Assembly: GCA_037974965.1 (NCBI GenBank)
Contig: JBBPFI010000006.1
Coordinates: forward strand, 1,426,001 to 1,490,000
From: Dacryopinax spathularia
Taxonomy: Eukaryota; Basidiomycota; Dacrymycetes; Dacrymycetales; Dacrymycetaceae
Direction: 5' to 3'
Length of the DNA stretch: 64,000 nt
The position numbers and the translations under genes are program-made. Shown piece by piece: positions 1 through 64,000 of the stretch. The notes below the pieces were generated by a model. It saw only the letters and a list, made by a program, of their open reading frames with translations. It was not told the DNA's origin and ran no database searches. Position 1 is the first letter of the stretch, and each line of letters opens with the position of its first letter.

Positions 1-1749
1 TCATTGTCGCAGAGTTTTCCAAGAAAGCACAGTGCTCTAGTCGGAAGCTCAATTATACCTGTCGCTGAGATCGGTTATAGATGTCCTCGCTTCATATCGA
101 AACCGACGATGTCATGCCCCTCGTGCTGCTTCTCCGGGCCCTGCTATCAACGGGGACGAGCGTGAGCGCTTATTCCTGGTTTTCTGATGAAGACTCAATC
201 CTCTAAAAAGGCCTCCTTCTCAACTTTGCACGTCGAAAGGGCGGGCTTGCATTTCCAGATGCAACCTACGAATGCTCCTTACGTCGGTGGGTCAGAGCTT
301 TCTTGGGCGGTGGCTTCTAGCTCATCATGCGCATATATCCAGCTTCTGCCTATATATACAGCGACCTATTCTCTGAATACAAGGTTCACTTGCGCCCGTG
401 GAGGGAGTCACTCAAGAATGGGTTGGATCTGAATCTGAACACTCTTTTGGGCGCGCTCGACGTATATGGAGGGGGAGGTATGCGGGAGCAGGGCTGGGGC
501 CTCCAGACGTGTATGCGCATCGATTGGGACGGGGTGGGACATCCACTACGATTCACTCTGTGAGCTTCAATTGGATCATCCTAATGCATAGGCTGACAAA
601 GCCTTCCAGCACTCCTGACGTGCAGCACTACCAAGCGCACGCTTCTATCAACACGCATGAACCGAGACCTAAGACCGTACCGCCTTTCGATGATGAGTAA
701 GTACGCATATATGCCGACGGAATCGCCCACATAACAGATACATCCACCAGGCCTACGGACTTCCGCGTTGTGATGACGTGCCATGTCTTTCTTGATATGG
801 TTGACACGATCTTGAAGGTTGATGCACCGGCCAGCGTCATCCTGGCAGTTCATCCTCTCAAGCAGCGGCTACCAGCGGAAGGTCGCCCGCATCAGGACTC
901 TGTCTTGGACTGCAATGGGGCCTTCTTGTTCAGTCTTTCTGCTAGAGGCTCCGCCGGGTTCAGCGATAGCAAGGTGTCGTAGTCTCACCACCGCGCTCAG
1001 CCAGTGCTCAATCCTATACAGTGTACCGTTCCGTTCGTCCCTAATCTCCCGGGACAGCTAGAATTGCTGGAATGCAAATCAAGAGATGGGCTGTCCTACC
1101 GGTCAGGTCTGTCTCGCAGTGGGAGTCCAGCGCTCATGCATCTCGGTTGAATACAGATATCCAGCCGCCGTATTTCGCGCTGCGATCAACGCGGCTCGCA
1201 TAGGAAAGAAGGTTGCGCTGCGAGTCAATACCGCAGGCCTGATCAGTATCCAAGTAATGGTAGCCTTCAAGAATCCGGTCGCCAGCGCTTTTTGCGGCCT
1301 TTTGCAGAACTACTTGGAATACTCGGTAAGCTCATGCCGGACCCGTCCTTCTCCATCATTGAAGCATGGCCAGTGTCATTGCATCTGCACCCCGGCAGAC
1401 CTTGAGACAACGTAGATGTCACGTTATCGGAGTCATCGTGGGGCGTAGACAGTAGGATGGTGGTTTTATGGGTCTGCACAGTTTGAGTCAGTTGGCAGCC
1501 CCACGAGAACCACTCGATACCACTGGCAAAACATACGAGTAATAACACATGTATTCATCCGTACGTTTGAAGAGTCCGGGCAATACTTTGCACTCTTAGC
1601 AGTCTGTGATTGCTCTGGGTGATACCCTGAGAGAAATCCTCGCTCGCGCCACCGTCTCACCCTTCCGCAGCATGCGGAGGAGGCGCGACTACACGTTCAA
1701 CGCTTCTCTCACAACCTTATAGAATATCATCCTGTCTCTCCTCAGTCCA
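1..1749. other. No supportable gene
   Basis: Only short overlapping reading frames on both strands, with no recognisable domain, signal peptide or consistent splice pattern. I see no repeat or RNA gene here. Confidence 0.5.
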
Positions 1750-4209
1750 ATGGACATCGACCCGCCCATCATCTTGGGCCATCCCATAGACGGTCGGATT
1801 CCTGTCTCGTTCCTAGGCCAAGGCGTGGAGCTGCCTGCCAATGACATCCTTGCCGCCGAGCTATCCGACGACATCGCCCTGCTGGTGGGGACTCTTGGGA
1901 GGCCGCCTCCAGCCCGCCAAGTGACGGAAGCCGGTACTTTCATGCGGCAGTGGGGACAGCTGATTGTACAGCAGGACCTACTATGAGATCATGGAGATTG
2001 ACGTGCGAGACAGATGACTGGATTGCGGACTATGCATTCCTTGGTTGACCCTCGCTCCTCCGCCATGGACGGCCAAGTATCGAGGTTCCTAATCTATCGC
2101 AATGAGCTACGACAGCTTGCCATCCACGAAGGACGCCATCTGGTCGACTTCAGTCTGCCTCCTGAAGATGTATCACCACATCTTCGCGCTCAATACAGTC
2201 TCTCTTCTCCACCCTTCATCCCTCCCAGCAAGCGGCACCACATGGCAGAGGGATTGGTCCCCAAAGTCTGCACTACGTTGACCTATCGTACGCCGAATGG
2301 ACCTGATGTTCGCTTGCCATTGCAGTGGTGTACCCAGGCTGCTGTACATATCGACAACTTCTGGTGGGATGCTTTGACCATTCTCGATTCAAGAATGGCT
2401 CGCCCAGCGGCGAGCAAGCAGCGAATAGCGGAAGGCTCCGTTATTGTCGCCAATCTTTCTCAAGTATGGGTGCGTCTAGTGATTGATTATCCTGTGCAGT
2501 GCTGACCAGTGGTTCCGGCGGCATCTAGCGTCAAATATTCCTACGATTTCGCGAATATCGCATGGCGTTAACCGCTCGTCTTCAACTTCAATGCATGGAA
2601 GACTATGCTTATCTCGTCGATTGGCGGATAGGTGCGGGCGTGCTCCACGGCTTGGATACCTCCGAACTCCCACCATCTGCGCTGGATGCAGCTCATGGCC
2701 GCATCCCGCAAGTTCTTCGGCGCATGCAGGCGATACGCCCCTCTTTGTCGGCAATGCATCCCATGGATATCACGCGCGAGTATATTGCTTCACTCGCCCG
2801 TCAATATCAGGAAGCAGAATGGGGTCATGTCCTTCAAAACGACATGGCGCCATCACCCTTACTCGAGATCGGCAGCCTCCAGGCAGGGCAATGGTATTGT
2901 ACACTGTGGGGACACGTCTGGGTGCGTTTGCTCCAAGTTCGTTGCAGTACCGCTGATGTACTTGTAGCTCCAATTTTTGTTGGTATCAGTGACTGCAGCT
3001 GCACTCCCGTCCACACCTTCCAGAAGCTCCTACTGCACTACATCCACGATGCATCGACCTGGTGTCTTCATTACGGCGTCCCATTCATGCTCCCGCTCCG
3101 TGTCATTCCCAGGGGCCTATCGCCAGACCCCTCGCGACTGCCGCATGGGAGACTGGGCTCGGCCACCATTCGCTACATGGCAATAGATCAGGAAGTCAGT
3201 ATGAGCTGGAGTGCACTTTTCGAGGCCGCTCCACCAGTTCCGGATCCGAGTGATAAAGAAGAACTGTTGAAATGGCTCCAGCACTATTGGGCTCTCCTGG
3301 TAAGTGGATATGATGGCTGTGGATCTGGACCGAACAGCCTGAGATATTCTAGGGAACTATGATAACACGGCATAACATTCGAGAGGACCATCAGATACCC
3401 TCATCTGTACGACCTTACGCTCAAGTTACTCTGAAATATACCCTGATCGCATTTACCTTGCATGGGTGGACGATGGATCTCCATTGCGGCAATATCCCAT
3501 TAGCGCTATGGTACTCGGCAGCCCGTTGTTTGCCTCTCAATACGAAGCCAACACCTTCTGACGAGTCGGAAGAATCGCGCGCCTCTGCCGATCATCAGTC
3601 GCATGAGCGGCCGTCAGTTTCTGCTACTCTCCCTTGCGCAGCTGTTCAGAGCGGGTTATGGACCATGGAAGAACGGTGGGATCAGGGCCGCTGTGACGCG
3701 CTACAAGCCTCTGCAAAACCCGGGGAACTATTCCTGCAAGGCGGGCCGGAGGACAACGAATGGACGGTGATCGAGACAGAAGGGACGATAGTCCCCTGGA
3801 AAGTCTATGTAGGTCTCCACTCTGGACCCTCCATCCAGTTCTCTGCTGACCGCGATCTTCAGTGCCTGCTCGGACGCTGCGTATGTGATGGGTGCAGGGG
3901 GAGGCCCTTGCAGCCGTACGAAGCCGACATCGGTGCAAGGATCTGCTTCGGTTTCCTCGGGTCAAAATGCTACGAATGCCAATCCACGCGCAAACGGCAA
4001 CGATGCCTATTTCGCAACGCTCGGTTCCATTCAAGTGAGTCCACTTGCCTCCCTATGTAGCCGGGTGCTTTCTCATGGCTTCAGTACCTCCGTACATCTA
4101 CCTTGGTGAGAACTGGGAGATCAAACGAGTGATGAGCCCGGAATACGCATCGATAGTCATCCAGTGGCTGAAAACTGCGACTGGAAAGGGCGACATAGCT
4201 GCGCTGTAG
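1750..4209 (+). CDS. Hypothetical multi-exon protein
   Basis: I do not recognise this protein. The reading starts at ATG 1750 and is joined by good short introns: 1966-2013 (48 bp, phase 0), 2464-2528 (65 bp) and 3300-3352 (53 bp, GTAAGT donor), giving exons 1750-1965, 2014-2463, 2529-3299 and 3353 to about 3808. The second and third exons read as ordinary soluble protein, rich in Trp and Leu. From 3809 the splicing is uncertain. One reading stays open to 4060. Another continues through a Ser/Asn/Gly-rich stretch to a coherent C-terminus containing PPYIYLGENWEIKRVM and a TAG at 4207-4209, which I prefer. Membrane segments and a signal peptide are absent. It lies just upstream of, and on the same strand as, the F-box-like gene. 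Confidence 0.5.
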
Positions 4210-4321
4210 ACGGGGGTTAGCCACTGCCATCGTGTTAATCACGTGGGTGCAATTCCGCTCCGCGGCTAAGAGGAGCGTCGCGTCGTCTCCTGCTCATGTA
4301 CACTTTCTCTACTTGTCCGTC

Positions 4322-5931
4322 ATGTCCCCGTCATCCCGTACACTCGCTATTCCGGAGCTGGCATTAGAGGTCTTGCAGTATCTTCCCAGTGCTCAACTTA
4401 AGCGGGTGGCATGCGCTGGAGTACCTTTAGCGCTGCGGCAGCTGTGGAAGGAGGGCTCACTTGAGCATATTTGGCGTCTACAATGTATGCTGTTGCGCTC
4501 GCCACTGCCGACGCGTCAAGTACTGTTTCCCATCTCTTCCGTCTCATCGTCACTTAGCGGGCCTCCTCACAGGTGCTGCAAAGGTTCGATTTCTATCGGG
4601 AGAGCATTATGAGACTGGATCTTTCGATCGAGCACCGACAGTCGCAAGCCTTCGTGGCTGCTCTAAGCCTTATGCGCGGTGGACACTGGCCTGAAGAAGC
4701 CGAGCAGAACACGACTGGCAGCCTAATACCTGCATACACGGCTATTTTTCCTGCGCTGGTGGATCTCACCTTCGCTTGCGATGACGCGTGCTTACTATCG
4801 CACGCGGTTGCGATGGTTACAGGGAATCTAGGGCGTTTGCACGTGAAATGCACGGCTGTCGCTCCGGATGCCGTCAAGCCTTGGTGCCTCGCTATACCAA
4901 CTCTTCTGGACTCACTACCTCTTAGATGCCCTCGACTTGCAGATATCGGTATCGTATCTACCCGCTTTGAAGGCGACCTCTTCGAAGGTATCATCCCCGC
5001 CGTCAAAGTTCGCTTCATGCCAATGCAAGGACTGCATAGCTTGATGGTCAGTTTGTCGTCACTGACTGCGTGCCTGGTCAATATGATCTGCACCTCCACC
5101 AAGATAACGTCGCTCGTCTTCTCTGGGACCATTCGAGCCGATGCCCTCACCAATGCAATGAAATCAGGCGACTACTGTCACACCGGAGGGAAGCTCAAGG
5201 AGCTCGCCCTGAAGGACATTCCCTGTGACCTCGTACTGGCCGTGCTGGATCTCTTCAAAGTTAGACTGGTCCGCCTCGATGTGTCTTGCGCGGTCGGCCG
5301 TCCTCGCGAAGACGTCCTAGCTCTCACTACCAAGATCGCTGAGAAGCAAGTTGCTATCGAAGTCCTTACTCTCAAGGTGTATGCTTCTGGGGACGATCGC
5401 AATCCTTCATCGGCGGGCTATGCCAAGTCACTCCTTGCCCTCCGCGTTTGTCGGCAGATCACCAAGTTCACTTTTCACTTCGCGATGTCCTCGTTATTCC
5501 GCTGCACGGACAGAGACTTGATGGAGCTTACGCAGGAATGGTGCTTCTTGAGCAGCTTCCGACTCAGCTGGGATGCTATCGTTCACAATGTCTGGCGCGT
5601 ACAAGGCGGGGGATGCTCATTCTACAAGCGAGATGAGGTGACTATCGCTGGAGTGGCAAGCATAACACACCGCTGCACCCACCTCAAATATGTGTATGTC
5701 TCCGTCGTGATGTTCGATCGCCAGAGCGGCGAACCTATCCCGCGTTCCCGCGAAAGCCCTTTCTTCCTCCGGGCTGACAAACCGTTTATCTGGTCGCCCA
5801 TGTATGTCGCCCATGTTTTCCTGAGTTCATGGCCGGGTCTTATTATGGACTGCCCCTCTCATGACAAGCAATGGAAAAAGACCAAGGCGATTATGGCGAC
5901 CACACCACGGACGCGTTCTGAGAAGTCCTAA
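4322..5931 (+). CDS. F-box-like protein
   Basis: Exon 1 (4322-4519) encodes an F-box-like start: IPELALEVLQYLPSAQLKRV followed by Leu/Trp-spaced helices. A 53-bp phase-0 intron (4520-4572) then leads into one long exon (4573-5931). The product is about 518 residues. The C-terminal three quarters has regularly spaced leucines and short strands such as 'LVDLTFACDD' and 'LKELALKDIPCD', suggesting leucine-rich repeats without a clean consensus. In this architecture the F-box would bind Skp1 of an SCF ubiquitin ligase and the rest would recruit a substrate. Such genes are numerous in mushroom genomes and target prediction is not possible. The F-box call is moderate; the exon structure is firm. Confidence 0.6.
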
Positions 5932-5974
5932 GAAGTCCTGGTTTGGTCCGTGCTCCTTCGGCCTTGCCCTGGTT

Positions 5975-6340
5975 CGGAAGCAAGTGCGCTTGGTGGATTG
6001 TAGGCCAATTAGAGCTATGACGCTGACTGTATGTATTAGTAAACAAAAGCAGCCTGATGAATGTACAACATCCTCCTGCACATTTCGAAATGGGCCACAT
6101 GAACTTGGGGGCAGCTCTGCAACCCGAACCTCTTGAGTCAGCTCTCATTACGTGAAATGCATCCCTGCGGACCGCGTCGTGGCTGGTCGGGAGCGGTGTG
6201 GTGCTTCGACAGCTGCGCTGGTTCGGAGGCAAGTATCTACGGTACAGTAGATGGTAGGCCGTGACCGCTGAGGTTTTCCCGGTGGTGACACGGGGCGTAG
6301 TGATAGTGAGCAAATGCAACCAGATGAATCTAAGTACGCA
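5975..6340. repeat. Diverged direct repeat, about 270-bp spacing
   Basis: Several short blocks recur in the same order and orientation about 265-280 bp apart: 'ggttcgga.gcaagt' near 5970 and 6220, the block ending 'gtaggcc' near 6000 and 6260, 'gatgaat' near 6055 and 6325, and 'acgtgaaatgcatcc' near 6150 and 6430. This looks like an old tandem duplication of the 3' flank of the F-box-like gene. No gene lies between 5932 and 6528. Confidence 0.5.
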
Positions 6341-6377
6341 GTCCAGTACCAAGCATCTTATGCCTCATCCAGGTAAT

Positions 6378-6412
6378 CCTAAACCCTAACCCTCATAACC
6401 CTAACCCTAACC
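6378..6412. repeat. Interstitial telomere-type repeat (CCCTAA)n
   Basis: The plus strand carries about five near-perfect CCCTAA units, one interrupted by 'cat'. Most basidiomycetes use TTAGGG telomeres, so this reads as a short internal telomeric tract, as left by break repair or an old end fusion. Genes continue on both sides, so this is not a chromosome end. Confidence 0.75.
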
Positions 6413-6528
6413 TTTTAGTCATCCCTCATGACGTGAAATGCATCCGTGTTGGGTTCCGCTGTGGATATCAGGGGTAGAGTTTCAACTGGACACTTGTTCA
6501 GTGAACACCTCTACCTGTATCCACAATC

Positions 6529-8856
6529 ATGACGGATCCTGGCTGCAAGGGCTATAACTCCGATCGAGAAGATAACTCAGGGTTAACCTCTGCGACCCAT
6601 ATCGCACCGTTGACGCCTTCGCCTCCCAGAAAGCGGTTCAAGCCGGGGTATGAAGGCTCTCCGATCCAGTCACTCACCGATCCCGAAGAACGAGCATCGC
6701 AGTCCTCTACGGCAGGAAGGACCTCGGATACTACGCTCGTTCCCTCAGACGGACAGGAGGAAGATCAATGGAGTGGCCATCGTGATGGGGCGCCCGGTCC
6801 CAGCATGATCTCCTGGGCGCCTCTTGTGGTCCCCCAAGGCTCTCAATATTGCGGAAGACTGGCGCACGTCCAACTGCTTTCGGCAGACTACGCTGTGGCC
6901 ATCCAGGTGAATGGATGGGTGCATTTCTATCTTCTGGAAGGCAACGCCAGCCTTCGACCCGTATGGTCCGACCACGGCCTCACCGACCTCGGTGCCGACG
7001 CCGAAGCCACTGCGACTCTGGTACATGCAACCGTCGGCCTCCTCTCCGAATCTGAACGCTCCATCATCTTGGTATCCCTCGGAAGGCTCGACCATGATCA
7101 CAGACGCCCCACGGGACCGATGAGCCGAACCCTGGCATACATTTTGCAAGACGGCGTGTTCAAGCGTCTCCCAGATCCTCCGTTTGCGGCCTCGAGCGGT
7201 ATTATTGCCTGCAACGATCAATGGGTCGTCTTTTCGCATAACCAGGGCAAAGCGGACCTTCACGTGAGGAGGAGGCAAGATGGGGAGTACAGGGCACTGT
7301 TGTCCGATGCGAGAGTGGGTCCTTTTCTCCTATTCTCTAGAAGGAGGAGCGACTGATCGTGTATGTAGGGTCCAACCCACTGGTGGGGTGCCTTCGTATC
7401 CGAGAGCTTATTTATCGTCAACAATGAAACCGGCACCATGGAGGCCTGGGAGCTGGCCTCCTTGCAGCGGACATGTGAAGGCCGTGTGCCTTCAGATAGG
7501 TGGTGGTTGCTGCCCGACACCCCCCTGAATGTTTCATTCCGCGCTGGGGGCTCCTATGTGGATTGCGCTCTGATATATGCGTCCAAGGTTGAAGGCTACG
7601 TTCTCACCTACAACGCAGCCGCCTCACACAAAGCCGGCGCTATGGTCCAGTCCATGGCAATCGACGAGGACGAGTCCATGACCACAGACGACGACAACGA
7701 GATGGAAGAAGTGCCCTCGGACGGTGGAGACAGCGATCTGCTGCAGCTCAATCACCGCTACACCGCATCGCCTCTTACACCATCCGGATTTTGGGCGAAA
7801 AAGACGGATGAAGATCGATTCTGGGACGACTCTTTGGCGAACGAGCCCACTGAAAAGAGCGAGTACATCTCGGTCGCCTCCCTGTCCGACGCGCGGAACA
7901 TACTCTTCTTCCTCGTCCTGTCGTCAGATTTCAGTAAACCATGGGAACTCTGGGCATGTCCCATCGACTGCTCTACCAAACGCTCGGATCTTATTCGTTA
8001 CGCTCGCGGGGACATGACCCTTGTGGTCGTGGGCGATCCCACAGATGATCTACTGAGATATTCCGATATTCTCTCTGTCTATGGGAGGACGGCCATAGTT
8101 GGTGCTCGCGAGTCCGCAACGTGGACGCATCTCTCGCTCGCGGATCCCGAATCCGTCGTGCCCACGGGCACGCCCAGGTTATCCGTTTCCGAGCGGACCA
8201 CGCGCGAAGTCACTGTGAAGGAGATCAAGGACACGGTGCCAGAGGTGAGCCTACGCAGCCTGTCATGCGATTGTGACTGACCAATGCCACAGGTACTCGA
8301 TTTGCCCGCCGGCGAGCCCCTACCTGCCCACATAGTCAACGAGTTGGTCGCGCTTGATGTGCCAGTCGACGTAAAGGATCTGCCAGGAGACACCTTCCCG
8401 CATCCGGTGAACAGAATCACACTAAAAGCCTTCAGGCATGTCCGAAGAGTGCTTCGGGATTGTTTTGGTGTCAGTCCCCATTGTCGTTTGGTAGCGATGC
8501 GGAAACTGGCTGGGATGCGTTCCTGGGTCGTAGTGCTGAACTACGGTGACGGTCCGCAATTCCTACGAGTGGACACCATCGAAGACGACGTCGACAACAG
8601 ACTGCACTACGCCATCCCTCAGCCGCTCTGCGACTCTTGGCAGGAATGCTTCAGTATTGGGCCGCCCCGGTATCAACACGGCTTGGAGCGATTTACTTTG
8701 AACATCCCTGTGTTAGCGGCAATGGAGGCCCGGGAAGTGGACGAAGAGACGCTCAGACAAATGACAGCAAAGGCATCGGATGACTCCTTAGCCTCTGCAG
8801 AGGCGAGAAACATATGGACTAGACTGGGTTGCGGTCATGCGTGGGTAGTTGGGTAG
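6529..8856 (+). CDS. Hypothetical protein, three exons, acidic central linker
   Basis: Exons are 6529-7314, 7369-8244 and 8293-8856, with introns of 54 and 48 bp, both phase 0 with clear GT-AG signals. The product is about 741 residues. The N-terminus is polar, with a basic patch (PPRKRFKPGYE) that could be a nuclear signal. The middle reads as alternating short strands, possibly a beta-propeller-like fold ('HWWGAFVSESLFIV', 'FFLVLSSDFSKPWELWAC'). An acidic stretch near 7655-7735 separates two folded parts. I recognise no family and propose no function. Gene structure is reliable because frame and coding character are kept across both junctions. Confidence 0.7.
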
Positions 8857-9020
8857 TTGCTGCAGGCTCGACTAGGAACAAGTTGAACATGTCATGATTG
8901 GTCGGTAGCTCTGAATTTGATACATATTATGCCGATACCCTTAGGCCCAGCCTCCGCACAGTCGTGATCCCAGCACCACCGAAGGGCATTCTGTCCGCTA
9001 TCCTACTTGCTATTTAGAAC

Positions 9021-10598
9021 TTACGGGTCGCCCTGTTGGACCTTGCCCTGGCGGCGACCCGCGCGGCGACGCCGATGCGATTGAGTAATGGGCGGAACAG
9101 CCGCTACCGTAGGGATGGGGGCGGAGCTCGGTATGGTAGCAGGAGCTGGGGCAGACGTCGTCGCGGTGCTGGGTGCGGCGCTGAGTGCGGGAGCAGCCGC
9201 TGAGGTAGAGGTGGGCTCCGGCACGGGTGTCCAGCTTCTTGTTCGAAGTTCTGCGAGAGACCATGGCGTCCAGTCGACCAACTCCGCATAGTCTTTACCA
9301 GGCAGTATTGTGTAGAGCTTGAGTTTCAAAACGCAGCCGCGCCGGACAAGAAGCGAGTATGCGTATGAGATGAAGAGCTTGCAACGATGACAAAGCGGGA
9401 TATACAGTTCGTCATACTGGGCACGGAGCTCTTGACGGAAGAGGTCAGCGAAAGCATCAGTTTCGAGGTCCTTCGCCGCCTCCTTGATGGCGTCCATGGC
9501 AGCTGGCATACCAGTGTGGTCGATACAGTTGATGATGATGGTCTTGCCATGGAACGCATTGCGGGTGTTTTGACTAGCTTTCGTCGCCAAAAGGACCATG
9601 CTGCAAGGAGGATCAGAGTCGAGTCGAGGAGGTCAAGACGTATGAGCGCACAAGAGACCCAGCTTCATTTCGGCGCACCAGAACGCCGGAGGCCCGCTCG
9701 GAGGCACTACCTCCCCCATACAATAGCGCTCTTTATAACCGCGTTGTACCCAAGCCTCCACCTCCTCCACATCTACTGCCGGTACAAGTTCGAGGAGGAG
9801 CGCCTTGCGAACAGCGTGGTTGGCGCGCTTCGCTTTTCCCACAACAGCGTGCCGCGGATCATTGTGAGGGAATTCTGGAGTTGCATCCCGGGAGGGCGGG
9901 ATAGTGACATCGAAAGGAATGAACGCATGCTGATATAACAGGTGGTTGGCGGTGAAAGGCAACGCGTACACTCGTGGAGAGCCGCCATCGGGATAGAGGG
10001 TACTGGCGAATTTGTTGGCGAGGAAAAGCAAGGCGTTACTTGCCTCCAAGGTATCCGGGGGATAAGCGTGCGCTAGCAAGAAACCTGAGAAACCATGAGC
10101 AAAGATGAGCGCGGAGTGGCAAGGCGAGAAGCAGACCGACGGCTCCGATAGCGTCTCCATACGCAACGGTCTTATTCCACAGAGTCGTACCCGCCTTGAT
10201 AAGCGACCTCGAGTCACAAAAGGGAAGGTTAGGTGGCCCCTGAGCTTGTCCAGGATGAGGGTGATATCGCTTGTTCGAGCGATAGTAGTTCCATTCGTAT
10301 ATGGCTCTGGTGTACGTCAGTAATGGGTAATGAGGCGAAGGAAGGGTGCGCACGATCTTGACCTTTGCTCCACCACACTCTGTATCATGTCCCGATACAC
10401 TATCGGAGCATTACCCCACCCATTCCTAGCAGCACGGTCCGCGCAGGCGCCCAAAATGGAACGAACGGTCTGGGGGAGAGGATGAGCGCGCGAAGGAGGA
10501 CAAAATAGGACGCTTACCGTCGCTTGGACGTCTGCAACTAGCTGTGTTTGGACGAACGACCAGTCGAACGTGTAGGTGGCGGGGACGGAATGAGACAT
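9021..10598 (-). CDS. Hypothetical protein, multi-exon, low-complexity basic C-terminus
   Basis: Minus-strand gene starting at ATG 10598 (an in-frame ATG lies at 10610). Exons 10518-10598, 10363-10469 and ..10316 are joined by 48- and 46-bp introns. Further exons continue through about 9630 and 9599-9021, but the junctions near 10110-10220 and 9600-9640 are unclear to me. The central part is well-conserved-looking globular sequence ('NKFASTLYPDGGSPRVY', 'LLYQHAFIPFDVTIPP'). The C-terminus is a Ser/Ala/Pro-rich tail ending in a basic run SHRRRRAGRRQGK, perhaps nuclear or nucleolar. No known domain is evident. Confidence 0.5.
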
Positions 10599-10610
10599 GG
10601 CGGCATCCAA

Positions 10611-11175
10611 AAGGTTAACCGATTAGTGCAGACAGTTACCGAAACACAAGGAGGAATGTCGGCTGCCGAGGGAGACAGAGGGAAAGGTTACTTCCGTGGC
10701 GAGTGAGGATCGGCCAAACGGTGACGGGGATGTCAACGGGAGCTAAATTTGTTGGACCCTATGCCGGCTCGGTCGGTGTCCACGTCGTTGCGCTTCTGTG
10801 CCGCATGGAGGAAGTGAATAATAGAAGACAAGCGAGTGCTGTATTGGTGGTGGGGCTCGACATATTCCATCGCCTTAGTTACGATATGTTAAGTTCGAAG
10901 TGAAGAGCGTGCCTTGTACCTCTCCCTCTCAAGTGAGAGCATTCAGCAAAATGCTCGTGCGCCGCCGTTCGGGGCGTGGCGTCGTCAAGATCTGTACATT
11001 ATCAGTGGGTTCACTGCCTCATTGTGACCCGACCGCGGCGCGCTTGAATAACAAGTATATTGTCTGCTTACAATTTAAGGGTTCCAAGAAAGCAAGCAGC
11101 ACCAGGGAGTACAGAAAGAGCAAGAAAGGCGGAACAGGTTGAACTACGCGACAATTGTCCTTCCCAATGAGCGCA
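10611..11175. other. Intergenic, nothing recognised
   Basis: Region between two minus-strand genes. It holds only short frames on the plus strand with no domain content. It should contain the promoter of the gene ending at 9021. Confidence 0.5.
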
Positions 11176-12407
11176 CTACACGCGCTGTATTACATGTGAG
11201 AGCGAATACGAACGTTCAAGCAGCTGACTTGCCTCTGCATGGCGCACCCGGCGCATCGTTTCCCTGTGGCAAGCTCGCTTGTGTTCGAGCTTTTCCCGTG
11301 CCTCAGGGTCGTTCTCAGCCCGCCACTTGGCAAGCATGGAATCCCACATAGTACGCCGCCAAAGGCTTGTGAGCTCAGTCGCTGTGACCTTGGCCCGCTC
11401 ATCCCTAGACGGGGCTCTGGGATCCTTATCCTCCTGAAAGCAGATATCAAGTCGGGCCGCCGTAAACTCACACTACTCACCTCCATGAATGCCAGCGCTC
11501 GACTGACTAGCATGCCTTGGAAACGCACGTTCGCCGGATCATTACGTTGCTGGGTCATGTTAGGCAATACAATTTCGCGGCCTGCTTGACGTGGCGGATG
11601 GGGGTCGTATGGGGGAATGCGAGCATTAGACGGCACTCCCATTACCGAGAACTTCATGTCCTTCATGACTTTCTGTGGTTTGGTGAGCCTGGCAAAACAA
11701 CGCGTATGCCAACGAACACTGACCAAGCAGTAGTTTCGGAGCGAGCCGGCCAACTTCGGTACCCTGGCCCGTTTGCCTCTAGGTCGTTTGCGCGATCGCG
11801 GGACTGTCGATTTTGGAGGCGTCGAGGACGGCCCTGGCGAGGGGGCAGACTGATCAACTTGCTGGGTCGGAGGATCCGGTGTACGTGGCGTTGGCGACCG
11901 CACAGGAGCGTGTTCAAGCGTTGGTGATGGCAAGTAAGGAGGGGACGTGAGGGAACGCGACAGTAACAGATTCGATGCAGCATGCAAAGGAGAAGGCGTG
12001 CGGGGTGGTGAAGGCGTGCGAGGCGGCGAAGGCATGCAAGGCGGCGAAGGCGTGCCATAATAAGCGTCTGCACGGTTGAGACAGGCAAGCGGAGAATGGC
12101 GTTGGCCTTGGTGGGGCGTTTGGACAAGTGAGTACTTGGAGGGATCGAGACCGAGAGGGCCAAGGTCGAGACCAGTCATGTCTTCCACATCATCACTAGG
12201 AAAGTCCCAGCCGCCATCGTGGATGGTGGATGAGAAGTCAGCCGGCTGAGGATCGAAAGATGGACTCCTCGATCTGGAGGGGGCGATGTTATGCTCGAGG
12301 TAGGCGGGAGTGCGTGGCTTGGCAGGCGGTACGGCAACGGGCGGAGAGGGTGCTGTACGTGGAGCTCCCTGCGGCCGGACGAACGCTTGCGACGAAGACT
12401 GTCGCAT
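11176..12407 (-). CDS. Pro/Ser-rich protein with helical C-terminal domain
   Basis: The long exon from 12407 is Pro/Ser/Thr-rich, with 'TPSPPRTPSPPRTPSPL' repeats and a basic cluster SRKRPRGKRARVPK. A 47-bp intron (GTGAGT...TTTCAG, near 11443-11489) after 'SRALAFME' changes frame into a strongly helical, charged C-terminal exon ('LTSLWRRTMWDSMLAKWRAE', 'ARNDPEAREK'-like) ending at TAG 11176-11178. Size and Trp/Lys/Arg spacing are faintly reminiscent of an HMG-box, but I cannot confirm it. A basic patch plus a low-complexity N-terminus suggests a nuclear protein. An open frame upstream (12547 to about 12850, minus) could be an additional 5' exon. Confidence 0.5.
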
Positions 12408-12546
12408 GACTGTGTGTACAGGCGCAACAGCAGAAGTTGATGGCCTAAGCGAAATAGGAGCTGAGCACAGTTACGGACGCTTTGCGAGTGACGTACAAAG
12501 AAGGCCCTGCCAGTAGCTGTGTTTTCGACCTCACCTGGAACAAAGA

Positions 12547-12850
12547 TCAACAAGAATGAAGTAGGCGAATAAGATCAAAGTCCTTCACTTTCTCCATCCC
12601 AAGATTGTTGCTCTTGGGCCTTTCGGGGACGACCGGGTGCATCGCGAGGGCCACCGGTTCCTGTACACGTCCAAGCATAGCGGAGGAGCCTTCCTGACGT
12701 CCATCGATCACTTGCAAAGGGTTTGACACGATGCCACGGGCTTCTGGCCAGCAAGGCGCTAGTGTAGGGCGTGGTAACGCTCTGAGGGGTTTATTCTGGC
12801 CCAAAGGAACAGATGTGAAGCTGTCATACGCCTTGAGGGTCGCTAGCTTT
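12547..12850 (-). CDS. Possible 5' exon of the neighbouring Pro-rich gene
   Basis: An open minus-strand frame of about 100 codons reads 'VPLGQNKPLRALPRP' and later 'MEKVKDFDLIRLLHSC' and has protein-like composition. It ends 140 bp upstream of the Pro/Ser-rich gene. I cannot place a convincing junction between them, so it may be a separate exon, a separate gene fragment or chance. Confidence 0.25.
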
Positions 12851-13348
12851 GGCGGAGGCCTAGGGTAAGAGCTCAGTCACAGAAGACAAGGGCGGGCCTG
12901 CATGTATGCACACCCGGATGTAGCCAAATCTAACGGCCTAGCACGCAGCAAATGGCGCTTGCGAGTATGATTGTACAGAAGAGAAGTACCGGTGCCGTAA
13001 TTTTCTTTCGGCATGAGGGAGAGAACAAGAGGAAGGAGAATGTCGAGAAGGATGATGAGAATGGTACGTTAGCATGCCAGGCTGGTCGTTCTTTGCAGGA
13101 ATAGCGCCCACAAGTGGCGGTGCATCATTAGCCGCCCGTGCATGGTACCCTTCGCAGTGCATGCCCCCTTCGGTCATATATGAGCTTTCGCCCAAGCGTG
13201 TTTTCGGGCACCAATACTTCAAAAGGAGGTTACGCTGGACCTGCCGGCGTCCGATCCACAAAAGGTGCGTTCTAGTGCAGTGAGCAGACGAGATGGAGTT
13301 CTGATAACGATGATGTTCGATTTGCAAGAGCACCACGCCACGACGGCC

Positions 13349-14410
13349 CACCGTCGGGCTACAACGGCGAACGTCAGGCTCCAACGGGATGAGATAAGGC
13401 TAAGTGTACAGCCTGCAGCCGCTGGTGTCAGGCTCCAACGTTAGTAGCCAGACGTCCGTAGGAAGGCGTCAGGCTACAACGTTAGTCGCGAGGCTCCGCA
13501 GGAGTGCGTCAGGACACATCGCCGACCGTCACGCTACAGCCGGTGCGTTCCTGCTCGAGAGAGTGGAGATGTGCACTAAGATGCCGTGCAGATCCTCTGG
13601 TAACGCGTCTGGCTACAATCGTCAGCGTCAGGCTACAAGCCGATCGAGATCTGGCTACATCGCTAGTAGCCAGCGTGCCTAGGAACGCGTCAGGCTACGA
13701 CAGCGGCCGTCAGGCTACACCAGCCAGTCCTGAGGATGCAGGAGGTGCGTTCCTCTCAAGCAAATGGATGAGGCGCAGTACTGATGCGGTGTAGGCTACA
13801 ATGGGTAGCGTCAGGCTACAATGGGTAGCGTCAGGCTACAATGGGTAGCGTCAGGCTACAATGGGTAGCGTCAGGCTACAAGCCTATTGAGATCTGGCTA
13901 CATCGCTAGTAGACAATGTGCCTAGGCACGCGTCAGGCTACGACAGCGGCCGTCAGGCTACACCAGCCAGTCCTGAGGTTGCAGGAGGTGCGTTCCTCTC
14001 AAGCGAATGGATGAGGCGCCATACTGATGCGGTGTAGATCGTAATGGTAACGCGGCGGGCTACAATGGCTAGCGTGAGGCTACTAGTCCATTGACATCAG
14101 GCTGCATCGTTAGTAGCCAGACGTGCCAAGGAATGCGTCAGGCTACATCACAGAGCGTCAGGCTACCATATTCAATTGCGAGGCTGCGGAAGGGTGCGTT
14201 CCTGCTCATGCGAGTGGATGAGGCGCATTGCTGATGGTGGGTAGATTGCTTTGGTACGCGTCGAGCTACAACAGCCAGCGTCAGGCTAGAACGTGGTGAG
14301 ATCAGGCTATATCCTACAAGATGCGATCATCATTCTCAGGCTATGCTGTTAGTGTCCAGGCGTTCCAAGGAACGCGTCAGGCTACATCGCCGGCTGTTGG
14401 GCTGCAGGTG
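13349..14410. repeat. Minisatellite with 243-bp higher-order repeat
   Basis: The whole region is built from variants of a 13-20 bp unit centred on 'gcgtcaggctaca'. Four perfect 20-bp copies of atgggtagcgtcaggctaca stand at 13801-13880. At a larger scale 13631-13793 and 13874-14036 are near-identical, offset by exactly 243 bp. Diverged copies of the same block, each with 'tagtagccag', 'gtgcgttcct' and 'gatgaggcg'-like landmarks, lie at about 13420-13600 and 14080-14250. No coding function is apparent. Confidence 0.9.
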
Positions 14411-14850
14411 ATGGGTCCAACGGCGAGGCAGGGGATCAGGTGGGGTACTGATGTACGATGCAGATGCACCTCTCACCAACAGCCGACCACGCCCTGTCAA
14501 GCTGTACCTGGTAGCCAGTCTCAGCTGACCGCCCACGGCTAGTAGCCAGTCTCAGCAACGCGCGCGGCCTCTGCGCAGCGACTACAACGCCCGGGGTGAG
14601 TATCGAGAATTTGAAGAGAATTGAGATTGTCGTTGCGATGAGGGAAGAGTAATCAGGCTCAACCTTAACCTGATGGTGTTGTCGCAAAGCATGCAGGAAA
14701 AGCAGAGGGTTGTGATACCTACACACGGGTTGTACCGCGACTGGCACCAGTGGGCATGTCTTAGCGACGATTGGGACTCTGATCTATGCATTTGTTAACT
14801 ATGAAATCGATTGACGGTCATGATCTTTGATGATCGTGAGTTGGGGGACA

Positions 14851-16380
14851 TCACAAGATCCTAAGACGTGGCACCCTTTGATCAGCCGGGTTTAGGCTAG
14901 CGAGCCAGCGCCGCTGTATGCCCTTGCCTTCAGCCTCATTCCAGTGGGACGCGAACCAGGCAAGAATATCCTGGTACAGCGAGAAGTAGTCAAAGCCCTC
15001 AGGATCGCTGAGCTGAGCAGCTAAGGCGGTGGGGCCGTGGGCGACAGAGGCCGTGGCGACAATGACGAAGGACGTCATTTCCTCTGGCCATCGAGGATTG
15101 GCAAGTACGTAGCGCAGCTGGAGGTAAGGGGAAAGAAACGTTTAGTGAGTGCTGCGTTATCTCAGTGTACTCAGTGTACTCACCCGCACGGCAAGATAAG
15201 CCAAGGCAGGTAGCAGATACATCCCAGCGGTAGCGAAGTTTGGACCGAACCCAGGGCGAGGGACTTGGCTACCCAAACAGTTCTCATCGAACAGGAGTCG
15301 GTATAGCTGTAAGTGGTGAACGATGGGTGGTTGATAAAGGGGTCAAAACAAGGCTCACCGAGAAAAGGGGAGGAGACTGGAAGAACCCGGAAGCAGGGAG
15401 ACCCTCTGCCGCAGTATCTATGGGAAACAGAAACGCGGGAAATTCGTAAGCCCCTACGGTATCCACCCCCCCCAAGGCTTTCGGAACCAGGAGAGCAGCG
15501 TAAGGGGGTTTGTCAGGTCGAGAAGACAGCGAGTAGAAGTAATCAAGTAGCTGCTGCAAGCCGCTCCGGAGCACGAGGTCGTCCCGATCCAATACCCACG
15601 CGCGGCCTATCTCCAGCTGCAGGAGTACCCAAGTGCACGGTGGTGAGCGGAAGTCAGAGAGTGAAACCGGGACGTAATCACCTCTCTAGAAGCGATTTCT
15701 AGTCCGCTTTCATTTGTGACAAGCGTCCGAAGACGGGGTGAAATGGCGCACACGAAGCGAAACAACGCTTCGCATTCGTCCAGCTGGCTAGAACGTGATT
15801 GATTGTGAGCGAAACTCTGGAACAAGGGTAAAGACGACGCGCCTGCTCAACTCTTCACGCGTGCCCATTCCCAGGGTAGGTTGCAAGGCACGGGCACTAC
15901 CGAAAGTCCAGGTGGATCAGATGGCATCACGTACGAAAGAGTGAACGCGCGCACGCAGGATTATCGCGCCAAGGGACGTTGTCCCTTGAAGCCACCTCAG
16001 CTACAGCAAGCAATGAACAAACTGGATACGCTAGGTTCCCGAATTGTGTGAAGGCCGCTCCGGCAACTCTTCCGGTATTCCTGGAGATCGCAATGAGCGG
16101 CAAAGCAGATGAGAAGGGAGAAGAGGCATCGACTGACAGCGTTGAGGAAGATATGGCAATTCGCGTGGGTAGATCGCAATGCAATCGGTGCCACACGGCG
16201 CTCTATTCTGCTATTAGGATGATAGCCCGCAGTGAGATGAAAGTGGGGTAGTACGGTACGAGCATGAGCGGGAGAACAGTACCAAGCACGATTGCAAGTG
16301 TCGCATGGTCGAAGGTTGGTGGAGATACCACAGAAGTCGCAGGTGCCTGCTTGCAGTGGCTCTAAGAGCTCATTCATCAT
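14851..16380 (-). CDS. MYND-like zinc-finger protein
   Basis: The minus-strand gene starts MMNELLEP at 16380 and has a Cys-rich finger in the first 50 residues: CDFCG...CDTCNRAWYCSPAHA, then after a short intron SAVWHRLHC. This matches the MYND layout (CxxC, CxxC, YCS, W..H..C). However, the usual final Cys-Gln is His and the W-H-C spacing is unusual. MYND fingers bind proline-rich peptides in partner proteins. Further exons give helical sequence ('DLVLRSGLQQLLDYFYSL', 'QLYRLLFDENCLGSQ', 'MYLLPALAYLAVR') and end at TGA 14851-14853 after 'PADQRVPRLRIL'. In mushrooms such genes form a large family of unknown function. The number of exons (five or six) and some junctions are approximate. Confidence 0.6.
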
Positions 16381-17084
16381 GGTCGAGGAGGCGCAGGACA
16401 AGCAGGATCGACCAAGAGCTGAGGAGGGAAAGGGAATAAGAAACGGACAGCGATGGAAGTAGGTTGAGGGATACTTTTACAGCTGTGGAGGACGGGTTGG
16501 CAGCGCCTGTGGGAATGGAGGTGAGATGGGTAAAGGGCGTACTGGCCCGCCCGCGGAACAGTGGAAGGGGGGGAAAATACACGCAAGCGCCATGAACAAG
16601 TGCGGTTTCTCACGCCGGGCCGCTGACCGCCGCGCGATCGGATGATGTCGGGGAAGATGTTTGAAAGAAGCAGCTGCGGCACGATGGGGGTTGATTTGCG
16701 GTTCTGGGTCTGGAGTAGAAGAGAAGTGAGAGACCAATGCGGAGGCAGAACTCATTGTTGTCTCGGGGAGTGACTCGAGAGAACCCCATTGTGCACTCGT
16801 TAGCCCGAACATGCACGATGGTACACGTCCATGCATGATAGTGCACGTACATGCACGGCAAGGCATCAGCAAGCCTGATCAGCAGACACAGGGTCCAGGA
16901 ACGACCCATTGTGGTAATGGAGTACCGGGATGGGGACCACAGCCTCTTCTTGAATTTCGGATAAGGAACGAAGAGTCGCGCTAATGGAATCGCATCCAGT
17001 GTGGGCAGGTACATGGAACGGCATGTTCCATGGATCAATTGTTTCGACTAAATATCTGAGAGCATGCGAGTGGATGAAACAAAA
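16381..17084. other. Intergenic with short ATGCACG-rich patch
   Basis: No gene is supportable. At about 16793-16860 the sequence repeats near-palindromic 'tgcacg' and 'catgcac' words about six times within 70 bp, which could be a regulatory or structural element. The rest is unremarkable. Confidence 0.4.
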
Positions 17085-18869
17085 TCAACAACCCCCGAAG
17101 GACATGGAAAGGGACAGGGCAGAGCGCCAACGTGTCCGCAAAGCAGGGGGATCATTCGAAGAGAAGAGATCGAGAGAGTGAAGCTCCTCGCGCAGGTAAT
17201 TGGTCTCCGCTGGTGTGTAAGGACAGGAAGGAGAGTCGAAGTCGACCGTGTGAAGGGCACGAGGAGGGGAGTCCATGTTACCTCGCCTCGGGGTCGACAT
17301 CGGTACTGTATCGTGATGATGCTCGACACCAAACGCCGCCGGATTAGCCTCCCAAATAGCGTCGTCTGCGTCGGATGTTGAAGTAGACATGTCTATGCCG
17401 CGAGCACCATGTTCAAAACAACCAAATAAGAAGAGGTCAACGGGTCGACGATCAGGCATGCCCCTCCCACGGATGGATAACGTGTGGTGATTCCACATTT
17501 CCCGGAAGGACACAGCATCCCCATTGATGTCGTCAAGGAAGAGAAAATGGAGCAACCAGATGTGATGTGTATTCGATGGATCGAGACCATCCTCAAGCTC
17601 CAGTGTGTGGAACAGGTCATACCACTTGTGGCCGAAATTGACGGTTACATCAACCCACATACGTTCGATGCGGGTGTTGTGTACAGATCTGAGGTGACAG
17701 TGAGTGAGGGAGGACACATATGGTGGACGATTGTGCACGTACCGACCCCAAATATATGATCCCCGATTGAGACCCCGATAACCAAGCATCCACTTGGCCA
17801 CCTTCACATTTTCACCACCATGGTCCCCACGAAGGCGAGATGGCGTTCCCCAGGCCTTCCTTGCTTCAAGGAAGACGTTGAGCACGGTGAGAGCGCGATT
17901 GTTATTGCTGGCACGAATGCCTACGATACAGCGCGAGTACCCATCCACGAAAGCGTGAATCACAATCTTCCATCGAATAAGCCCTAGAACAGAGAGAATC
18001 AGGACCTGGTTAAGATAAGAATGATGAAGACACATGCCATGCTGACCGTCGTGGTGCCAGAGGCTATTGGGGCCGGCAACGTGGTACGCCCGTCGTTCCA
18101 AGCGAATACGACAAAACGGGCATCGAATTCTGTCCACAGCATGTAGGGCCGCAGCTGCGTTCTTCAACGTGACATAGTGGCCAAGGGAGACGAGGTGCCC
18201 GTTTAACATACGAACTGATACGTGAGGGAACTGGCGCCTCCAGGCCCGAACAACTTCGACGAGTGCATTGCCGCTCAATGTCTCGGCACTTGCTCGTCTT
18301 CCAACGTAGCGACGCTCTAACGCGCCTTCGAGGGAGGGAACAAGGTCGTAAATGGGTTGGCCCACGACTTGAAGTCGATGGTCTTGCATGCGACGACGTA
18401 GAGTACGCGAGGATATCGATAGCGAGCGAGCCGCGGCTGTTTTGCTACGGGTTAAAGAGATTTGGCGAAGAAAAGGAATGGGGATGTCGATACGTGGGCG
18501 TCCTGCCCGTCCGGTACGCCAGTTCGATGTTGCACACGGATACTCTCGAGGGAGGGGATCGAGGGGAGATTTGACTGCCGCGTCCAAAGCACCAAGCATG
18601 TCACGAATGTCGGTCTCCACAGCCTGCAGCTCGTGAGGTTGCAGGTCGGGAACGAGCTGCAGTGAGACGTCAACGTAGCACGACGGACACAGCGAAGGGC
18701 AAGTCACAGGTTGAAGCCTATGGCGAAATAGCTGCACGTCGGTTTGTGCCGCACGAAGAAGCGGCAGGTTGCCAACATCAACGTGCACAATTGTTGAGAT
18801 CCGCTCTTTCAATCGCTCGAATTCGTCGGCAAGTTGAGAGATCGCGCGGTTGACTTCATGAGAGCTCAT
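17085..18869 (-). CDS. Integrase-core (rve-type D,D,E) protein
   Basis: Exons are 18034-18869, 17741-17983 and 17085-17688, joined by 50- and 52-bp introns. After splicing the N-terminal half is helical, with a helix-turn-helix-like piece (ISSRTLRRRMQDHRL). The C-terminal half is an RNase-H-like integrase core: first Asp in 'NSLWHHDGQHG', 'IHAFVDGYSRCIVGI', second Asp in 'RGDHGGENV', and Glu in 'HNTRIERMW'. All three catalytic residues are present and the reading is intact. These solitary integrase-core genes, without reverse transcriptase or gag, occur in many copies in basidiomycete and animal genomes. I saw no terminal repeats nearby, so it may be a DDE transposase remnant or a domesticated gene. 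Strand transfer activity is inferred from the family only. Confidence 0.8.
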   Translation of the reverse strand: MSSHEVNRAISQLADEFERLKERISTIVHVDVGNLPLLRAAQTDVQLFRHRLQPVTCPSLCPSCYVDVSLQLVPDLQPHELQAVETDIRDMLGALDAAVKSPLDPLPREYPCATSNWRTGRAGRPRIDIPIPFLRQISLTRSKTAAARSLSISSRTLRRRMQDHRLQVVGQPIYDLVPSLEGALERRYVGRRASAETLSGNALVEVVRAWRRQFPHVSVRMLNGHLVSLGHYVTLKNAAAALHAVDRIRCPFCRIRLERRAYHVAGPNSLWHHDGQHGMCLHHSYLNQVLILSVLGLIRWKIVIHAFVDGYSRCIVGIRASNNNRALTVLNVFLEARKAWGTPSRLRGDHGGENVKVAKWMLGYRGLNRGSYIWGRYVHNRPPYVSSLTHCHLRSVHNTRIERMWVDVTVNFGHKWYDLFHTLELEDGLDPSNTHHIWLLHFLFLDDINGDAVSFREMWNHHTLSIRGRGMPDRRPVDLFLFGCFEHGARGIDMSTSTSDADDAIWEANPAAFGVEHHHDTVPMSTPRRGNMDSPPRALHTVDFDSPSCPYTPAETNYLREELHSLDLFSSNDPPALRTRWRSALSLSMSFGGC

Positions 18870-19977
18870 TGCAAGCCAAGGGGTAGGATTTGTGAAGGGG
18901 AGGAGGGCAAGGTGGAGAGCGGACCTTCAAGGAGAGGACGCAGCACAGAGATCTGCCCGCGGAGACTCGGAGCTGGCCGCAGACCAAGACATGAGCGGAT
19001 TCTGTATTGGTGCCCCAGAGCCCCCAGACACCCCCGGCTCAGGCACTTGATTACAAGCGGGAGCCCGACCGAACCTGGGCGAGACCAACGATCCAATACT
19101 CCTGATGGAAAAGGCAGACCAGCGAGAAATTATAGGAAGAGGAGTGATGACCAGATATTTAATTTGGAGCCACTATATCCGGCAGATTATGGGTTTTGTG
19201 CATGACGAAGGGGCTAAACAGATGCGAAACTAGCACCCTGCAGGTTTGGGCAGATGAGGGTGAAGATACGGTCGTGATGAGCATGGCGATAGAGGGAAGG
19301 TGGGTGTGGATACGTGATATACGGTGCTACACAGGGCAGAAGGGGGCAAGGTCGTGCGGGTACGGGCGGGGTCGTGAAGAGAAGCACGGGTCCAGATTTT
19401 GTCCCATACGCCTCGTCATACGCTACACTCCTCCGCTCCGCATGAGGCTATTCTTTGGCGGCGAATGATACTTTTTTTAGCATTGGCTTCTGCTTAGATT
19501 TGATCGCTGATCAGGTTCTCTACTGGTATCTTCATGGCAACTTGACTGCTCAAAGAAGCCGAAACCTGATCAGACGATGAGGATTGTCCGCGCATTGTTG
19601 TCATTTGGTCAGCGTGAGCCCACGCTGGTGGCAGCGCTAGCAAGGCTTGAAAAAATTTTCGGCCTGCTATTGGTACATGTATATGCAAGGTCCTGGGAAG
19701 AACATGGGATCCATTGGTCTGAGTTGCTGGTGGTCGATGACTGCTACACTACTAGTAACTGTCGATTACCATGCACCAAGCAGCTGCATCTGTCATAGCA
19801 AGAACGTTATGACAGATAGGCAGGCAGACGGTTCTACTACATCTCGGAGGCCAGATGAAAGCAGGCCCTTCAATAACTGGTGACCACAACCGCCTTGGGC
19901 GTCTCAATCTAGGAAGCAGCCTCAGCGACGTGGATCATCGACTTCTAACCTTGTACCGGCACTGCGGCGAAACAGAC
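18870..19977. other. Intergenic, nothing recognised
   Basis: More than 1 kb without a supportable gene. Several short frames exist on both strands but none has a signal peptide, domain or coherent splicing. Confidence 0.5.
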
Positions 19978-20189
19978 CTAAATCCCAGGCCAATCCTGGT
20001 CGACCCCGTCGACCTGGACAGTACCAGGCTCTGTGGCACCGTATGGAGTCAGGATGGCGCTCCAACACGATGCTGAACTGGGATCGTACCGTACGTAGTT
20101 GTCTCTCTAGCCTGAGGCTGGAGGGCAAGGCCCATAACTTGAACTCCGGCGAGGAAAAAAGCGAGCAGCAGGACTGTGCTGAGCTGCAT
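19978..20189 (-). CDS. Tiny secreted precursor peptide 1 (tail VDQDWPGI)
   Basis: Two exons, 20090-20189 and 19978-20030, with a 59-bp phase-1 intron, encode 50 residues. The first 20 or so form a signal peptide (MQLSTVLLLAFFLAG...). The second exon ends in GTVQVDGVDQDWPGI followed by a stop. Signal peptide, single phase-1 intron, about 18-residue second exon and a D-x-D-x-P-G-I end are shared with three other genes in this window (28.5, 39.1 and 40.7 kb). It is the most diverged member and lies about 5 kb outside the main cluster, with the Cys-rich membrane gene and SSL1 pseudogene between. It has no CaaX box, so it is not a classical basidiomycete mating pheromone. Function unknown; a RiPP-like or signalling precursor is my inference. 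Confidence 0.65.
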
Positions 20190-20284
20190 GTTCGATGAGA
20201 TCCGAGATCCGAGATCCGGAGAGGCGATACGGACTTGAGTGGTGCGGATGGACGACTTGGGTCTTGATGCTGATGCATCAGGCC

Positions 20285-20294
20285 AGCTTAAGTA
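20285..20294 (-). promoter_or_regulatory. Shared core promoter element of peptide gene 1
   Basis: Minus-strand TACTTAAGCT followed by GGC, about 96 bp upstream of the ATG. Peptide gene 4 has TACTTAAAGCTGGC in the equivalent place and genes 2 and 3 have TATTTAATGCT and TATTTAAGGCT. It is probably a TATA-like element. Confidence 0.45.
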
Positions 20295-20969
20295 TGTGTC
20301 TTGGCAGAATCTCACTGCTTTGGCGGGAGAAAGAGCTGCTTGCTGGGTTCTTCCATCGGGATCGAGTCGGTTTATGCTGTGGGTGCTTATCGCTCGCAAG
20401 AGAAGCATAAGAGCTCGGTGGGCGGGTACCTCGATGACTGGATTTGGAAGAGGCCCACGACGCAAAAGGTATACCGTACAGCTTCCGCCGACGCAGGATG
20501 GTCTGTCGGGGCGTCTTCGACGCGTGCACGATGACCAGAGGACACGCTATGATGTCAAACTGCGATCACTTGATGTCCAACGTGCGGCCCCTGTTCCAAT
20601 GGCCGGAATAGGAAGACGATGACTCTACTAGCACACGATCATGCAGGCGGATAGATAAGGAGATTAAAGGTACAGTACGAGTGGGCTGATCGCAGACAGA
20701 CCATGCATACAGACGCTGCAGGAAACCAAAGTCTCGGATTTTGCAATATCCCTATGGCTTAAGTTACATGCAGCTGCTGCTGCGCACACACGTGATCTCG
20801 CACGTACTACTAGGGTAGATGTGTATCGATACAGAGTCTACTGGCAACCAGAACATGCACGTGTACTGTACTGTACGTATAACCTACGGCCCAACCGAAT
20901 GTCCATCCCAGTAAGTTCGATAAAATACAACCCACCTCCCGCCTGCAGACAGCTTACTCCAAGGCTCCG

Positions 20970-22347
20970 TCACTCCACGCTCCTCCGCCTCCTCTGTCCG
21001 ACATCCGACCCAGCTCTCCCAACGACGGTGGGCGGCCCCCCTCTCCCAGGCGCCCCAACAGTGCGGGAAGGGGGAGCAGCCATACTCCTCCTCCCCCCGC
21101 CGCCGCCCTCATTTCCAAGTACGGGCAACAAAATCCCACTTCCCACCCCACTCCCTCCCGCACCCACAGGGTACCCAAATCCAGGCCGAACTTCAAGGCT
21201 GTCCTTCTCCTTCCCACCCCAGCTCCCCGGTGTCGCCGGCGTCCCCGGGTCGTCTCTATACCTCCCCACCCCTACTCCAGGCACAGCAAGTACGCTCCCA
21301 GCCGGCAAGCTGCCCCTCACCCTGGAGAGGACTTCCCGGTACTGCCCTTGCTCAGCCCAATATTCTCTTCTTCTTCTTTCTTCTCTCGCTCGTTGGCGGC
21401 GGTGGTAGATGTAGAGCGCTGCGACGGTGAGGAATGCGAGGATGATGATGGAGAGGGCTAGGACTGCCCATGTCCAGCCTGGAACGTGGGAGGGCGTATC
21501 GGGCGGAGGGGCGCATGTGCCGGAGGAGAGGCAGTTGTACGAGTCGCACCTGTTTTTTCTTCATAAGCATACAATATATGCGGGGCGGTAGCGCGGAAAG
21601 GAACAGGGAGGGAAATGGAAAGGTGAACAGGGACGTACTCCTTATCGGCCCCACAGCTCCCACCGACCGCCACGGTCGGCTTACAGACCCGGCTGACGCC
21701 ATCACACCACCCCCCAACCTCACAATTATCCCTCGACACCACATCATAAAACACCCCACCCTCCGGATAATACCCCGTATAAACGACATTCTCTACCTCG
21801 CACGCCTCGCCCAAACTGACATTAGCCCACATACACACAAAGTTGAGGCAGATCGAGCCGTTCACGTTCCTGGCTGAGGAGAGTTGAGAGGAGAGGGGGG
21901 AGGGAGGGGGGGAACATTGGTCGTCTCTGTTTAGTTGGCAGGGGGAGCCGGGGGGGACGAGGGGGAGGCAGGCGTCTTCTTCGTCTGGGCAGAAGAATCC
22001 GCTTGGACAGAGATGGGGGATGAAGTTGGAGTTGTCGTACCCAAATCTACCAGCACTGTCAGCTCCAGATGCCTGAAGTGAGGAGGGAGGAAAGGGGCGT
22101 ACGGATACTCGTCCCTCCTACATCCTTTTGCTCTACATACCCCCACCGTCCCGCTCGGGAGGTTATCGTACCCCGTAAGGTTTGAACTGCAGTAAGCGGT
22201 GGAATCACAGTCCCCTGTTAGTTGGTGGTTTGATGGGTTCAGGTGTGTGTTTAGGGGGTTGCAGGGGTGACCTTGCTGTGTCGATCCGCCTAGGGATGGC
22301 GTTGGGAGTGCGGAGACCAGGAGGAGGAGGAGAGATAAGGGGAGCAT
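20970..22347 (-). CDS. Cys-rich single-pass membrane protein
   Basis: Three exons joined across introns near 22047-22103 and 21549-21637. The start at 22347 gives a clear signal peptide (MLPLSLLLLLVSALP). The ectodomain carries about 20 cysteines in motifs such as 'CPSGFFCPDEEDACLPL' and 'CEVGGWCDGVSRVCKP', with N-glycosylation sequons. One membrane helix follows (WTWAVLALSIIILAFLTVAA), then a basic stop-transfer (YHRRQRARE) and a Gly/Pro-rich cytoplasmic tail ending RRRRSVE at 20970. Frame and cysteine pattern hold through both junctions. This is a type I cell-surface protein; similar Cys-rich proteins are common in basidiomycetes but have no known role. The opposite-strand proline-rich frame is its shadow. 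Confidence 0.8.
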
Positions 22348-22391
22348 GCCGCTCGTCGACCAGGCGGTGGTCGGGTATCGCAGGTGATGAA

Positions 22392-22421
22392 GAGGAGGAG
22401 GAGGAGGAGGAGGAGGAGGAG
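22392..22421. repeat. GGA trinucleotide microsatellite
   Basis: About ten GAG/GGA triplets in the 5' region of the Cys-rich membrane gene. The antisense glutamate-run frame arises from this repeat. Confidence 0.8.
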
Positions 22422-22755
22422 CAGAGGAGCAGAGGGAGAGAAGAATGTCCGATCGTCGGTGACCGCGTGTGTACCTGCGCAGTAGCCAAGAATAACTCGG
22501 CTCCTCTTCCCACAGTACCAAAATCACGCCGATCAGCGCACAGCCACCAGTATCGCCGACATCTTCACGCGCGTCATCGGCGATAGGGTGCCTGATCGGA
22601 GGGGCGAATTTGTGCAGTGCCTCTTCATGGTGCCAACTTCCTAGGCTGGGCGGGTCCTGGTGAGCGTCCGCCCAGTGCCCCCCCCCCAAACTGATGACCT
22701 CTCCGAGACAATAGAATACAATTAATTAACGATTGATACAATAGTCCCACTATTC

Positions 22756-24173
22756 TCATCCACATCCCGGACAAACATGTAAAACATCCTGCACGAACAA
22801 AGCACAATCCGCGTCGAAGGCGTGTTTGCATATTGGACACCGGTAGCGGCCGTACGGGCTCAGGCCTTCTTTTGGGGTGACGAGGTTGCGATCACGCGCT
22901 GCGGTGGGCAAGGGAATCGAGCAGGCGTGACAGGCGGGGGATTCGTTACCTTCTCGCTCAGTTCTGCAGGCCACGTCAGAAGGCGAAGGAGAGGAAGGAG
23001 GAGGAGAGCGTACACTGCCTTGTATGCGGGTGCGGGGAAAAGATAATGTAGCTCCTTGCCAGATGTGGCGAGCTCACGATCATCGACCCGCATATATCGT
23101 AGTCTTTCGGTACGTCGCACACCTTGCTGCTGCATCGCGGGCAGACACAGCTTTCGGATCGTAGTTGGGAATGGCACACGCAGAGTGACGGAGGCGAGGT
23201 GACGGGTAGTCGGGCTGGGAAGCCCATTTGCATCAGCTCGGACTCGCCGACGGCGGCTTGTTCCCTAGATTGGCCACTGATGACTTTTCCGATGGGGGTC
23301 GGACGAGCTCGAATAAAAGATCCTTGAAGTCACCTTCGTTCAATGCAACACCTAACACACCTGACGGAGGAGCAGCGAAGCAAGACGGTCGCTGTGCAAT
23401 AACTCACCTCCTGTTCGTTCGCTCACACATTTAACGCGACATATCTTCATCTCCGCACAGAGGGAGACGATTCATATCCGAATTTGATCATGTACGCAAG
23501 CGTCCGCAGTGTCATGGATGTTGCCAGATCGACAGTCGTGAGGGAACCGAATATGATCAAGATCTCTGGTGAAGAACGGGTTGGTACATGACTGGAGCGT
23601 CCTCAGAACGATATCCTTCAGGGTAAGGCCGCTTTACCACTCACCTCATACTCGCTCAAACCATCTCTATGGAATTCTGCAAACTCGATTCCCAGGTGGG
23701 CTCCAGCTTGCTCTAATTCGCAAAGCACTTGAGCACGTCCTGCGGATTACCTGCTCCTCGTCAGCGACCAGACCTCACAGTCGCGCTCAGTAAACGTACC
23801 AGACATCTCCCCTATTCCCTCTCCCACTACTCCGTTCCTCATCCCCACCATCCCCATCTGACCGAGCGGGTTCTGCTCAAACGACTCCCCCACGAACTCC
23901 CCTGCATAACTCAGTGTCGGGTGGAAGCGCGATGGTCTCATATGTCGGTCCGGCATCGCGATCGACAGGTCAAGAAGGAGCATCATATGTCTGATCATGG
24001 TCCTCCTGTCGGGGCATCTCCCCCTAGTAGTCTAGAATGGGGATCAGCCTCGACCAGCTAAAGGAACGGGCGGGGTTCAGGCGTACCGGCGTCGTTTTGA
24101 ACGAGCTACGCGATTGTGCACCGCAGCCTGCAAGCTGCCAGCCTCATCCTCTCGTACAGGATCCCACGATCGT
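22756..24173 (-). pseudogene. SSL1: SSL1 (TFIIH p44 subunit) pseudogene
   Basis: The minus strand carries Ssl1 landmarks in order: 'SWDPVREDEAGSLQAAV', the vWA domain ('DLSIAMPDRHMRPSRF', 'NPLGQMGMVGMRNG', 'GEMS|GNPQDVLKCF'), 'ILIIFGSLTTVD', 'GVALNEGDFKDLLFELV', 'CPRCSSKVC', 'SSPHLARSY' and a C-terminal zinc finger ending 'LHVCPGCG' at 22756. The reading is broken. There is a TAG at 23712-23714 where Lys is expected (AN*SKLEP). A one-base deletion near 23527 turns GATCCTGGC into GATCTGGC (VDPGNIH frame lost). A TGA at 23472-23474 replaces Ser (IRI*IVSL). A further frame problem follows 'LARSY', and the finger has lost a ligand ('FDADCALF' where FCxDCD is usual). Intact Ssl1 is an essential subunit of the repair/transcription factor TFIIH, so a functional copy should exist elsewhere. 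Confidence 0.75.
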
Positions 24174-25032
24174 TTATAGTACGTTTGCTACGTACAGTAT
24201 GAAGTCGGTGTCGCGTCGGGGTGGCATGGGAAGGTGAGGAAGGACGCTTGTTGAGAACGACACGCAGGACGACGCGAAGGGTCTAGCGTGGTTGAGCGTG
24301 ACGACCACGATTGAACGGCATACTGGCCACCAACTCCTAACGGATGCGTTCATTCATGCCTTGAAATGCTACTCAACCCATCGTAGCCGTTCCGTCCAGA
24401 CGGATTCGATATGCTCCTTGTTCTTGAATCTCTTGAATCAGCTTCGTCCAGCAGCTCTCGCTCCTTGCTTCGACGCTCGCGGCAACATCAGTACTGTTAA
24501 CGCTCGCCCCTCACCAATCTGGCAGTGACGGCACCATTTACCCCTCGTCCACAGCTTCTCGATCACCTTAATCCGCGGAGCTGAACAAATGCCATCAGAA
24601 TCCATCGTTCTGGACTCGTTATACCCATGGGCTCGCTTCTGCTCTTGCTCATGATGGACACCGCGTGCTGCACAGCGTGGAACCTCTCAGCCCATGAGCT
24701 CAGGACGAATGTGCTGCTATCTCCGCACGACTTGCTGGTAATCCCCAGGGGCGAGAGTGAGGTGCACCGACTTCATCAAGCCTCATTGAGCTTCTCGTCT
24801 TAGCTGTCTGGGTGAGAAGAGCTTCGCCATTGTTCTACCCTCCCCGCAGGGGACAATTGCTTCTGAGGCCTCGACACAAAACAGAAGTGGTCCAGGTCGC
24901 GCCGTAGCAACCACAAGACTCAGAGCTCTCCCTTCGACAGTCACGAGCCACTGAACGCAAAAGCAGATGGTAAGTCTTCTTTGCTAAATGGGGAATGTCA
25001 TCAGGAAGTACTAACATGGTTCCCAGACGATA
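24174..25032. other. Intergenic, promoter region of the first S33 hydrolase
   Basis: No gene recognised. A possible non-canonical 5' exon of the following gene exists: ATG at 24967-24969 directly before a GTAAGT donor, spliced to ACG ATA ATG at 25027. This would add three residues in frame. Confidence 0.4.
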
Positions 25033-25981
25033 ATGGAAGAGCTTCAGTTCTCCCGCACTGGTTATGCCCCTTTCCGCGGTTACCAAACGTGGTACAAGAT
25101 CTTCGGCTTTCTCCATCTCGATGATGGCAAGACGCCGCTCATTGCTGTTCACGGCGGGCCTGGAGCTGGATGCGGCACACTCGAAGTTCTCGAAAAGCTC
25201 TGGACGACGGCGCGCATCCCTGTGATCGTCTACGACCAGATCGGTTGCGGCCGGTCGAGCCATGCGCCGGACGAACCGCGCTCTACCTGGACGATCGAGT
25301 TCTTCCTTGGCGAGCTGAGCAACCTCATCACACATCTCAGACTGGCGAAGTATAACCTGCTGGGTCACAGTTGGGGTGGTATGCTCGCACTGGAGCACGC
25401 AGTTCGACAGCCGGCTGGACTTCAACAGCTCATCATTGAAGGATCGCCTGCATCGATGGAGCTTTGCATGCAAGTCCAGCATTCTTGCTTTCGCAGTCTG
25501 GGCGAGAAGTACTATGAGGCAGTTCTTAAGCACGACCGCGATGGGACCGAGTCGGAGGACTGGAAGACCGCCAACGACCTGTTCCTCAAGAAGTTCATGT
25601 GTCGTACCGACCCAATACCTCAGTGCGTGATCGACTGCTTGAAGACGCTCTCGGAGGCGTACAACGTGACCGATACGCTGTAAGTCTATCATTCTTACCT
25701 GGTGCGCACGAATTGAACCCGGAGCCAGGTGGGGCACAGAAAAGACCATCGAATGCACCGGTACTTTGAAGGACTGGACGATCATTCCCCGGCTTCATCT
25801 CATTCGCATTCCCGTTCTGGTCCTGACCGGAGAATACGACTACTGTGGAGGAAAGGCCCTCGATCCATTCTTGGATGGAACCATCGACGCCCGATTGCAC
25901 AGGTTCCCAGATTGTGGACATATGGCGCATATAGACGCGGGTGATGACTATATCAACGCAGTTGCGAGCTTTTCGAAATAA
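25033..25981 (+). CDS. Proline iminopeptidase-like S33 hydrolase 1
   Basis: Exons 25033-25679 and 25729-25981 with one 49-bp phase-2 intron; about 299 residues, normal for the family. Alpha/beta-hydrolase features: oxyanion motif HGGPGAG at residues 40-46, nucleophile Ser113 in GHSWGG, acid Asp about 251 in 'EYDYCGGKAL', and His about 278 in 'CGHMAHID'. Peptidase family S33 removes N-terminal proline from peptides, or acts as an amino-acid amidase. There is no signal peptide, so it is probably cytosolic. It opens the central cluster and faces away from the minus-strand neighbour at 26.2 kb. Three paralogues (33.9, 45.8 and 58.7 kb) share the same intron position just before 'WG'. Exact substrate is unknown; action on the D-x-D-x-P-G peptides is inference. 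Confidence 0.88.
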
Positions 25982-26222
25982 AAGATAGTATTCGCCCTAG
26001 TGATTAGGACTTCCTATGGGGTGGTTGTCTCATTGCATAAGATGAATTCGGATTGAATGGCGAGCTGATCTACACATTGTTTACGGCCATCCGCAGGATT
26101 GTGGGGTCTGTTCCAGCAGACGCGCGATGTTGCCCCTCAGGCTCGTTCAACTATAGTCTATGTACGATGCCCTCGCCCGCTCTTGCCCACTCGTTCCACT
26201 CTCTCCTCTATTCGGTGACGTG

Positions 26223-27144
26223 TCATACGTGCCATTGAATCAGCCGTACGCCTGCATGAAGTGTTAAGACTCGTTCACACCTGAGGCGATCAGGCAAACC
26301 TTCGTCTCCGTCATCAATCCCCACGGCCTGCTGAAAGCGCGCTCGACAGAACTCTGTTCCTCGGCACTGCAGCAGGATGGTCTGACTGCCACCCAAGGGA
26401 CAGTCAAATCCGGTTGTAGCGGATATGTTCGACATGCCGAACTCAAGCTGGCCCAGATACTCGCGTCGAGGAGGATGGTGCTTGTAGGAGATAGTTGACG
26501 GGTCTAGCGGGACGCGTGCGTTCGAGACGTTCCATACGGAGACGTAGGGCGGTAGTTGATGCTTAGTCGTGGCTCGAATGTCTTGAGGGGCGAGGACCAC
26601 TGCGCAGACGGTGCTCGGTGCGCTTGTCACTTCAAACTGCATGATGACGTTTTGCTGACGAGCTGGATCAGCACGGACCGCTCTTTCCGACTGTCCGGAC
26701 CGCGCGCACGTAGTGATCCACCGTGATCTCCTCGACACCGTTCCGGCTTTCATTATGGGAAACTGCGGCTGGATGCGCGCGGTCCAACACTGAGATGGCC
26801 GTCGGAGCGCGCGAAGTCACCAGCCCTCTGCCCGACGCATACAGCATGGTGACCGATTGCGCGGACACTCTTCCCTCCGAGTCGAGCTCGGTAGATGGAC
26901 GCATAGTGCCAGGTGGAGACCAGCTGGGGTATGCTGCATTCTGTGCTGGTGCTAGAGTCGCTTTGGCCTGGCTGGTTATCTCCGCGATCTTCCATGACAA
27001 GAGGCATGAGACGCTCAGCAGACACCCAAGGACCAGGATCAACGGCGATACTGGGAGTCTTTCCTCATCGACTTCCGTCGGTTCCTTTCCTTCGGACGAG
27101 GGCTGGGGAAGGCGCTTGTAACGAGTAGTCAAGTTCCACAACAT
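26223..27144 (-). CDS. Single-pass membrane protein of the cluster, family B copy 1
   Basis: Exons 26710-27144 and 26223-26654 with a 55-bp phase-0 intron. A short polar N-terminus (MLWNLTTRYKRLPQP) precedes one membrane helix around residues 33-52, giving a predicted type II protein with a lumenal or outer C-terminal domain. That domain carries the family signature: 'VIMQFEV', 'VWNVSNARVPLDPSTISY', 'HHPPRREYLGQLEFG', 'FDCP', 'LLQCRGTEFCRARFQQ'. Copies 2-4 (29.1, 36.6 and 48.2 kb) share signature and intron position. I do not recognise the domain; the strand pattern with FxCP and a final Cys-x-x-x-[WF]-x-Q faintly recalls But2-like beta domains. The C-terminus of this copy is longer than in the others. 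Confidence 0.75.
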
Positions 27145-28384
27145 GGTCGAGCCGAGTTGCGATGTTGCCCTCCAGGAGTAGCATGGTGCTATCAGTACGT
27201 AGGGAAGCGGTGCGGTGCGGTGTCAATGTTCTCACATGTTCCCACAGTATTCTTACTCCCGCGCGGTCCACATTGATAAGCTCATCCTCGTCACAAGCTT
27301 TTCCTACACCATCCGACGGCTTTCCACCATATTCTCCTATTATCCCTGCGTTCCGGCTGTACTAAGAATGCTCGAAATCGACATTGATTCATATCTTCCA
27401 AGAACTTCCACTTTGCTGTCAAGCCGCCGCAAGTCTGACCGGGAGAATAACTAGGATCCACAAAGGCATCAGTCTTCCTCTCATTCAAGCGCCATGCTCA
27501 TTGTGCAATGTACACCTTGAATTCGGCCCGGACCATGAGCAACGCGGTTCTGTTCTGTGGAGTAATCTTCCCGAAGACTTCGTTTGGCAAGGTTTACCAG
27601 ACTGTTTTTGCGAGCGACAACAAGCCGTGGAGGTGATGATGAACCGAGGGGCTGAGGTGCGTCATGTGCACGAGCGAACTTGAAACCCAGTTAAGGCGCT
27701 TCTCAGCATACAGCGGTGCTCCCTGGGCAGACATCGAGAGGAAACCCTTTTGACAAGAGGGAAGCATGTTCATCACGCTCTCTTGCTTCATGCGTGGTTC
27801 GATGGTCTGGGTGAGGGGTGTTCCAGGACCGACCCTTCGAACAGAAGGAAGAGCTCTGGGGGCCAGAGTCCAGACCTTCTGGGCACGAACGGCGCGATCA
27901 CCTGAAGAGATTGCAGCTGTAGGAGGGATGGCCTATTCCGAGGACGTCACCAACCGAACGCCCAATCTCAACACGCAGTGAGGTCAGCAATCGCAATGTC
28001 GCTCATGCTCAGGCAACCAAATGCGTTGACGAGCACGGTTTAATCAACGCCAACCGAGCCAAAGTTGACCGCCAGTCGAAGATCTCTGCCGCGGAGCTGG
28101 TCTTCTCGTCTGGCTTCTTGTCTGATCTGTGAAAGTCGGTGGCTCACTTCAGCCGCAGAAGTGCATGAACTGCTCGATCGCGTAGCTCGGGTCTCCACTC
28201 AGGCGGTGAACGCAGGTGAATGCGAGGATCAAAGAAGGGAACCTGGCCTGCCCCTATCTCTGTGCGACACCTGAATGGCAAATGTGACAGCGCATCATTG
28301 GCACGTCGCGGGGTTTCAGGGGGTTGCGGCCTGGCGTATCACGATGTTGGCTTACCCCGCCAGCTCGAAAGGCAGCTTGGGGCG
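27145..28384. other. Intergenic, nothing recognised
   Basis: About 1.2 kb with short frames only. I searched by eye for pieces of the neighbouring cluster families and found none. Confidence 0.45.
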
Positions 28385-28395
28385 TATTTAATGCT
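28385..28395 (+). promoter_or_regulatory. Core promoter element of peptide gene 2
   Basis: TATTTAATGCT about 60 bp upstream of the ATG at 28454. The same element (TATTTAAGGCT, TACTTAAAGCT, TACTTAAGCT) precedes the other three peptide genes. Confidence 0.5.
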
Positions 28396-28453
28396 ACAGG
28401 CACATTGCGAGTTATCGATCAAGCATTGAAACCTGCCTGTATACCAGCCAATC

Positions 28454-28642
28454 ATGCGATTCCAGAACTTGTTCTTCGCGTTCTGCGTTATCAGCTCTGT
28501 TGCTGCAGCTTCACTTCAAGTCCTCACGCAGCGTGCGGGTACGTTCTCCAACCAGTCATCCGACTCCCGACTGACCTTCCTCCCAGAGTTTGACGAACTC
28601 GACGGTGTTATCGTAGCCGATCCCGATGCGCCCGGCGTCTGA
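28454..28642 (+). CDS. Tiny secreted precursor peptide 2 (tail ADPDAPGV)
   Basis: Exons of 85 bp (28454-28538) and 56 bp (28587-28642), separated by a 48-bp phase-1 intron, give 46 residues. Residues 1-19 form a signal peptide (MRFQNLFFAFCVISSVAAA). Exon 2 encodes the 18-residue tail EFDELDGVIVADPDAPGV, then TGA. Exon lengths of exactly 85 and 56 bp are repeated in peptide genes 3 and 4. It sits 0.5 kb upstream of family-B copy 2 on the same strand and about 1.9 kb from a UstYa-like gene, which is why I read it as the substrate of this cluster. There is no Kex2 (KR) site and no CaaX box. An ordinary ORF caller would miss it because of the intron and size. Confidence 0.75.
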   Translation: MRFQNLFFAFCVISSVAAASLQVLTQRAGTFSNQSSDSRLTFLPEFDELDGVIVADPDAPGV

Positions 28643-29124
28643 GCTTGCATTGACAGGTATGTCTGGTTTCCTTTAAAGCCCATTCCATCTGAAAGCCCTA
28701 ACCAAGGACATAAGACGGGCTATGCCCCGGCGCGCCTTCGGCTGTCTATGTTATGGACCGTGTTGTCCACGTTCTCCGTGATTGCCGATAGATAGCTACC
28801 GTGCAACCTGTAGTTGGTGGATACAACGTGCTCCGATCTACCCACAAGGGCGAGATGTACCAGTTTTCTTTCCGAATGTAAGAAATCAAGAAGTTGTTAC
28901 GTCCTTCAAGTTGCTCGTAGCTTGAACGCATGGAAGAGGGAACATTATCTATCGTGCGGATATGGCTGTTGAAGTGCTTTTGGCATTTCATTGCCAGGTA
29001 GAGGCGTGCCCAACCGTCTCGTTTGTCCTCCCCCTCTCCCGCTGCGTGTCGCCCCTTATATCAGGGAGCACGACAGTTTGGGCGACCGCTTTACCCTTTG
29101 ACCCGCGACCGACCCTACGCCAAC

Positions 29125-29986
29125 ATGAATGGCTCCTCGAGAGATCAATACCAGCCCCTCCCTACCGCTCCAGAGCAAACACGAATCGAGGAGGTCGATG
29201 ATTCGAAACAGGCTTCCTCGTTGCCGGTCCTTGAGCGCTTTCTTTGGCTCCTCCTCATTAGCCTGTCGCTAGTGACGGCTTGGGTGGTCACCAACCAGGC
29301 GGTTAGAGAACACTTCAAGCTGTCTTCCTCACGCAATGGCGACCTTGCGCATCCCGACTACAATCCGCTTGCTCTCTTCGACCACGCCGCGAGCGGCCAT
29401 GTTATAAGTAACCCAAGCGATGCGATCGTCCCATGGGCTGGGATCCAACCCACATTCTTCGCTCCAACCGCGTATGGCCGCCTGCAGCGATCCCAGCCAG
29501 CTCGCCGCTTCCACAATCGGACGAACCTTCCGGTGGAGAAGGTGCTTCTGAGCGAAGATGTAAGCACCCTCTGTTAGTACTCCGGAAAGTTTGCAGCTCA
29601 GTTGTCCTCAGTTCGGTGCTGTAATGCAGTTCGTGGCAGAAGCAGGAAAGCAGCAGCGCTGCGCACTGGCCGTGTTCCCTTTTCGGAACAGCTCGCTCAT
29701 GGTGGTGAAAGGAGAGGAGCACCACGCACAAGTCTGGGGCGCTTGGCACACGGCTGCCCTAGATCCGTCGACAATCTCGTATCAACATCGCCCAGCTCGG
29801 GGAAAGTACCTCGGTGATTTATACTTTGGCTCTTCAAGAGAAGCCGCTACCACAGTATTTGCTTGTCCCGAGAATGGGATCCTCACCATCCTGCTGGAAT
29901 GCAGAGGTTTACGAGGGTGTCAGATCGGCTGGATGCAATCGATGGACTCTGACCAAACCATTGGATCCGAAATCGTCGGTAAGTGA
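29125..29986 (+). CDS. Single-pass membrane protein of the cluster, family B copy 2
   Basis: Exons 29125-29559 and 29612-29986 with a 52-bp phase-0 intron. I chose ATG 29125 because the paralogues all begin a few residues before a 'Y-x-P-L/V' motif (here QYQPLPTAP); the frame is open upstream to 29023. A membrane helix (FLWLLLISLSLVTAWVV) is followed by a stalk and 'LQRSQPARRFHNRT' and then 'EKVLLSED', where the intron interrupts. The second exon has the shared domain: 'AVMQFVAEA', 'VWGAWHTAALDPSTISYQHR', 'KYLGDLYFG', 'VFACP', 'LLECRGLRGCQIGWMQ'. Predicted type II topology, in the secretory pathway with the UstYa-like proteins. Function not known. Confidence 0.78.
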
Positions 29987-30351
29987 TAAGTAATAAAGCA
30001 CAAACATAAGTGGGCTGATTGGGAGATAGGGCTTAGGTTAGTGCAATGGCAAGTAGATAAGGAGTAGGGTGGACGGCTAGCAAGTTGTCGAGAACACTAT
30101 TCCGCTGCTTGATCAACAAGTTGCCTTACATATGAACTCCCGCACGTCAATCGACCCAAAGTATCACAGGAAGCCCCTCACTCATCTACTCCGTCCACAT
30201 GCATACATATCTTGTAAATATATTCCAACGGTTCAAAATACAAAACGCGGCACGGTCGATATACAGACGAAGTACGAGCCACGCCGAATCATGGGGCGTG
30301 GGTAGTGCGTGCACTACGTGAGGAGTCGCATGCAGTGTCAGGTCTACTACA
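29987..30351. other. Short convergent intergenic region
   Basis: 365 bp between the converging family-B copy 2 and UstYa-like copy 1 genes. Nothing beyond expected 3' flanks is visible. Confidence 0.4.
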
Positions 30352-31108
30352 TTACGCCCAGAATGACTCTTCCAAAGCCTTATACACCTTCGTCCAATCA
30401 CGACACGTATGTAGACTATAGGGGTCAACTGCCGGAAGTCCGTGCAGTCGTGTCTTGACCGGATCCTCTCCATCGAGCGTCGTGTCAGCCGCGCACAGAA
30501 TCCCTTGTAGGATATAGTTGATGCAGTGAGACAAGTGTTCTTTGTCCAGGTTCTCGATTCCGTGGATCAGTCCTTGTCGGAGGTTGTGCAAGCAGTGAAG
30601 CTAGACCTCGTATTCAGCGAATGTTGTTACAAGCTTTGGGTATTTGCGATGCATACCTGGTGGAACATACCGACTACTAATCTCTGCTTGTTGCCGGGTT
30701 CTCCGAGGTAAACATACCCGATGGAGAACGTAGTCAGCGCTTCCCAAGCTGCGATCGACTCAGGCGTATCCTCAAGGCCGTACAACTCCATGTTCTCCGT
30801 GTAGCGATGCAAGACAGCGTCCGGAAAGTCGTCGACAGGCAGTTCTCTAGGCCTGCCGAGCGTATCATCTATTTCACAGTCTTCACGTCAGCTTGCGGAG
30901 GTAGTCAACGCAAATACCAACCAGACTCACCTTGGAAAGTTCGAGTCAAACCGCGATAGGATATCTTCTGAGTGTACACCAGCACAAATGTGTTGTACGC
31001 AGTAAGGATCACTGCAATCAAGAGAATGCATCCTCTGGAGTTTAGAAGGTGCTTCCATCCTGAGAGTTCCAGTATCATAGCGATACGTTCCTTGGGATAA
31101 CCGTACAA
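30352..31108 (-). CDS. UstYa-like (DUF3328) oxidase 1
   Basis: Exons 30931-31108, 30657-30868 and 30352-30600, with introns of 62 and 56 bp. An N-terminal membrane anchor (CILLIAVILTAYNTFVLVY) is followed by 'RELPVDDF', 'LYGLEDTPESIAAWE' and the UstYa hallmarks: HQLHC, split by intron 2 as HQ|LHC, then 'HLSHCINYILQGILCAADTT' and 'HTCRDWTKVYKALE', ending SFWA. Start is 31108 or the internal Met at 31078. UstYa proteins are ER/Golgi-anchored copper-dependent enzymes that oxidatively cyclise or otherwise modify ribosomal peptides (ustiloxin, asperipin, victorin pathways). Both HxxHC-type motifs are intact, so activity is likely. The peptide genes at 28.5 and 39.1 kb are the nearest candidate substrates. 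Confidence 0.87.
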
Positions 31109-31933
31109 TGGTGCGAATGGGAAGAATAGGTCATTGAGACATCAGTGCTAAAGGTCTAACATAGCGTGGCAAGCCGGTTAAGATGGTTAGGGTTGATAAG
31201 TAGCGTGCAGATATCGATATCTTGATGACGTGCCGCTACAGCCGGCTAAGTGATCGACAGTTCAGTTCTTCCACGCTCAGCCAACGCCTCATCCCCACAT
31301 AGATAGCTGCTCGCGAGGGCACTACTCGATTCATAGCTTGGCCGACTGATTCTGAGGTGTTCGAAGTGTCCAATAGCGCTGGAAGATGCTATTTTGGTTC
31401 CTTCTAGATCTGTAGAACAGGTGATGCTTCCGCTCCATCCTGTTCCACGTAGGGATCCAGCAAGCACGATGGACAGCTGCTTCTCTAACTTCTACCCTTC
31501 CAGCTGCTGCGTATCCTCGGCTATTTCTTCACGCACAGGAGCTGTTGTCATGTGTAGAAATTCACCCGTCTATTCCTCAATCGGAGCCCGCAAGGCTGGA
31601 TCAGAAACGGCTGAGCGTGATCATTCACCTCTACCCAGGTTACCAGGTACTATCGCGATAAGCTGACACCACCTCGGTTACTCTGGCACGGAAGACGCGG
31701 AGCACCGAAGACTCTCGTGTCGCTTGGACGCGTCTGGCAGCATCTCGACTTAGCACCAAGCAGCAGGCTTGCTCTAGAGTGGTGCGCAGGTGCGGCAGCA
31801 TGAACGTCATATGCCGAGGATACGGTCCCTGGGCTTCGTCGTCTCCCGTGCCTTGCTTCTGATGGATGTGCTGGTACATAAGTCGTTGGCTGCAAGAGAG
31901 GACCACGCTCATCCTACCTGTACACATTACAGT
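31109..31933. other. Divergent promoter region
   Basis: About 0.8 kb between divergent UstYa-like copy 1 and 7TM copy 1. It contains only short frames and presumably both promoters. Confidence 0.4.
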
Positions 31934-33580
31934 ATGTCGTTGAATTCCACCGTGAACGCCACCGCGACACTTAACGCGATCCCTGGTTTTGACGGGACTT
32001 GGGACCAGGCTCTTCAAATTACCTGTAAGTTAATTGGCCCGTTTAGCATGAGAACGATAATCAATGTTGACTTGAACCAGGGGCTTCGGAATTCGCTGGC
32101 GTCGCTTCAGCAGCACTCCTTTCTTACGACGTATTCATCACGCTCGAGCAGGAGATTCGTTTGGTATGGTTTGGCCGCTGGGGTCTTCCGTCTATCCTGT
32201 ATATGGTCAATCGCTATGGGACAATGCTGCAAGCTTGCCTGAACCTCATTACGGATATTGATTATGGGCTCTCGCTGCCTGCCTGCCTGTCATGGAATTT
32301 GTTCTATAACTGGAGCATACCTCTCTTTATTGCCGTGATCGAAGGTGAGTACATCTCCTCCCGCTTCCGCGCACTCCTAATGTGGTCATTAGCCACCTTG
32401 ACCCTTCGCGTCATTGCATTATGGGAGAACAACCGCAAGTTTGTTGTGTGTCTCTGGATCTGGTACATTATCAACGTCGCCGTCATGCTCGTTATGATGG
32501 GGCTTACCAACGCAACCGATTACCGTATGCTAAGCACAGGGCCACATGCATTCCTGTTGTACACGTCTAACGGAGTATCACAGCCGGTCCGAGTCCTGAT
32601 CCTCCGATCATAGGATGCACTATCACGGGTGAGTATAGGCTCTCACGCGGACGTCTGAGTGTTCACTGGCACACGTTGATTTAGGCACGGAAAAGTTCGT
32701 TCGTCATTCTTTCACCCTTAGTCGCGACTGATTACCACGGGCCTATCAGTTACTTCTGGGTGGTCTATCTCCCGAGCCTTGTCTATGAAACAACAATTGC
32801 GAGTCTCACACTGTACAAAGCCATTCAGCACAAGCGTCTTCTGCGTAGTGTGCCGCTGCTCTACGTACTTATTCGGGAGTACGTATTACCAAATATGCTC
32901 ACTTGCTTCGGTGCTCATTGCCTTGTACAGCGGTTTCTTTTATTTCTTCAGTACGCGTTCCCTTCTTGGATTTGTAAGGAAACTAATACGTATCTACAGT
33001 TGTCTTCGGTGCGCCTTGTCTGATCATCCTCCCACTCGAAGCTGAATCAATGCGGCTGCCCCAGCGTTGATGGTGAGCGCTACCCTTTGGGTTCTCTACT
33101 GGAATGGCTTATGACGAATGACAGCTGCTCAACATGCTGGTTGACCTATTGGCGGTATGTGTATAAAAGCAGATGTACGTTTCCCTCTCACGCACAACAT
33201 TCAGAACTTCCTCTATTTCGACTGGGCGCCACAGTGAGCACTGGGCTTGTGAGCTCAACCTATGTCAAGTGCTGACGTACCTTATAGACTGAGTGTCTCT
33301 ATCGCATCAGCTGTGTCTGTGAGGTCTGCGGCCTCTTCATGAACATGGCGAGGCGTTGATGCTGACTGTTATCCTTGCGGACAGATTGTTCCTGAATCTA
33401 CGAGATGTGGCTCGTAGTTCCGCGCCAGAAACAGCCATGTCCTTTTCTGGCCCGATCGAGCTGGATCCGATGTCAAATATCACATCCACCCCTTGGACAA
33501 CCCAGCGATCCGAACCAAGCACGGCGGGGTCGAAGTCAGGAGAAGGCGGATATACGTACGAGGAGGGGACAGCGTTCTAA
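31934..33580 (+). CDS. DUF6533-type seven-helix membrane protein 1
   Basis: Multi-exon gene. Firm exons are 31934-32024, 32081-32344, 32393-32524 and 32584-32628; further exons include one from about 32753 ('YFWVVYLPSLVYETTIASLT') and a last one ending 33580. The N-terminus is short, with sequons (NSTVNAT). Then comes the DUF6533 hallmark 'YDVFITLEQEIRLVWFGRWG' with 'ILYMVNRYGTMLQ', followed by further helices ('WIWYIINVAVMLVMMGL', 'FFYFF'), 'LNLRDVARSS' and a polar Ser/Thr-rich tail. The family is huge in Basidiomycota and uncharacterised; topology resembles 7TM receptors. In the cluster it could sense or export the peptide product, which is inference. Splicing of the last third is approximate. 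Confidence 0.75.
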
Positions 33581-33687
33581 ATTGGAGATACGGAATTTGC
33601 TGATCTCTAAAGTGACATTATCGGGTTTCTATAGCCTCTTTGAGATCGTGGGGCGCCAGATGACCAATTAAGTTCACGCTTGGGAAG

Positions 33688-33696
33688 TATATAAAA
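33688..33696 (+). promoter_or_regulatory. TATA box of S33 hydrolase 2
   Basis: TATATAAAA, the best TATA match I noticed in the cluster, 230 bp before the chosen ATG and 108 bp after the stop of the 7TM gene. Confidence 0.5.
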
Positions 33697-33927
33697 GATG
33701 CCGCAGCGCTGGAACACAACTCCTCGGAGCTATGGCAAGTCAAGAGAATCACGTTCTGTTCGGCGAGAAAATGGATCGCCTATATCTGCGCTGATTTGAG
33801 ACGCCGTTGGCGATGCCCCCTACCTCACTCCTGCTGTTGTCGTCTCAGGCAGTCCTGGAAAGAATACCTTCCTCCGCCAAGCCAGCAGCGGCTCTTTGTG
33901 TCCAGATCCCCCTCGAACCTCGCAACT

Positions 33928-34881
33928 ATGAGCAACCGTCGTGCCGGCCTCGCCCCGTTCCGCACCTTCCAGACCTGGTATACCGTTTTCGGTGACCTTC
34001 ACGGCGGAAACGGCAAGCTTCCCGTGGTAGTCCTGCACGGAGGTCCGGGCGCCGGTTGTCGCTCCGAAGAAGTCGCCCTTGAAAGCCTTTGGACCACTGC
34101 CGGTATCCCGGTTGTCGTATATGATCAAGTCGGCTGTGGAAGATCTACACCCCTGGACGATCAGCCCGCCGAGTTGTTTTCGGTTCAATTCTACCTCGAG
34201 GAACTAGCAAACTTACTCCAGCACTTGGAGATCAAGGAATACGACCTTCTGGGACACAGCTGGGGCGGTATGCTTGGTCTGGAGCACGCGGCTTTGCAAC
34301 CGGCTGGGCTACGAAAGATCGTGCTCGAATGTGCGCCGGCGTCGATGGAGCTTTGTATGCAAGTTCGGGACGACGTTTATCGGAGTCTGGGAGAGAGGTA
34401 CTACAATGCTGTAGTGCAGCACGACCGCGACGGGATCGTGACCGACGACGTCAACACGGCACGCGAGCTCATCAATTCGCAGTGGAGATGCCGAACTGTG
34501 CCTTTCCCTGCAGCAGTGAAGGAAGTGGCCGACACGTTAAGAAAACCATACCATGTGTGCAATACGATGTGAGTCCACGTGCTCCCGACGACGCAGAGCA
34601 AAATTAGCTGACTGCAGGCGTCCAGGTGGGGTCTGACGAAGATCCTGCAGTGTACCGGCTGCCTCAAAGATTGGACGATCGTCCCCCGCCTTCCGCAGAT
34701 ACACAATGAGGTTCTCGTCATTACTGGCACCTACGATTATTGCGGCAAGCAGGCGTTAGCCCCTTACTTGGAAGGCAACCTCAATGCGAAGTTGGTCACG
34801 TTTGAGAACTGCGGACACTTTGTTCATATCGACGGAGGACAAGCGTATATCTCATGTGTCGTTGATTTCCTACAAGGATAG
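33928..34881 (+). CDS. Proline iminopeptidase-like S33 hydrolase 2
   Basis: Exons 33928-34568 and 34626-34881 with a 57-bp phase-2 intron; 298 residues. The start MSNRRAGLAPFRTFQTWY aligns with those of the paralogues, so I chose it over upstream non-ATG starts. Motifs: HGGPGAG, GHSWGG nucleophile elbow, 'TYDYCGKQAL' acid region and 'CGHFVHIDGG' histidine. No signal peptide. The gene lies immediately downstream of 7TM copy 1 on the same strand and converges on UstYa-like copy 2, whose stop is only 86 bp away. Such tight packing supports a co-inherited cluster. Activity on N-terminal proline is a family expectation only. Confidence 0.88.
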
Positions 34882-34967
34882 TTAGCCAATTAGCGAAGGC
34901 CCCTGAATGCTTACGGACTGAATGCACAGAGACGCCTACTTGCCTTTCTAGTGCACCCCTTCGTCAA

Positions 34968-35652
34968 CTAGGGCCAAAACATATCTTCCAAAGACTTGTA
35001 CACCTTCGTCCAGTCACGGCACGTATGATTGACAAAGGGGCCCGTGCCCGCACGGATGGGCTGGGTTTGCCATTCCAGCGTCGTATCGGCGGCGCATAAC
35101 ACGCCCTGGATGAGGTAGTTCAGGCAGTGACCGACGTGCTCCTGTTCTTCTGCGGTAAGCTGGAAGACCTCCTTCGACAAAGCTTGGTGGAATGTTTCCT
35201 TGAACGACCGCAAGCAGTGCAGCTGGCCAGACTCAGCAACAGGCGAAATGAACCATGCGAACCATCAAACCTGGTGAAACATGCTGATCAGATAGCGGTG
35301 CTCCTCTTCGGGAACTCCATCATAGAGGAACCCGTTATGGTACGAGAGTAGCATGTCCCAAGCGGCGATTGCTTCTGGACGATCGGACAGGCCGAACTTC
35401 GCGTCTTCCATGTAGGGATGCTGAAAAGGCGGGGACAGGTCTACCCGCAAATGATGAGCCGGGTGCTGGCCATTGAGAGCGCCTACGGAGGATAAGCAGC
35501 AGCTCAAGCAGCAGAAGGGGATACGAACCTTTTTCAGCGGACCCAGCGATTATGCGACCCAGATAGAGGAGATCATATGCGTTGAGGAGCGTAGTTATCG
35601 TCAGTAAAGTCAACAGGACGACAACCGAAAGCGAGATCCGGTCTTTCGACAT
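34968..35652 (-). CDS. UstYa-like (DUF3328) oxidase 2
   Basis: Exons 35529-35652, 35271-35482 and 34968-35222, introns 46 and 48 bp. The N-terminus is an anchor helix (LSVVVLLTLLTITTLL). Exon 2 carries 'HHLRVDLSPPF', 'FGLSDRPEAIAAWDMLLSY' and ends at HQ; exon 3 resumes LHC ('HQ|LHCLRSF'), then 'HVGHCLNYLIQGVLCAADTT', 'HTCRDWTKVYKSLEDMFWP' and a stop. All hallmark His and Cys residues are present. The split of HQ|LHC by an intron is the same in all four copies and shows they arose by duplication. It would act in the secretory pathway on the cluster's peptides; that substrate link is inferred. Confidence 0.87.
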
Positions 35653-36582
35653 GGCGTATGTGGTCGGTAATGCGAAGAATTTGCCACGCTCTTAAGCCTT
35701 CAAGACGCGGTTCATTGCAACTGATTGGCAGGTCCGACATCACGTTCATGACCGTATGATACGCAATCAGCCGCCAGTCCTGGCAAGGATAGCGGCTATT
35801 CCCAAAATGAAAGGGTAGTAGATAGAGCACAAGACCCCGAAAAAAGCACGTTCACGGTTCATACGACCATCCAGTCATACAGAAGCCTCTTCCTTCCGCC
35901 CCTGTCGACGAGCGCGGACGAGGAAGGGATGCGATGCCAGCGGTATCAGGCGACAATGGGTGAGCATCATTAGAAAGCCGGTGAAGCAGGAAGGCGGAGA
36001 ATCAGATGGGTGGATTATTCGGGACGTCGTTCAGGTGCTCGATTGTGCGAGTCGCGGTTGGCCAGAACCAGGAAGTTGGCACAATGGGTGCTGGCCGTGA
36101 GATGACGCCCGCGGGCGCTACAGTACCGACTCATAGCAAACTGTACTAGGCCAGCAGCTAGCAGCTCACTAAACGGACAGACGAAGGGACGCAAAGTAGA
36201 GGCCGTTGTTAGTTGGGTGATTGCGTGTCAGGGAGCCAGTTTCAAAGCGAGATGGCCTGCTCGACGCGCTTGACGTTGAGCTCAACGTCAGGGTCGTCGT
36301 GCTCGTCGCGCCTTCGTTTAGACGACGACGACCTTCCCCAAGGAAGTCTCATCTCTACTTACACTCAACTAATCCATACACTAATGTATATCGCTACATC
36401 CTGTCTGGCGAAGCCTGTGCTTGCTTCTGCAAAGTCACCTGCCAGGTCTCGTTCAAATACGCACATCAGAGCGGCCCGGCGCACACCCGCGTTGCTTGGT
36501 CGCCTGAGGATCTTCGCAACTAGCACCTAGTCGCGTCTTCATTCGGCATCCCAGCGCACTAACTGCACGCCTATGACGAAGG
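35653..36582. other. Intergenic, nothing recognised
   Basis: About 0.9 kb between two minus-strand cluster genes. Only short frames; a GAC/GTC-rich patch near 36295-36340 is the only compositional feature. Confidence 0.4.
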
Positions 36583-37459
36583 TCAACAAACAATCGACCG
36601 TGTTCTTTCTGATGAAAACGAACCAGTGCTCCCCTCGATGGCCTGCATCCATCGAATGTTGCATAATGCCAGCTCTCGACATTGGAGCTGGACCGTGAGG
36701 GTGTCCCGCATGGGACAGGGGAATGCGTTCGTGGATGACAGGCGGTCTAAGCCAAATTCGACATCCCCGAGGTAATGATGTCGCGGCGGTCGATGCGTAT
36801 ACGAGATGTTCGAAGGATCGAGAGGTGCCGTGTGTGAGACGTTCCAGACCTGCGCCAAATGTTGCGCCCTCATCGTGAGTGCTATCTCGTCATTGACGGC
36901 CGGAGCTAACGCAATGGCGCAGAGCCGGTTCGGTCGAGTCGGAAGGTTGAACTGAAGAATGACAGCGTACTGCTCGACTTTATCAGACATGATGCAGTGA
37001 GAATCAGATCACACGTACATCGTCGCTGAGCAACGCTTCCTGCACTGTCGCGCTTGCATTATAGAAGACCTTGGTGGGCTGAGACCGCTGCAACACCGAA
37101 ACCACAGTCGGTCCATTGAACGCCAGGGAGCTCGTCTCCAATCCTGACAAGTTCAAGGTTGCGAGTCCGGCTTGATCTTGGACGGCTTGAGATGTTGTTT
37201 CGAATCCACCTCCAATGGTGCCGACTGGTGCGAAGTCGGGATGCGCGGGTGTGAGTGAGGGAGGTCCGTGCTCGTCTAGCCTCTGTACCAAGCCGTTGAT
37301 CTGCCACAGACCGATGATTGAGACGAGTACAATTAGGCCGCATAGGACGATCTCGACAGGTTTTCGCCTTCCGGCATCCTGCGCTGGCTTCTCAGGCTCG
37401 TCCTCTGGAAAGGAGGAGGTTGGCAGAGGAGTATAATAGCCCGAAAGACCTTTGAACAT
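36583..37459 (-). CDS. Single-pass membrane protein of the cluster, family B copy 3
   Basis: Exons 37019-37459 and 36583-36969, intron 49 bp, phase 0. Start ATG 37459 (MFKGLSGYYTPLPTSSF) matches the paralogues; the frame is open to 37588. Membrane helix near 'VLCGLIVLVSIIGLW', then 'VSVLQRSQPTKVFYNAS' and 'EALLSDD' before the intron. The second exon shows the shared domain: 'YAVILQFNL', 'VWNVSHTAPLDPSNISY', 'HRPPRHHYLGDVEFG', 'AFPCP', 'LQCRELALCNIRWMQ'. Several sequons fit a lumenal position. It lies between two UstYa-like genes on the same strand. Confidence 0.78.
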
Positions 37460-37842
37460 GGAGAGGAGATGCTTCGCCGTCTGCTGAGTGCGCCGCCAGT
37501 ACTTGCAGGTGTGCTCGGGCCAGTTGCTCACCCCAATGCTTAGCCCGGCGTCCGAATTGATGTCAGCCAGAACACTCTTCCGAGCCATGTGCTACTTCCC
37601 TTCTGCTGATCTGCTGTACTTCAACCATGCGGAGAACAACGTCTATCTGCTGACAGCAGTGTTGCATGCGCCCTGCCACGTCATCAGTCGGGCTAGGCTT
37701 CGCGAGATCTGGAAGACTAAGTCGCTTCCTGCGATCGCGCTCTTAACGCTCGGCTGGCTTCTGCTGATTGGAAACGAAGGTAAATACCGACAACCTAATC
37801 GGGCAAGATGATGACTGGACGTCAACTCTACGGCACAACTAT

Positions 37843-38604
37843 CTATGGCCAATATGTATCTTCCATGGCTTTGTACACCTGCGTCCAATCTCGGCACTTG
37901 TGGAGACTATAGGGGCTGATCGCATGGAGCCCATGCGCGAGTATCTTGTTCGGGTTCTCGTGCTCCAACGTCGTATCCGCGGAACACAGGATCATCTGCA
38001 TGAGATAGTTGAGACAATGCGAGAGGTGCTCGCGGTTGAATCCCTGCATCTCATTCTGCATCGCATGTCGAAGGCTGCGCAAGCAATGCAGCTGGTCGGA
38101 TGTTAGCAGTGCCGCACGGCATGTGGGCGATCGCACCGACCTGGTGGAACATGCTGATAACGAGTCGCTCCTTTTGCGGTCCAAGATACACGAACCCGAT
38201 AGTGTACGACACCACCGACTCCCAAGCTGCGATGGCGTCTGAAGTGTCGTCCAGTCCAAAGAGCTCCAAGTTCTCCGTGTAGTTGTGGTATAACGGGGTT
38301 GAGAAGTCTACCGGTAGCTCAACCGGGACGACATATGGAGAGTGTGCTTTCAAGCCGGTCAGCAAAGGCGCTTCGCTCCAGGGAACCACGGCGTACTATC
38401 GCTTTGGCCCGGGGATTTTATGCATTTGATTCCCGACCGGTTCAGATACATTAGACAAGCAGTGTTATACAGAGCCAGAGCGAGTCCAAGAAAGAGGAAG
38501 CTACGGCTCAGAAAGTGCGTGCGCAAGGCGGCGGACATTGAGCCCATTGCATACTCAGTAGGCGGCGAGATGGTCGTTCGAAAGGCAGTCTCATTTATGG
38601 TCAA
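37843..38604 (-). CDS. UstYa-like (DUF3328) oxidase 3
   Basis: Three exons. Exon 1 from ATG 38604 (or internal ATG about 38547) includes an anchor helix (FLFLGLALALYNTACLMYL). Its donor near 38440 is weak (GTCGGG), so the first junction is uncertain. Exon 2 reads 'VPVELPVDFSTPL', 'LELFGLDDTSDAIAAWE' and ends at HQ; after a short intron exon 3 gives LHCLRSLRH, 'HLSHCLNYLMQMILCSADTT' and 'HKCRDWTQVYKAMEDTYWP', stop at 37843. All UstYa-type His/Cys motifs are kept. The gene is the nearest UstYa copy to peptide gene 3, which starts 570 bp upstream on the same strand. Confidence 0.83.
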
Positions 38605-38982
38605 GTCGCCCGGCTAAGTACGCTGCTTCTGGCCGCCCGGTACACGTGGCGAATAACACGGACCTGCACGGTGATGTCCTCTGGAGAACAGTGTTGCCGG
38701 GCCAATTTCGGCGCTTTTGCCAACACTCAAGCTAACGTCAATCCAGTTATTCGACGACTCGTTTGGTGAACACACTGCTATTCAATCGAATACTTCGACA
38801 CAAACGGTTCTCTAGCTGGCATTCTCTCTATACTAGCTACGACCAAGAAGGGGCATGAGGCATAGGCAGGAACTTCTGGAAACTGCAGCGATTTCAACTA
38901 TATCTTCGAGCCTTGTTTGTCAGGACCTCTTCCCTCTGGGGGCGAGTGGACGTACATCCGCTTGGCGCGAGGACACTCTGAC

Positions 38983-39173
38983 TTAAATCCCAGGGCAATC
39001 GGGATCGGGGTGGGCGACTTCGCCTTCGAACACGTCAACTGGTTCGAGAAGTTCAGAATGGTCATTTGGCGCTATGCTGGAGACTTACCGGGTTGACACT
39101 GCCTGGGCGTTACCGCAGCAGCCATAGCTCCAGTAAAGAAGCAGGCAACAAGGAGAATGGCGCGGAATTGCAT
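38983..39173 (-). CDS. Tiny secreted precursor peptide 3 (tail HPDPDCPGI)
   Basis: Exons 39089-39173 (85 bp) and 38983-39038 (56 bp), intron 50 bp, phase 1; 46 residues. Signal peptide MQFRAILLVACFFTGAMAAA, then exon 2 tail VDVFEGEVAHPDPDCPGI and TAA. Exon lengths equal those of peptide genes 2 and 4 exactly. It is the only copy with cysteine in the tail and has a second Cys just before the intron, so a disulphide or oxidative crosslink is possible. It lies directly upstream of UstYa-like copy 3 on the same strand. Confidence 0.75.
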
Positions 39174-39250
39174 GTTGTGGTACTGGTGTTCGGGCGCAGG
39201 TGAAGCTGTTGTGCAGGTTTTCGATGTGGGCTCAAACATGACATTCATGG

Positions 39251-39261
39251 AGCCTTAAATA
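39251..39261 (-). promoter_or_regulatory. Core promoter element of peptide gene 3
   Basis: Minus-strand TATTTAAGGCT about 80 bp upstream of the ATG; same element and spacing class as in the other peptide genes. Confidence 0.5.
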
Positions 39262-39787
39262 CCATCTTTTGTCGTCGCGGCCAGGAATCTCGCAATGTTT
39301 ATTCTTACACCATCAAAGCCAACTTGCCAACACAACGGCTCGGCTGTGCCATACTCGCACCACCTAGACGCTAGAGGGAATCCCGGACGATGAGCTGCTG
39401 CAATGAGACGCCGATTAGCCCCTAAATAGAAGGACCAGAATATGAGTGAGCCTGGAGCATTAAGAAGAGGTGGACAAGTATACCATGTTGGGAATATCGA
39501 GAGAAGCCGTGTCCCGACCGTGTTCTTGTCTCAACGGCCGCTCACCGCATCCCGCGTGATGCGTGAACGTGCCCGACGGACTCGGTGTTCCAGTCATTCC
39601 TGGCACGTTGCAATGGATGCAATAGAGGAGTTGAGCTACGGGCGGATGTACAGTGAGAGCGATGCTTCCTGATGTACATCGAGCCGTATACAGACTCCCG
39701 GCGGAAGCCATACGTATTGACTCGAGATTTCCAGACATGGCCTTAAGTTGGAGTCGGAACGACTGTTCATGGCGTGGAATCTCCCAA

Positions 39788-39874
39788 TGCTCCGTGGCGC
39801 AATTGGTTAGCGCGTCTGACTGTTAGCATAGCGATGGTATCAGGAGGTTGAGAGTTCGAGCCTCTCCGGAGCAG
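39788..39874 (+). tRNA. tRNA-Asn(GUU) with 13-nt intron
   Basis: Acceptor stem TGCTCCG pairs with CGGAGCA; D arm GCGC/GCGC; anticodon stem TCTGA/TCAGG with loop CT-GTT-A; T arm GAGAG-TTCGAGC-CTCTC. The A box (TGGCGCAATTGG) and B box (GTTCGAGCC) are good. A 13-nt intron at 39826-39838 lies one base 3' of the anticodon, the normal eukaryotic position. No T-run follows immediately; the first TTTT is about 35 bp downstream. Confidence 0.88.
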
Positions 39875-40593
39875 TAACGTGGAAGGTCGAATTAGGGTAA
39901 ATGCTTCCGTTTTGCTATTTTCACCTCGTCTTCCAGTTGCCAATCTTGCCATTCGCCATTTCATGTAGACCGAGAGTACGGGCAGAACGGCGACGCGCTA
40001 GAAGTCATAAGGACGAGGAGAGATCGACCAGCGTGTGGAGGCCTGCGCGTACGCGTCATCTGTCCCCTAAACCCGTCTGCCCGGTATTCGAGAATACCTC
40101 GTTAGTCGTTCAGCTGGGAAGGCAAGTCCTCGGCCATCACAAACCGCAATGCAAGGGACATTGTTGAAGACGTCGTATACCCGATTGATCTGCTGGCGCC
40201 TGTGAGCTTCTTCCCAATTGTATCAAACGCCTTGGAGTAAACCTAGCATTTGGTTCGGCTTCTCTGAGATTCCGATGTCTATCTGCGAGATGCTCGAGAT
40301 ACGTAAGAAGGGAGATTGCGGGCATCTTCCAAGGGGGATGTCCTGGGCCGGCGGATCCTCAGACGCTTTGGCGAAAAGGGGTTCGATCGCATGGAATTTG
40401 GATATGAAGAGCGTACTCCTCTACAATGACCGAATACGCATAGGAGATCAGTAGTTAAAATCGGGATCTCTTCGACCGCCCCATACGCAAGCACGATGGC
40501 GATGCTTCGATAGACCGACCTATGGCGCTGCAGCAGTGAGCGTCCATGAACTAGTTTAAAGGGACATTACGCACTGCACTATGGTAGTCCAGC
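39875..40593. other. Intergenic, nothing recognised
   Basis: About 0.7 kb between the tRNA and peptide gene 4. Short frames on both strands, none with domain content. Confidence 0.4.
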
Positions 40594-40783
40594 TTAGATC
40601 CCGGGTGAATCGGGATCGGCCCCAGCAGCGCCATCAGCATCGAGCAGGTCTTGGGAGGACATCAATATTGTGCATCTTAGTCGCAAGGTGGAGCATACCG
40701 GCACGCGTCTCATGGAAGACAGCTGGCACGGCGAGGATACCGCCGATGAAGAAGACGGCGACGAGGATTGAGCGCATTTGCAT
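40594..40783 (-). CDS. Tiny secreted precursor peptide 4 (tail ADPDSPGI)
   Basis: Exons 40699-40783 (85 bp) and 40594-40649 (56 bp), intron 49 bp, phase 1; 46 residues. Signal peptide MQMRSILVAVFFIGGILA, then exon 2 tail DLLDADGAAGADPDSPGI and TAA. The acceptor is CCAAG, slightly unusual, but phase and tail leave little doubt. Compared with copy 2 the last seven residues differ at two positions (A to S, V to I). It lies 1.1 kb upstream of 7TM copy 2, on the opposite strand, so the two are divergently transcribed. Confidence 0.75.
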
Positions 40784-40858
40784 CGTGGTTGATGGAGATG
40801 GATGTCCCGGGACTTTGATGTTGATGGTCTGATGGGCAAGTCTGATGAGACGCTTGCC

Positions 40859-40869
40859 AGCTTTAAGTA
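40859..40869 (-). promoter_or_regulatory. Core promoter element of peptide gene 4
   Basis: Minus-strand TACTTAAAGCT followed by GGC, about 76 bp upstream of the ATG; nearly identical to the element of peptide gene 1. Confidence 0.5.
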
Positions 40870-41929
40870 CTCGGCCGTCTCACTTGTGCCATGTGTATCC
40901 TCTGGTGGAGCAGCGCGATTGTGGGCAGACGTTGTCCCAGAAAGGATCAAACGTTCGCGCTCCAATGGTTATGGCCTACGTGACGCGGGATTGTAGAGCA
41001 GGTGATGAGTGATCCACGAGCGAGAACAAGAGAGTCTAGTAATGGCAGAAAGTTAGGAGAAGAAGCTTGTGCGGTCCATGCATGCAGTGGGTTCGAGTCC
41101 GAGGCCAAATTGTGCATTACTGCGGCAGCCCGGAGTTGATGACGAGAACCTCAGCCAGCAAGAACGGCTTAGCCATTACCAAAATCGCCAACGCCTAGAA
41201 CCTCTGCGTATGTTACTTCCAGATCCTGATGGCTGCGAGCATAGGCGATGAGATGAGAAGTTACATGTTGGCCAACAAGGAGATGAAAAGGGTAAGAAGT
41301 AGAACGATTGGACCCGAATCTTTCCGTCCCACCTTGGCAATGCCTTCTTCTCAATCACGTGCAAGGTCCCTTATCGGGCGCGGGTTCACGCGGTCACTTC
41401 GTAATCCCTGACCGATCGAGCTCCCGACGCCTTTCTTGCATCAGAACGACCAACCATCTTTGGCACCAAGAAAGACAGACATTTTCCCAAACCGGCTGTA
41501 CTATTTTTAACCGAACCTGTTCTGTCGATAGAGTGTTCGTGGTCTTGACGTACACCCTATGCGCACAAACCAAGCAGCGGGTGACCGCTGAAGCACATGC
41601 GCGACATGCTTGTGATGTGAGCTTATGGGGATGAATGATTTCATCCGTACAGAGGCTGTCTTGTAGTGACTCACTCATCTGACGGCGACCTGGAGACAAA
41701 GCCGATCTTATAATAACGTCGCTCATGCGCCCATGCGGTTTGATATGATGGCTGGCACCCGCGATCCAGAGCCGACCCCGAAAAGGGGAACCGGTCAACA
41801 CGAAAGGGAAAGGGCACGCGTGCTGTTGGTACATACCCTGAACCGAGCGCGCTTACAGGCATGCCGGCATCTCTATTGAAATAGCAAGCGGTACCGGTTG
41901 CTGGAGGAAAGCATTCCCCGTGCTCGACC
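40870..41929. other. Intergenic, upstream region of 7TM copy 2
   Basis: No gene recognised. At 41667-41673 a TGACTCA word begins a 24-bp block that recurs, with few changes, upstream of the 7TM pseudogene (44055). It is a leftover of the tandem duplication and possibly a bZIP (Gcn4-type) site. Confidence 0.4.
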
Positions 41930-43617
41930 ATGTCCAACATTACGACTCAAGGACCGTTCGCAATCCCTGGCTTCTCTGGCACATGGGAGCAGGCTATTCG
42001 CATTGCGTGTAAGCCGTCATAGTAGCTTTCCAGAACCTCAGTGCTTATACGTGCTGCAGGGGCCTCCGATTACACCGGGATCTCCTCCGCCGCCTTGCTC
42101 GGCTTTGACTGCTTCATCACTCTCGAGCAGGAGATCCGACTTGTATGGTTTGGTCGATGGGGTGTACCAGCCGCACTGTACATGATCAATCGATATGGAA
42201 CGATGATTCAGGCATTCCTTAACATCGTCACGGACTTGGACTACGAGCTGTCGATGCCGGCGTGCCTCAGCTGGAACTTATTCTACAACTGGAGCATTCC
42301 GGTGTTTATGGCAGTAATTGAAGGTATGTACATCGGAATTGAACGCTTTGTTGCCGTTCTGACTGTCCTTCCAGCAACCTTGACACTTCGGGTGGTCGCC
42401 TTGTGGGAGAACGACCGCCGACTGTGGATCCCGCTATGGACTTGGTATATCATCAACGTCGCAGCTATGATGGTCATGATGGGTCTCACGAATCAAGGGA
42501 CATATCGTAAGCGCCCATAATTGTTCTTTCCTACCAGGGCGCTAAGCCCGGCTATAGCGACTCCCAGCCCGGATCCTCCTACTTTGGGGTGTACTATAGC
42601 TGGTCAGCCTGTCAAACCGTGTCCGTGCTCCATTTCCTAATACTCTCTATCTCTAGGAGCAGAAAGGTATGCGTGATCCTTCCAGGTCGGCTTTCGAGGG
42701 GTGTGCACTGACGCCTTTGCAGCTATTTCTGGGCGATCTATGTGCCAAGCCTGGTGTACGAAACCACTGTGGCGGGCTTGACGTTGTACAAGGCTATTGA
42801 GCATAAACGACTCCTTGCGAAGGTCCCCTTGCTCTATGTATTGATCCGAGAGTGCGTCTCACATTTCTCCCGCTCTACCTTCCTGTGCTCACTATATGCT
42901 CCAATTAGTGGCTTCTTCTACTTCTTCAGTACGTTCTTCTTCCCAGTCTTGCCTGCAGCTGTTACTGACCGATCGTCCAGTTGTTTTCGGTAAGCTGCTC
43001 TGCATTCAGATGGGACCGTTCGTTGACATCATGCACTCTATATAGCCCTCATGGTACGTACCACACCTAAGTCATGTTTCAAATCTGGCTGACGCGTCGT
43101 GTCTTTTGTCAGTTGATCAACACCGTAGTTGACTTGACTGTGGTGAGTCATGCTCGTTCCATTCCGTGGCGCACCTTTCCAACCAATACGGCAGAACTTC
43201 TTGTACTTCGATTGGGCACCGCAGTGAGCATGACCACACTCAAATCAGCTCTAGCATATCTAAACCCATCGGCAGGTTGAGCGTTGCTATTGCCTCCGCA
43301 GTCTCCTGTCGGTAAGTGCATTTGGACTTCTTTCAAAACACATCTCACACATCTTTAGCCTCTTCCTCAACCTACGAGAAACGGCGCACCCGACACATCC
43401 GACAACGGTGTACAACAGCTCCAGACCCTTCGAAATGTCACCAATGACAGCACCGACCATCTCGACCTGGTCCATCAAAGACTCCCAACGGTCTCGGGGA
43501 ATCAACAGCTCCACGGTGGAGAGGGGCGACATGGCGCACGGGGACCAGGAGAAAACGGAGGAGAGCGTATCCTCGTCGAGCGCTGGTGCTCGCAGGGGAA
43601 CGTCCGCCGCCTCATGA
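41930..43617 (+). CDS. DUF6533-type seven-helix membrane protein 2
   Basis: Multi-exon gene from ATG 41930 (MSNITTQGPFAIPGFSGTWE) to TGA at 43617. Exon 2 carries 'FDCFITLEQEIRLVWFGRWG', 'ALYMINRYGTMIQ' and 'CLSWNLFYNWSIPVF'; later exons carry 'TLTLRVVALWEND', 'WTWYIINVAAMMVMMGL', 'YFWAIYVPSLVYETTVAGLT', 'GFFYFF', 'LINTVVDLTV' and 'LFLNLRETA', then a Ser/Thr-rich tail. About ten exons, many junctions aligning with 7TM copy 1. Seven hydrophobic segments are readable. Its closest relative is the pseudogene immediately downstream. Function unknown; a receptor or transporter role is speculation. Confidence 0.77.
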
Positions 43618-44297
43618 GCCCTGCAACAACCTTCCACAGTCATACACGTCCCACTAGCCAGAAGCGTTGCTCGTCGCCGTATATATCAGACATGCTGTAG
43701 AAACATAATATTATATTAGAGGAAGAAGTCGCACGAGGACCATCCCACGAGAACGATGGTGAGCCTCCACGTCGTCGATCACGTGCACACCCTGGGACGC
43801 GGCGCGCGTTCGTAAACAAGCCGAGCCTACAAACCATCGTTTGACCAGAGCCGGCTGCAGTATCTTACACCTTGCATGGACACTGTTGTGTATTACCGAC
43901 AATGATACCTTAGCGAACTCGTTTATCTCGTACTGCTCAATAACTGTGCGGATAAGCTGGCTGCAGCGATAAGCTGGCTGCAGGAGCGGCAAGGCACTGG
44001 GGTCATCCTGCTCAGCGGCAGTAAACCAGCTCATCCGAAGGGTCGCTTTGTTATTGACTCATTCCTCTGATGGCGACCGGGAGCTGAACTCTGATTTTCC
44101 GATACTGCCGCTGGCGGGTGATGTGCTTGAGGCTGCTGCCAGCTGCTATATGGAGCCAAATACAAGAAGGCGAACATGACTGGCCGACAGGGACGGAGCG
44201 GCGCATGCTAGCCCGGCGATGGAGCCCAGTACAGACCATAATCTGAAGCGTACACCTAGCGGGTACTACTGTCTGCTCTGCACACTGGTGCTCATCC
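43618..44297. other. Intergenic between tandem 7TM copies
   Basis: Contains a duplicated upstream block (TGACTCA at 44055-44061) shared with 7TM copy 2, plus a direct repeat 'gcgataagctggctgca' near 43948-43982. No gene recognised. Confidence 0.45.
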
Positions 44298-45224
44298 ACA
44301 TCCAACATATCTTTACCAGGGTCTCTTTCTATCCCGGGCTTCTCGGGCACGCCGGAGCAAGCTGTCCGTACTGCCTGTAAGCCGTCCCACTGAGGCATGG
44401 ACGTCACTGCTGACACTTTGGCCAGGGTATGCCGACTACACTCCGGTTTCTTCTGCAGCCCTGCTTGTCTTCGACTGCTTCGTTACGCTCGAGCAGGAGA
44501 TTCGACTCGTCTGGTTTGGTCATTGGGGTGCACCTGCCGTGTTATACATGGTCAACCGATATGGGACAATGATCCAAGCCTGTCTCGACATTATTCCAAA
44601 TTTGGATTACAAGCTATCAGCGCACTTGTCTCAGCGCCTATAACTGGAGTATACCGATATTCATGGGGGTGATTCAAGGTATGTCATCCTCCCCTGATCG
44701 TCACAATGCGCTCTCCCCACCTCATTTCAGCGGCGTTGGTATGCCCACTATCATAGCTTACCTAGTTTCCTCTCTCGCTGGCGCACTGATGCCAGTTAAT
44801 CACAACTGTTGTGGGAGGGACTGTCGTGAGCGCTACGACGAACGTCAGTCTATACATTCCTTACTAGCAGGATAGAACCTCCAATTCGGCGACTGGACCC
44901 CTCAGTGAGAAATCCAACCCTACTAGCCCTCATATAGCTGAGACGTTTACAGATTGAGCGTCGCTATTGCATCAGCCGCTTCATATCGGCAAGTTGGCCA
45001 CTGATCCACCTGCTATCCCGATATAACACTACCTCAGCCTCTTCCTCAACCTTCGAGAGACCGCTCAGCCGACCCACCCAACGACTGCCTACAGCGGCTC
45101 AGTACCCTTCGAGATGTCCGCCTTGGAATGCTCGACCTTGTCGGCCTGGACGGACGGGTCTTCGGGACGCTCTGCCAGAATTGACAGTTCCGCCATGGAG
45201 GAGGGCGATGTACTGCACAGCTAG
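44298..45224 (+). pseudogene. DUF6533-type 7TM pseudogene (copy 3)
   Basis: Tandem relic of copy 2. The start codon is lost: the expected ATG before TCC AAC reads ACA at 44298-44300. The second exon is recognisable ('FDCFVTLEQEIRLVWFGHWG', 'VLYMVNRYGTMIQAC') but after 'LDYKLSAHLSQRL' a small deletion shifts the frame into TAA. The conserved 'YNWSIPIFMGVIQ' continues in another frame. The middle helices (exons for TLTLRVVALWE, WYIINVA, YETTVA) are missing. The 3' end is kept: 'LFLNLRETAQPTHPTTAYSG', tail and stop near 45224. It cannot make a seven-helix protein. Confidence 0.8.
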
Positions 45225-45781
45225 CAGGAAAATACTGCGCACTCAAATACTAGGAACACTCCGCCCACTGCAGGAAACCCCACGCCAAATGGGAGGATGC
45301 GAATCTCTCCATAGTCTGGTCATTTCGCTGGTCCATGAATTTCTCCTTTCAGTCGGTAGTGCTTATTAAATTGAGCGAGCTGAACCTGGCAAGGGGAACC
45401 TAGCTGAAGTCGGATCCACTGCGAAGCCTAGAAGCCAGCCGGCCATCCGGAAGCGAACCTCCATACCCGCGGCGGTGAGCGTTTAGCAGCTCGTTCCGTT
45501 GCTTCCATCAGAACCTTACCAAAATTGGCAATGATTGAGCTAAGAATTTGCCAGCGTTTCTGGAGTCCTTCTTCCCATGCTGTGCCAATCCGCGATGTAC
45601 CAATCGCTGGCTGCAGGGAGGGCAAGGCGAAGGCCGGCCAGCTTGGTTTCCTCAAATAGTTGCTGCTTCGCAGGTTGCAAGCTCTCGATATCGCACAACT
45701 TGCTCAAGAGAAAAGGATCTCAGCGTGGGTTGCTAGTATGGTATGGTGAAGCGTGTATTGATGTTTGCTCAGATCCGCGAC
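45225..45781. other. Intergenic, promoter region of S33 hydrolase 3
   Basis: No gene recognised. In-frame sequence from an ATG at 45743 precedes the chosen start of the hydrolase and ends in TTTGCTCAG, which could also be a splice acceptor. Confidence 0.4.
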
Positions 45782-46782
45782 ATGTCACATCCTGCGCCTA
45801 TCCGCACGGGTCGCGCTCCGTATGGCGCATACGAGACTTGGTACATGATCTTTGGCGACCTGGAACCTACGTCCGGCAAGCTACCTCTTATAACCGTTCA
45901 TGGCGGTCCTGGAGCTGGATGTGGCACGCTTGAGGTTCTCGGCAAGCTCTGGGTAACTGCGGGCGTGCCGGTGGTGGTGTACGATCAGGTCGGCTGCGGC
46001 AGATCTACTCATGTTCCTGATGCACCGTCGGAGACCTGGACTGTCGACTTCTTCCTGGAGGAGCTCAAGAACCTTTTAGCTCACCTGAATGTTCAATCAT
46101 ATGACCTGCTTGGACATAGTTGGGGCGGTATGCTCGGTCTGGAGCATGCGGCCCGACAGCCAACTGGATTGCGAAGGCTTATCATCGAAGGTTCACCGGC
46201 CTCCATGGAGCTCTGCATGCAAGTTCGAGACGATGTGTACAGAAGCCTTGGCGAGAAGTACTACCAAGCCGTCTTGAGGCACGACAACGATCAGCTGAAA
46301 ACCTACTACGCTGCTGATGCGCATCAAGCTACGGAGGAGGCCGACAGGAAGGATTTGGACGAAGCTCGCGCTCTCTTCACTGCCCGGTACATGTCTCGTA
46401 CGAAACCACTTCCGCAGGTTGTTGTGGATGTCTTGAATACGCTGGTGGCTGCTTATAATGTCTGCGATTCCTTGTGAGTGATCTCTTTCCATCTTCGGAG
46501 TTCGGGACTTACCATCTCGTCAGATGGGGTCTGACAAAGATCCTTGAATCGACTGGCAGTCTGAAGAATTGGTCCATCATCCCACGTCTGCATCTTATCC
46601 GGAACAAAGTTCTTGTCATAACCGGCGACTGGGACTACTGTGGAGGCAAAACGCTTGAACCATACTTCAAAGGCGGATTAGCCGATGTTCGTATGATCAC
46701 CTTCGGCGACTGCGGGCATATTGCCCACATAGACGCAGGAGACGAGTACGTTGCGGCGGTTCACAATTTCCTAAAGGAGTGA
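45782..46782 (+). CDS. Proline iminopeptidase-like S33 hydrolase 3
   Basis: Exons 45782-46473 and 46524-46782, intron 50 bp, phase 2, same position as in the paralogues. Start MSHPAPIRTGRAPYGAYETW fits the family; an in-frame ATG at 45743 adds 13 residues. Motifs: HGGPGAG, GHSWGG, 'DWDYCGGKTL' and 'CGHIAHIDAG'. It has a charged insertion of roughly 15-20 residues in the lid region ('LKTYYAADAHQATEEAD') absent from copies 1 and 2, which may alter substrate access. No signal peptide. It lies between the 7TM pseudogene and UstYa-like copy 4, all on the plus strand. Confidence 0.88.
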
Positions 46783-47216
46783 TATGGCTGCATTAAGTAG
46801 TACTCGGTATACGTCGCTATGAGTGTAGATGGGAAGACCGATGACGGGGCTCGACATTTGTAGTTAGAAGCCCAGTCGATACCCGATGGTCGGGCCGTTC
46901 GTTGCAGGCATGTGCAATATAGGGGTTGCATCGAGTCAGAGGTTGCCCAATTTAGTAGAAGCATCGAAGCAACGAATTCCGTTTAGCCGCCTTGGACAGC
47001 ATTGAACTGAACAGACTGATTGGGAATGCTTCTCGCTTTGCACGGTCTGAAGATTCTTGCGCGTCCTCGCTAGCAGAGTCGATCAAACGCAACTGGAGCG
47101 TGCAAGTCGCTAACTGGGCGGAGGATTCCTTGGGCCATGCTCTGATGCAACGTATTGCACACGTATCATCGGTACAGCATGTCCATGCACTCCAATGAGA
47201 TTGCGCTGGCTGCCGA
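46783..47216. other. Intergenic, nothing recognised
   Basis: About 430 bp between two plus-strand cluster genes; presumably the 3' flank of the hydrolase and promoter of UstYa-like copy 4. Confidence 0.4.
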
Positions 47217-47981
47217 TTGCATGAATATGGAACAGCAACTACCTTTCAAATATCCTCGATGCACCATGGAACTGAACGACCAATGGCTGTATATCGCTGT
47301 TTAAGTCCGCTTCTGTGGCTGCTTGTCCTCCTTACATTCCTTAACGGGATTGCCATACTCCATTTGCATTCGCTTCTCGTGCACCAACGGGATCCTGACA
47401 TGAGTAAGGGATTCTTCGTGTCTGCTACATTCCTGCTGATCAGGCTCGTAGGAGGAGATGAGGAGCATGGCATGCTCGCCGAGCTGCCCGTCGACCTTAC
47501 GACCACCTTCCTGCACCGCTACAGCGACAATTTACCTCTTCTTGGTCTTGAAGATACGCCTGAATCCGTCGCGGCCTGGGAGGACCTCTCCTCGCCAACC
47601 GCGGGGTACGTCTATTTTGAGACTGAGGGAAAGAAGCACCGCTACATTCCTGCAATGTTCCACCAGGTGAGCAGCCCGCGCCATCAGAGCTTTGCGGTTC
47701 GATTGATGACACGCTGGCCCGATCAGATCCATTGTCTGCGCAGCATCAAACGGGCACTGCAGAGCAACTCCAGCTATACCGGGGATCAGCACCTCGGACA
47801 CTGCTTGAATTACTTGGTGCATGGAGTGCTGTGCGCGGCGGATATGACATTGGAGGGTGAACAGCAGCCGGTCCATCTTCTCCCCGATGGGCTTCCTAGC
47901 CTCGGTACCAATGGTACAGCCCATGTGTGCCGGGATTGGACAAGGGTTTACAAGGCTATGGAGGCTCTGATTTGGCCGTAG
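47217..47981 (+). CDS. UstYa-like (DUF3328) oxidase 4
   Basis: Spliced exons 47217-47403, 47452-47666 and 47727-47981. Both introns (48 and 60 bp) are multiples of three without stops, so the unspliced frame is open and looks like one 254-residue ORF. The paralogues show that splicing is correct: it joins HQ|IHC and removes an insertion. Features: anchor helix (LLWLLVLLTFLNGIAIL), 'AELPVDLTTTF', 'LLGLEDTPESVAAWED', HQIHCLRSIKR, 'HLGHCLNYLVHGVLCAADMT', 'HVCRDWTRVYKAMEALIWP'. The start may be a later Met (MAVYRCL). It is followed closely on the same strand by family-B copy 4. Confidence 0.86.
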   Translation: MHEYGTATTFQISSMHHGTERPMAVYRCLSPLLWLLVLLTFLNGIAILHLHSLLVHQRDPDMSKGFFVSATFLLIRLVGGDEEHGMLAELPVDLTTTFLHRYSDNLPLLGLEDTPESVAAWEDLSSPTAGYVYFETEGKKHRYIPAMFHQVSSPRHQSFAVRLMTRWPDQIHCLRSIKRALQSNSSYTGDQHLGHCLNYLVHGVLCAADMTLEGEQQPVHLLPDGLPSLGTNGTAHVCRDWTRVYKAMEALIWP

Positions 47982-48241
47982 TTCTGTACGATAACATTAG
48001 ACAATCACAGGTTTGGATACCTCGGGACTCGCCCGCGATATTACGCTAGCTTGAGAAGCATTAGGTTCTATTGCATGATTTTTGTCTAGCGGGCCAGCTC
48101 TAAATTTACGGACGATCATCCCAATACCATTCATGCGAATTGCAACCCACAGAATGCCGTGATCCGACTTGCGGAAGGTTGAGTCCGTCTGCAGCATCCC
48201 CACTCCAATGTGCCTTTCGTCGCTGTCGACTTCAGGTCAAC

Positions 48242-49110
48242 ATGTTCAAGTCTAACGCGAGTACAGGATATGTACCAGTGGCAAAGTCGTCGGATACCGA
48301 GTCCATCGAGGGCGGCGAGCCGCTCGTACCGGAAGCTGCACGGTCGAATGGCACGGTCGTCTTGCTCTGCATTGCGATCGTCGTCTCGTGCTTGAGCTTA
48401 CTTCGGGCTGGCGTCACCATATACGCTTTCGAGGGTCGGGCATCAAGCCCGGCGGTCGCCGCGTCCTTCCCTAGTGTCGCTCCTAAGGGCACCCTGGGCT
48501 CGCCGTTCGAGTACGAGGATGGAGATCGCGTGCCGCAGCAAGAGCTCGTCTCGGCCGGGACGTTGGCCGCTGCAGAGCCGGACTCCTTGAGGTTCTCTCA
48601 ACCAGCGTCGATTGCGGTTATGCAGCGCTCGAAGCCGTACGAAGTGTTGTACAACGCGACCCATAGAGACATGGGGAGTCTTTTTCTGAATTATGATGTG
48701 GGTGTGCCACGTCGCCGGCGCTACGGGACGAGCTGACGAGCGTGCTAAAGTACAGCGTCATCATGCAGTTCGCAGCACGAGCAGATAGAAAGACGCACTG
48801 TGCGGTCGCCATGCACACATCGCAGTCGGACAACAAGGTGGAAGTGCTGTCCACCCAGCATTTTGCGCAAGTCTGGAATATGTCTCTCACCTCTCCGCTC
48901 GACCCCTCTATCATCTCCTATATGCACCGACCACCCCGAAGACAGTTCCTCGGCGAGCTAGACTTCACAGTTCAGAACTTCACTAGTACCAACGCGTTCC
49001 ATTGTCCGACGAGAGGAGAGATTACTGTGTTGATACAGTGCCGTCAGAAGATGGAGTGTGGTATACGGTTTCAGCAGGGAATGGAAGGACACGCTAGAAG
49101 TCGCGGTTAG
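48242..49110 (+). CDS. Single-pass membrane protein of the cluster, family B copy 4
   Basis: Exons 48242-48697 and 48751-49110, intron 53 bp, phase 0. N-terminus MFKSNASTGYVPVAKSSD, membrane helix (VVLLCIAIVVSCLSLL), stalk, 'IAVMQRSKPYEVLYNAT', then the intron after 'LFLNYD'. Exon 2 has 'YSVIMQFAA', 'VWNMSLTSPLDPSIISYMHR', 'RRQFLGELDFT', 'AFHCP', 'LIQCRQKMECGIRFQQ'. It lies 260 bp downstream of UstYa-like copy 4 on the same strand, a pairing that supports a joint role. Domain not recognised. Confidence 0.78.
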
Positions 49111-49598
49111 CTCACTATTCTGCGGCATATGGGATGAAAGGTGCTCACTTTGATCCAGGCGTACAGCTTGTTGAGTGGGACTAGCTGGCTTCGTACTGTA
49201 ACCGTGCGAGGGTGCAAATTCCTCGGGTCCCATCTATCGGCCACCAGGAAGGAGGGATGGCCACCTATCCCCTTAAGACTGCGTAGAATTCAGAGGCGGG
49301 ATAAGCAGAGGCAGTCATGGCTGTGGGTAGAGGACCAGCGCTGGACAGAGGAAGCTCGTAGATATGGATTAATTCATGCAGTATATTGTAGGAGAGTACC
49401 GAGACCGTCGTTGTCGACGACCAAAATGTGGAACGGAATCAAGCCGTTGATCTGTGGGGACCGGGTACGGGCCGGCAACTTCCCCGCATCACCATCCAGT
49501 CCGCACGACATGTCTTTGCATCACTTGACCCTCAAAACGTCGCGATCCGTCTACTCGCCTCATCTCACAAGCGGGGCCACGACCGTGGACTTGATACT
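49111..49598. other. Intergenic, nothing recognised
   Basis: About 490 bp. The reading frame of the following dehydrogenase is open upstream to 49428 but lacks homologous character there. Confidence 0.4.
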
Positions 49599-50940
49599 AT
49601 GGCAAAGAGTGAAGGCTACAGTCGTGCAAAGCTCGATGATGGGGACACGTACGCCAAGACGCAACAACGCCTAGCGAGCATCCAGAAGCACTTCTGGGAA
49701 GCACCGCGCGGGGAGAAACTGAAGGGCAAGGTGTGCATCATCACCGGTGTGGGCTCTCTCAAGGGTATTGGGTGCGTGCCATGATAGAGGGGTGGGATGG
49801 ATGGCTCTAATATCTACTCCAGGCGAGCATCGGCATTCCTGTATGCACGGGAGCGGGCAGCACACCTCTACCTGCTGGATTTCGATGGGACCAACCTGCC
49901 AAATCTAAAGGAGGAGCTGAGGAAAGCATATCCAGATGTGAAGGTGCGCCTTATTCGATGTAGATCTGCGTATATATGCTCAAGCCTGTAGTAGGTCACG
50001 ACGTTTCAAGGCGACGCAGCGGACGAGGACCTCATCGCACGGATATGCCAGCAAGCTATTCAAGAGGAGGGACGGCTGGACGTGTTCTTCGCCAATGTAA
50101 GTGCTGGTCAACTTGTCACAAACGCGGTTAACCTGATATGATTCAGGCTGGAGTAGCGACGGCTCACTTCTTACCAGACATAACCTCCAAGGAGTTCATG
50201 AACACGCTGCGAATCAACACCCTTTCTTGCTTCCTTGCCGTCAAGCATGCATCCAAGGCGATGAAGCACACCGGGCCGGGCAAGGCAGAGGCTGGAGGCA
50301 GCATAATCCTCACTGCATCTGTGGCTGGACTGCGATCAGGAGCTGGCACAATCGATTGTATGTCCTTTCTCCATGGTTATTAGGCATTCAGCACCTCTGA
50401 CACCCAGGACAGACAGCGCAAGTAAGGCAGGAGTGAACTCGATTGCCATGACCTCAGCCTACCAGCTGCAACGAACGAACATCCGGGTCAACTCGATCTG
50501 CCCAGGACTGATTGAGGTACTATGAGTGATGTAGTTACTCTGACTGTCAGGCTTGCTGACTACTGGACAGACGGGAATGACGACGACTACATTTGACTAT
50601 GCACGGTCGAGGGGCACCGGAGCGAAGCTAGGCCAGCTCAATCCTATGGGAAGATATGGAATCTCGGAGGGTGCGTTTGGTCTTCGTGCCTTTATGCAGT
50701 ACATAGCTGACATCCTCATAGAGGTACGGTTAACACTCCGGCAATGGACGAGTCTCACTAACATTCCACTATAGATCGCGCAAATGGCTCTGTTCCTCGC
50801 ATCAGGTACGTTGCAATTTGCCCTGACACATGCGTACTTACCCGCCGTCAGATGACGCAAGCTACGTCAACGGGCAGAACATAGCTGTGGATGGTGGCCT
50901 GTCAGCATCGCATCCCGTTGTCCCAGGGAGGTGGGCGTAG
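49599..50940 (+). CDS. Short-chain dehydrogenase/reductase (SDR)
   Basis: About seven exons from ATG 49599 to TAG 50938-50940. The first exon contains the Rossmann start 'KLKGKVCIITGVGSLKGIG' (TGxxxGxG, interrupted by an intron at GG|G). Then come 'LYLLDFDGTNL' (acidic end of strand 2, suggesting NAD preference), 'GRLDVFFANA', Ser in 'ILTASVAGLRSG', catalytic Y-x-x-x-K in 'YSASKAGVNSIAM', 'IRVNSICPGLIE|TGM' and C-terminal 'YVNGQNIAVDGGLS'. An intact classical SDR of about 300 residues, the only one in the cluster. It could reduce or oxidise a hydroxyl or keto group on the product or be a bystander; nothing here decides. Confidence 0.85.
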
Positions 50941-51739
50941 TGATTGAGCATGAGAGAACTGAATATATGGGCGCTATCATTGCAGATAAGTGGTTAGCTA
51001 CTCTGTTTCGGGACGACGCGTTATCAGATTGCTTTTCTCGCATCGCCTTCTGAGGAGTTGACGCCGACCGATCGCACCGAAGATATCGCCCTTTCCTAAG
51101 ATTAGCACCAGCCGAATCGGTTGGGCCCAGCCTGTCCTGCTTCCCTAACGAGCGTGGAGTATGATCGCGAATCGACAAACGTGCCCAAAGGACTGAAACC
51201 AGGAAGTAACTCAGCACGGGGGACGTTGCGGAACTGCTTTACCCATCATCTGGGCGTTGATGCAAAGGCAGTGTTAGCGACCAAGCGATGAGGCCTCTTC
51301 ACGATCAGCCCTTTTCGGGAGCGACGGCAATTACTTGCACACAGACGCAGCTGGTGCAGCCCGATATACTCGCCTTCTGCTGGCCCGACGCATGTCATCA
51401 TGAGGTCTCGGCCAAATCGGATCCGCCGATCAAAGCGTTCCCAGTTACAGGTATGTCCCTACCTAGTATGGAAGTGGACCAACAATTTGCTGCAGTCATC
51501 AACTCCAAGCAATCAGGACGTCAAACTGCCACGGAGCTACCTTGCGATTGACTCCAGTCGCGGATGATCAAGACAATGCTATGGACTCTCGGATCTTCCT
51601 CAATACCAGCGTCTCATTCGAACCCGATCGCGGTTGTCTGGTCGATGGTTCATATATCAACGTCAGGCTGGATTGTTATTATTATTGCTGAGTAGGGGAC
51701 CGACCTCGCAGACTCCGTCGAACCACAACGCCTCCACCC
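50941..51739. other. Intergenic, nothing recognised
   Basis: About 0.8 kb with short frames only; holds the promoter of 7TM copy 4, including a TGACTC word near 51549. Confidence 0.4.
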
Positions 51740-53322
51740 ATGAACTCCTCAAACCCTGTTTCCGAGTTGTCCTACACAGGATCGGTGGATGATGCCATTC
51801 GCATCCTCTGTGAGTCGATGGGCCACGCAAGTGGATGTGATGACGAACTGTTGACCCTTTCATGTTAGGGACAGCAACCTACCTCAGTGTCGTCTCGGCT
51901 GCCCTGGTAACCTATGACTGCTTCATCACACTCGAACAGGAAAGTAGACTGGTTTGGGGCGGGACGCGAGGATTTCCGGCCTGTCTCTACTTTCTCAACC
52001 GTTACGGTATGGTGATCCAGGCATGCTTGAACTTAGTGGGAGTTCTCGACAATAGCTTGGATATGACCGCTTGCAATGCTTGGAACGTTCTCTCCTCCTG
52101 GAGCGTACCGATCTTCCTGATCATTGTAGAAGGTGAGCACATTTTCCTCTCAATGGCCTCTGTGCCTGACGGTTGTCCAGCCATGCTTGCACTGCGCGTC
52201 GTTGTCCTGTACGGGAACAAGCGCATAATGGCCATCATCGTATGGACGCTCTGGACGATAGCGTCGGCAACTATGCTTGCTCTGATGGGGCTCTCCTTAC
52301 AAGACACTTCCGGTCAGATTCCTGAGATTCTGCATTACTCTGTTGTTCTGACCGGCGTCGAAGGTCTGCCAAGCCCAGCTCCCACCATCATGGGATGTCA
52401 GCTAGTTACCGGTAGGCCGCACATCGCTCATGGTTCGCACTTCGCGGGTCTGATTGCTCTGACAGATAGCTCCATGACGTGACTCAACCGCCTTTGTTTC
52501 TAAGATCGGTCCGAGACTAACTGTGGGCAGGAGCACCTACACACTCTATATACCGAGCTTGTGCTTCGAAACGGTTGTTGCACTACTCACCTTGCGGAAG
52601 GTTATCGCCTACCGTGCCATCCTGACAGATTCGCTGCTGCTGCATACTCTTATTCGAGAGTACGTCCGAATTGAATTTCTGTTCCGACTTCGAGCTTATC
52701 GCAAATGCAGTGCGTTCATCTACTTCTTCGGTATGCAAGTATCATAATATGCCTGTTGAGATTCGTTCATATTTTCTCCAGTAATCTTAGGTTCGTTATA
52801 CGCTCTGCCGTTGCGCGCACCTAGCCACCAACTGTTCGATCACCGGCGCTCAGGTCTCATGGTAGGGGAACAGTAGACCTGCACAGCAATGTTGGCTGAC
52901 GGTCTTTCATTCTAGCTTGCTTCACTTTTAGGTGCTGTCTTTGCTGTAAGTAGTTGCACTTCGCTAGGCGATGGCGGGTTCTTAAGCGTGTCGACAGCCG
53001 CAAATCTACGTATCCTGGTTTCCACAGTAAGTTGCTCGATCGCTTGAACTCGTCATCTCAATCAGTTGGGGCAGGATCAGCATCACGTTGGCTTCCATGG
53101 CGGCCGTGAGGTACGGTGCGCGACGAGTGTCAACAGATAGGAAGGCTGAGCGGCCTTCCCAGGCTCTTCCTCAACTTGCGACAGACCGCCATGGAACGCG
53201 GTTATATGGATCGCGACGAGGCGGAGGGAGGGAGATTACCATCTGCCGCGGAAGACTCATCCAACTTCGATATGTGGACTGGACGAAGCCATGTTCTGCC
53301 AGTTGAGGCCGTCGCTCAATAG
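51740..53322 (+). CDS. DUF6533-type seven-helix membrane protein 4
   Basis: Multi-exon gene from ATG 51740 (MNSSNPVSELSYTGSVDD). After a 59-bp intron the DUF6533 core reads 'YDCFITLEQESRLVWGG' with 'CLYFLNRYGMVIQACLN', then 'WNVLSSWSVPIFLIIVE', 'LALRVVVLYGNKR', 'YTLYIPSLCFETVVALLT', 'AFIYFF' and 'LFLNLRQTA', with a short acidic tail ending at 53322. Junctions match copies 1 and 2. It is the most diverged of the set: GRWG is replaced by GTRG and the tail is short. It marks the right end of the cluster. Confidence 0.72.
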
Positions 53323-54720
53323 GACAGGCGCTCGTACTACCTACGATCGAAAGGGACAGATGATCAGGAGGTCTTATGACGTGACTACGTTATATCCCGT
53401 GTGACCTTTCCGTCGGCAGGACGATGAACGATGAAAAGGTCGCCTAGAGAGCTTGCTTAAGCTTCTTTAATCATGTGGGAAAACGCTTCCAAGAATGGGA
53501 TTAGGTCTGAAATGAAGTACGGTGCAGGACAAGCACGTTGCGTTAAAGTGCGAGACGCGACGCCTGTGCGTTGAGATAGCGTACTGTACAGGACGCAGGA
53601 AAGGCTGAAGCAGATGTCTACGAGAGGGCGTACATGGATAAGATCAGTCCATTCTATTCTGTTTAGGGCGAGATGCGCGAAGGCGCTGTTTACATTCCCC
53701 GAAGATCATCCGCGCCCAAGCAAGACAGAGGCGAGACGATAACACCGTTATTGCCTGCCAACAGATGAGCGTGTGAGACGTACGAGATGCGCGATTACGG
53801 TTGCATTCGCTATCAGACTGGCGAAACGCCACACAACTGATGAGACACCTCGCGCCTCGCAAGATTGTAAGATTGCGTTATCATCTTCGTACAATCGCCA
53901 AGCACCCAAGCAAGTCCAGGAGAACAGCGAGATAGGATTGTATGTGAGCTATCGCACCCGCTGACACCGCAAGGCAACAATGAGAAAACGCACAACGCGC
54001 CGCCGGCGCTCCGGAGGACAAGGTGACAAATGACAAACGTTCGCACCTGCAACACGCTTCCCATCAGAAAAACGCGTCATCCCCTCCCGCGCTTCACACG
54101 CCCAAGCGCCGAAAAGAGGCAAAAGAAGGCGAAAAGAAGCCGGCGGGTGCCTTGCACGTGCCGGTGCTCTGGGCCCCCGGTCTCCCCGCTGTTCCCGGTT
54201 CTGAGGCTGAGCCCGTGAAATCGGAAGGTTGTCAGGTTAGCAGATCCGCCTCCGTAAAGCGCTCGGAGAAAGTGAGCGGCCCATCGCCTCACTCGCTCAT
54301 CGCCGTCATCCGCGTCTCTCACCTTTCGCTCGCCTACGCTGCGCCTCTCAAGACCTTCTCCCTGCGTTTCCCGACAAGCCTCGACGGCTCTCCTTGTCCC
54401 AAGGAAGACTCAGTGTCTTGGATCCCTTTCATCTTCCTCGCCCGTGGCTCATCCCCCGCTTGGAACTCGACTTGGACTCGCTCGGACCCGGCTGGGTAAC
54501 TAGGGACTGAAGGGACTTTGGACAGGGTATTAAACTCGGCACACCAGCCCACGGGGTATGCACCTTCGTCGAGCCTACCTCACATCCCATATCTACCACG
54601 CCTTATCGTCCATCTCCTTCTTGCTATCACCATTACTATCACCATTACCCTCATCACTACCTTCGTCTTGCCGTCAACCGCCTTGACCCCGACGACCGCC
54701 TCGACAAGTAGAGAAAGACG
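53323..54720. other. Intergenic, long GC-rich leader
   Basis: About 1.4 kb without a convincing gene. From 54020 the sequence becomes C/T-rich with frames of low-complexity composition, typical of a long promoter and 5' UTR for the gene at 54721. Confidence 0.4.
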
Positions 54721-55413
54721 ATGTCGACCTCACTCTCCCTCCCCGTCCTGTACGCCCTCTACCGCCTGCTCAACCCACCCCTCCCAACCCCACTCGCCTA
54801 CCTACCGATCATATTCCGCCTCCTGGCACTAGCGATCGCCGCCCCCTTCCTCTTCATAACCCTGCTCGAAGTCGCCGGCTACCTCGTCGTCCGCACACTG
54901 GGGTTCACCACCCGTCTTCCTGCTTCTCTTTCTCTGCCTCCTTCGACTGTTGGCTCTCAGACTGCTACACCTACCTCAGAACAGCCTACCCTACCAGGTG
55001 TTGAAACTCCAGTAGCGGTAGGCGTCCAGCCCGTCCCCGTCCCCCCAGCCGAGAAATCCACCTCCGACGCTCACCGCCTCGCACCACCATCCCAGATCCT
55101 CATCCCGTCCAACAACGCCTCCCTGAGCGACACTGAGAAGTACGCATATTTCGCCACGCCTGGAGAACACGATTTCAAGCTTGGCGGGACGGGGCTGTTC
55201 AGTCCGCCAGATTCGAGGGAAGGGAGCCCGCCGCCGTTGAGCGCTATGTCTACTGGCTCCGAAGGGGAGACCGAGGTGTCGGGAGTGGGAAAGGGAGGGG
55301 AGGGGAAGAGCAGTGCACTAGGTTTGGGAGTTGAGGAGCAGAGTGTGAGGAGTCGGGCGGCAGGAGGAGGAGGGGTGAGGATGAAGCCTCTCACTCCTGT
55401 GGAAGCGCGATGA
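54721..55413 (+). CDS. Small membrane protein with long polar tail
   Basis: One exon, 230 residues. The N-terminus holds two closely spaced hydrophobic segments (LYALYRLLNPP, then IIFRLLALAIAAPFLFITLL), so one or two membrane passes. The rest is Pro/Ser/Thr/Gly-rich and probably unstructured; 'LSDTEKYAYFATPGEHDF' stands out as a conserved-looking island. The size and the strong pyrimidine-rich leader support a real gene. No family recognised. It lies outside the peptide cluster. Confidence 0.6.
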   Translation: MSTSLSLPVLYALYRLLNPPLPTPLAYLPIIFRLLALAIAAPFLFITLLEVAGYLVVRTLGFTTRLPASLSLPPSTVGSQTATPTSEQPTLPGVETPVAVGVQPVPVPPAEKSTSDAHRLAPPSQILIPSNNASLSDTEKYAYFATPGEHDFKLGGTGLFSPPDSREGSPPPLSAMSTGSEGETEVSGVGKGGEGKSSALGLGVEEQSVRSRAAGGGGVRMKPLTPVEAR

Positions 55414-56530
55414 GCCCGCCTTCTCCTTGCTGCTTGCTTCTTGCTGCTGTCCTGCTCGCTGAGGAGCAGAGAGGAGGGATGGAGAGGTAAAAGAGAGTGT
55501 ACGATCAACATTTCACCGCATATATGCGCTATCCGCACCAGATTATCATCGTCGAAACCAGCGCCATCGACACCCTACCAATCAACCTACTACAGTATCC
55601 AAAGAGGAGCCCAACGCTCTCTCATGCTCATCATTCGTTCAATCGCACAACCGCCAAACCTAAAGGCAACACACACCCTAGACCGCGGACCGCACGAACC
55701 GCCTCTCTCCCAAGCAGAGCCTGAGCATCCAACCACCCAAGGTCCCTTCCTTACTCTTCCCAATTCGTATACATACGTGTCAGTGTCAGATTAGTGTCCT
55801 ACTAGCAAAATACGATGTGCATGTATCCTCATCCTCTCGTCCCCCGCATCCCTCGCTTGTCTCTGCCTGGCAGCCCTGCCAGCCTTTTCCTGTCAAGCAA
55901 GCTCCTCTCCCTCTCCCTCTCCCCATGCTAGCTCGTAGTTGAGCTGGCTGAAGTCAGGATAACGGCGCATACACGCATGTATGTCAGGGAATAGCCTTAC
56001 CCCCCAACAAGCTCGGCCCCGCCCAGCTCGTCTACCGCACAACTGGGAGTAGGCCTAGAGCACAGGGTCCCCCGTAGTCCATAGTCCATAGCCTTATCCC
56101 GTAACACGACCCTGCGACCCTATCGACCAGCTACAGGAAGAGGGAGAGGGAGAACCCGGGTTTCCCCGCATACATGCCGGTTCATTCATCATTGCTGAGC
56201 TAGCAGTTCATCTGGCCTACCATAGTGGTGTGAGGAGCTATGAATCCGACTGAGCGGGGCAGGGGGGGTGGAGGGGTCCGGGATCGTCCGTTTGAGGGGA
56301 GAGGGGAGGGAGCGGGGTTCCGAGACAGGTGATGGGTCGGAAGCAGCGGACAAATGTAGGCAGTGAGGCTCATAGAAGAGTTGTATTCCCACAAGGCTAG
56401 TCATACACAACACACCAAACCACACGTCCACCGAAAACCTGCACCAACCCGCCCCAACCCACCACCTTCCACCACACGCCCACTCAAACAACCCCGTCAA
56501 ACAGACACCACCAAACCAGGCGGAACGGCT
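55414..56530. other. Convergent intergenic region
   Basis: About 1.1 kb between converging genes. Contains 'ctccctctccct' simple repeat near 55905-55925 and other pyrimidine/purine tracts. No gene supported. Confidence 0.45.
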
Positions 56531-58193
<1,663 letters not shown>

Positions 58194-58659
58194 CGTGAGT
58201 TGTGGTTCGTCAGAGGCTGATCGCCGTCAGAACCTCGATAGGTGAAGAAGCAAGTATTGAGATAACTAGAATACAGTACGCGCCGGTGTCAAGGTTAGGG
58301 GTATATGACCGGCGGATGCTCGCGAGACGATGGTCAAGAGCAAGAGGAAGAGTGGCGCTCTCAGGGACTCATCGATTTCAGCGTTCTGTAGCGGTGCATC
58401 GGCATAGCCGGGCGTGACTCCGAGATCACGTGCAACTCGGACCCGACGGACCGGTCTTGCAAGCGACCATCATCATCTTCAAGAAGTTGTCGGTATTTCT
58501 GGATCTTCCTGCCTGCTGTCATATGAATCGACAAGAACAATCAACTTCTGAACGTCTTACTTATGTTGTCGCTCTTATGTGGAGGGGTCTGGAGAGCATC
58601 GCCGCATCGTGCGCGACTTAACCTCGTACTGATCCATCTGCTTTGAGCCCAAAACAACT

Positions 58660-59603
58660 ATGCCCGAGCCGACCACAACTGGACGTATCCCTTTTCGCAC
58701 CTATGAAACCTGGTATGCCATGTATGGCAACCTAGCCAGCTCGGAACATCTGCCTTTGATTGTCCTGCACGGCGGGCCTGGCGCGGGACACGACTACCTT
58801 CAATCCGTCGGCGAACTTCATGCTCGGACTGGAGTGCCAGTTGTGATGTACGACCAAGTCGGTTGCGGCAAGTCTAGTCACCTGAAGGATGCACCTCCCG
58901 GCACGATTGGCATACCTTTCTACTTGGACGAACTGGACAGCCTGTTAAACGCCCTGAACATCAAGCGATATGACCTGCTCGGTCAAAGCTGGGGCGGCAT
59001 CTTGGCGCTCGAGCATGCTGTCCGTCAACCTCCCGGGCTACGGCGGTTGATCATCGAAGGCACCGCTGCCTCTGTCCCGCTGGGAGACGAATGTCGTCGT
59101 CGGTGCTACGAAGGCTACCCGAAGAACCTACGAGACGCGCTTTACCAGTTTGACGAGGACCATCTCGACACACCTGATTACCAGGATGCCAAAGTGCATT
59201 TCCGGAAGACAAATCAGTGTCGGCTTGATCCCATGCCTGAGGAGATGATCGCGAGCTGGAAGAACATTGCGGAGGATCCAACCGTGTTGCTCACGCTGTA
59301 CGGTATGTTTCATCCGTCTCCGTCCACTTACCTGACGAGGTTAACCCTAGGAAAGGTCCCTCCATGATCCGCACGACCGGAATACTGAAGGATTGGACGA
59401 TCCTTGACCGCCTGCATTTGATCAAGAACGAGGCATTTGTCATACACGGCAAATATGACTGGTGCGGACAGGAAGCTGCCGAGCCTTTCAGGTCTGCAGA
59501 CTGGAATGTCAAGATGGTCACTTTGGAGACCGCGGGACATATGGCACATCTGGACGAGAAGGAGAATTTCTTTCGCCACGTTATCGAGTTTCTCACAGCC
59601 TAG
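58660..59603 (+). CDS. Proline iminopeptidase-like S33 hydrolase 4
   Basis: Exons 58660-59302 and 59356-59603, intron 53 bp. The acceptor is AAAG and the phase (1) differs by one base from the paralogues, though the position is equivalent. About 296 residues. Motifs: HGGPGAG, nucleophile elbow GQSWGG (Gln instead of the usual His), 'KYDWCGQEAAE' and 'AGHMAHLDEKE'. It is the most diverged copy ('LHARTGVPVVMYDQVGCGKS' is still typical) and sits 5 kb outside the cluster, beyond ESA1. It may be an older dispersed copy or an unrelated housekeeping amidase. Confidence 0.86.
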
Positions 59604-59657
59604 TTGATGGCACTGGTTCCATCCTCCAACCCTGCACAAGCATTGTACCTGCTATGA

Positions 59658-62600
59658 CTAGAGAATCTCAACCGTGCCTCTAACCTCCGATACGATCCCA
59701 ACGGCCTTTGCACCAGGGTCGAAGAAGTCGCCACCCTTGTAGGCAACGAGATCGTGCACCTCATCCGCACCATTCAAGCCAAGCAGTTTGTTAAGATTGG
59801 AGCTGACGATTTGCAGCGCCTGCTTCTTGCTCATCCTCCCATGAGCTTCACGATACGCCTAGAGGCGCGTAAGCATGACATCCCGGCGGAAGTCTGAGTG
59901 TTCGTACCCAAATGGCATCAAAGCGAGTGTTCCGCACCTGCCACTCCCAAGTCACACCGAGACCAACGGTGACATTATGAGCAAGCAGGTGGGAGATGTT
60001 GCTATCTTCCGTAAGCGGAGGGCCAGGCAACCTAGCAACACGGCGTCAGACGCGAGAATCGGATGGCAAGTGACAAGGACGAGGGCTCACGTTCGGCGCT
60101 GGTCCCACGCTATTGGGGTCATCCTTGAAGGCGCAACGATCACACCGATGTTCTCCTCCGCAATATTCTCTGCGACCATCCATGCTTCGGCAGCGCCGAA
60201 GAAGCTCATCTCGATCGAGCTCGAGAACTGAATCTCAATCTCCCGCTTAAGCAGAATAAGCGTGCTCATGACGTCCGCGTTCTCGACCGCTACGAAGAGC
60301 GGGAGCGAGCCATTGGCAACATCCCACCAGACATCGCCTTCCTTCGCGCCTGAAAGAGCACGGCGTAACCACGCTATCTGCGCGGAGACGCTGGGCAGTC
60401 CCACTGCATGGCCAGTTGAGATATGCACAGCGGTTACAGGCTTGATGACACTGCCCTTCTCGGCTTTGTTCCAGGCGCCAGTACGGAGCGTGACCGAAAG
60501 CCCGCTTGAGAGGGTGTTGACAACGGGCGACGTGATGGCAGTCGTAACACCAGAGCGATAGGCCAGGAGCATGTCCTTTCCTCCAAACTGCACACCATCC
60601 ACCGCACGAAGAGGTTGATTGCCGTTGACGCCACCTCCAGAAGCTACCGGATTCATTGCACCATCACCTGTCGAAGCCTCGAACTTAATTGCGACCAGTC
60701 CGAGATAGGAGCCGACGGTCGTAAGCCCCGGAGCCAGAGATCCTCCGTTCAGATCGATAACTTCGTCGGTTGGCCCAAGATGAGCACATTGGCCGGTGCA
60801 GATGATTTTACCGCTCTTGACTAGGACTTCCTTCTCTCGGGATAGCTTCGTATCGAGCAGGAGTTCCGACAGGTCATTGGACGCATCCTTGTTCCAAATG
60901 GACGACACATTGGTGAACAGCACCGCTCCTCCCAAGGTCTTCTCAGCAGAAAGGGGAGGTTCGCCATCGTGCTCCACGGCCATCTTCGCCTCCTGCTCGT
61001 AAGAAGACGTGGGCGGCTCGGTTTGCAGGTCGGTTGTCTGCTTGTCCTTGAGGGCGGCATGGATAAAGCCATTCTCGACCGTGGCTTGCGAATCATATGA
61101 CAACTGAGCAATCCCATCGATATACACTTGTAGAGCGGCGGCGCCCAGTTGTAAGGGATGCGAGTCCCAAATGACCACGTCGGCGTCGTGTCCCACTTTG
61201 AGGTGGCCAAGACGGTGAGCAAAACCGGCAGCTGCGGCTGACGTTGACGTGACCGAAGCGAGCGCAAGCGAAGCGTTGAGACCATCTAAGGCAGACTTAG
61301 TAGTGTGAAGGGGGAAAACCGTGCAGCATACATAGATAAGCTTGCTGAGCCTCATACAAGAGGAACCGTGAGTTGATCGGGTAAGGATGATCGCTCTTCA
61401 TAATGACAGGAATGCCGGCATCTGCGAGAATCTTTGGAGCGAACTCGCTTCCTCGATAAGCCTCGCGCTTGTAGCGAGCGAACGTTGCAAACTGTGCAAT
61501 GGCCGGTATTCCTCCCCATGTCTTCTTTATCAGGTCGGGAACGAGATAAGCTTCGTGCGCGTGATGAAAAGCCGCCACAGGGAACTTGAACTCGTTTGTG
61601 AGGCGCACGAAGCCGTCAAAGTCTACAGCTTCATAGCAGTGGACATTGACCTTGACCTTCCCGCGAAGCACGTCGACCAGAGCTTCGAGAGCAAGGTCCT
61701 CGGGGAATGTCTCGCCGGCGATCCGACTCCAGTCCCCAGCCAACGCTGATTCGCAAAATGCATCCTGCGCATCTCGCACTTTCGCAGCGGCTGCATAGGC
61801 TTGCCGGAAGCGCCAGACGTTGTCCATACGGGTCTGATGGAAGATACGAATTGGATTTTCGCCGCAAGCATGTCTAAATATCGCCTAAGCTTGCAATATA
61901 CGGAGAGCAGACGAATGTACGCACTTGATATGCCTCCACCTGGGAGGGGCATCCGGACTGACATTCGTGCCGTTCCAGAGCCCATATGGAGGTTCCAAAA
62001 CCATGGCACTACTGCTCTTCTCCTTGGTTGGACGCAGCTTAATCATGAATGCCTGGCCGCCGATGTTGTCTGCGCTACCAGGGAGCACGAGAGCACTCGT
62101 AACCCCTCCAGCAATGGAGGTCTCGTACGTCTGGTCGTGCGTGTTCAACCCGTCGATCGACCGTAGCCAAGGCTGGACTGCGCCAAGGAAGGAGTTGCCG
62201 TCAAGCGCACCTTGCAGCGCGGGTAGCGGGTCGACACCGATGTGCGAGTGCAGGTCGACGATGCCGGGTGTGACCCAAGCGCCTTGCGCGTCGACCACGA
62301 CCACGCCGGGTACGTTCTCATACAGCTCCTTAGGGACATAAGCGATAGCCTTGATAATCCCTCCATCCATATAAAGCTCAGCATTCTCAATCACGCGTCC
62401 CTCCCCCAACCAGATAGTACTGTTCGTGATCAACGTCGGGGGTGTATCCGGTTCGAAGCGATCGCTCTCGGTCCTGTCTGCGAAGCCAGGTGGCGGACCT
62501 GGAACGAGCGATAAAGATCGGCATTGTGCAAGAATGTCATCCGCATTCGCTGGACGATAAACTGGCTGGCTTGACCAAGGCCATCGAGTAGGTGGCAGTT

Positions 62601-62727
62601 GCAGCAGCACATACGCACCGAGAGCTAGTGCCAGCAGCCGCAGGACCTTGGATCGCCGCCGCGGAGCGGGCGGTGGGGTCGAGTGGGTGTAAGCTGGTAG
62701 AACATCGTCACCCAGCTTGATGGACAT
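59658..62727 (-). CDS. Membrane-anchored amidohydrolase 1
   Basis: Five exons: 61925-62727, 61332-61873, 60091-61285, 59908-60031 and 59658-59858, all with short GT-AG introns (51, 46, 59 and 49 bp). Start MSIKLGDDVLPAY at 62727 (an in-frame ATG at 62811 is possible). An N-terminal membrane anchor (LRLLALALGAYVLLQL) follows a basic Arg stretch. The amidohydrolase metal motif 'VDLHSHIGVD' (HxH), 'KHACGENPIRIFHQTRM', 'NVHCYEAVDFDG', 'KSDHPYPIN' and the second-half 'LAPGLTTVGSYLG' identify a large fungal metal-dependent amidohydrolase (imidazolonepropionase-like; often auto-labelled carbohydrate esterase 9). About 950 residues. The substrate is unknown. A paralogue follows head-to-tail. Confidence 0.85.
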
Positions 62728-62929
62728 GGTCGCATGCAAGAAGGACGGTTCGAGTGGTCCATGGCGTAACAATCGGAATATGAGGACTGTATCATCTGGT
62801 CGTCCGAGCATGCGATACGCGCCGCAAGGACAACGACGCGATCATCGGCGATAGGTTACGGACTGATTCTCCGATGTATGCTATCAGTCATACAATTCCA
62901 TTCATCGTACTAGGCGATCATGATCGAAT

Positions 62930-64000
62930 TTACAATAGCGCAGTCAGCCCACGAGCCTCTGAAACGGTAGCTACGACCTTCGCAGCCATGCTGAAGAAGT
63001 CTCCGCCGTGATACGCCACGTATTCACCTCGAACGATCGACGCGTCCAACCCAAGTAACTTGTTCACGTTCGAGCTGACCATTTCAAGTGCCTGGCTCTT
63101 GCTGATCTTGCCATGTCCATCTCGATATAACTTATCGACCTCAGTTTCGGGCTTAAAATAAGACGTAGAAGACGTACCCAGATCGCGTCAAACCTCGTAT
63201 TTCTAGCCAGGCAAGGTTCTTCAGTGACTCCGATCGCCAATGTTACGTTATGGGCAAGCAGGACTGATGTGTTGGTATCTTCTGTAAGAGGATGCCCCGG
63301 TAATCTGCGAGCACAAGCGCTATTCAGCAGCGCTTGGCGTGCAGGTAACTGGTCACTTACGTTCGCATCTTCTCCCATTCTCCAGGGTACGTCCTCGAAG
63401 GTGTGAGGATCACACCAATATCCGCACCAGCAATGTTCTTCGCGACCATCCACGCCTCATTAGCTCCAGCGAACGTCCACCGCGTTCTGCTCCCATACTG
63501 AAGCTCGATCTCATGTTTGAGCAGAATGAGGGTGCTCATGATGTCTGCACTATGAACCGCGATAACGAGCGGCAAAAGACCATGCGCAGCATCCCACCAG
63601 ACTTCGCCTTCTTTCGCACTGGCCAGGAGATGCCTCAGTGCGGCCACTTGAGCTGATATTGCCGGTCCGTTGCTCCTGTGACCCATCGCAACATGAAGAG
63701 CGGTCACAGGCTGGACGATGCTTCCTTTCTCGGCCTTGTTCCATGCGCTAGTAGCAAACGCTCCAGACAAGCCTGCTAGAAACCCGAGACTGATTGGCGC
63801 AGTGATTGCCGTGGTCACACCCGAACGATGGGCCATGAGCATATCCCTGCCACCAAACTGGATGCCATCCACTGCGCGTTGGGGTTGACGGCCTAGAACG
63901 GACGGTGCGACGTGGATTCCAAAGACGTCATAGGCAACTCCATCGATCGTAGATGGCTCTGCACCGATCTCGGCCAAACCCAAGCGAGAACCGTATGTCG
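62930..64000 (-). CDS. Amidohydrolase 2, cut by window end
   Basis: The C-terminal part of a tandem paralogue of the preceding gene; the 5' part lies beyond position 64000. Shared segments: 'RAVDGIQFGGRDML', 'AHRSGVTTAITAP', 'SAWNKAEKGSIVQPVTALH', 'EGEVWWDAAHG', 'ADIMSTLILLKHEIELQ', 'LTEDTNTSVLLAHNVTLAIG', 'NTRFDAIW', ending 'TVSEARGLTALL' at TAA 62930-62932. Intron positions match copy 1. Only about 200 bp separate its stop from the next start. No lesion is visible in the part present. Confidence 0.82.

Follow-up and report, generated by a model that had tools for sequence, protein, structure and literature searches.

The window analysed here was a 64,000-nt stretch of contig C6 of the Dacryopinax spathularia genome (Table 1). 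Spliced models gave 19 genes of five families, namely UstYa/DUF3328 enzymes (U), single-pass membrane proteins (B), S33 hydrolases (S), DUF6533 membrane proteins (T) and peptide precursors (p), together with one short-chain dehydrogenase/reductase (SDR) and one truncated DUF6533 remnant. Introns were canonical in all hand-checked models except for one exon border in the SDR model. The cluster reported in an earlier note is real: the gene models recovered four UstYa-like and four family-B genes within about 28 kb, three S33-like genes and a fourth further along (S4), three DUF6533 genes plus the truncated remnant (also found by genome profile search), one SDR, and three tiny secreted-type peptide genes with a fourth outside (p1). 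A full-text literature search, of incomplete coverage, found no published description of this gene combination.

Table 1. Modelled features of the locus (positions 1 to 64,000 of the window, unless stated otherwise)
Feature	Description	Position	Strand	Remark
Source DNA	Dacryopinax spathularia GCA_037974965.1, JBBPFI010000006.1 (C6)	contig 1,426,001-1,490,000	forward	64,000 nt window
p1	Peptide precursor, 50 aa, 2 exons	19978..20189	-	tail DQDWPGI; tail match at C6:1445978
S1	Proline-iminopeptidase-like S33 hydrolase, 299 aa, 2 exons	25033..25981	+	alternative start 24967 needs 3-base first exon
B2	Single-pass membrane protein, 272 aa, 3 exons	26223..27144	-	But2-like C-terminal domain, below cut-off
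p2	Peptide precursor, 46 aa, 2 exons	28454..28642	+	tail DPDAPGV
B1	Family B, 279 aa, 3 exons	29125..30067	+	no Pfam match itself
U1	UstYa/DUF3328, 202 aa, 3 exons	30352..31078	-	HQLHC + HLSHC
T1	DUF6533 membrane protein, 332 aa, 13 exons	31934..33580	+	profile match
S2	Proline-iminopeptidase-like S33 hydrolase, 298 aa, 2 exons	33928..34881	+	gene model, profile
U2	UstYa/DUF3328, 196 aa, 3 exons	34968..35652	-	HQLHC + HVGHC
B3	Family B, 272 aa, 3 exons	36539..37459	-	But2 E 0.0035, below cut-off
U3	UstYa/DUF3328, 201 aa, 3 exons	37843..38547	-	HQLHC + HLSHC
p3	Peptide precursor, 46 aa, 2 exons	38983..39173	-	tail DPDCPGI
p4	Peptide precursor, 46 aa, 2 exons	40594..40783	-	tail DPDSPGI
T2	DUF6533 membrane protein, 349 aa, 13 exons	41930..43617	+	67% identical to T1
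Remnant	DUF6533 remnant	44301..45245 (approx.)	+	matches T2 residues 2-115, 265-333 only; middle missing
S3	Proline-iminopeptidase-like S33 hydrolase, 316 aa, 2 exons	45782..46782	+	gene model
U4	UstYa/DUF3328, 212 aa, 2 exons	47283..47981	+	HQIHC + HLGHC
B4	Family B, 278 aa, 3 exons	48242..49184	+	gene model
SDR	Short-chain dehydrogenase/reductase	49599..50940	+	single cluster copy; one non-canonical exon border
T4	DUF6533 membrane protein, 315 aa, 13 exons	51740..53322	+	intron pattern as T1, T2
S4	Proline-iminopeptidase-like S33 hydrolase, 296 aa, 2 exons	58660..59603	+	possibly bystander

The peptide family is the strongest new evidence, and it is clustered beyond chance. The C-terminal pattern D-x-D-x-P-G-(I/V)-stop had seven matches in the 29.2 Mb genome and none in the reversed control. 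Six of the seven lay within about 70 kb of C6, four of them inside the window, and the seventh, outside C6, was by eye unlike the peptide family. Two extra copies lay upstream of the window, 28-29 kb from its first base, adjoined by transporter-like genes (named by eye), and one of these copies had no in-frame start codon before its hydrophobic stretch. A looser tail pattern gave 24 matches against 15 in the reversed control; its 17 extra matches (16 elsewhere in the genome, one in opposite orientation some 10 bases away from p4) are only what the control predicts. Both patterns admit TGG in place of a stop, which occurred in none of the seven strict matches.

Five of the six peptide genes on C6 encoded 46-55 aa with one intron each, and in p1-p5 the intron was always phase 1, with exon 2 coding for a tail of 17-19 residues by hand count. 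Third codon positions varied among the genes, and three different stop codons were used over the six tails. A hydrophobic N-terminal segment of 19 residues was found in p1-p4 by hydropathy scan and looked alike by eye in p5, and the N-termini of p1-p5 are probably of secreted type (candidate signal peptides). There was no dibasic pair in any of these five precursors and no repeat by eye. Tyr was absent after the last Arg in p2-p5; Cys occurred at -4 only in p3 and p5, followed by Pro-Gly, and all the peptides ended in PGI or PGV. Judged from sequence, these secreted-type peptides form a conserved family with no member outside this part of C6.

Proteins U1-U4 scored 53-70 bits with Pfam PF11807 (cut-off 25), and both HxxHC motifs were kept in all four and in a copy on contig C2. 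The hydropathy scan gave one N-terminal hydrophobic region in each of U1-U4 and B1-B4, as expected of type II membrane proteins. The window held four of the at least five UstYa matches in the genome, and likewise four of the at least five family-B loci. Profile searches gave no UstYa homologue in viral contigs and no match of the UstYa profile to solved structures. To our knowledge, no DUF3328 member of basidiomycetes has an identified substrate. A DUF3328 enzyme was recently shown to be a copper enzyme acting on inert C-H bonds, and the HxxHC...HxxHC of CctR binds two copper ions and is needed for activity (PMC12435403). Pleurotus has 16 UstYa-like genes, six of them developmentally expressed (PMC8893723).

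Family B had been called an unrecognised single-pass family; the single-pass part stood, but three of the four members matched But2 (PF09792) at E ≤1, all below the cut-off of 24.2 (best 18.2 bits, E 0.0035). Searching the genome with the But2 profile brought no match, but control searches were silent too, so that this negative carries no information. A family-B profile gave no match to solved structures. The exon-2 domain was predicted to be strand-rich, with a mean pLDDT of 59, so the model was too poor for a fold search.

The S33-like proteins S1-S4 carried, by eye, the GxSWGG, YD/WD-xCG and GH motifs, which we take to hold the Ser-Asp-His catalytic residues of S33 proline iminopeptidase, and had no hydrophobic N-terminus. 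Over almost its full length, S2 aligned with proline iminopeptidases of solved structure. Scanned with TIGR01250 (NCBIfam cut-off 167.65), S4 was over the cut-off (184.2 bits) and S2 under it (149.1 bits). Four of the at least nine S33-like loci of the genome were in the window. S4 was 40-44% identical to S1-S3, no closer than a homologue on contig C9 to S2 (41%), and is therefore perhaps a bystander; the SDR may be a bystander of the system as well.

The membrane proteins T1 and T4 reached 56.2 and 55.5 bits with DUF6533 (PF20151, cut-off 24.1), and T2 and the remnant, which has no ATG where T2 starts, were also over the cut-off in the genome search. Of the earlier description as 7TM proteins, DUF6533 membership was confirmed, while the hydropathy scan resolved only some helices and the seven-helix topology is borrowed from the published relative SNB1 (PMC10949477). 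By summed bits, T4 against T1/T2 gave 156-170 and a DUF6533 gene on C2 gave 122-136, so T4 is only somewhat closer to them. Of the genome's 54 DUF6533 matches, the window had four, and a single array on contig C5, a contig with no UstYa match, had 34. Because the family is so large here, four copies of it speak less strongly for a set than do the copies of U, B and the peptides.

The idea that the families expanded as a functional set survives in part, since U, B, S and the peptides all have several, intermingled copies, while S4 and the SDR are perhaps bystanders. Over eight paralogue pairs pN was 0.23-0.43 and pS 0.72-0.83, which is near saturation; thus the genes are of old origin and evolve under purifying selection. 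The order B-U-T-S-U occurs twice (B1-U1-T1-S2-U2 and B3-U3-(p3,p4)-T2-(remnant)-S3-U4), but origin from a tandem block was rejected, as 49% of 20,000 family-order shuffles reached the same LCS of 5. The small trees of U and S were unresolved; B1+B3 grouped at 92/92. So the gene order is indeed scrambled, as had been noted, being no better than shuffles with U and S trees that lack resolution. We also considered that unrelated, fast-evolving accessory families simply multiplied in a duplication-prone region, with no common pathway. The truncated copy and the insignificant block pattern fit with this, but three of the five families (U, B and peptides) hardly occur outside this part of C6, the paralogues are under purifying selection, and the families alternate instead of forming runs of one kind (by hand count, 2 of 17 neighbours belong to the same family, about as in random order). 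We regard such ordinary expansion as very improbable.

We propose instead that the locus encodes small secreted peptides and the machinery modifying them, an oxidised-peptide pathway; this is the most likely reading, and we give it about an even chance. The 46-55 aa precursors would enter the secretory pathway via the hydrophobic N-terminus. A short pro-part would then be cut off, probably after a lone Arg, to leave an acidic peptide of about 18-23 residues retaining its natural C-terminus, whose D-x-D-x-P-G-(I/V) is conserved. For the unmodified stretch behind the last Arg, the calculated monoisotopic masses are 2406.086 (p1), 1927.905 (p2), 2351.020 (p3), 1739.785 (p4) and 2369.012 (p5). In the lumen, the membrane-anchored UstYa/DUF3328 copper oxidases may oxidise the peptide by hydroxylation, cross-linking or some other reaction, perhaps with a separate paralogue for each peptide. 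The But2-like family B, going by topology and co-amplification, might be an accessory or substrate-binding partner of UstYa. The S33 enzymes might trim or degrade peptides in the cytosol and, as the weakest step, DUF6533 proteins might receive or export the product. The clustered tail motif, the like build of p1-p5, the kept copper residues of UstYa, the near confinement of U and B to the window, their type II-like form and the purifying selection all argue for the pathway. Against it stand the lack of Tyr after the last Arg in p2-p5, the position of p1 (with about 5 kb to the closest enzyme gene) and of the two upstream copies apart from the enzyme genes, and the promoters: when the 20 promoters of modelled genes were compared with 44 others, no shared 7- to 9-mer exceeded what permutations gave (27, 30 and 12 of 30 equally good). 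In addition, DUF3328 adjoins only 103 of 1680 (6.1%) basidiomycete repeat precursors (Umemura 2020).

The separate position of p1 and the upstream copies and the lack of a common promoter word would also suit UstYa, S33, SDR and family B modifying another substrate, for example a peptide made elsewhere, with the peptide genes as separately amplified neighbours. Cyclochlorotine is a non-ribosomal peptide. It is what CctR acts on (PMC12435403); UstYa is thus not tied to ribosomal peptides, and its presence beside small peptides is no proof of a RiPP. But p2, p3 and p4 sit in between the U and B genes of the 28 kb, the strict motif has only one match outside C6, unlike the family, and the looser pattern adds extras at control level. 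Moreover, the largest gene model of the window (964 aa) is too small for an NRPS. We consider another substrate rather unlikely.

The pairing of UstYa with a ribosomal precursor in the earlier note gains from the conserved peptide family and the UstYa copper residues, but the precursors are not ordinary dikaritin precursors; having no repeats and no dibasic sites, the system is not a standard dikaritin one. Dikaritin clusters (ustiloxin, phomopsin, asperipin-2a) also have double-HxxHC UstYa beside secreted-type precursors, and peptidase-like genes, and according to published accounts it is Tyr that becomes cross-linked in ustiloxins, phomopsins and asperipin. By comparison, the precursors here have a single core, no repeats and no dibasic Kex2 sites, the S33 peptidase resembles proline iminopeptidases, profile scans of cluster proteins turned up neither a tyrosinase nor a methyltransferase, and the But2-like and DUF6533 membrane proteins are extra. 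The Kex2-processed repeat proteins (KEPs) of Agaricomycetes are likewise secreted-type precursors of short peptides, and some of their genes adjoin DUF3328 genes, but the precursors of the cluster have neither repeats nor dibasic sites.

The B mating-type locus is alike in mixing multi-copy small peptide genes with genes of multi-pass membrane proteins. Pheromone precursors end in CaaX, whereas the peptides here have a hydrophobic N-terminus and no CaaX-type end, and UstYa, S33 and family B are extra. A B mating-type locus was rejected: STE3 matches were found only on C9 and there was no CaaX-ended precursor. A ligand-receptor repertoire like a pheromone/receptor locus, with DUF6533 proteins as receptors of the modified peptides, is still conceivable, as peptide and enzyme genes alternate with T1, T2, the remnant and T4, and the T1/T2 pair is under purifying selection. 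The DUF6533 protein SNB1 (Snowball) of Coprinopsis cinerea is required for the patterning of fruiting bodies, and its N-terminus is predicted to be extracellular. A receptor function of DUF6533 proteins is putative, though; the accessible text of PMC10949477 states that SNB1 does not fit the GPCR classes and describes no UstYa or secreted-peptide link for it. In this genome 50 of the 54 DUF6533 matches lie elsewhere, 34 of them arrayed on a contig without UstYa. We think that receptors of this kind are unlikely.

The cluster looks, from its genes, like an undescribed peptide-making, possibly signalling, system of basidiomycetes. We can only speculate, with considerable doubt, that it is a non-mating ligand-receptor system in which secreted acidic peptides with the conserved, free C-terminus D-x-D-x-P-G-(I/V), oxidised by copper UstYa enzymes that have a But2-like partner, are sensed by DUF6533 seven-helix proteins and S33 enzymes end the signal; if true, the large orphan DUF6533 family would thereby gain a first class of ligands. 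The locus offers candidate UstYa substrates with exact sequences and a C-terminal signature searchable genome-wide, and it sets the DUF6533 family next to candidate peptides, which makes two open questions directly testable.

The window spans C6:1,426,001-1,490,000 in a genome of 29.2 Mb and 24 contigs. Genes were predicted with a small splice-aware gene finder, for which the window and twenty 10-kb stretches from this genome served as training data. Models of the cluster genes were checked by hand at intron borders and by comparison of paralogues, and their splice sites are model-based. The first half of the cluster reads p1(-), S1(+), B2(-), p2(+), B1(+), U1(-), T1(+), S2(+), U2(-), B3(-), U3(-), and the second half p3(-), p4(-), T2(+), a DUF6533 remnant(+), S3(+), U4(+), B4(+), SDR(+), T4(+), S4(+), where p are small secreted-type peptide genes, S are S33 proline-iminopeptidase-like genes, B is a single-pass membrane family, U are UstYa/DUF3328 genes, T are DUF6533 membrane protein genes and SDR is a short-chain dehydrogenase/reductase gene. 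A MYST-type acetyltransferase gene precedes S4. The interleaving of families proposed in the earlier note was borne out: by hand count from S1 to T4 with SDR omitted, only 2 of 17 adjacencies join members of one family, against about 2.7 expected at random, so the families do not lie in runs.

Coordinates of features in the window and elsewhere in the genome
Feature	Sequence	Position	Strand	Remark
Minisatellite	window	13343-14403		diverged, units TCAGGCTACAAC-like
594-aa ORF	window	17085-18869	-	integrase core domain (PF24764, E 2.7e-53); possible transposable-element origin
tRNA gene	window	39788-39874	+	between p3 and p4; probably intron-containing
p5	C6	1,396,572
p6	C6	1,397,561
p5 and p6, span	C6	1396572-1397584		28-29 kb upstream of window
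p6 to window	C6	1,399,085-1,426,000
DUF6533 array	C5	1183807-1655290		outside window, 0.47 Mb
Fifth UstYa gene	C2	2,919,689
Fifth family-B locus	C2	2987820

The peptide tail pattern D-x-D-x-P-G-(I/V)-stop had seven matches in the genome: p1-p4, two further copies upstream of the window (p5 and p6), and one on C10 which, by eye, lies inside an acidic run without family-like start. The reversed pattern, searched over the same genome as a control, had no match. Because p1-p4 served to build the pattern, the search itself dictates the first two bases in each fixed codon; across the six tails, third positions vary in all four invariant codons, and each of the three stop codons occurs. The p5 gene, found through this search and apparently intact, likewise begins with a hydrophobic stretch of the MQFR type, has a phase-1 intron, and shares the string VIVADPD with p2, which is evidence independent of the pattern. 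In p6 the hydrophobic stretch has no preceding in-frame start codon. Both copies adjoin transporter-like genes (named by eye), and the genome-wide searches, which alone cover the stretch from p6 to the window, listed nothing there for U, B, S or the strict motif. The signal peptides are putative, judged from hydropathy. Neither Lys nor a dibasic pair occurs in the p1-p5 precursors, and after the last Arg there are 19-23 residues, 5-7 of them acidic, without Lys or Arg.

All genome-wide family counts are lower bounds. Profile search gave at least five UstYa matches (four in the window), and family B had at least five loci at E up to 1 (four in the window, the fifth on C2). S33-like genes occupied at least nine loci (19 matches grouped; four in the window). 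DUF6533 had at least 54 matches, four in the window and 34 in an array on C5, where the profile search listed no UstYa match, counts again being lower bounds. The fifth UstYa gene has a kinase-like reading frame (named by eye) alongside it within a 3 kb locus. It and the fifth family-B locus, the sole finds of each family outside the cluster, are 68 kb apart.

U1-U4 exceed the Pfam UstYa cut-off and keep both HxxHC motifs. In CctR, a characterised DUF3328 enzyme acting on cyclochlorotine, PMC12435403 places this motif at the dimer interface as the copper site, with two copper ions per monomer, reports that its substitution abolishes activity, and proposes a luminal C-terminal domain behind one membrane helix. 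S1 matched alpha/beta hydrolase and S33 models, and S2 aligned over nearly full length with solved proline iminopeptidases (best E 4.5e-54). For NCBIfam TIGR01250, S4 is above the cut-off and S2 below it (149.1 vs 167.65 bits); none of S1-S4 showed a hydrophobic segment. Family B proteins carry a single hydrophobic region, and their conserved distal domain has 28 invariant positions in exon 2, whose structure model is strand-rich but poor (pLDDT 59); in three of the four members this domain showed a weak But2 match. T1, T2 and T4 have 13 exons apiece, and their 7TM topology is borrowed from a published relative. The remnant matches T2 residues 2-115 and 265-333 and keeps nothing else. DUF6533 is described as basidiomycete-specific in PMC10949477, which fits a basidiomycete genome.

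Paralogue identity was 39-49% for U, 30-40% for B, 54-63% among S1-S3 (S4, 40-44%) and 67% for T1/T2 (T4, 41-42%). In eight paralogue pairs pS was 0.72-0.83 against pN of 0.23-0.43, indicating old copies under purifying selection.

Among the matches listed by open-access full-text searches, each of which covered part of the combination and two of which listed 16 of 17 and 25 of 41 papers, no paper combined UstYa, S33 iminopeptidase and DUF6533. Umemura 2020 (PMC7329392) found DUF3328 genes adjoining 103 of 1680 basidiomycete repeat precursors, a screen which the p precursors should escape because they lack repeats. The locus differs from dikaritins, fungal RiPPs with UstYa enzymes, in precursor type, and so we class it as a UstYa-associated variant rather than as one of them. 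Judged by neighbourhood alone, the DUF6533 proteins are possible receptors. A secreted-peptide pathway accounts for the locus most simply: UstYa copper enzymes would modify the secreted peptides, family B would be the enzymes' partner, and the S33 enzymes may trim or turn over the peptides.
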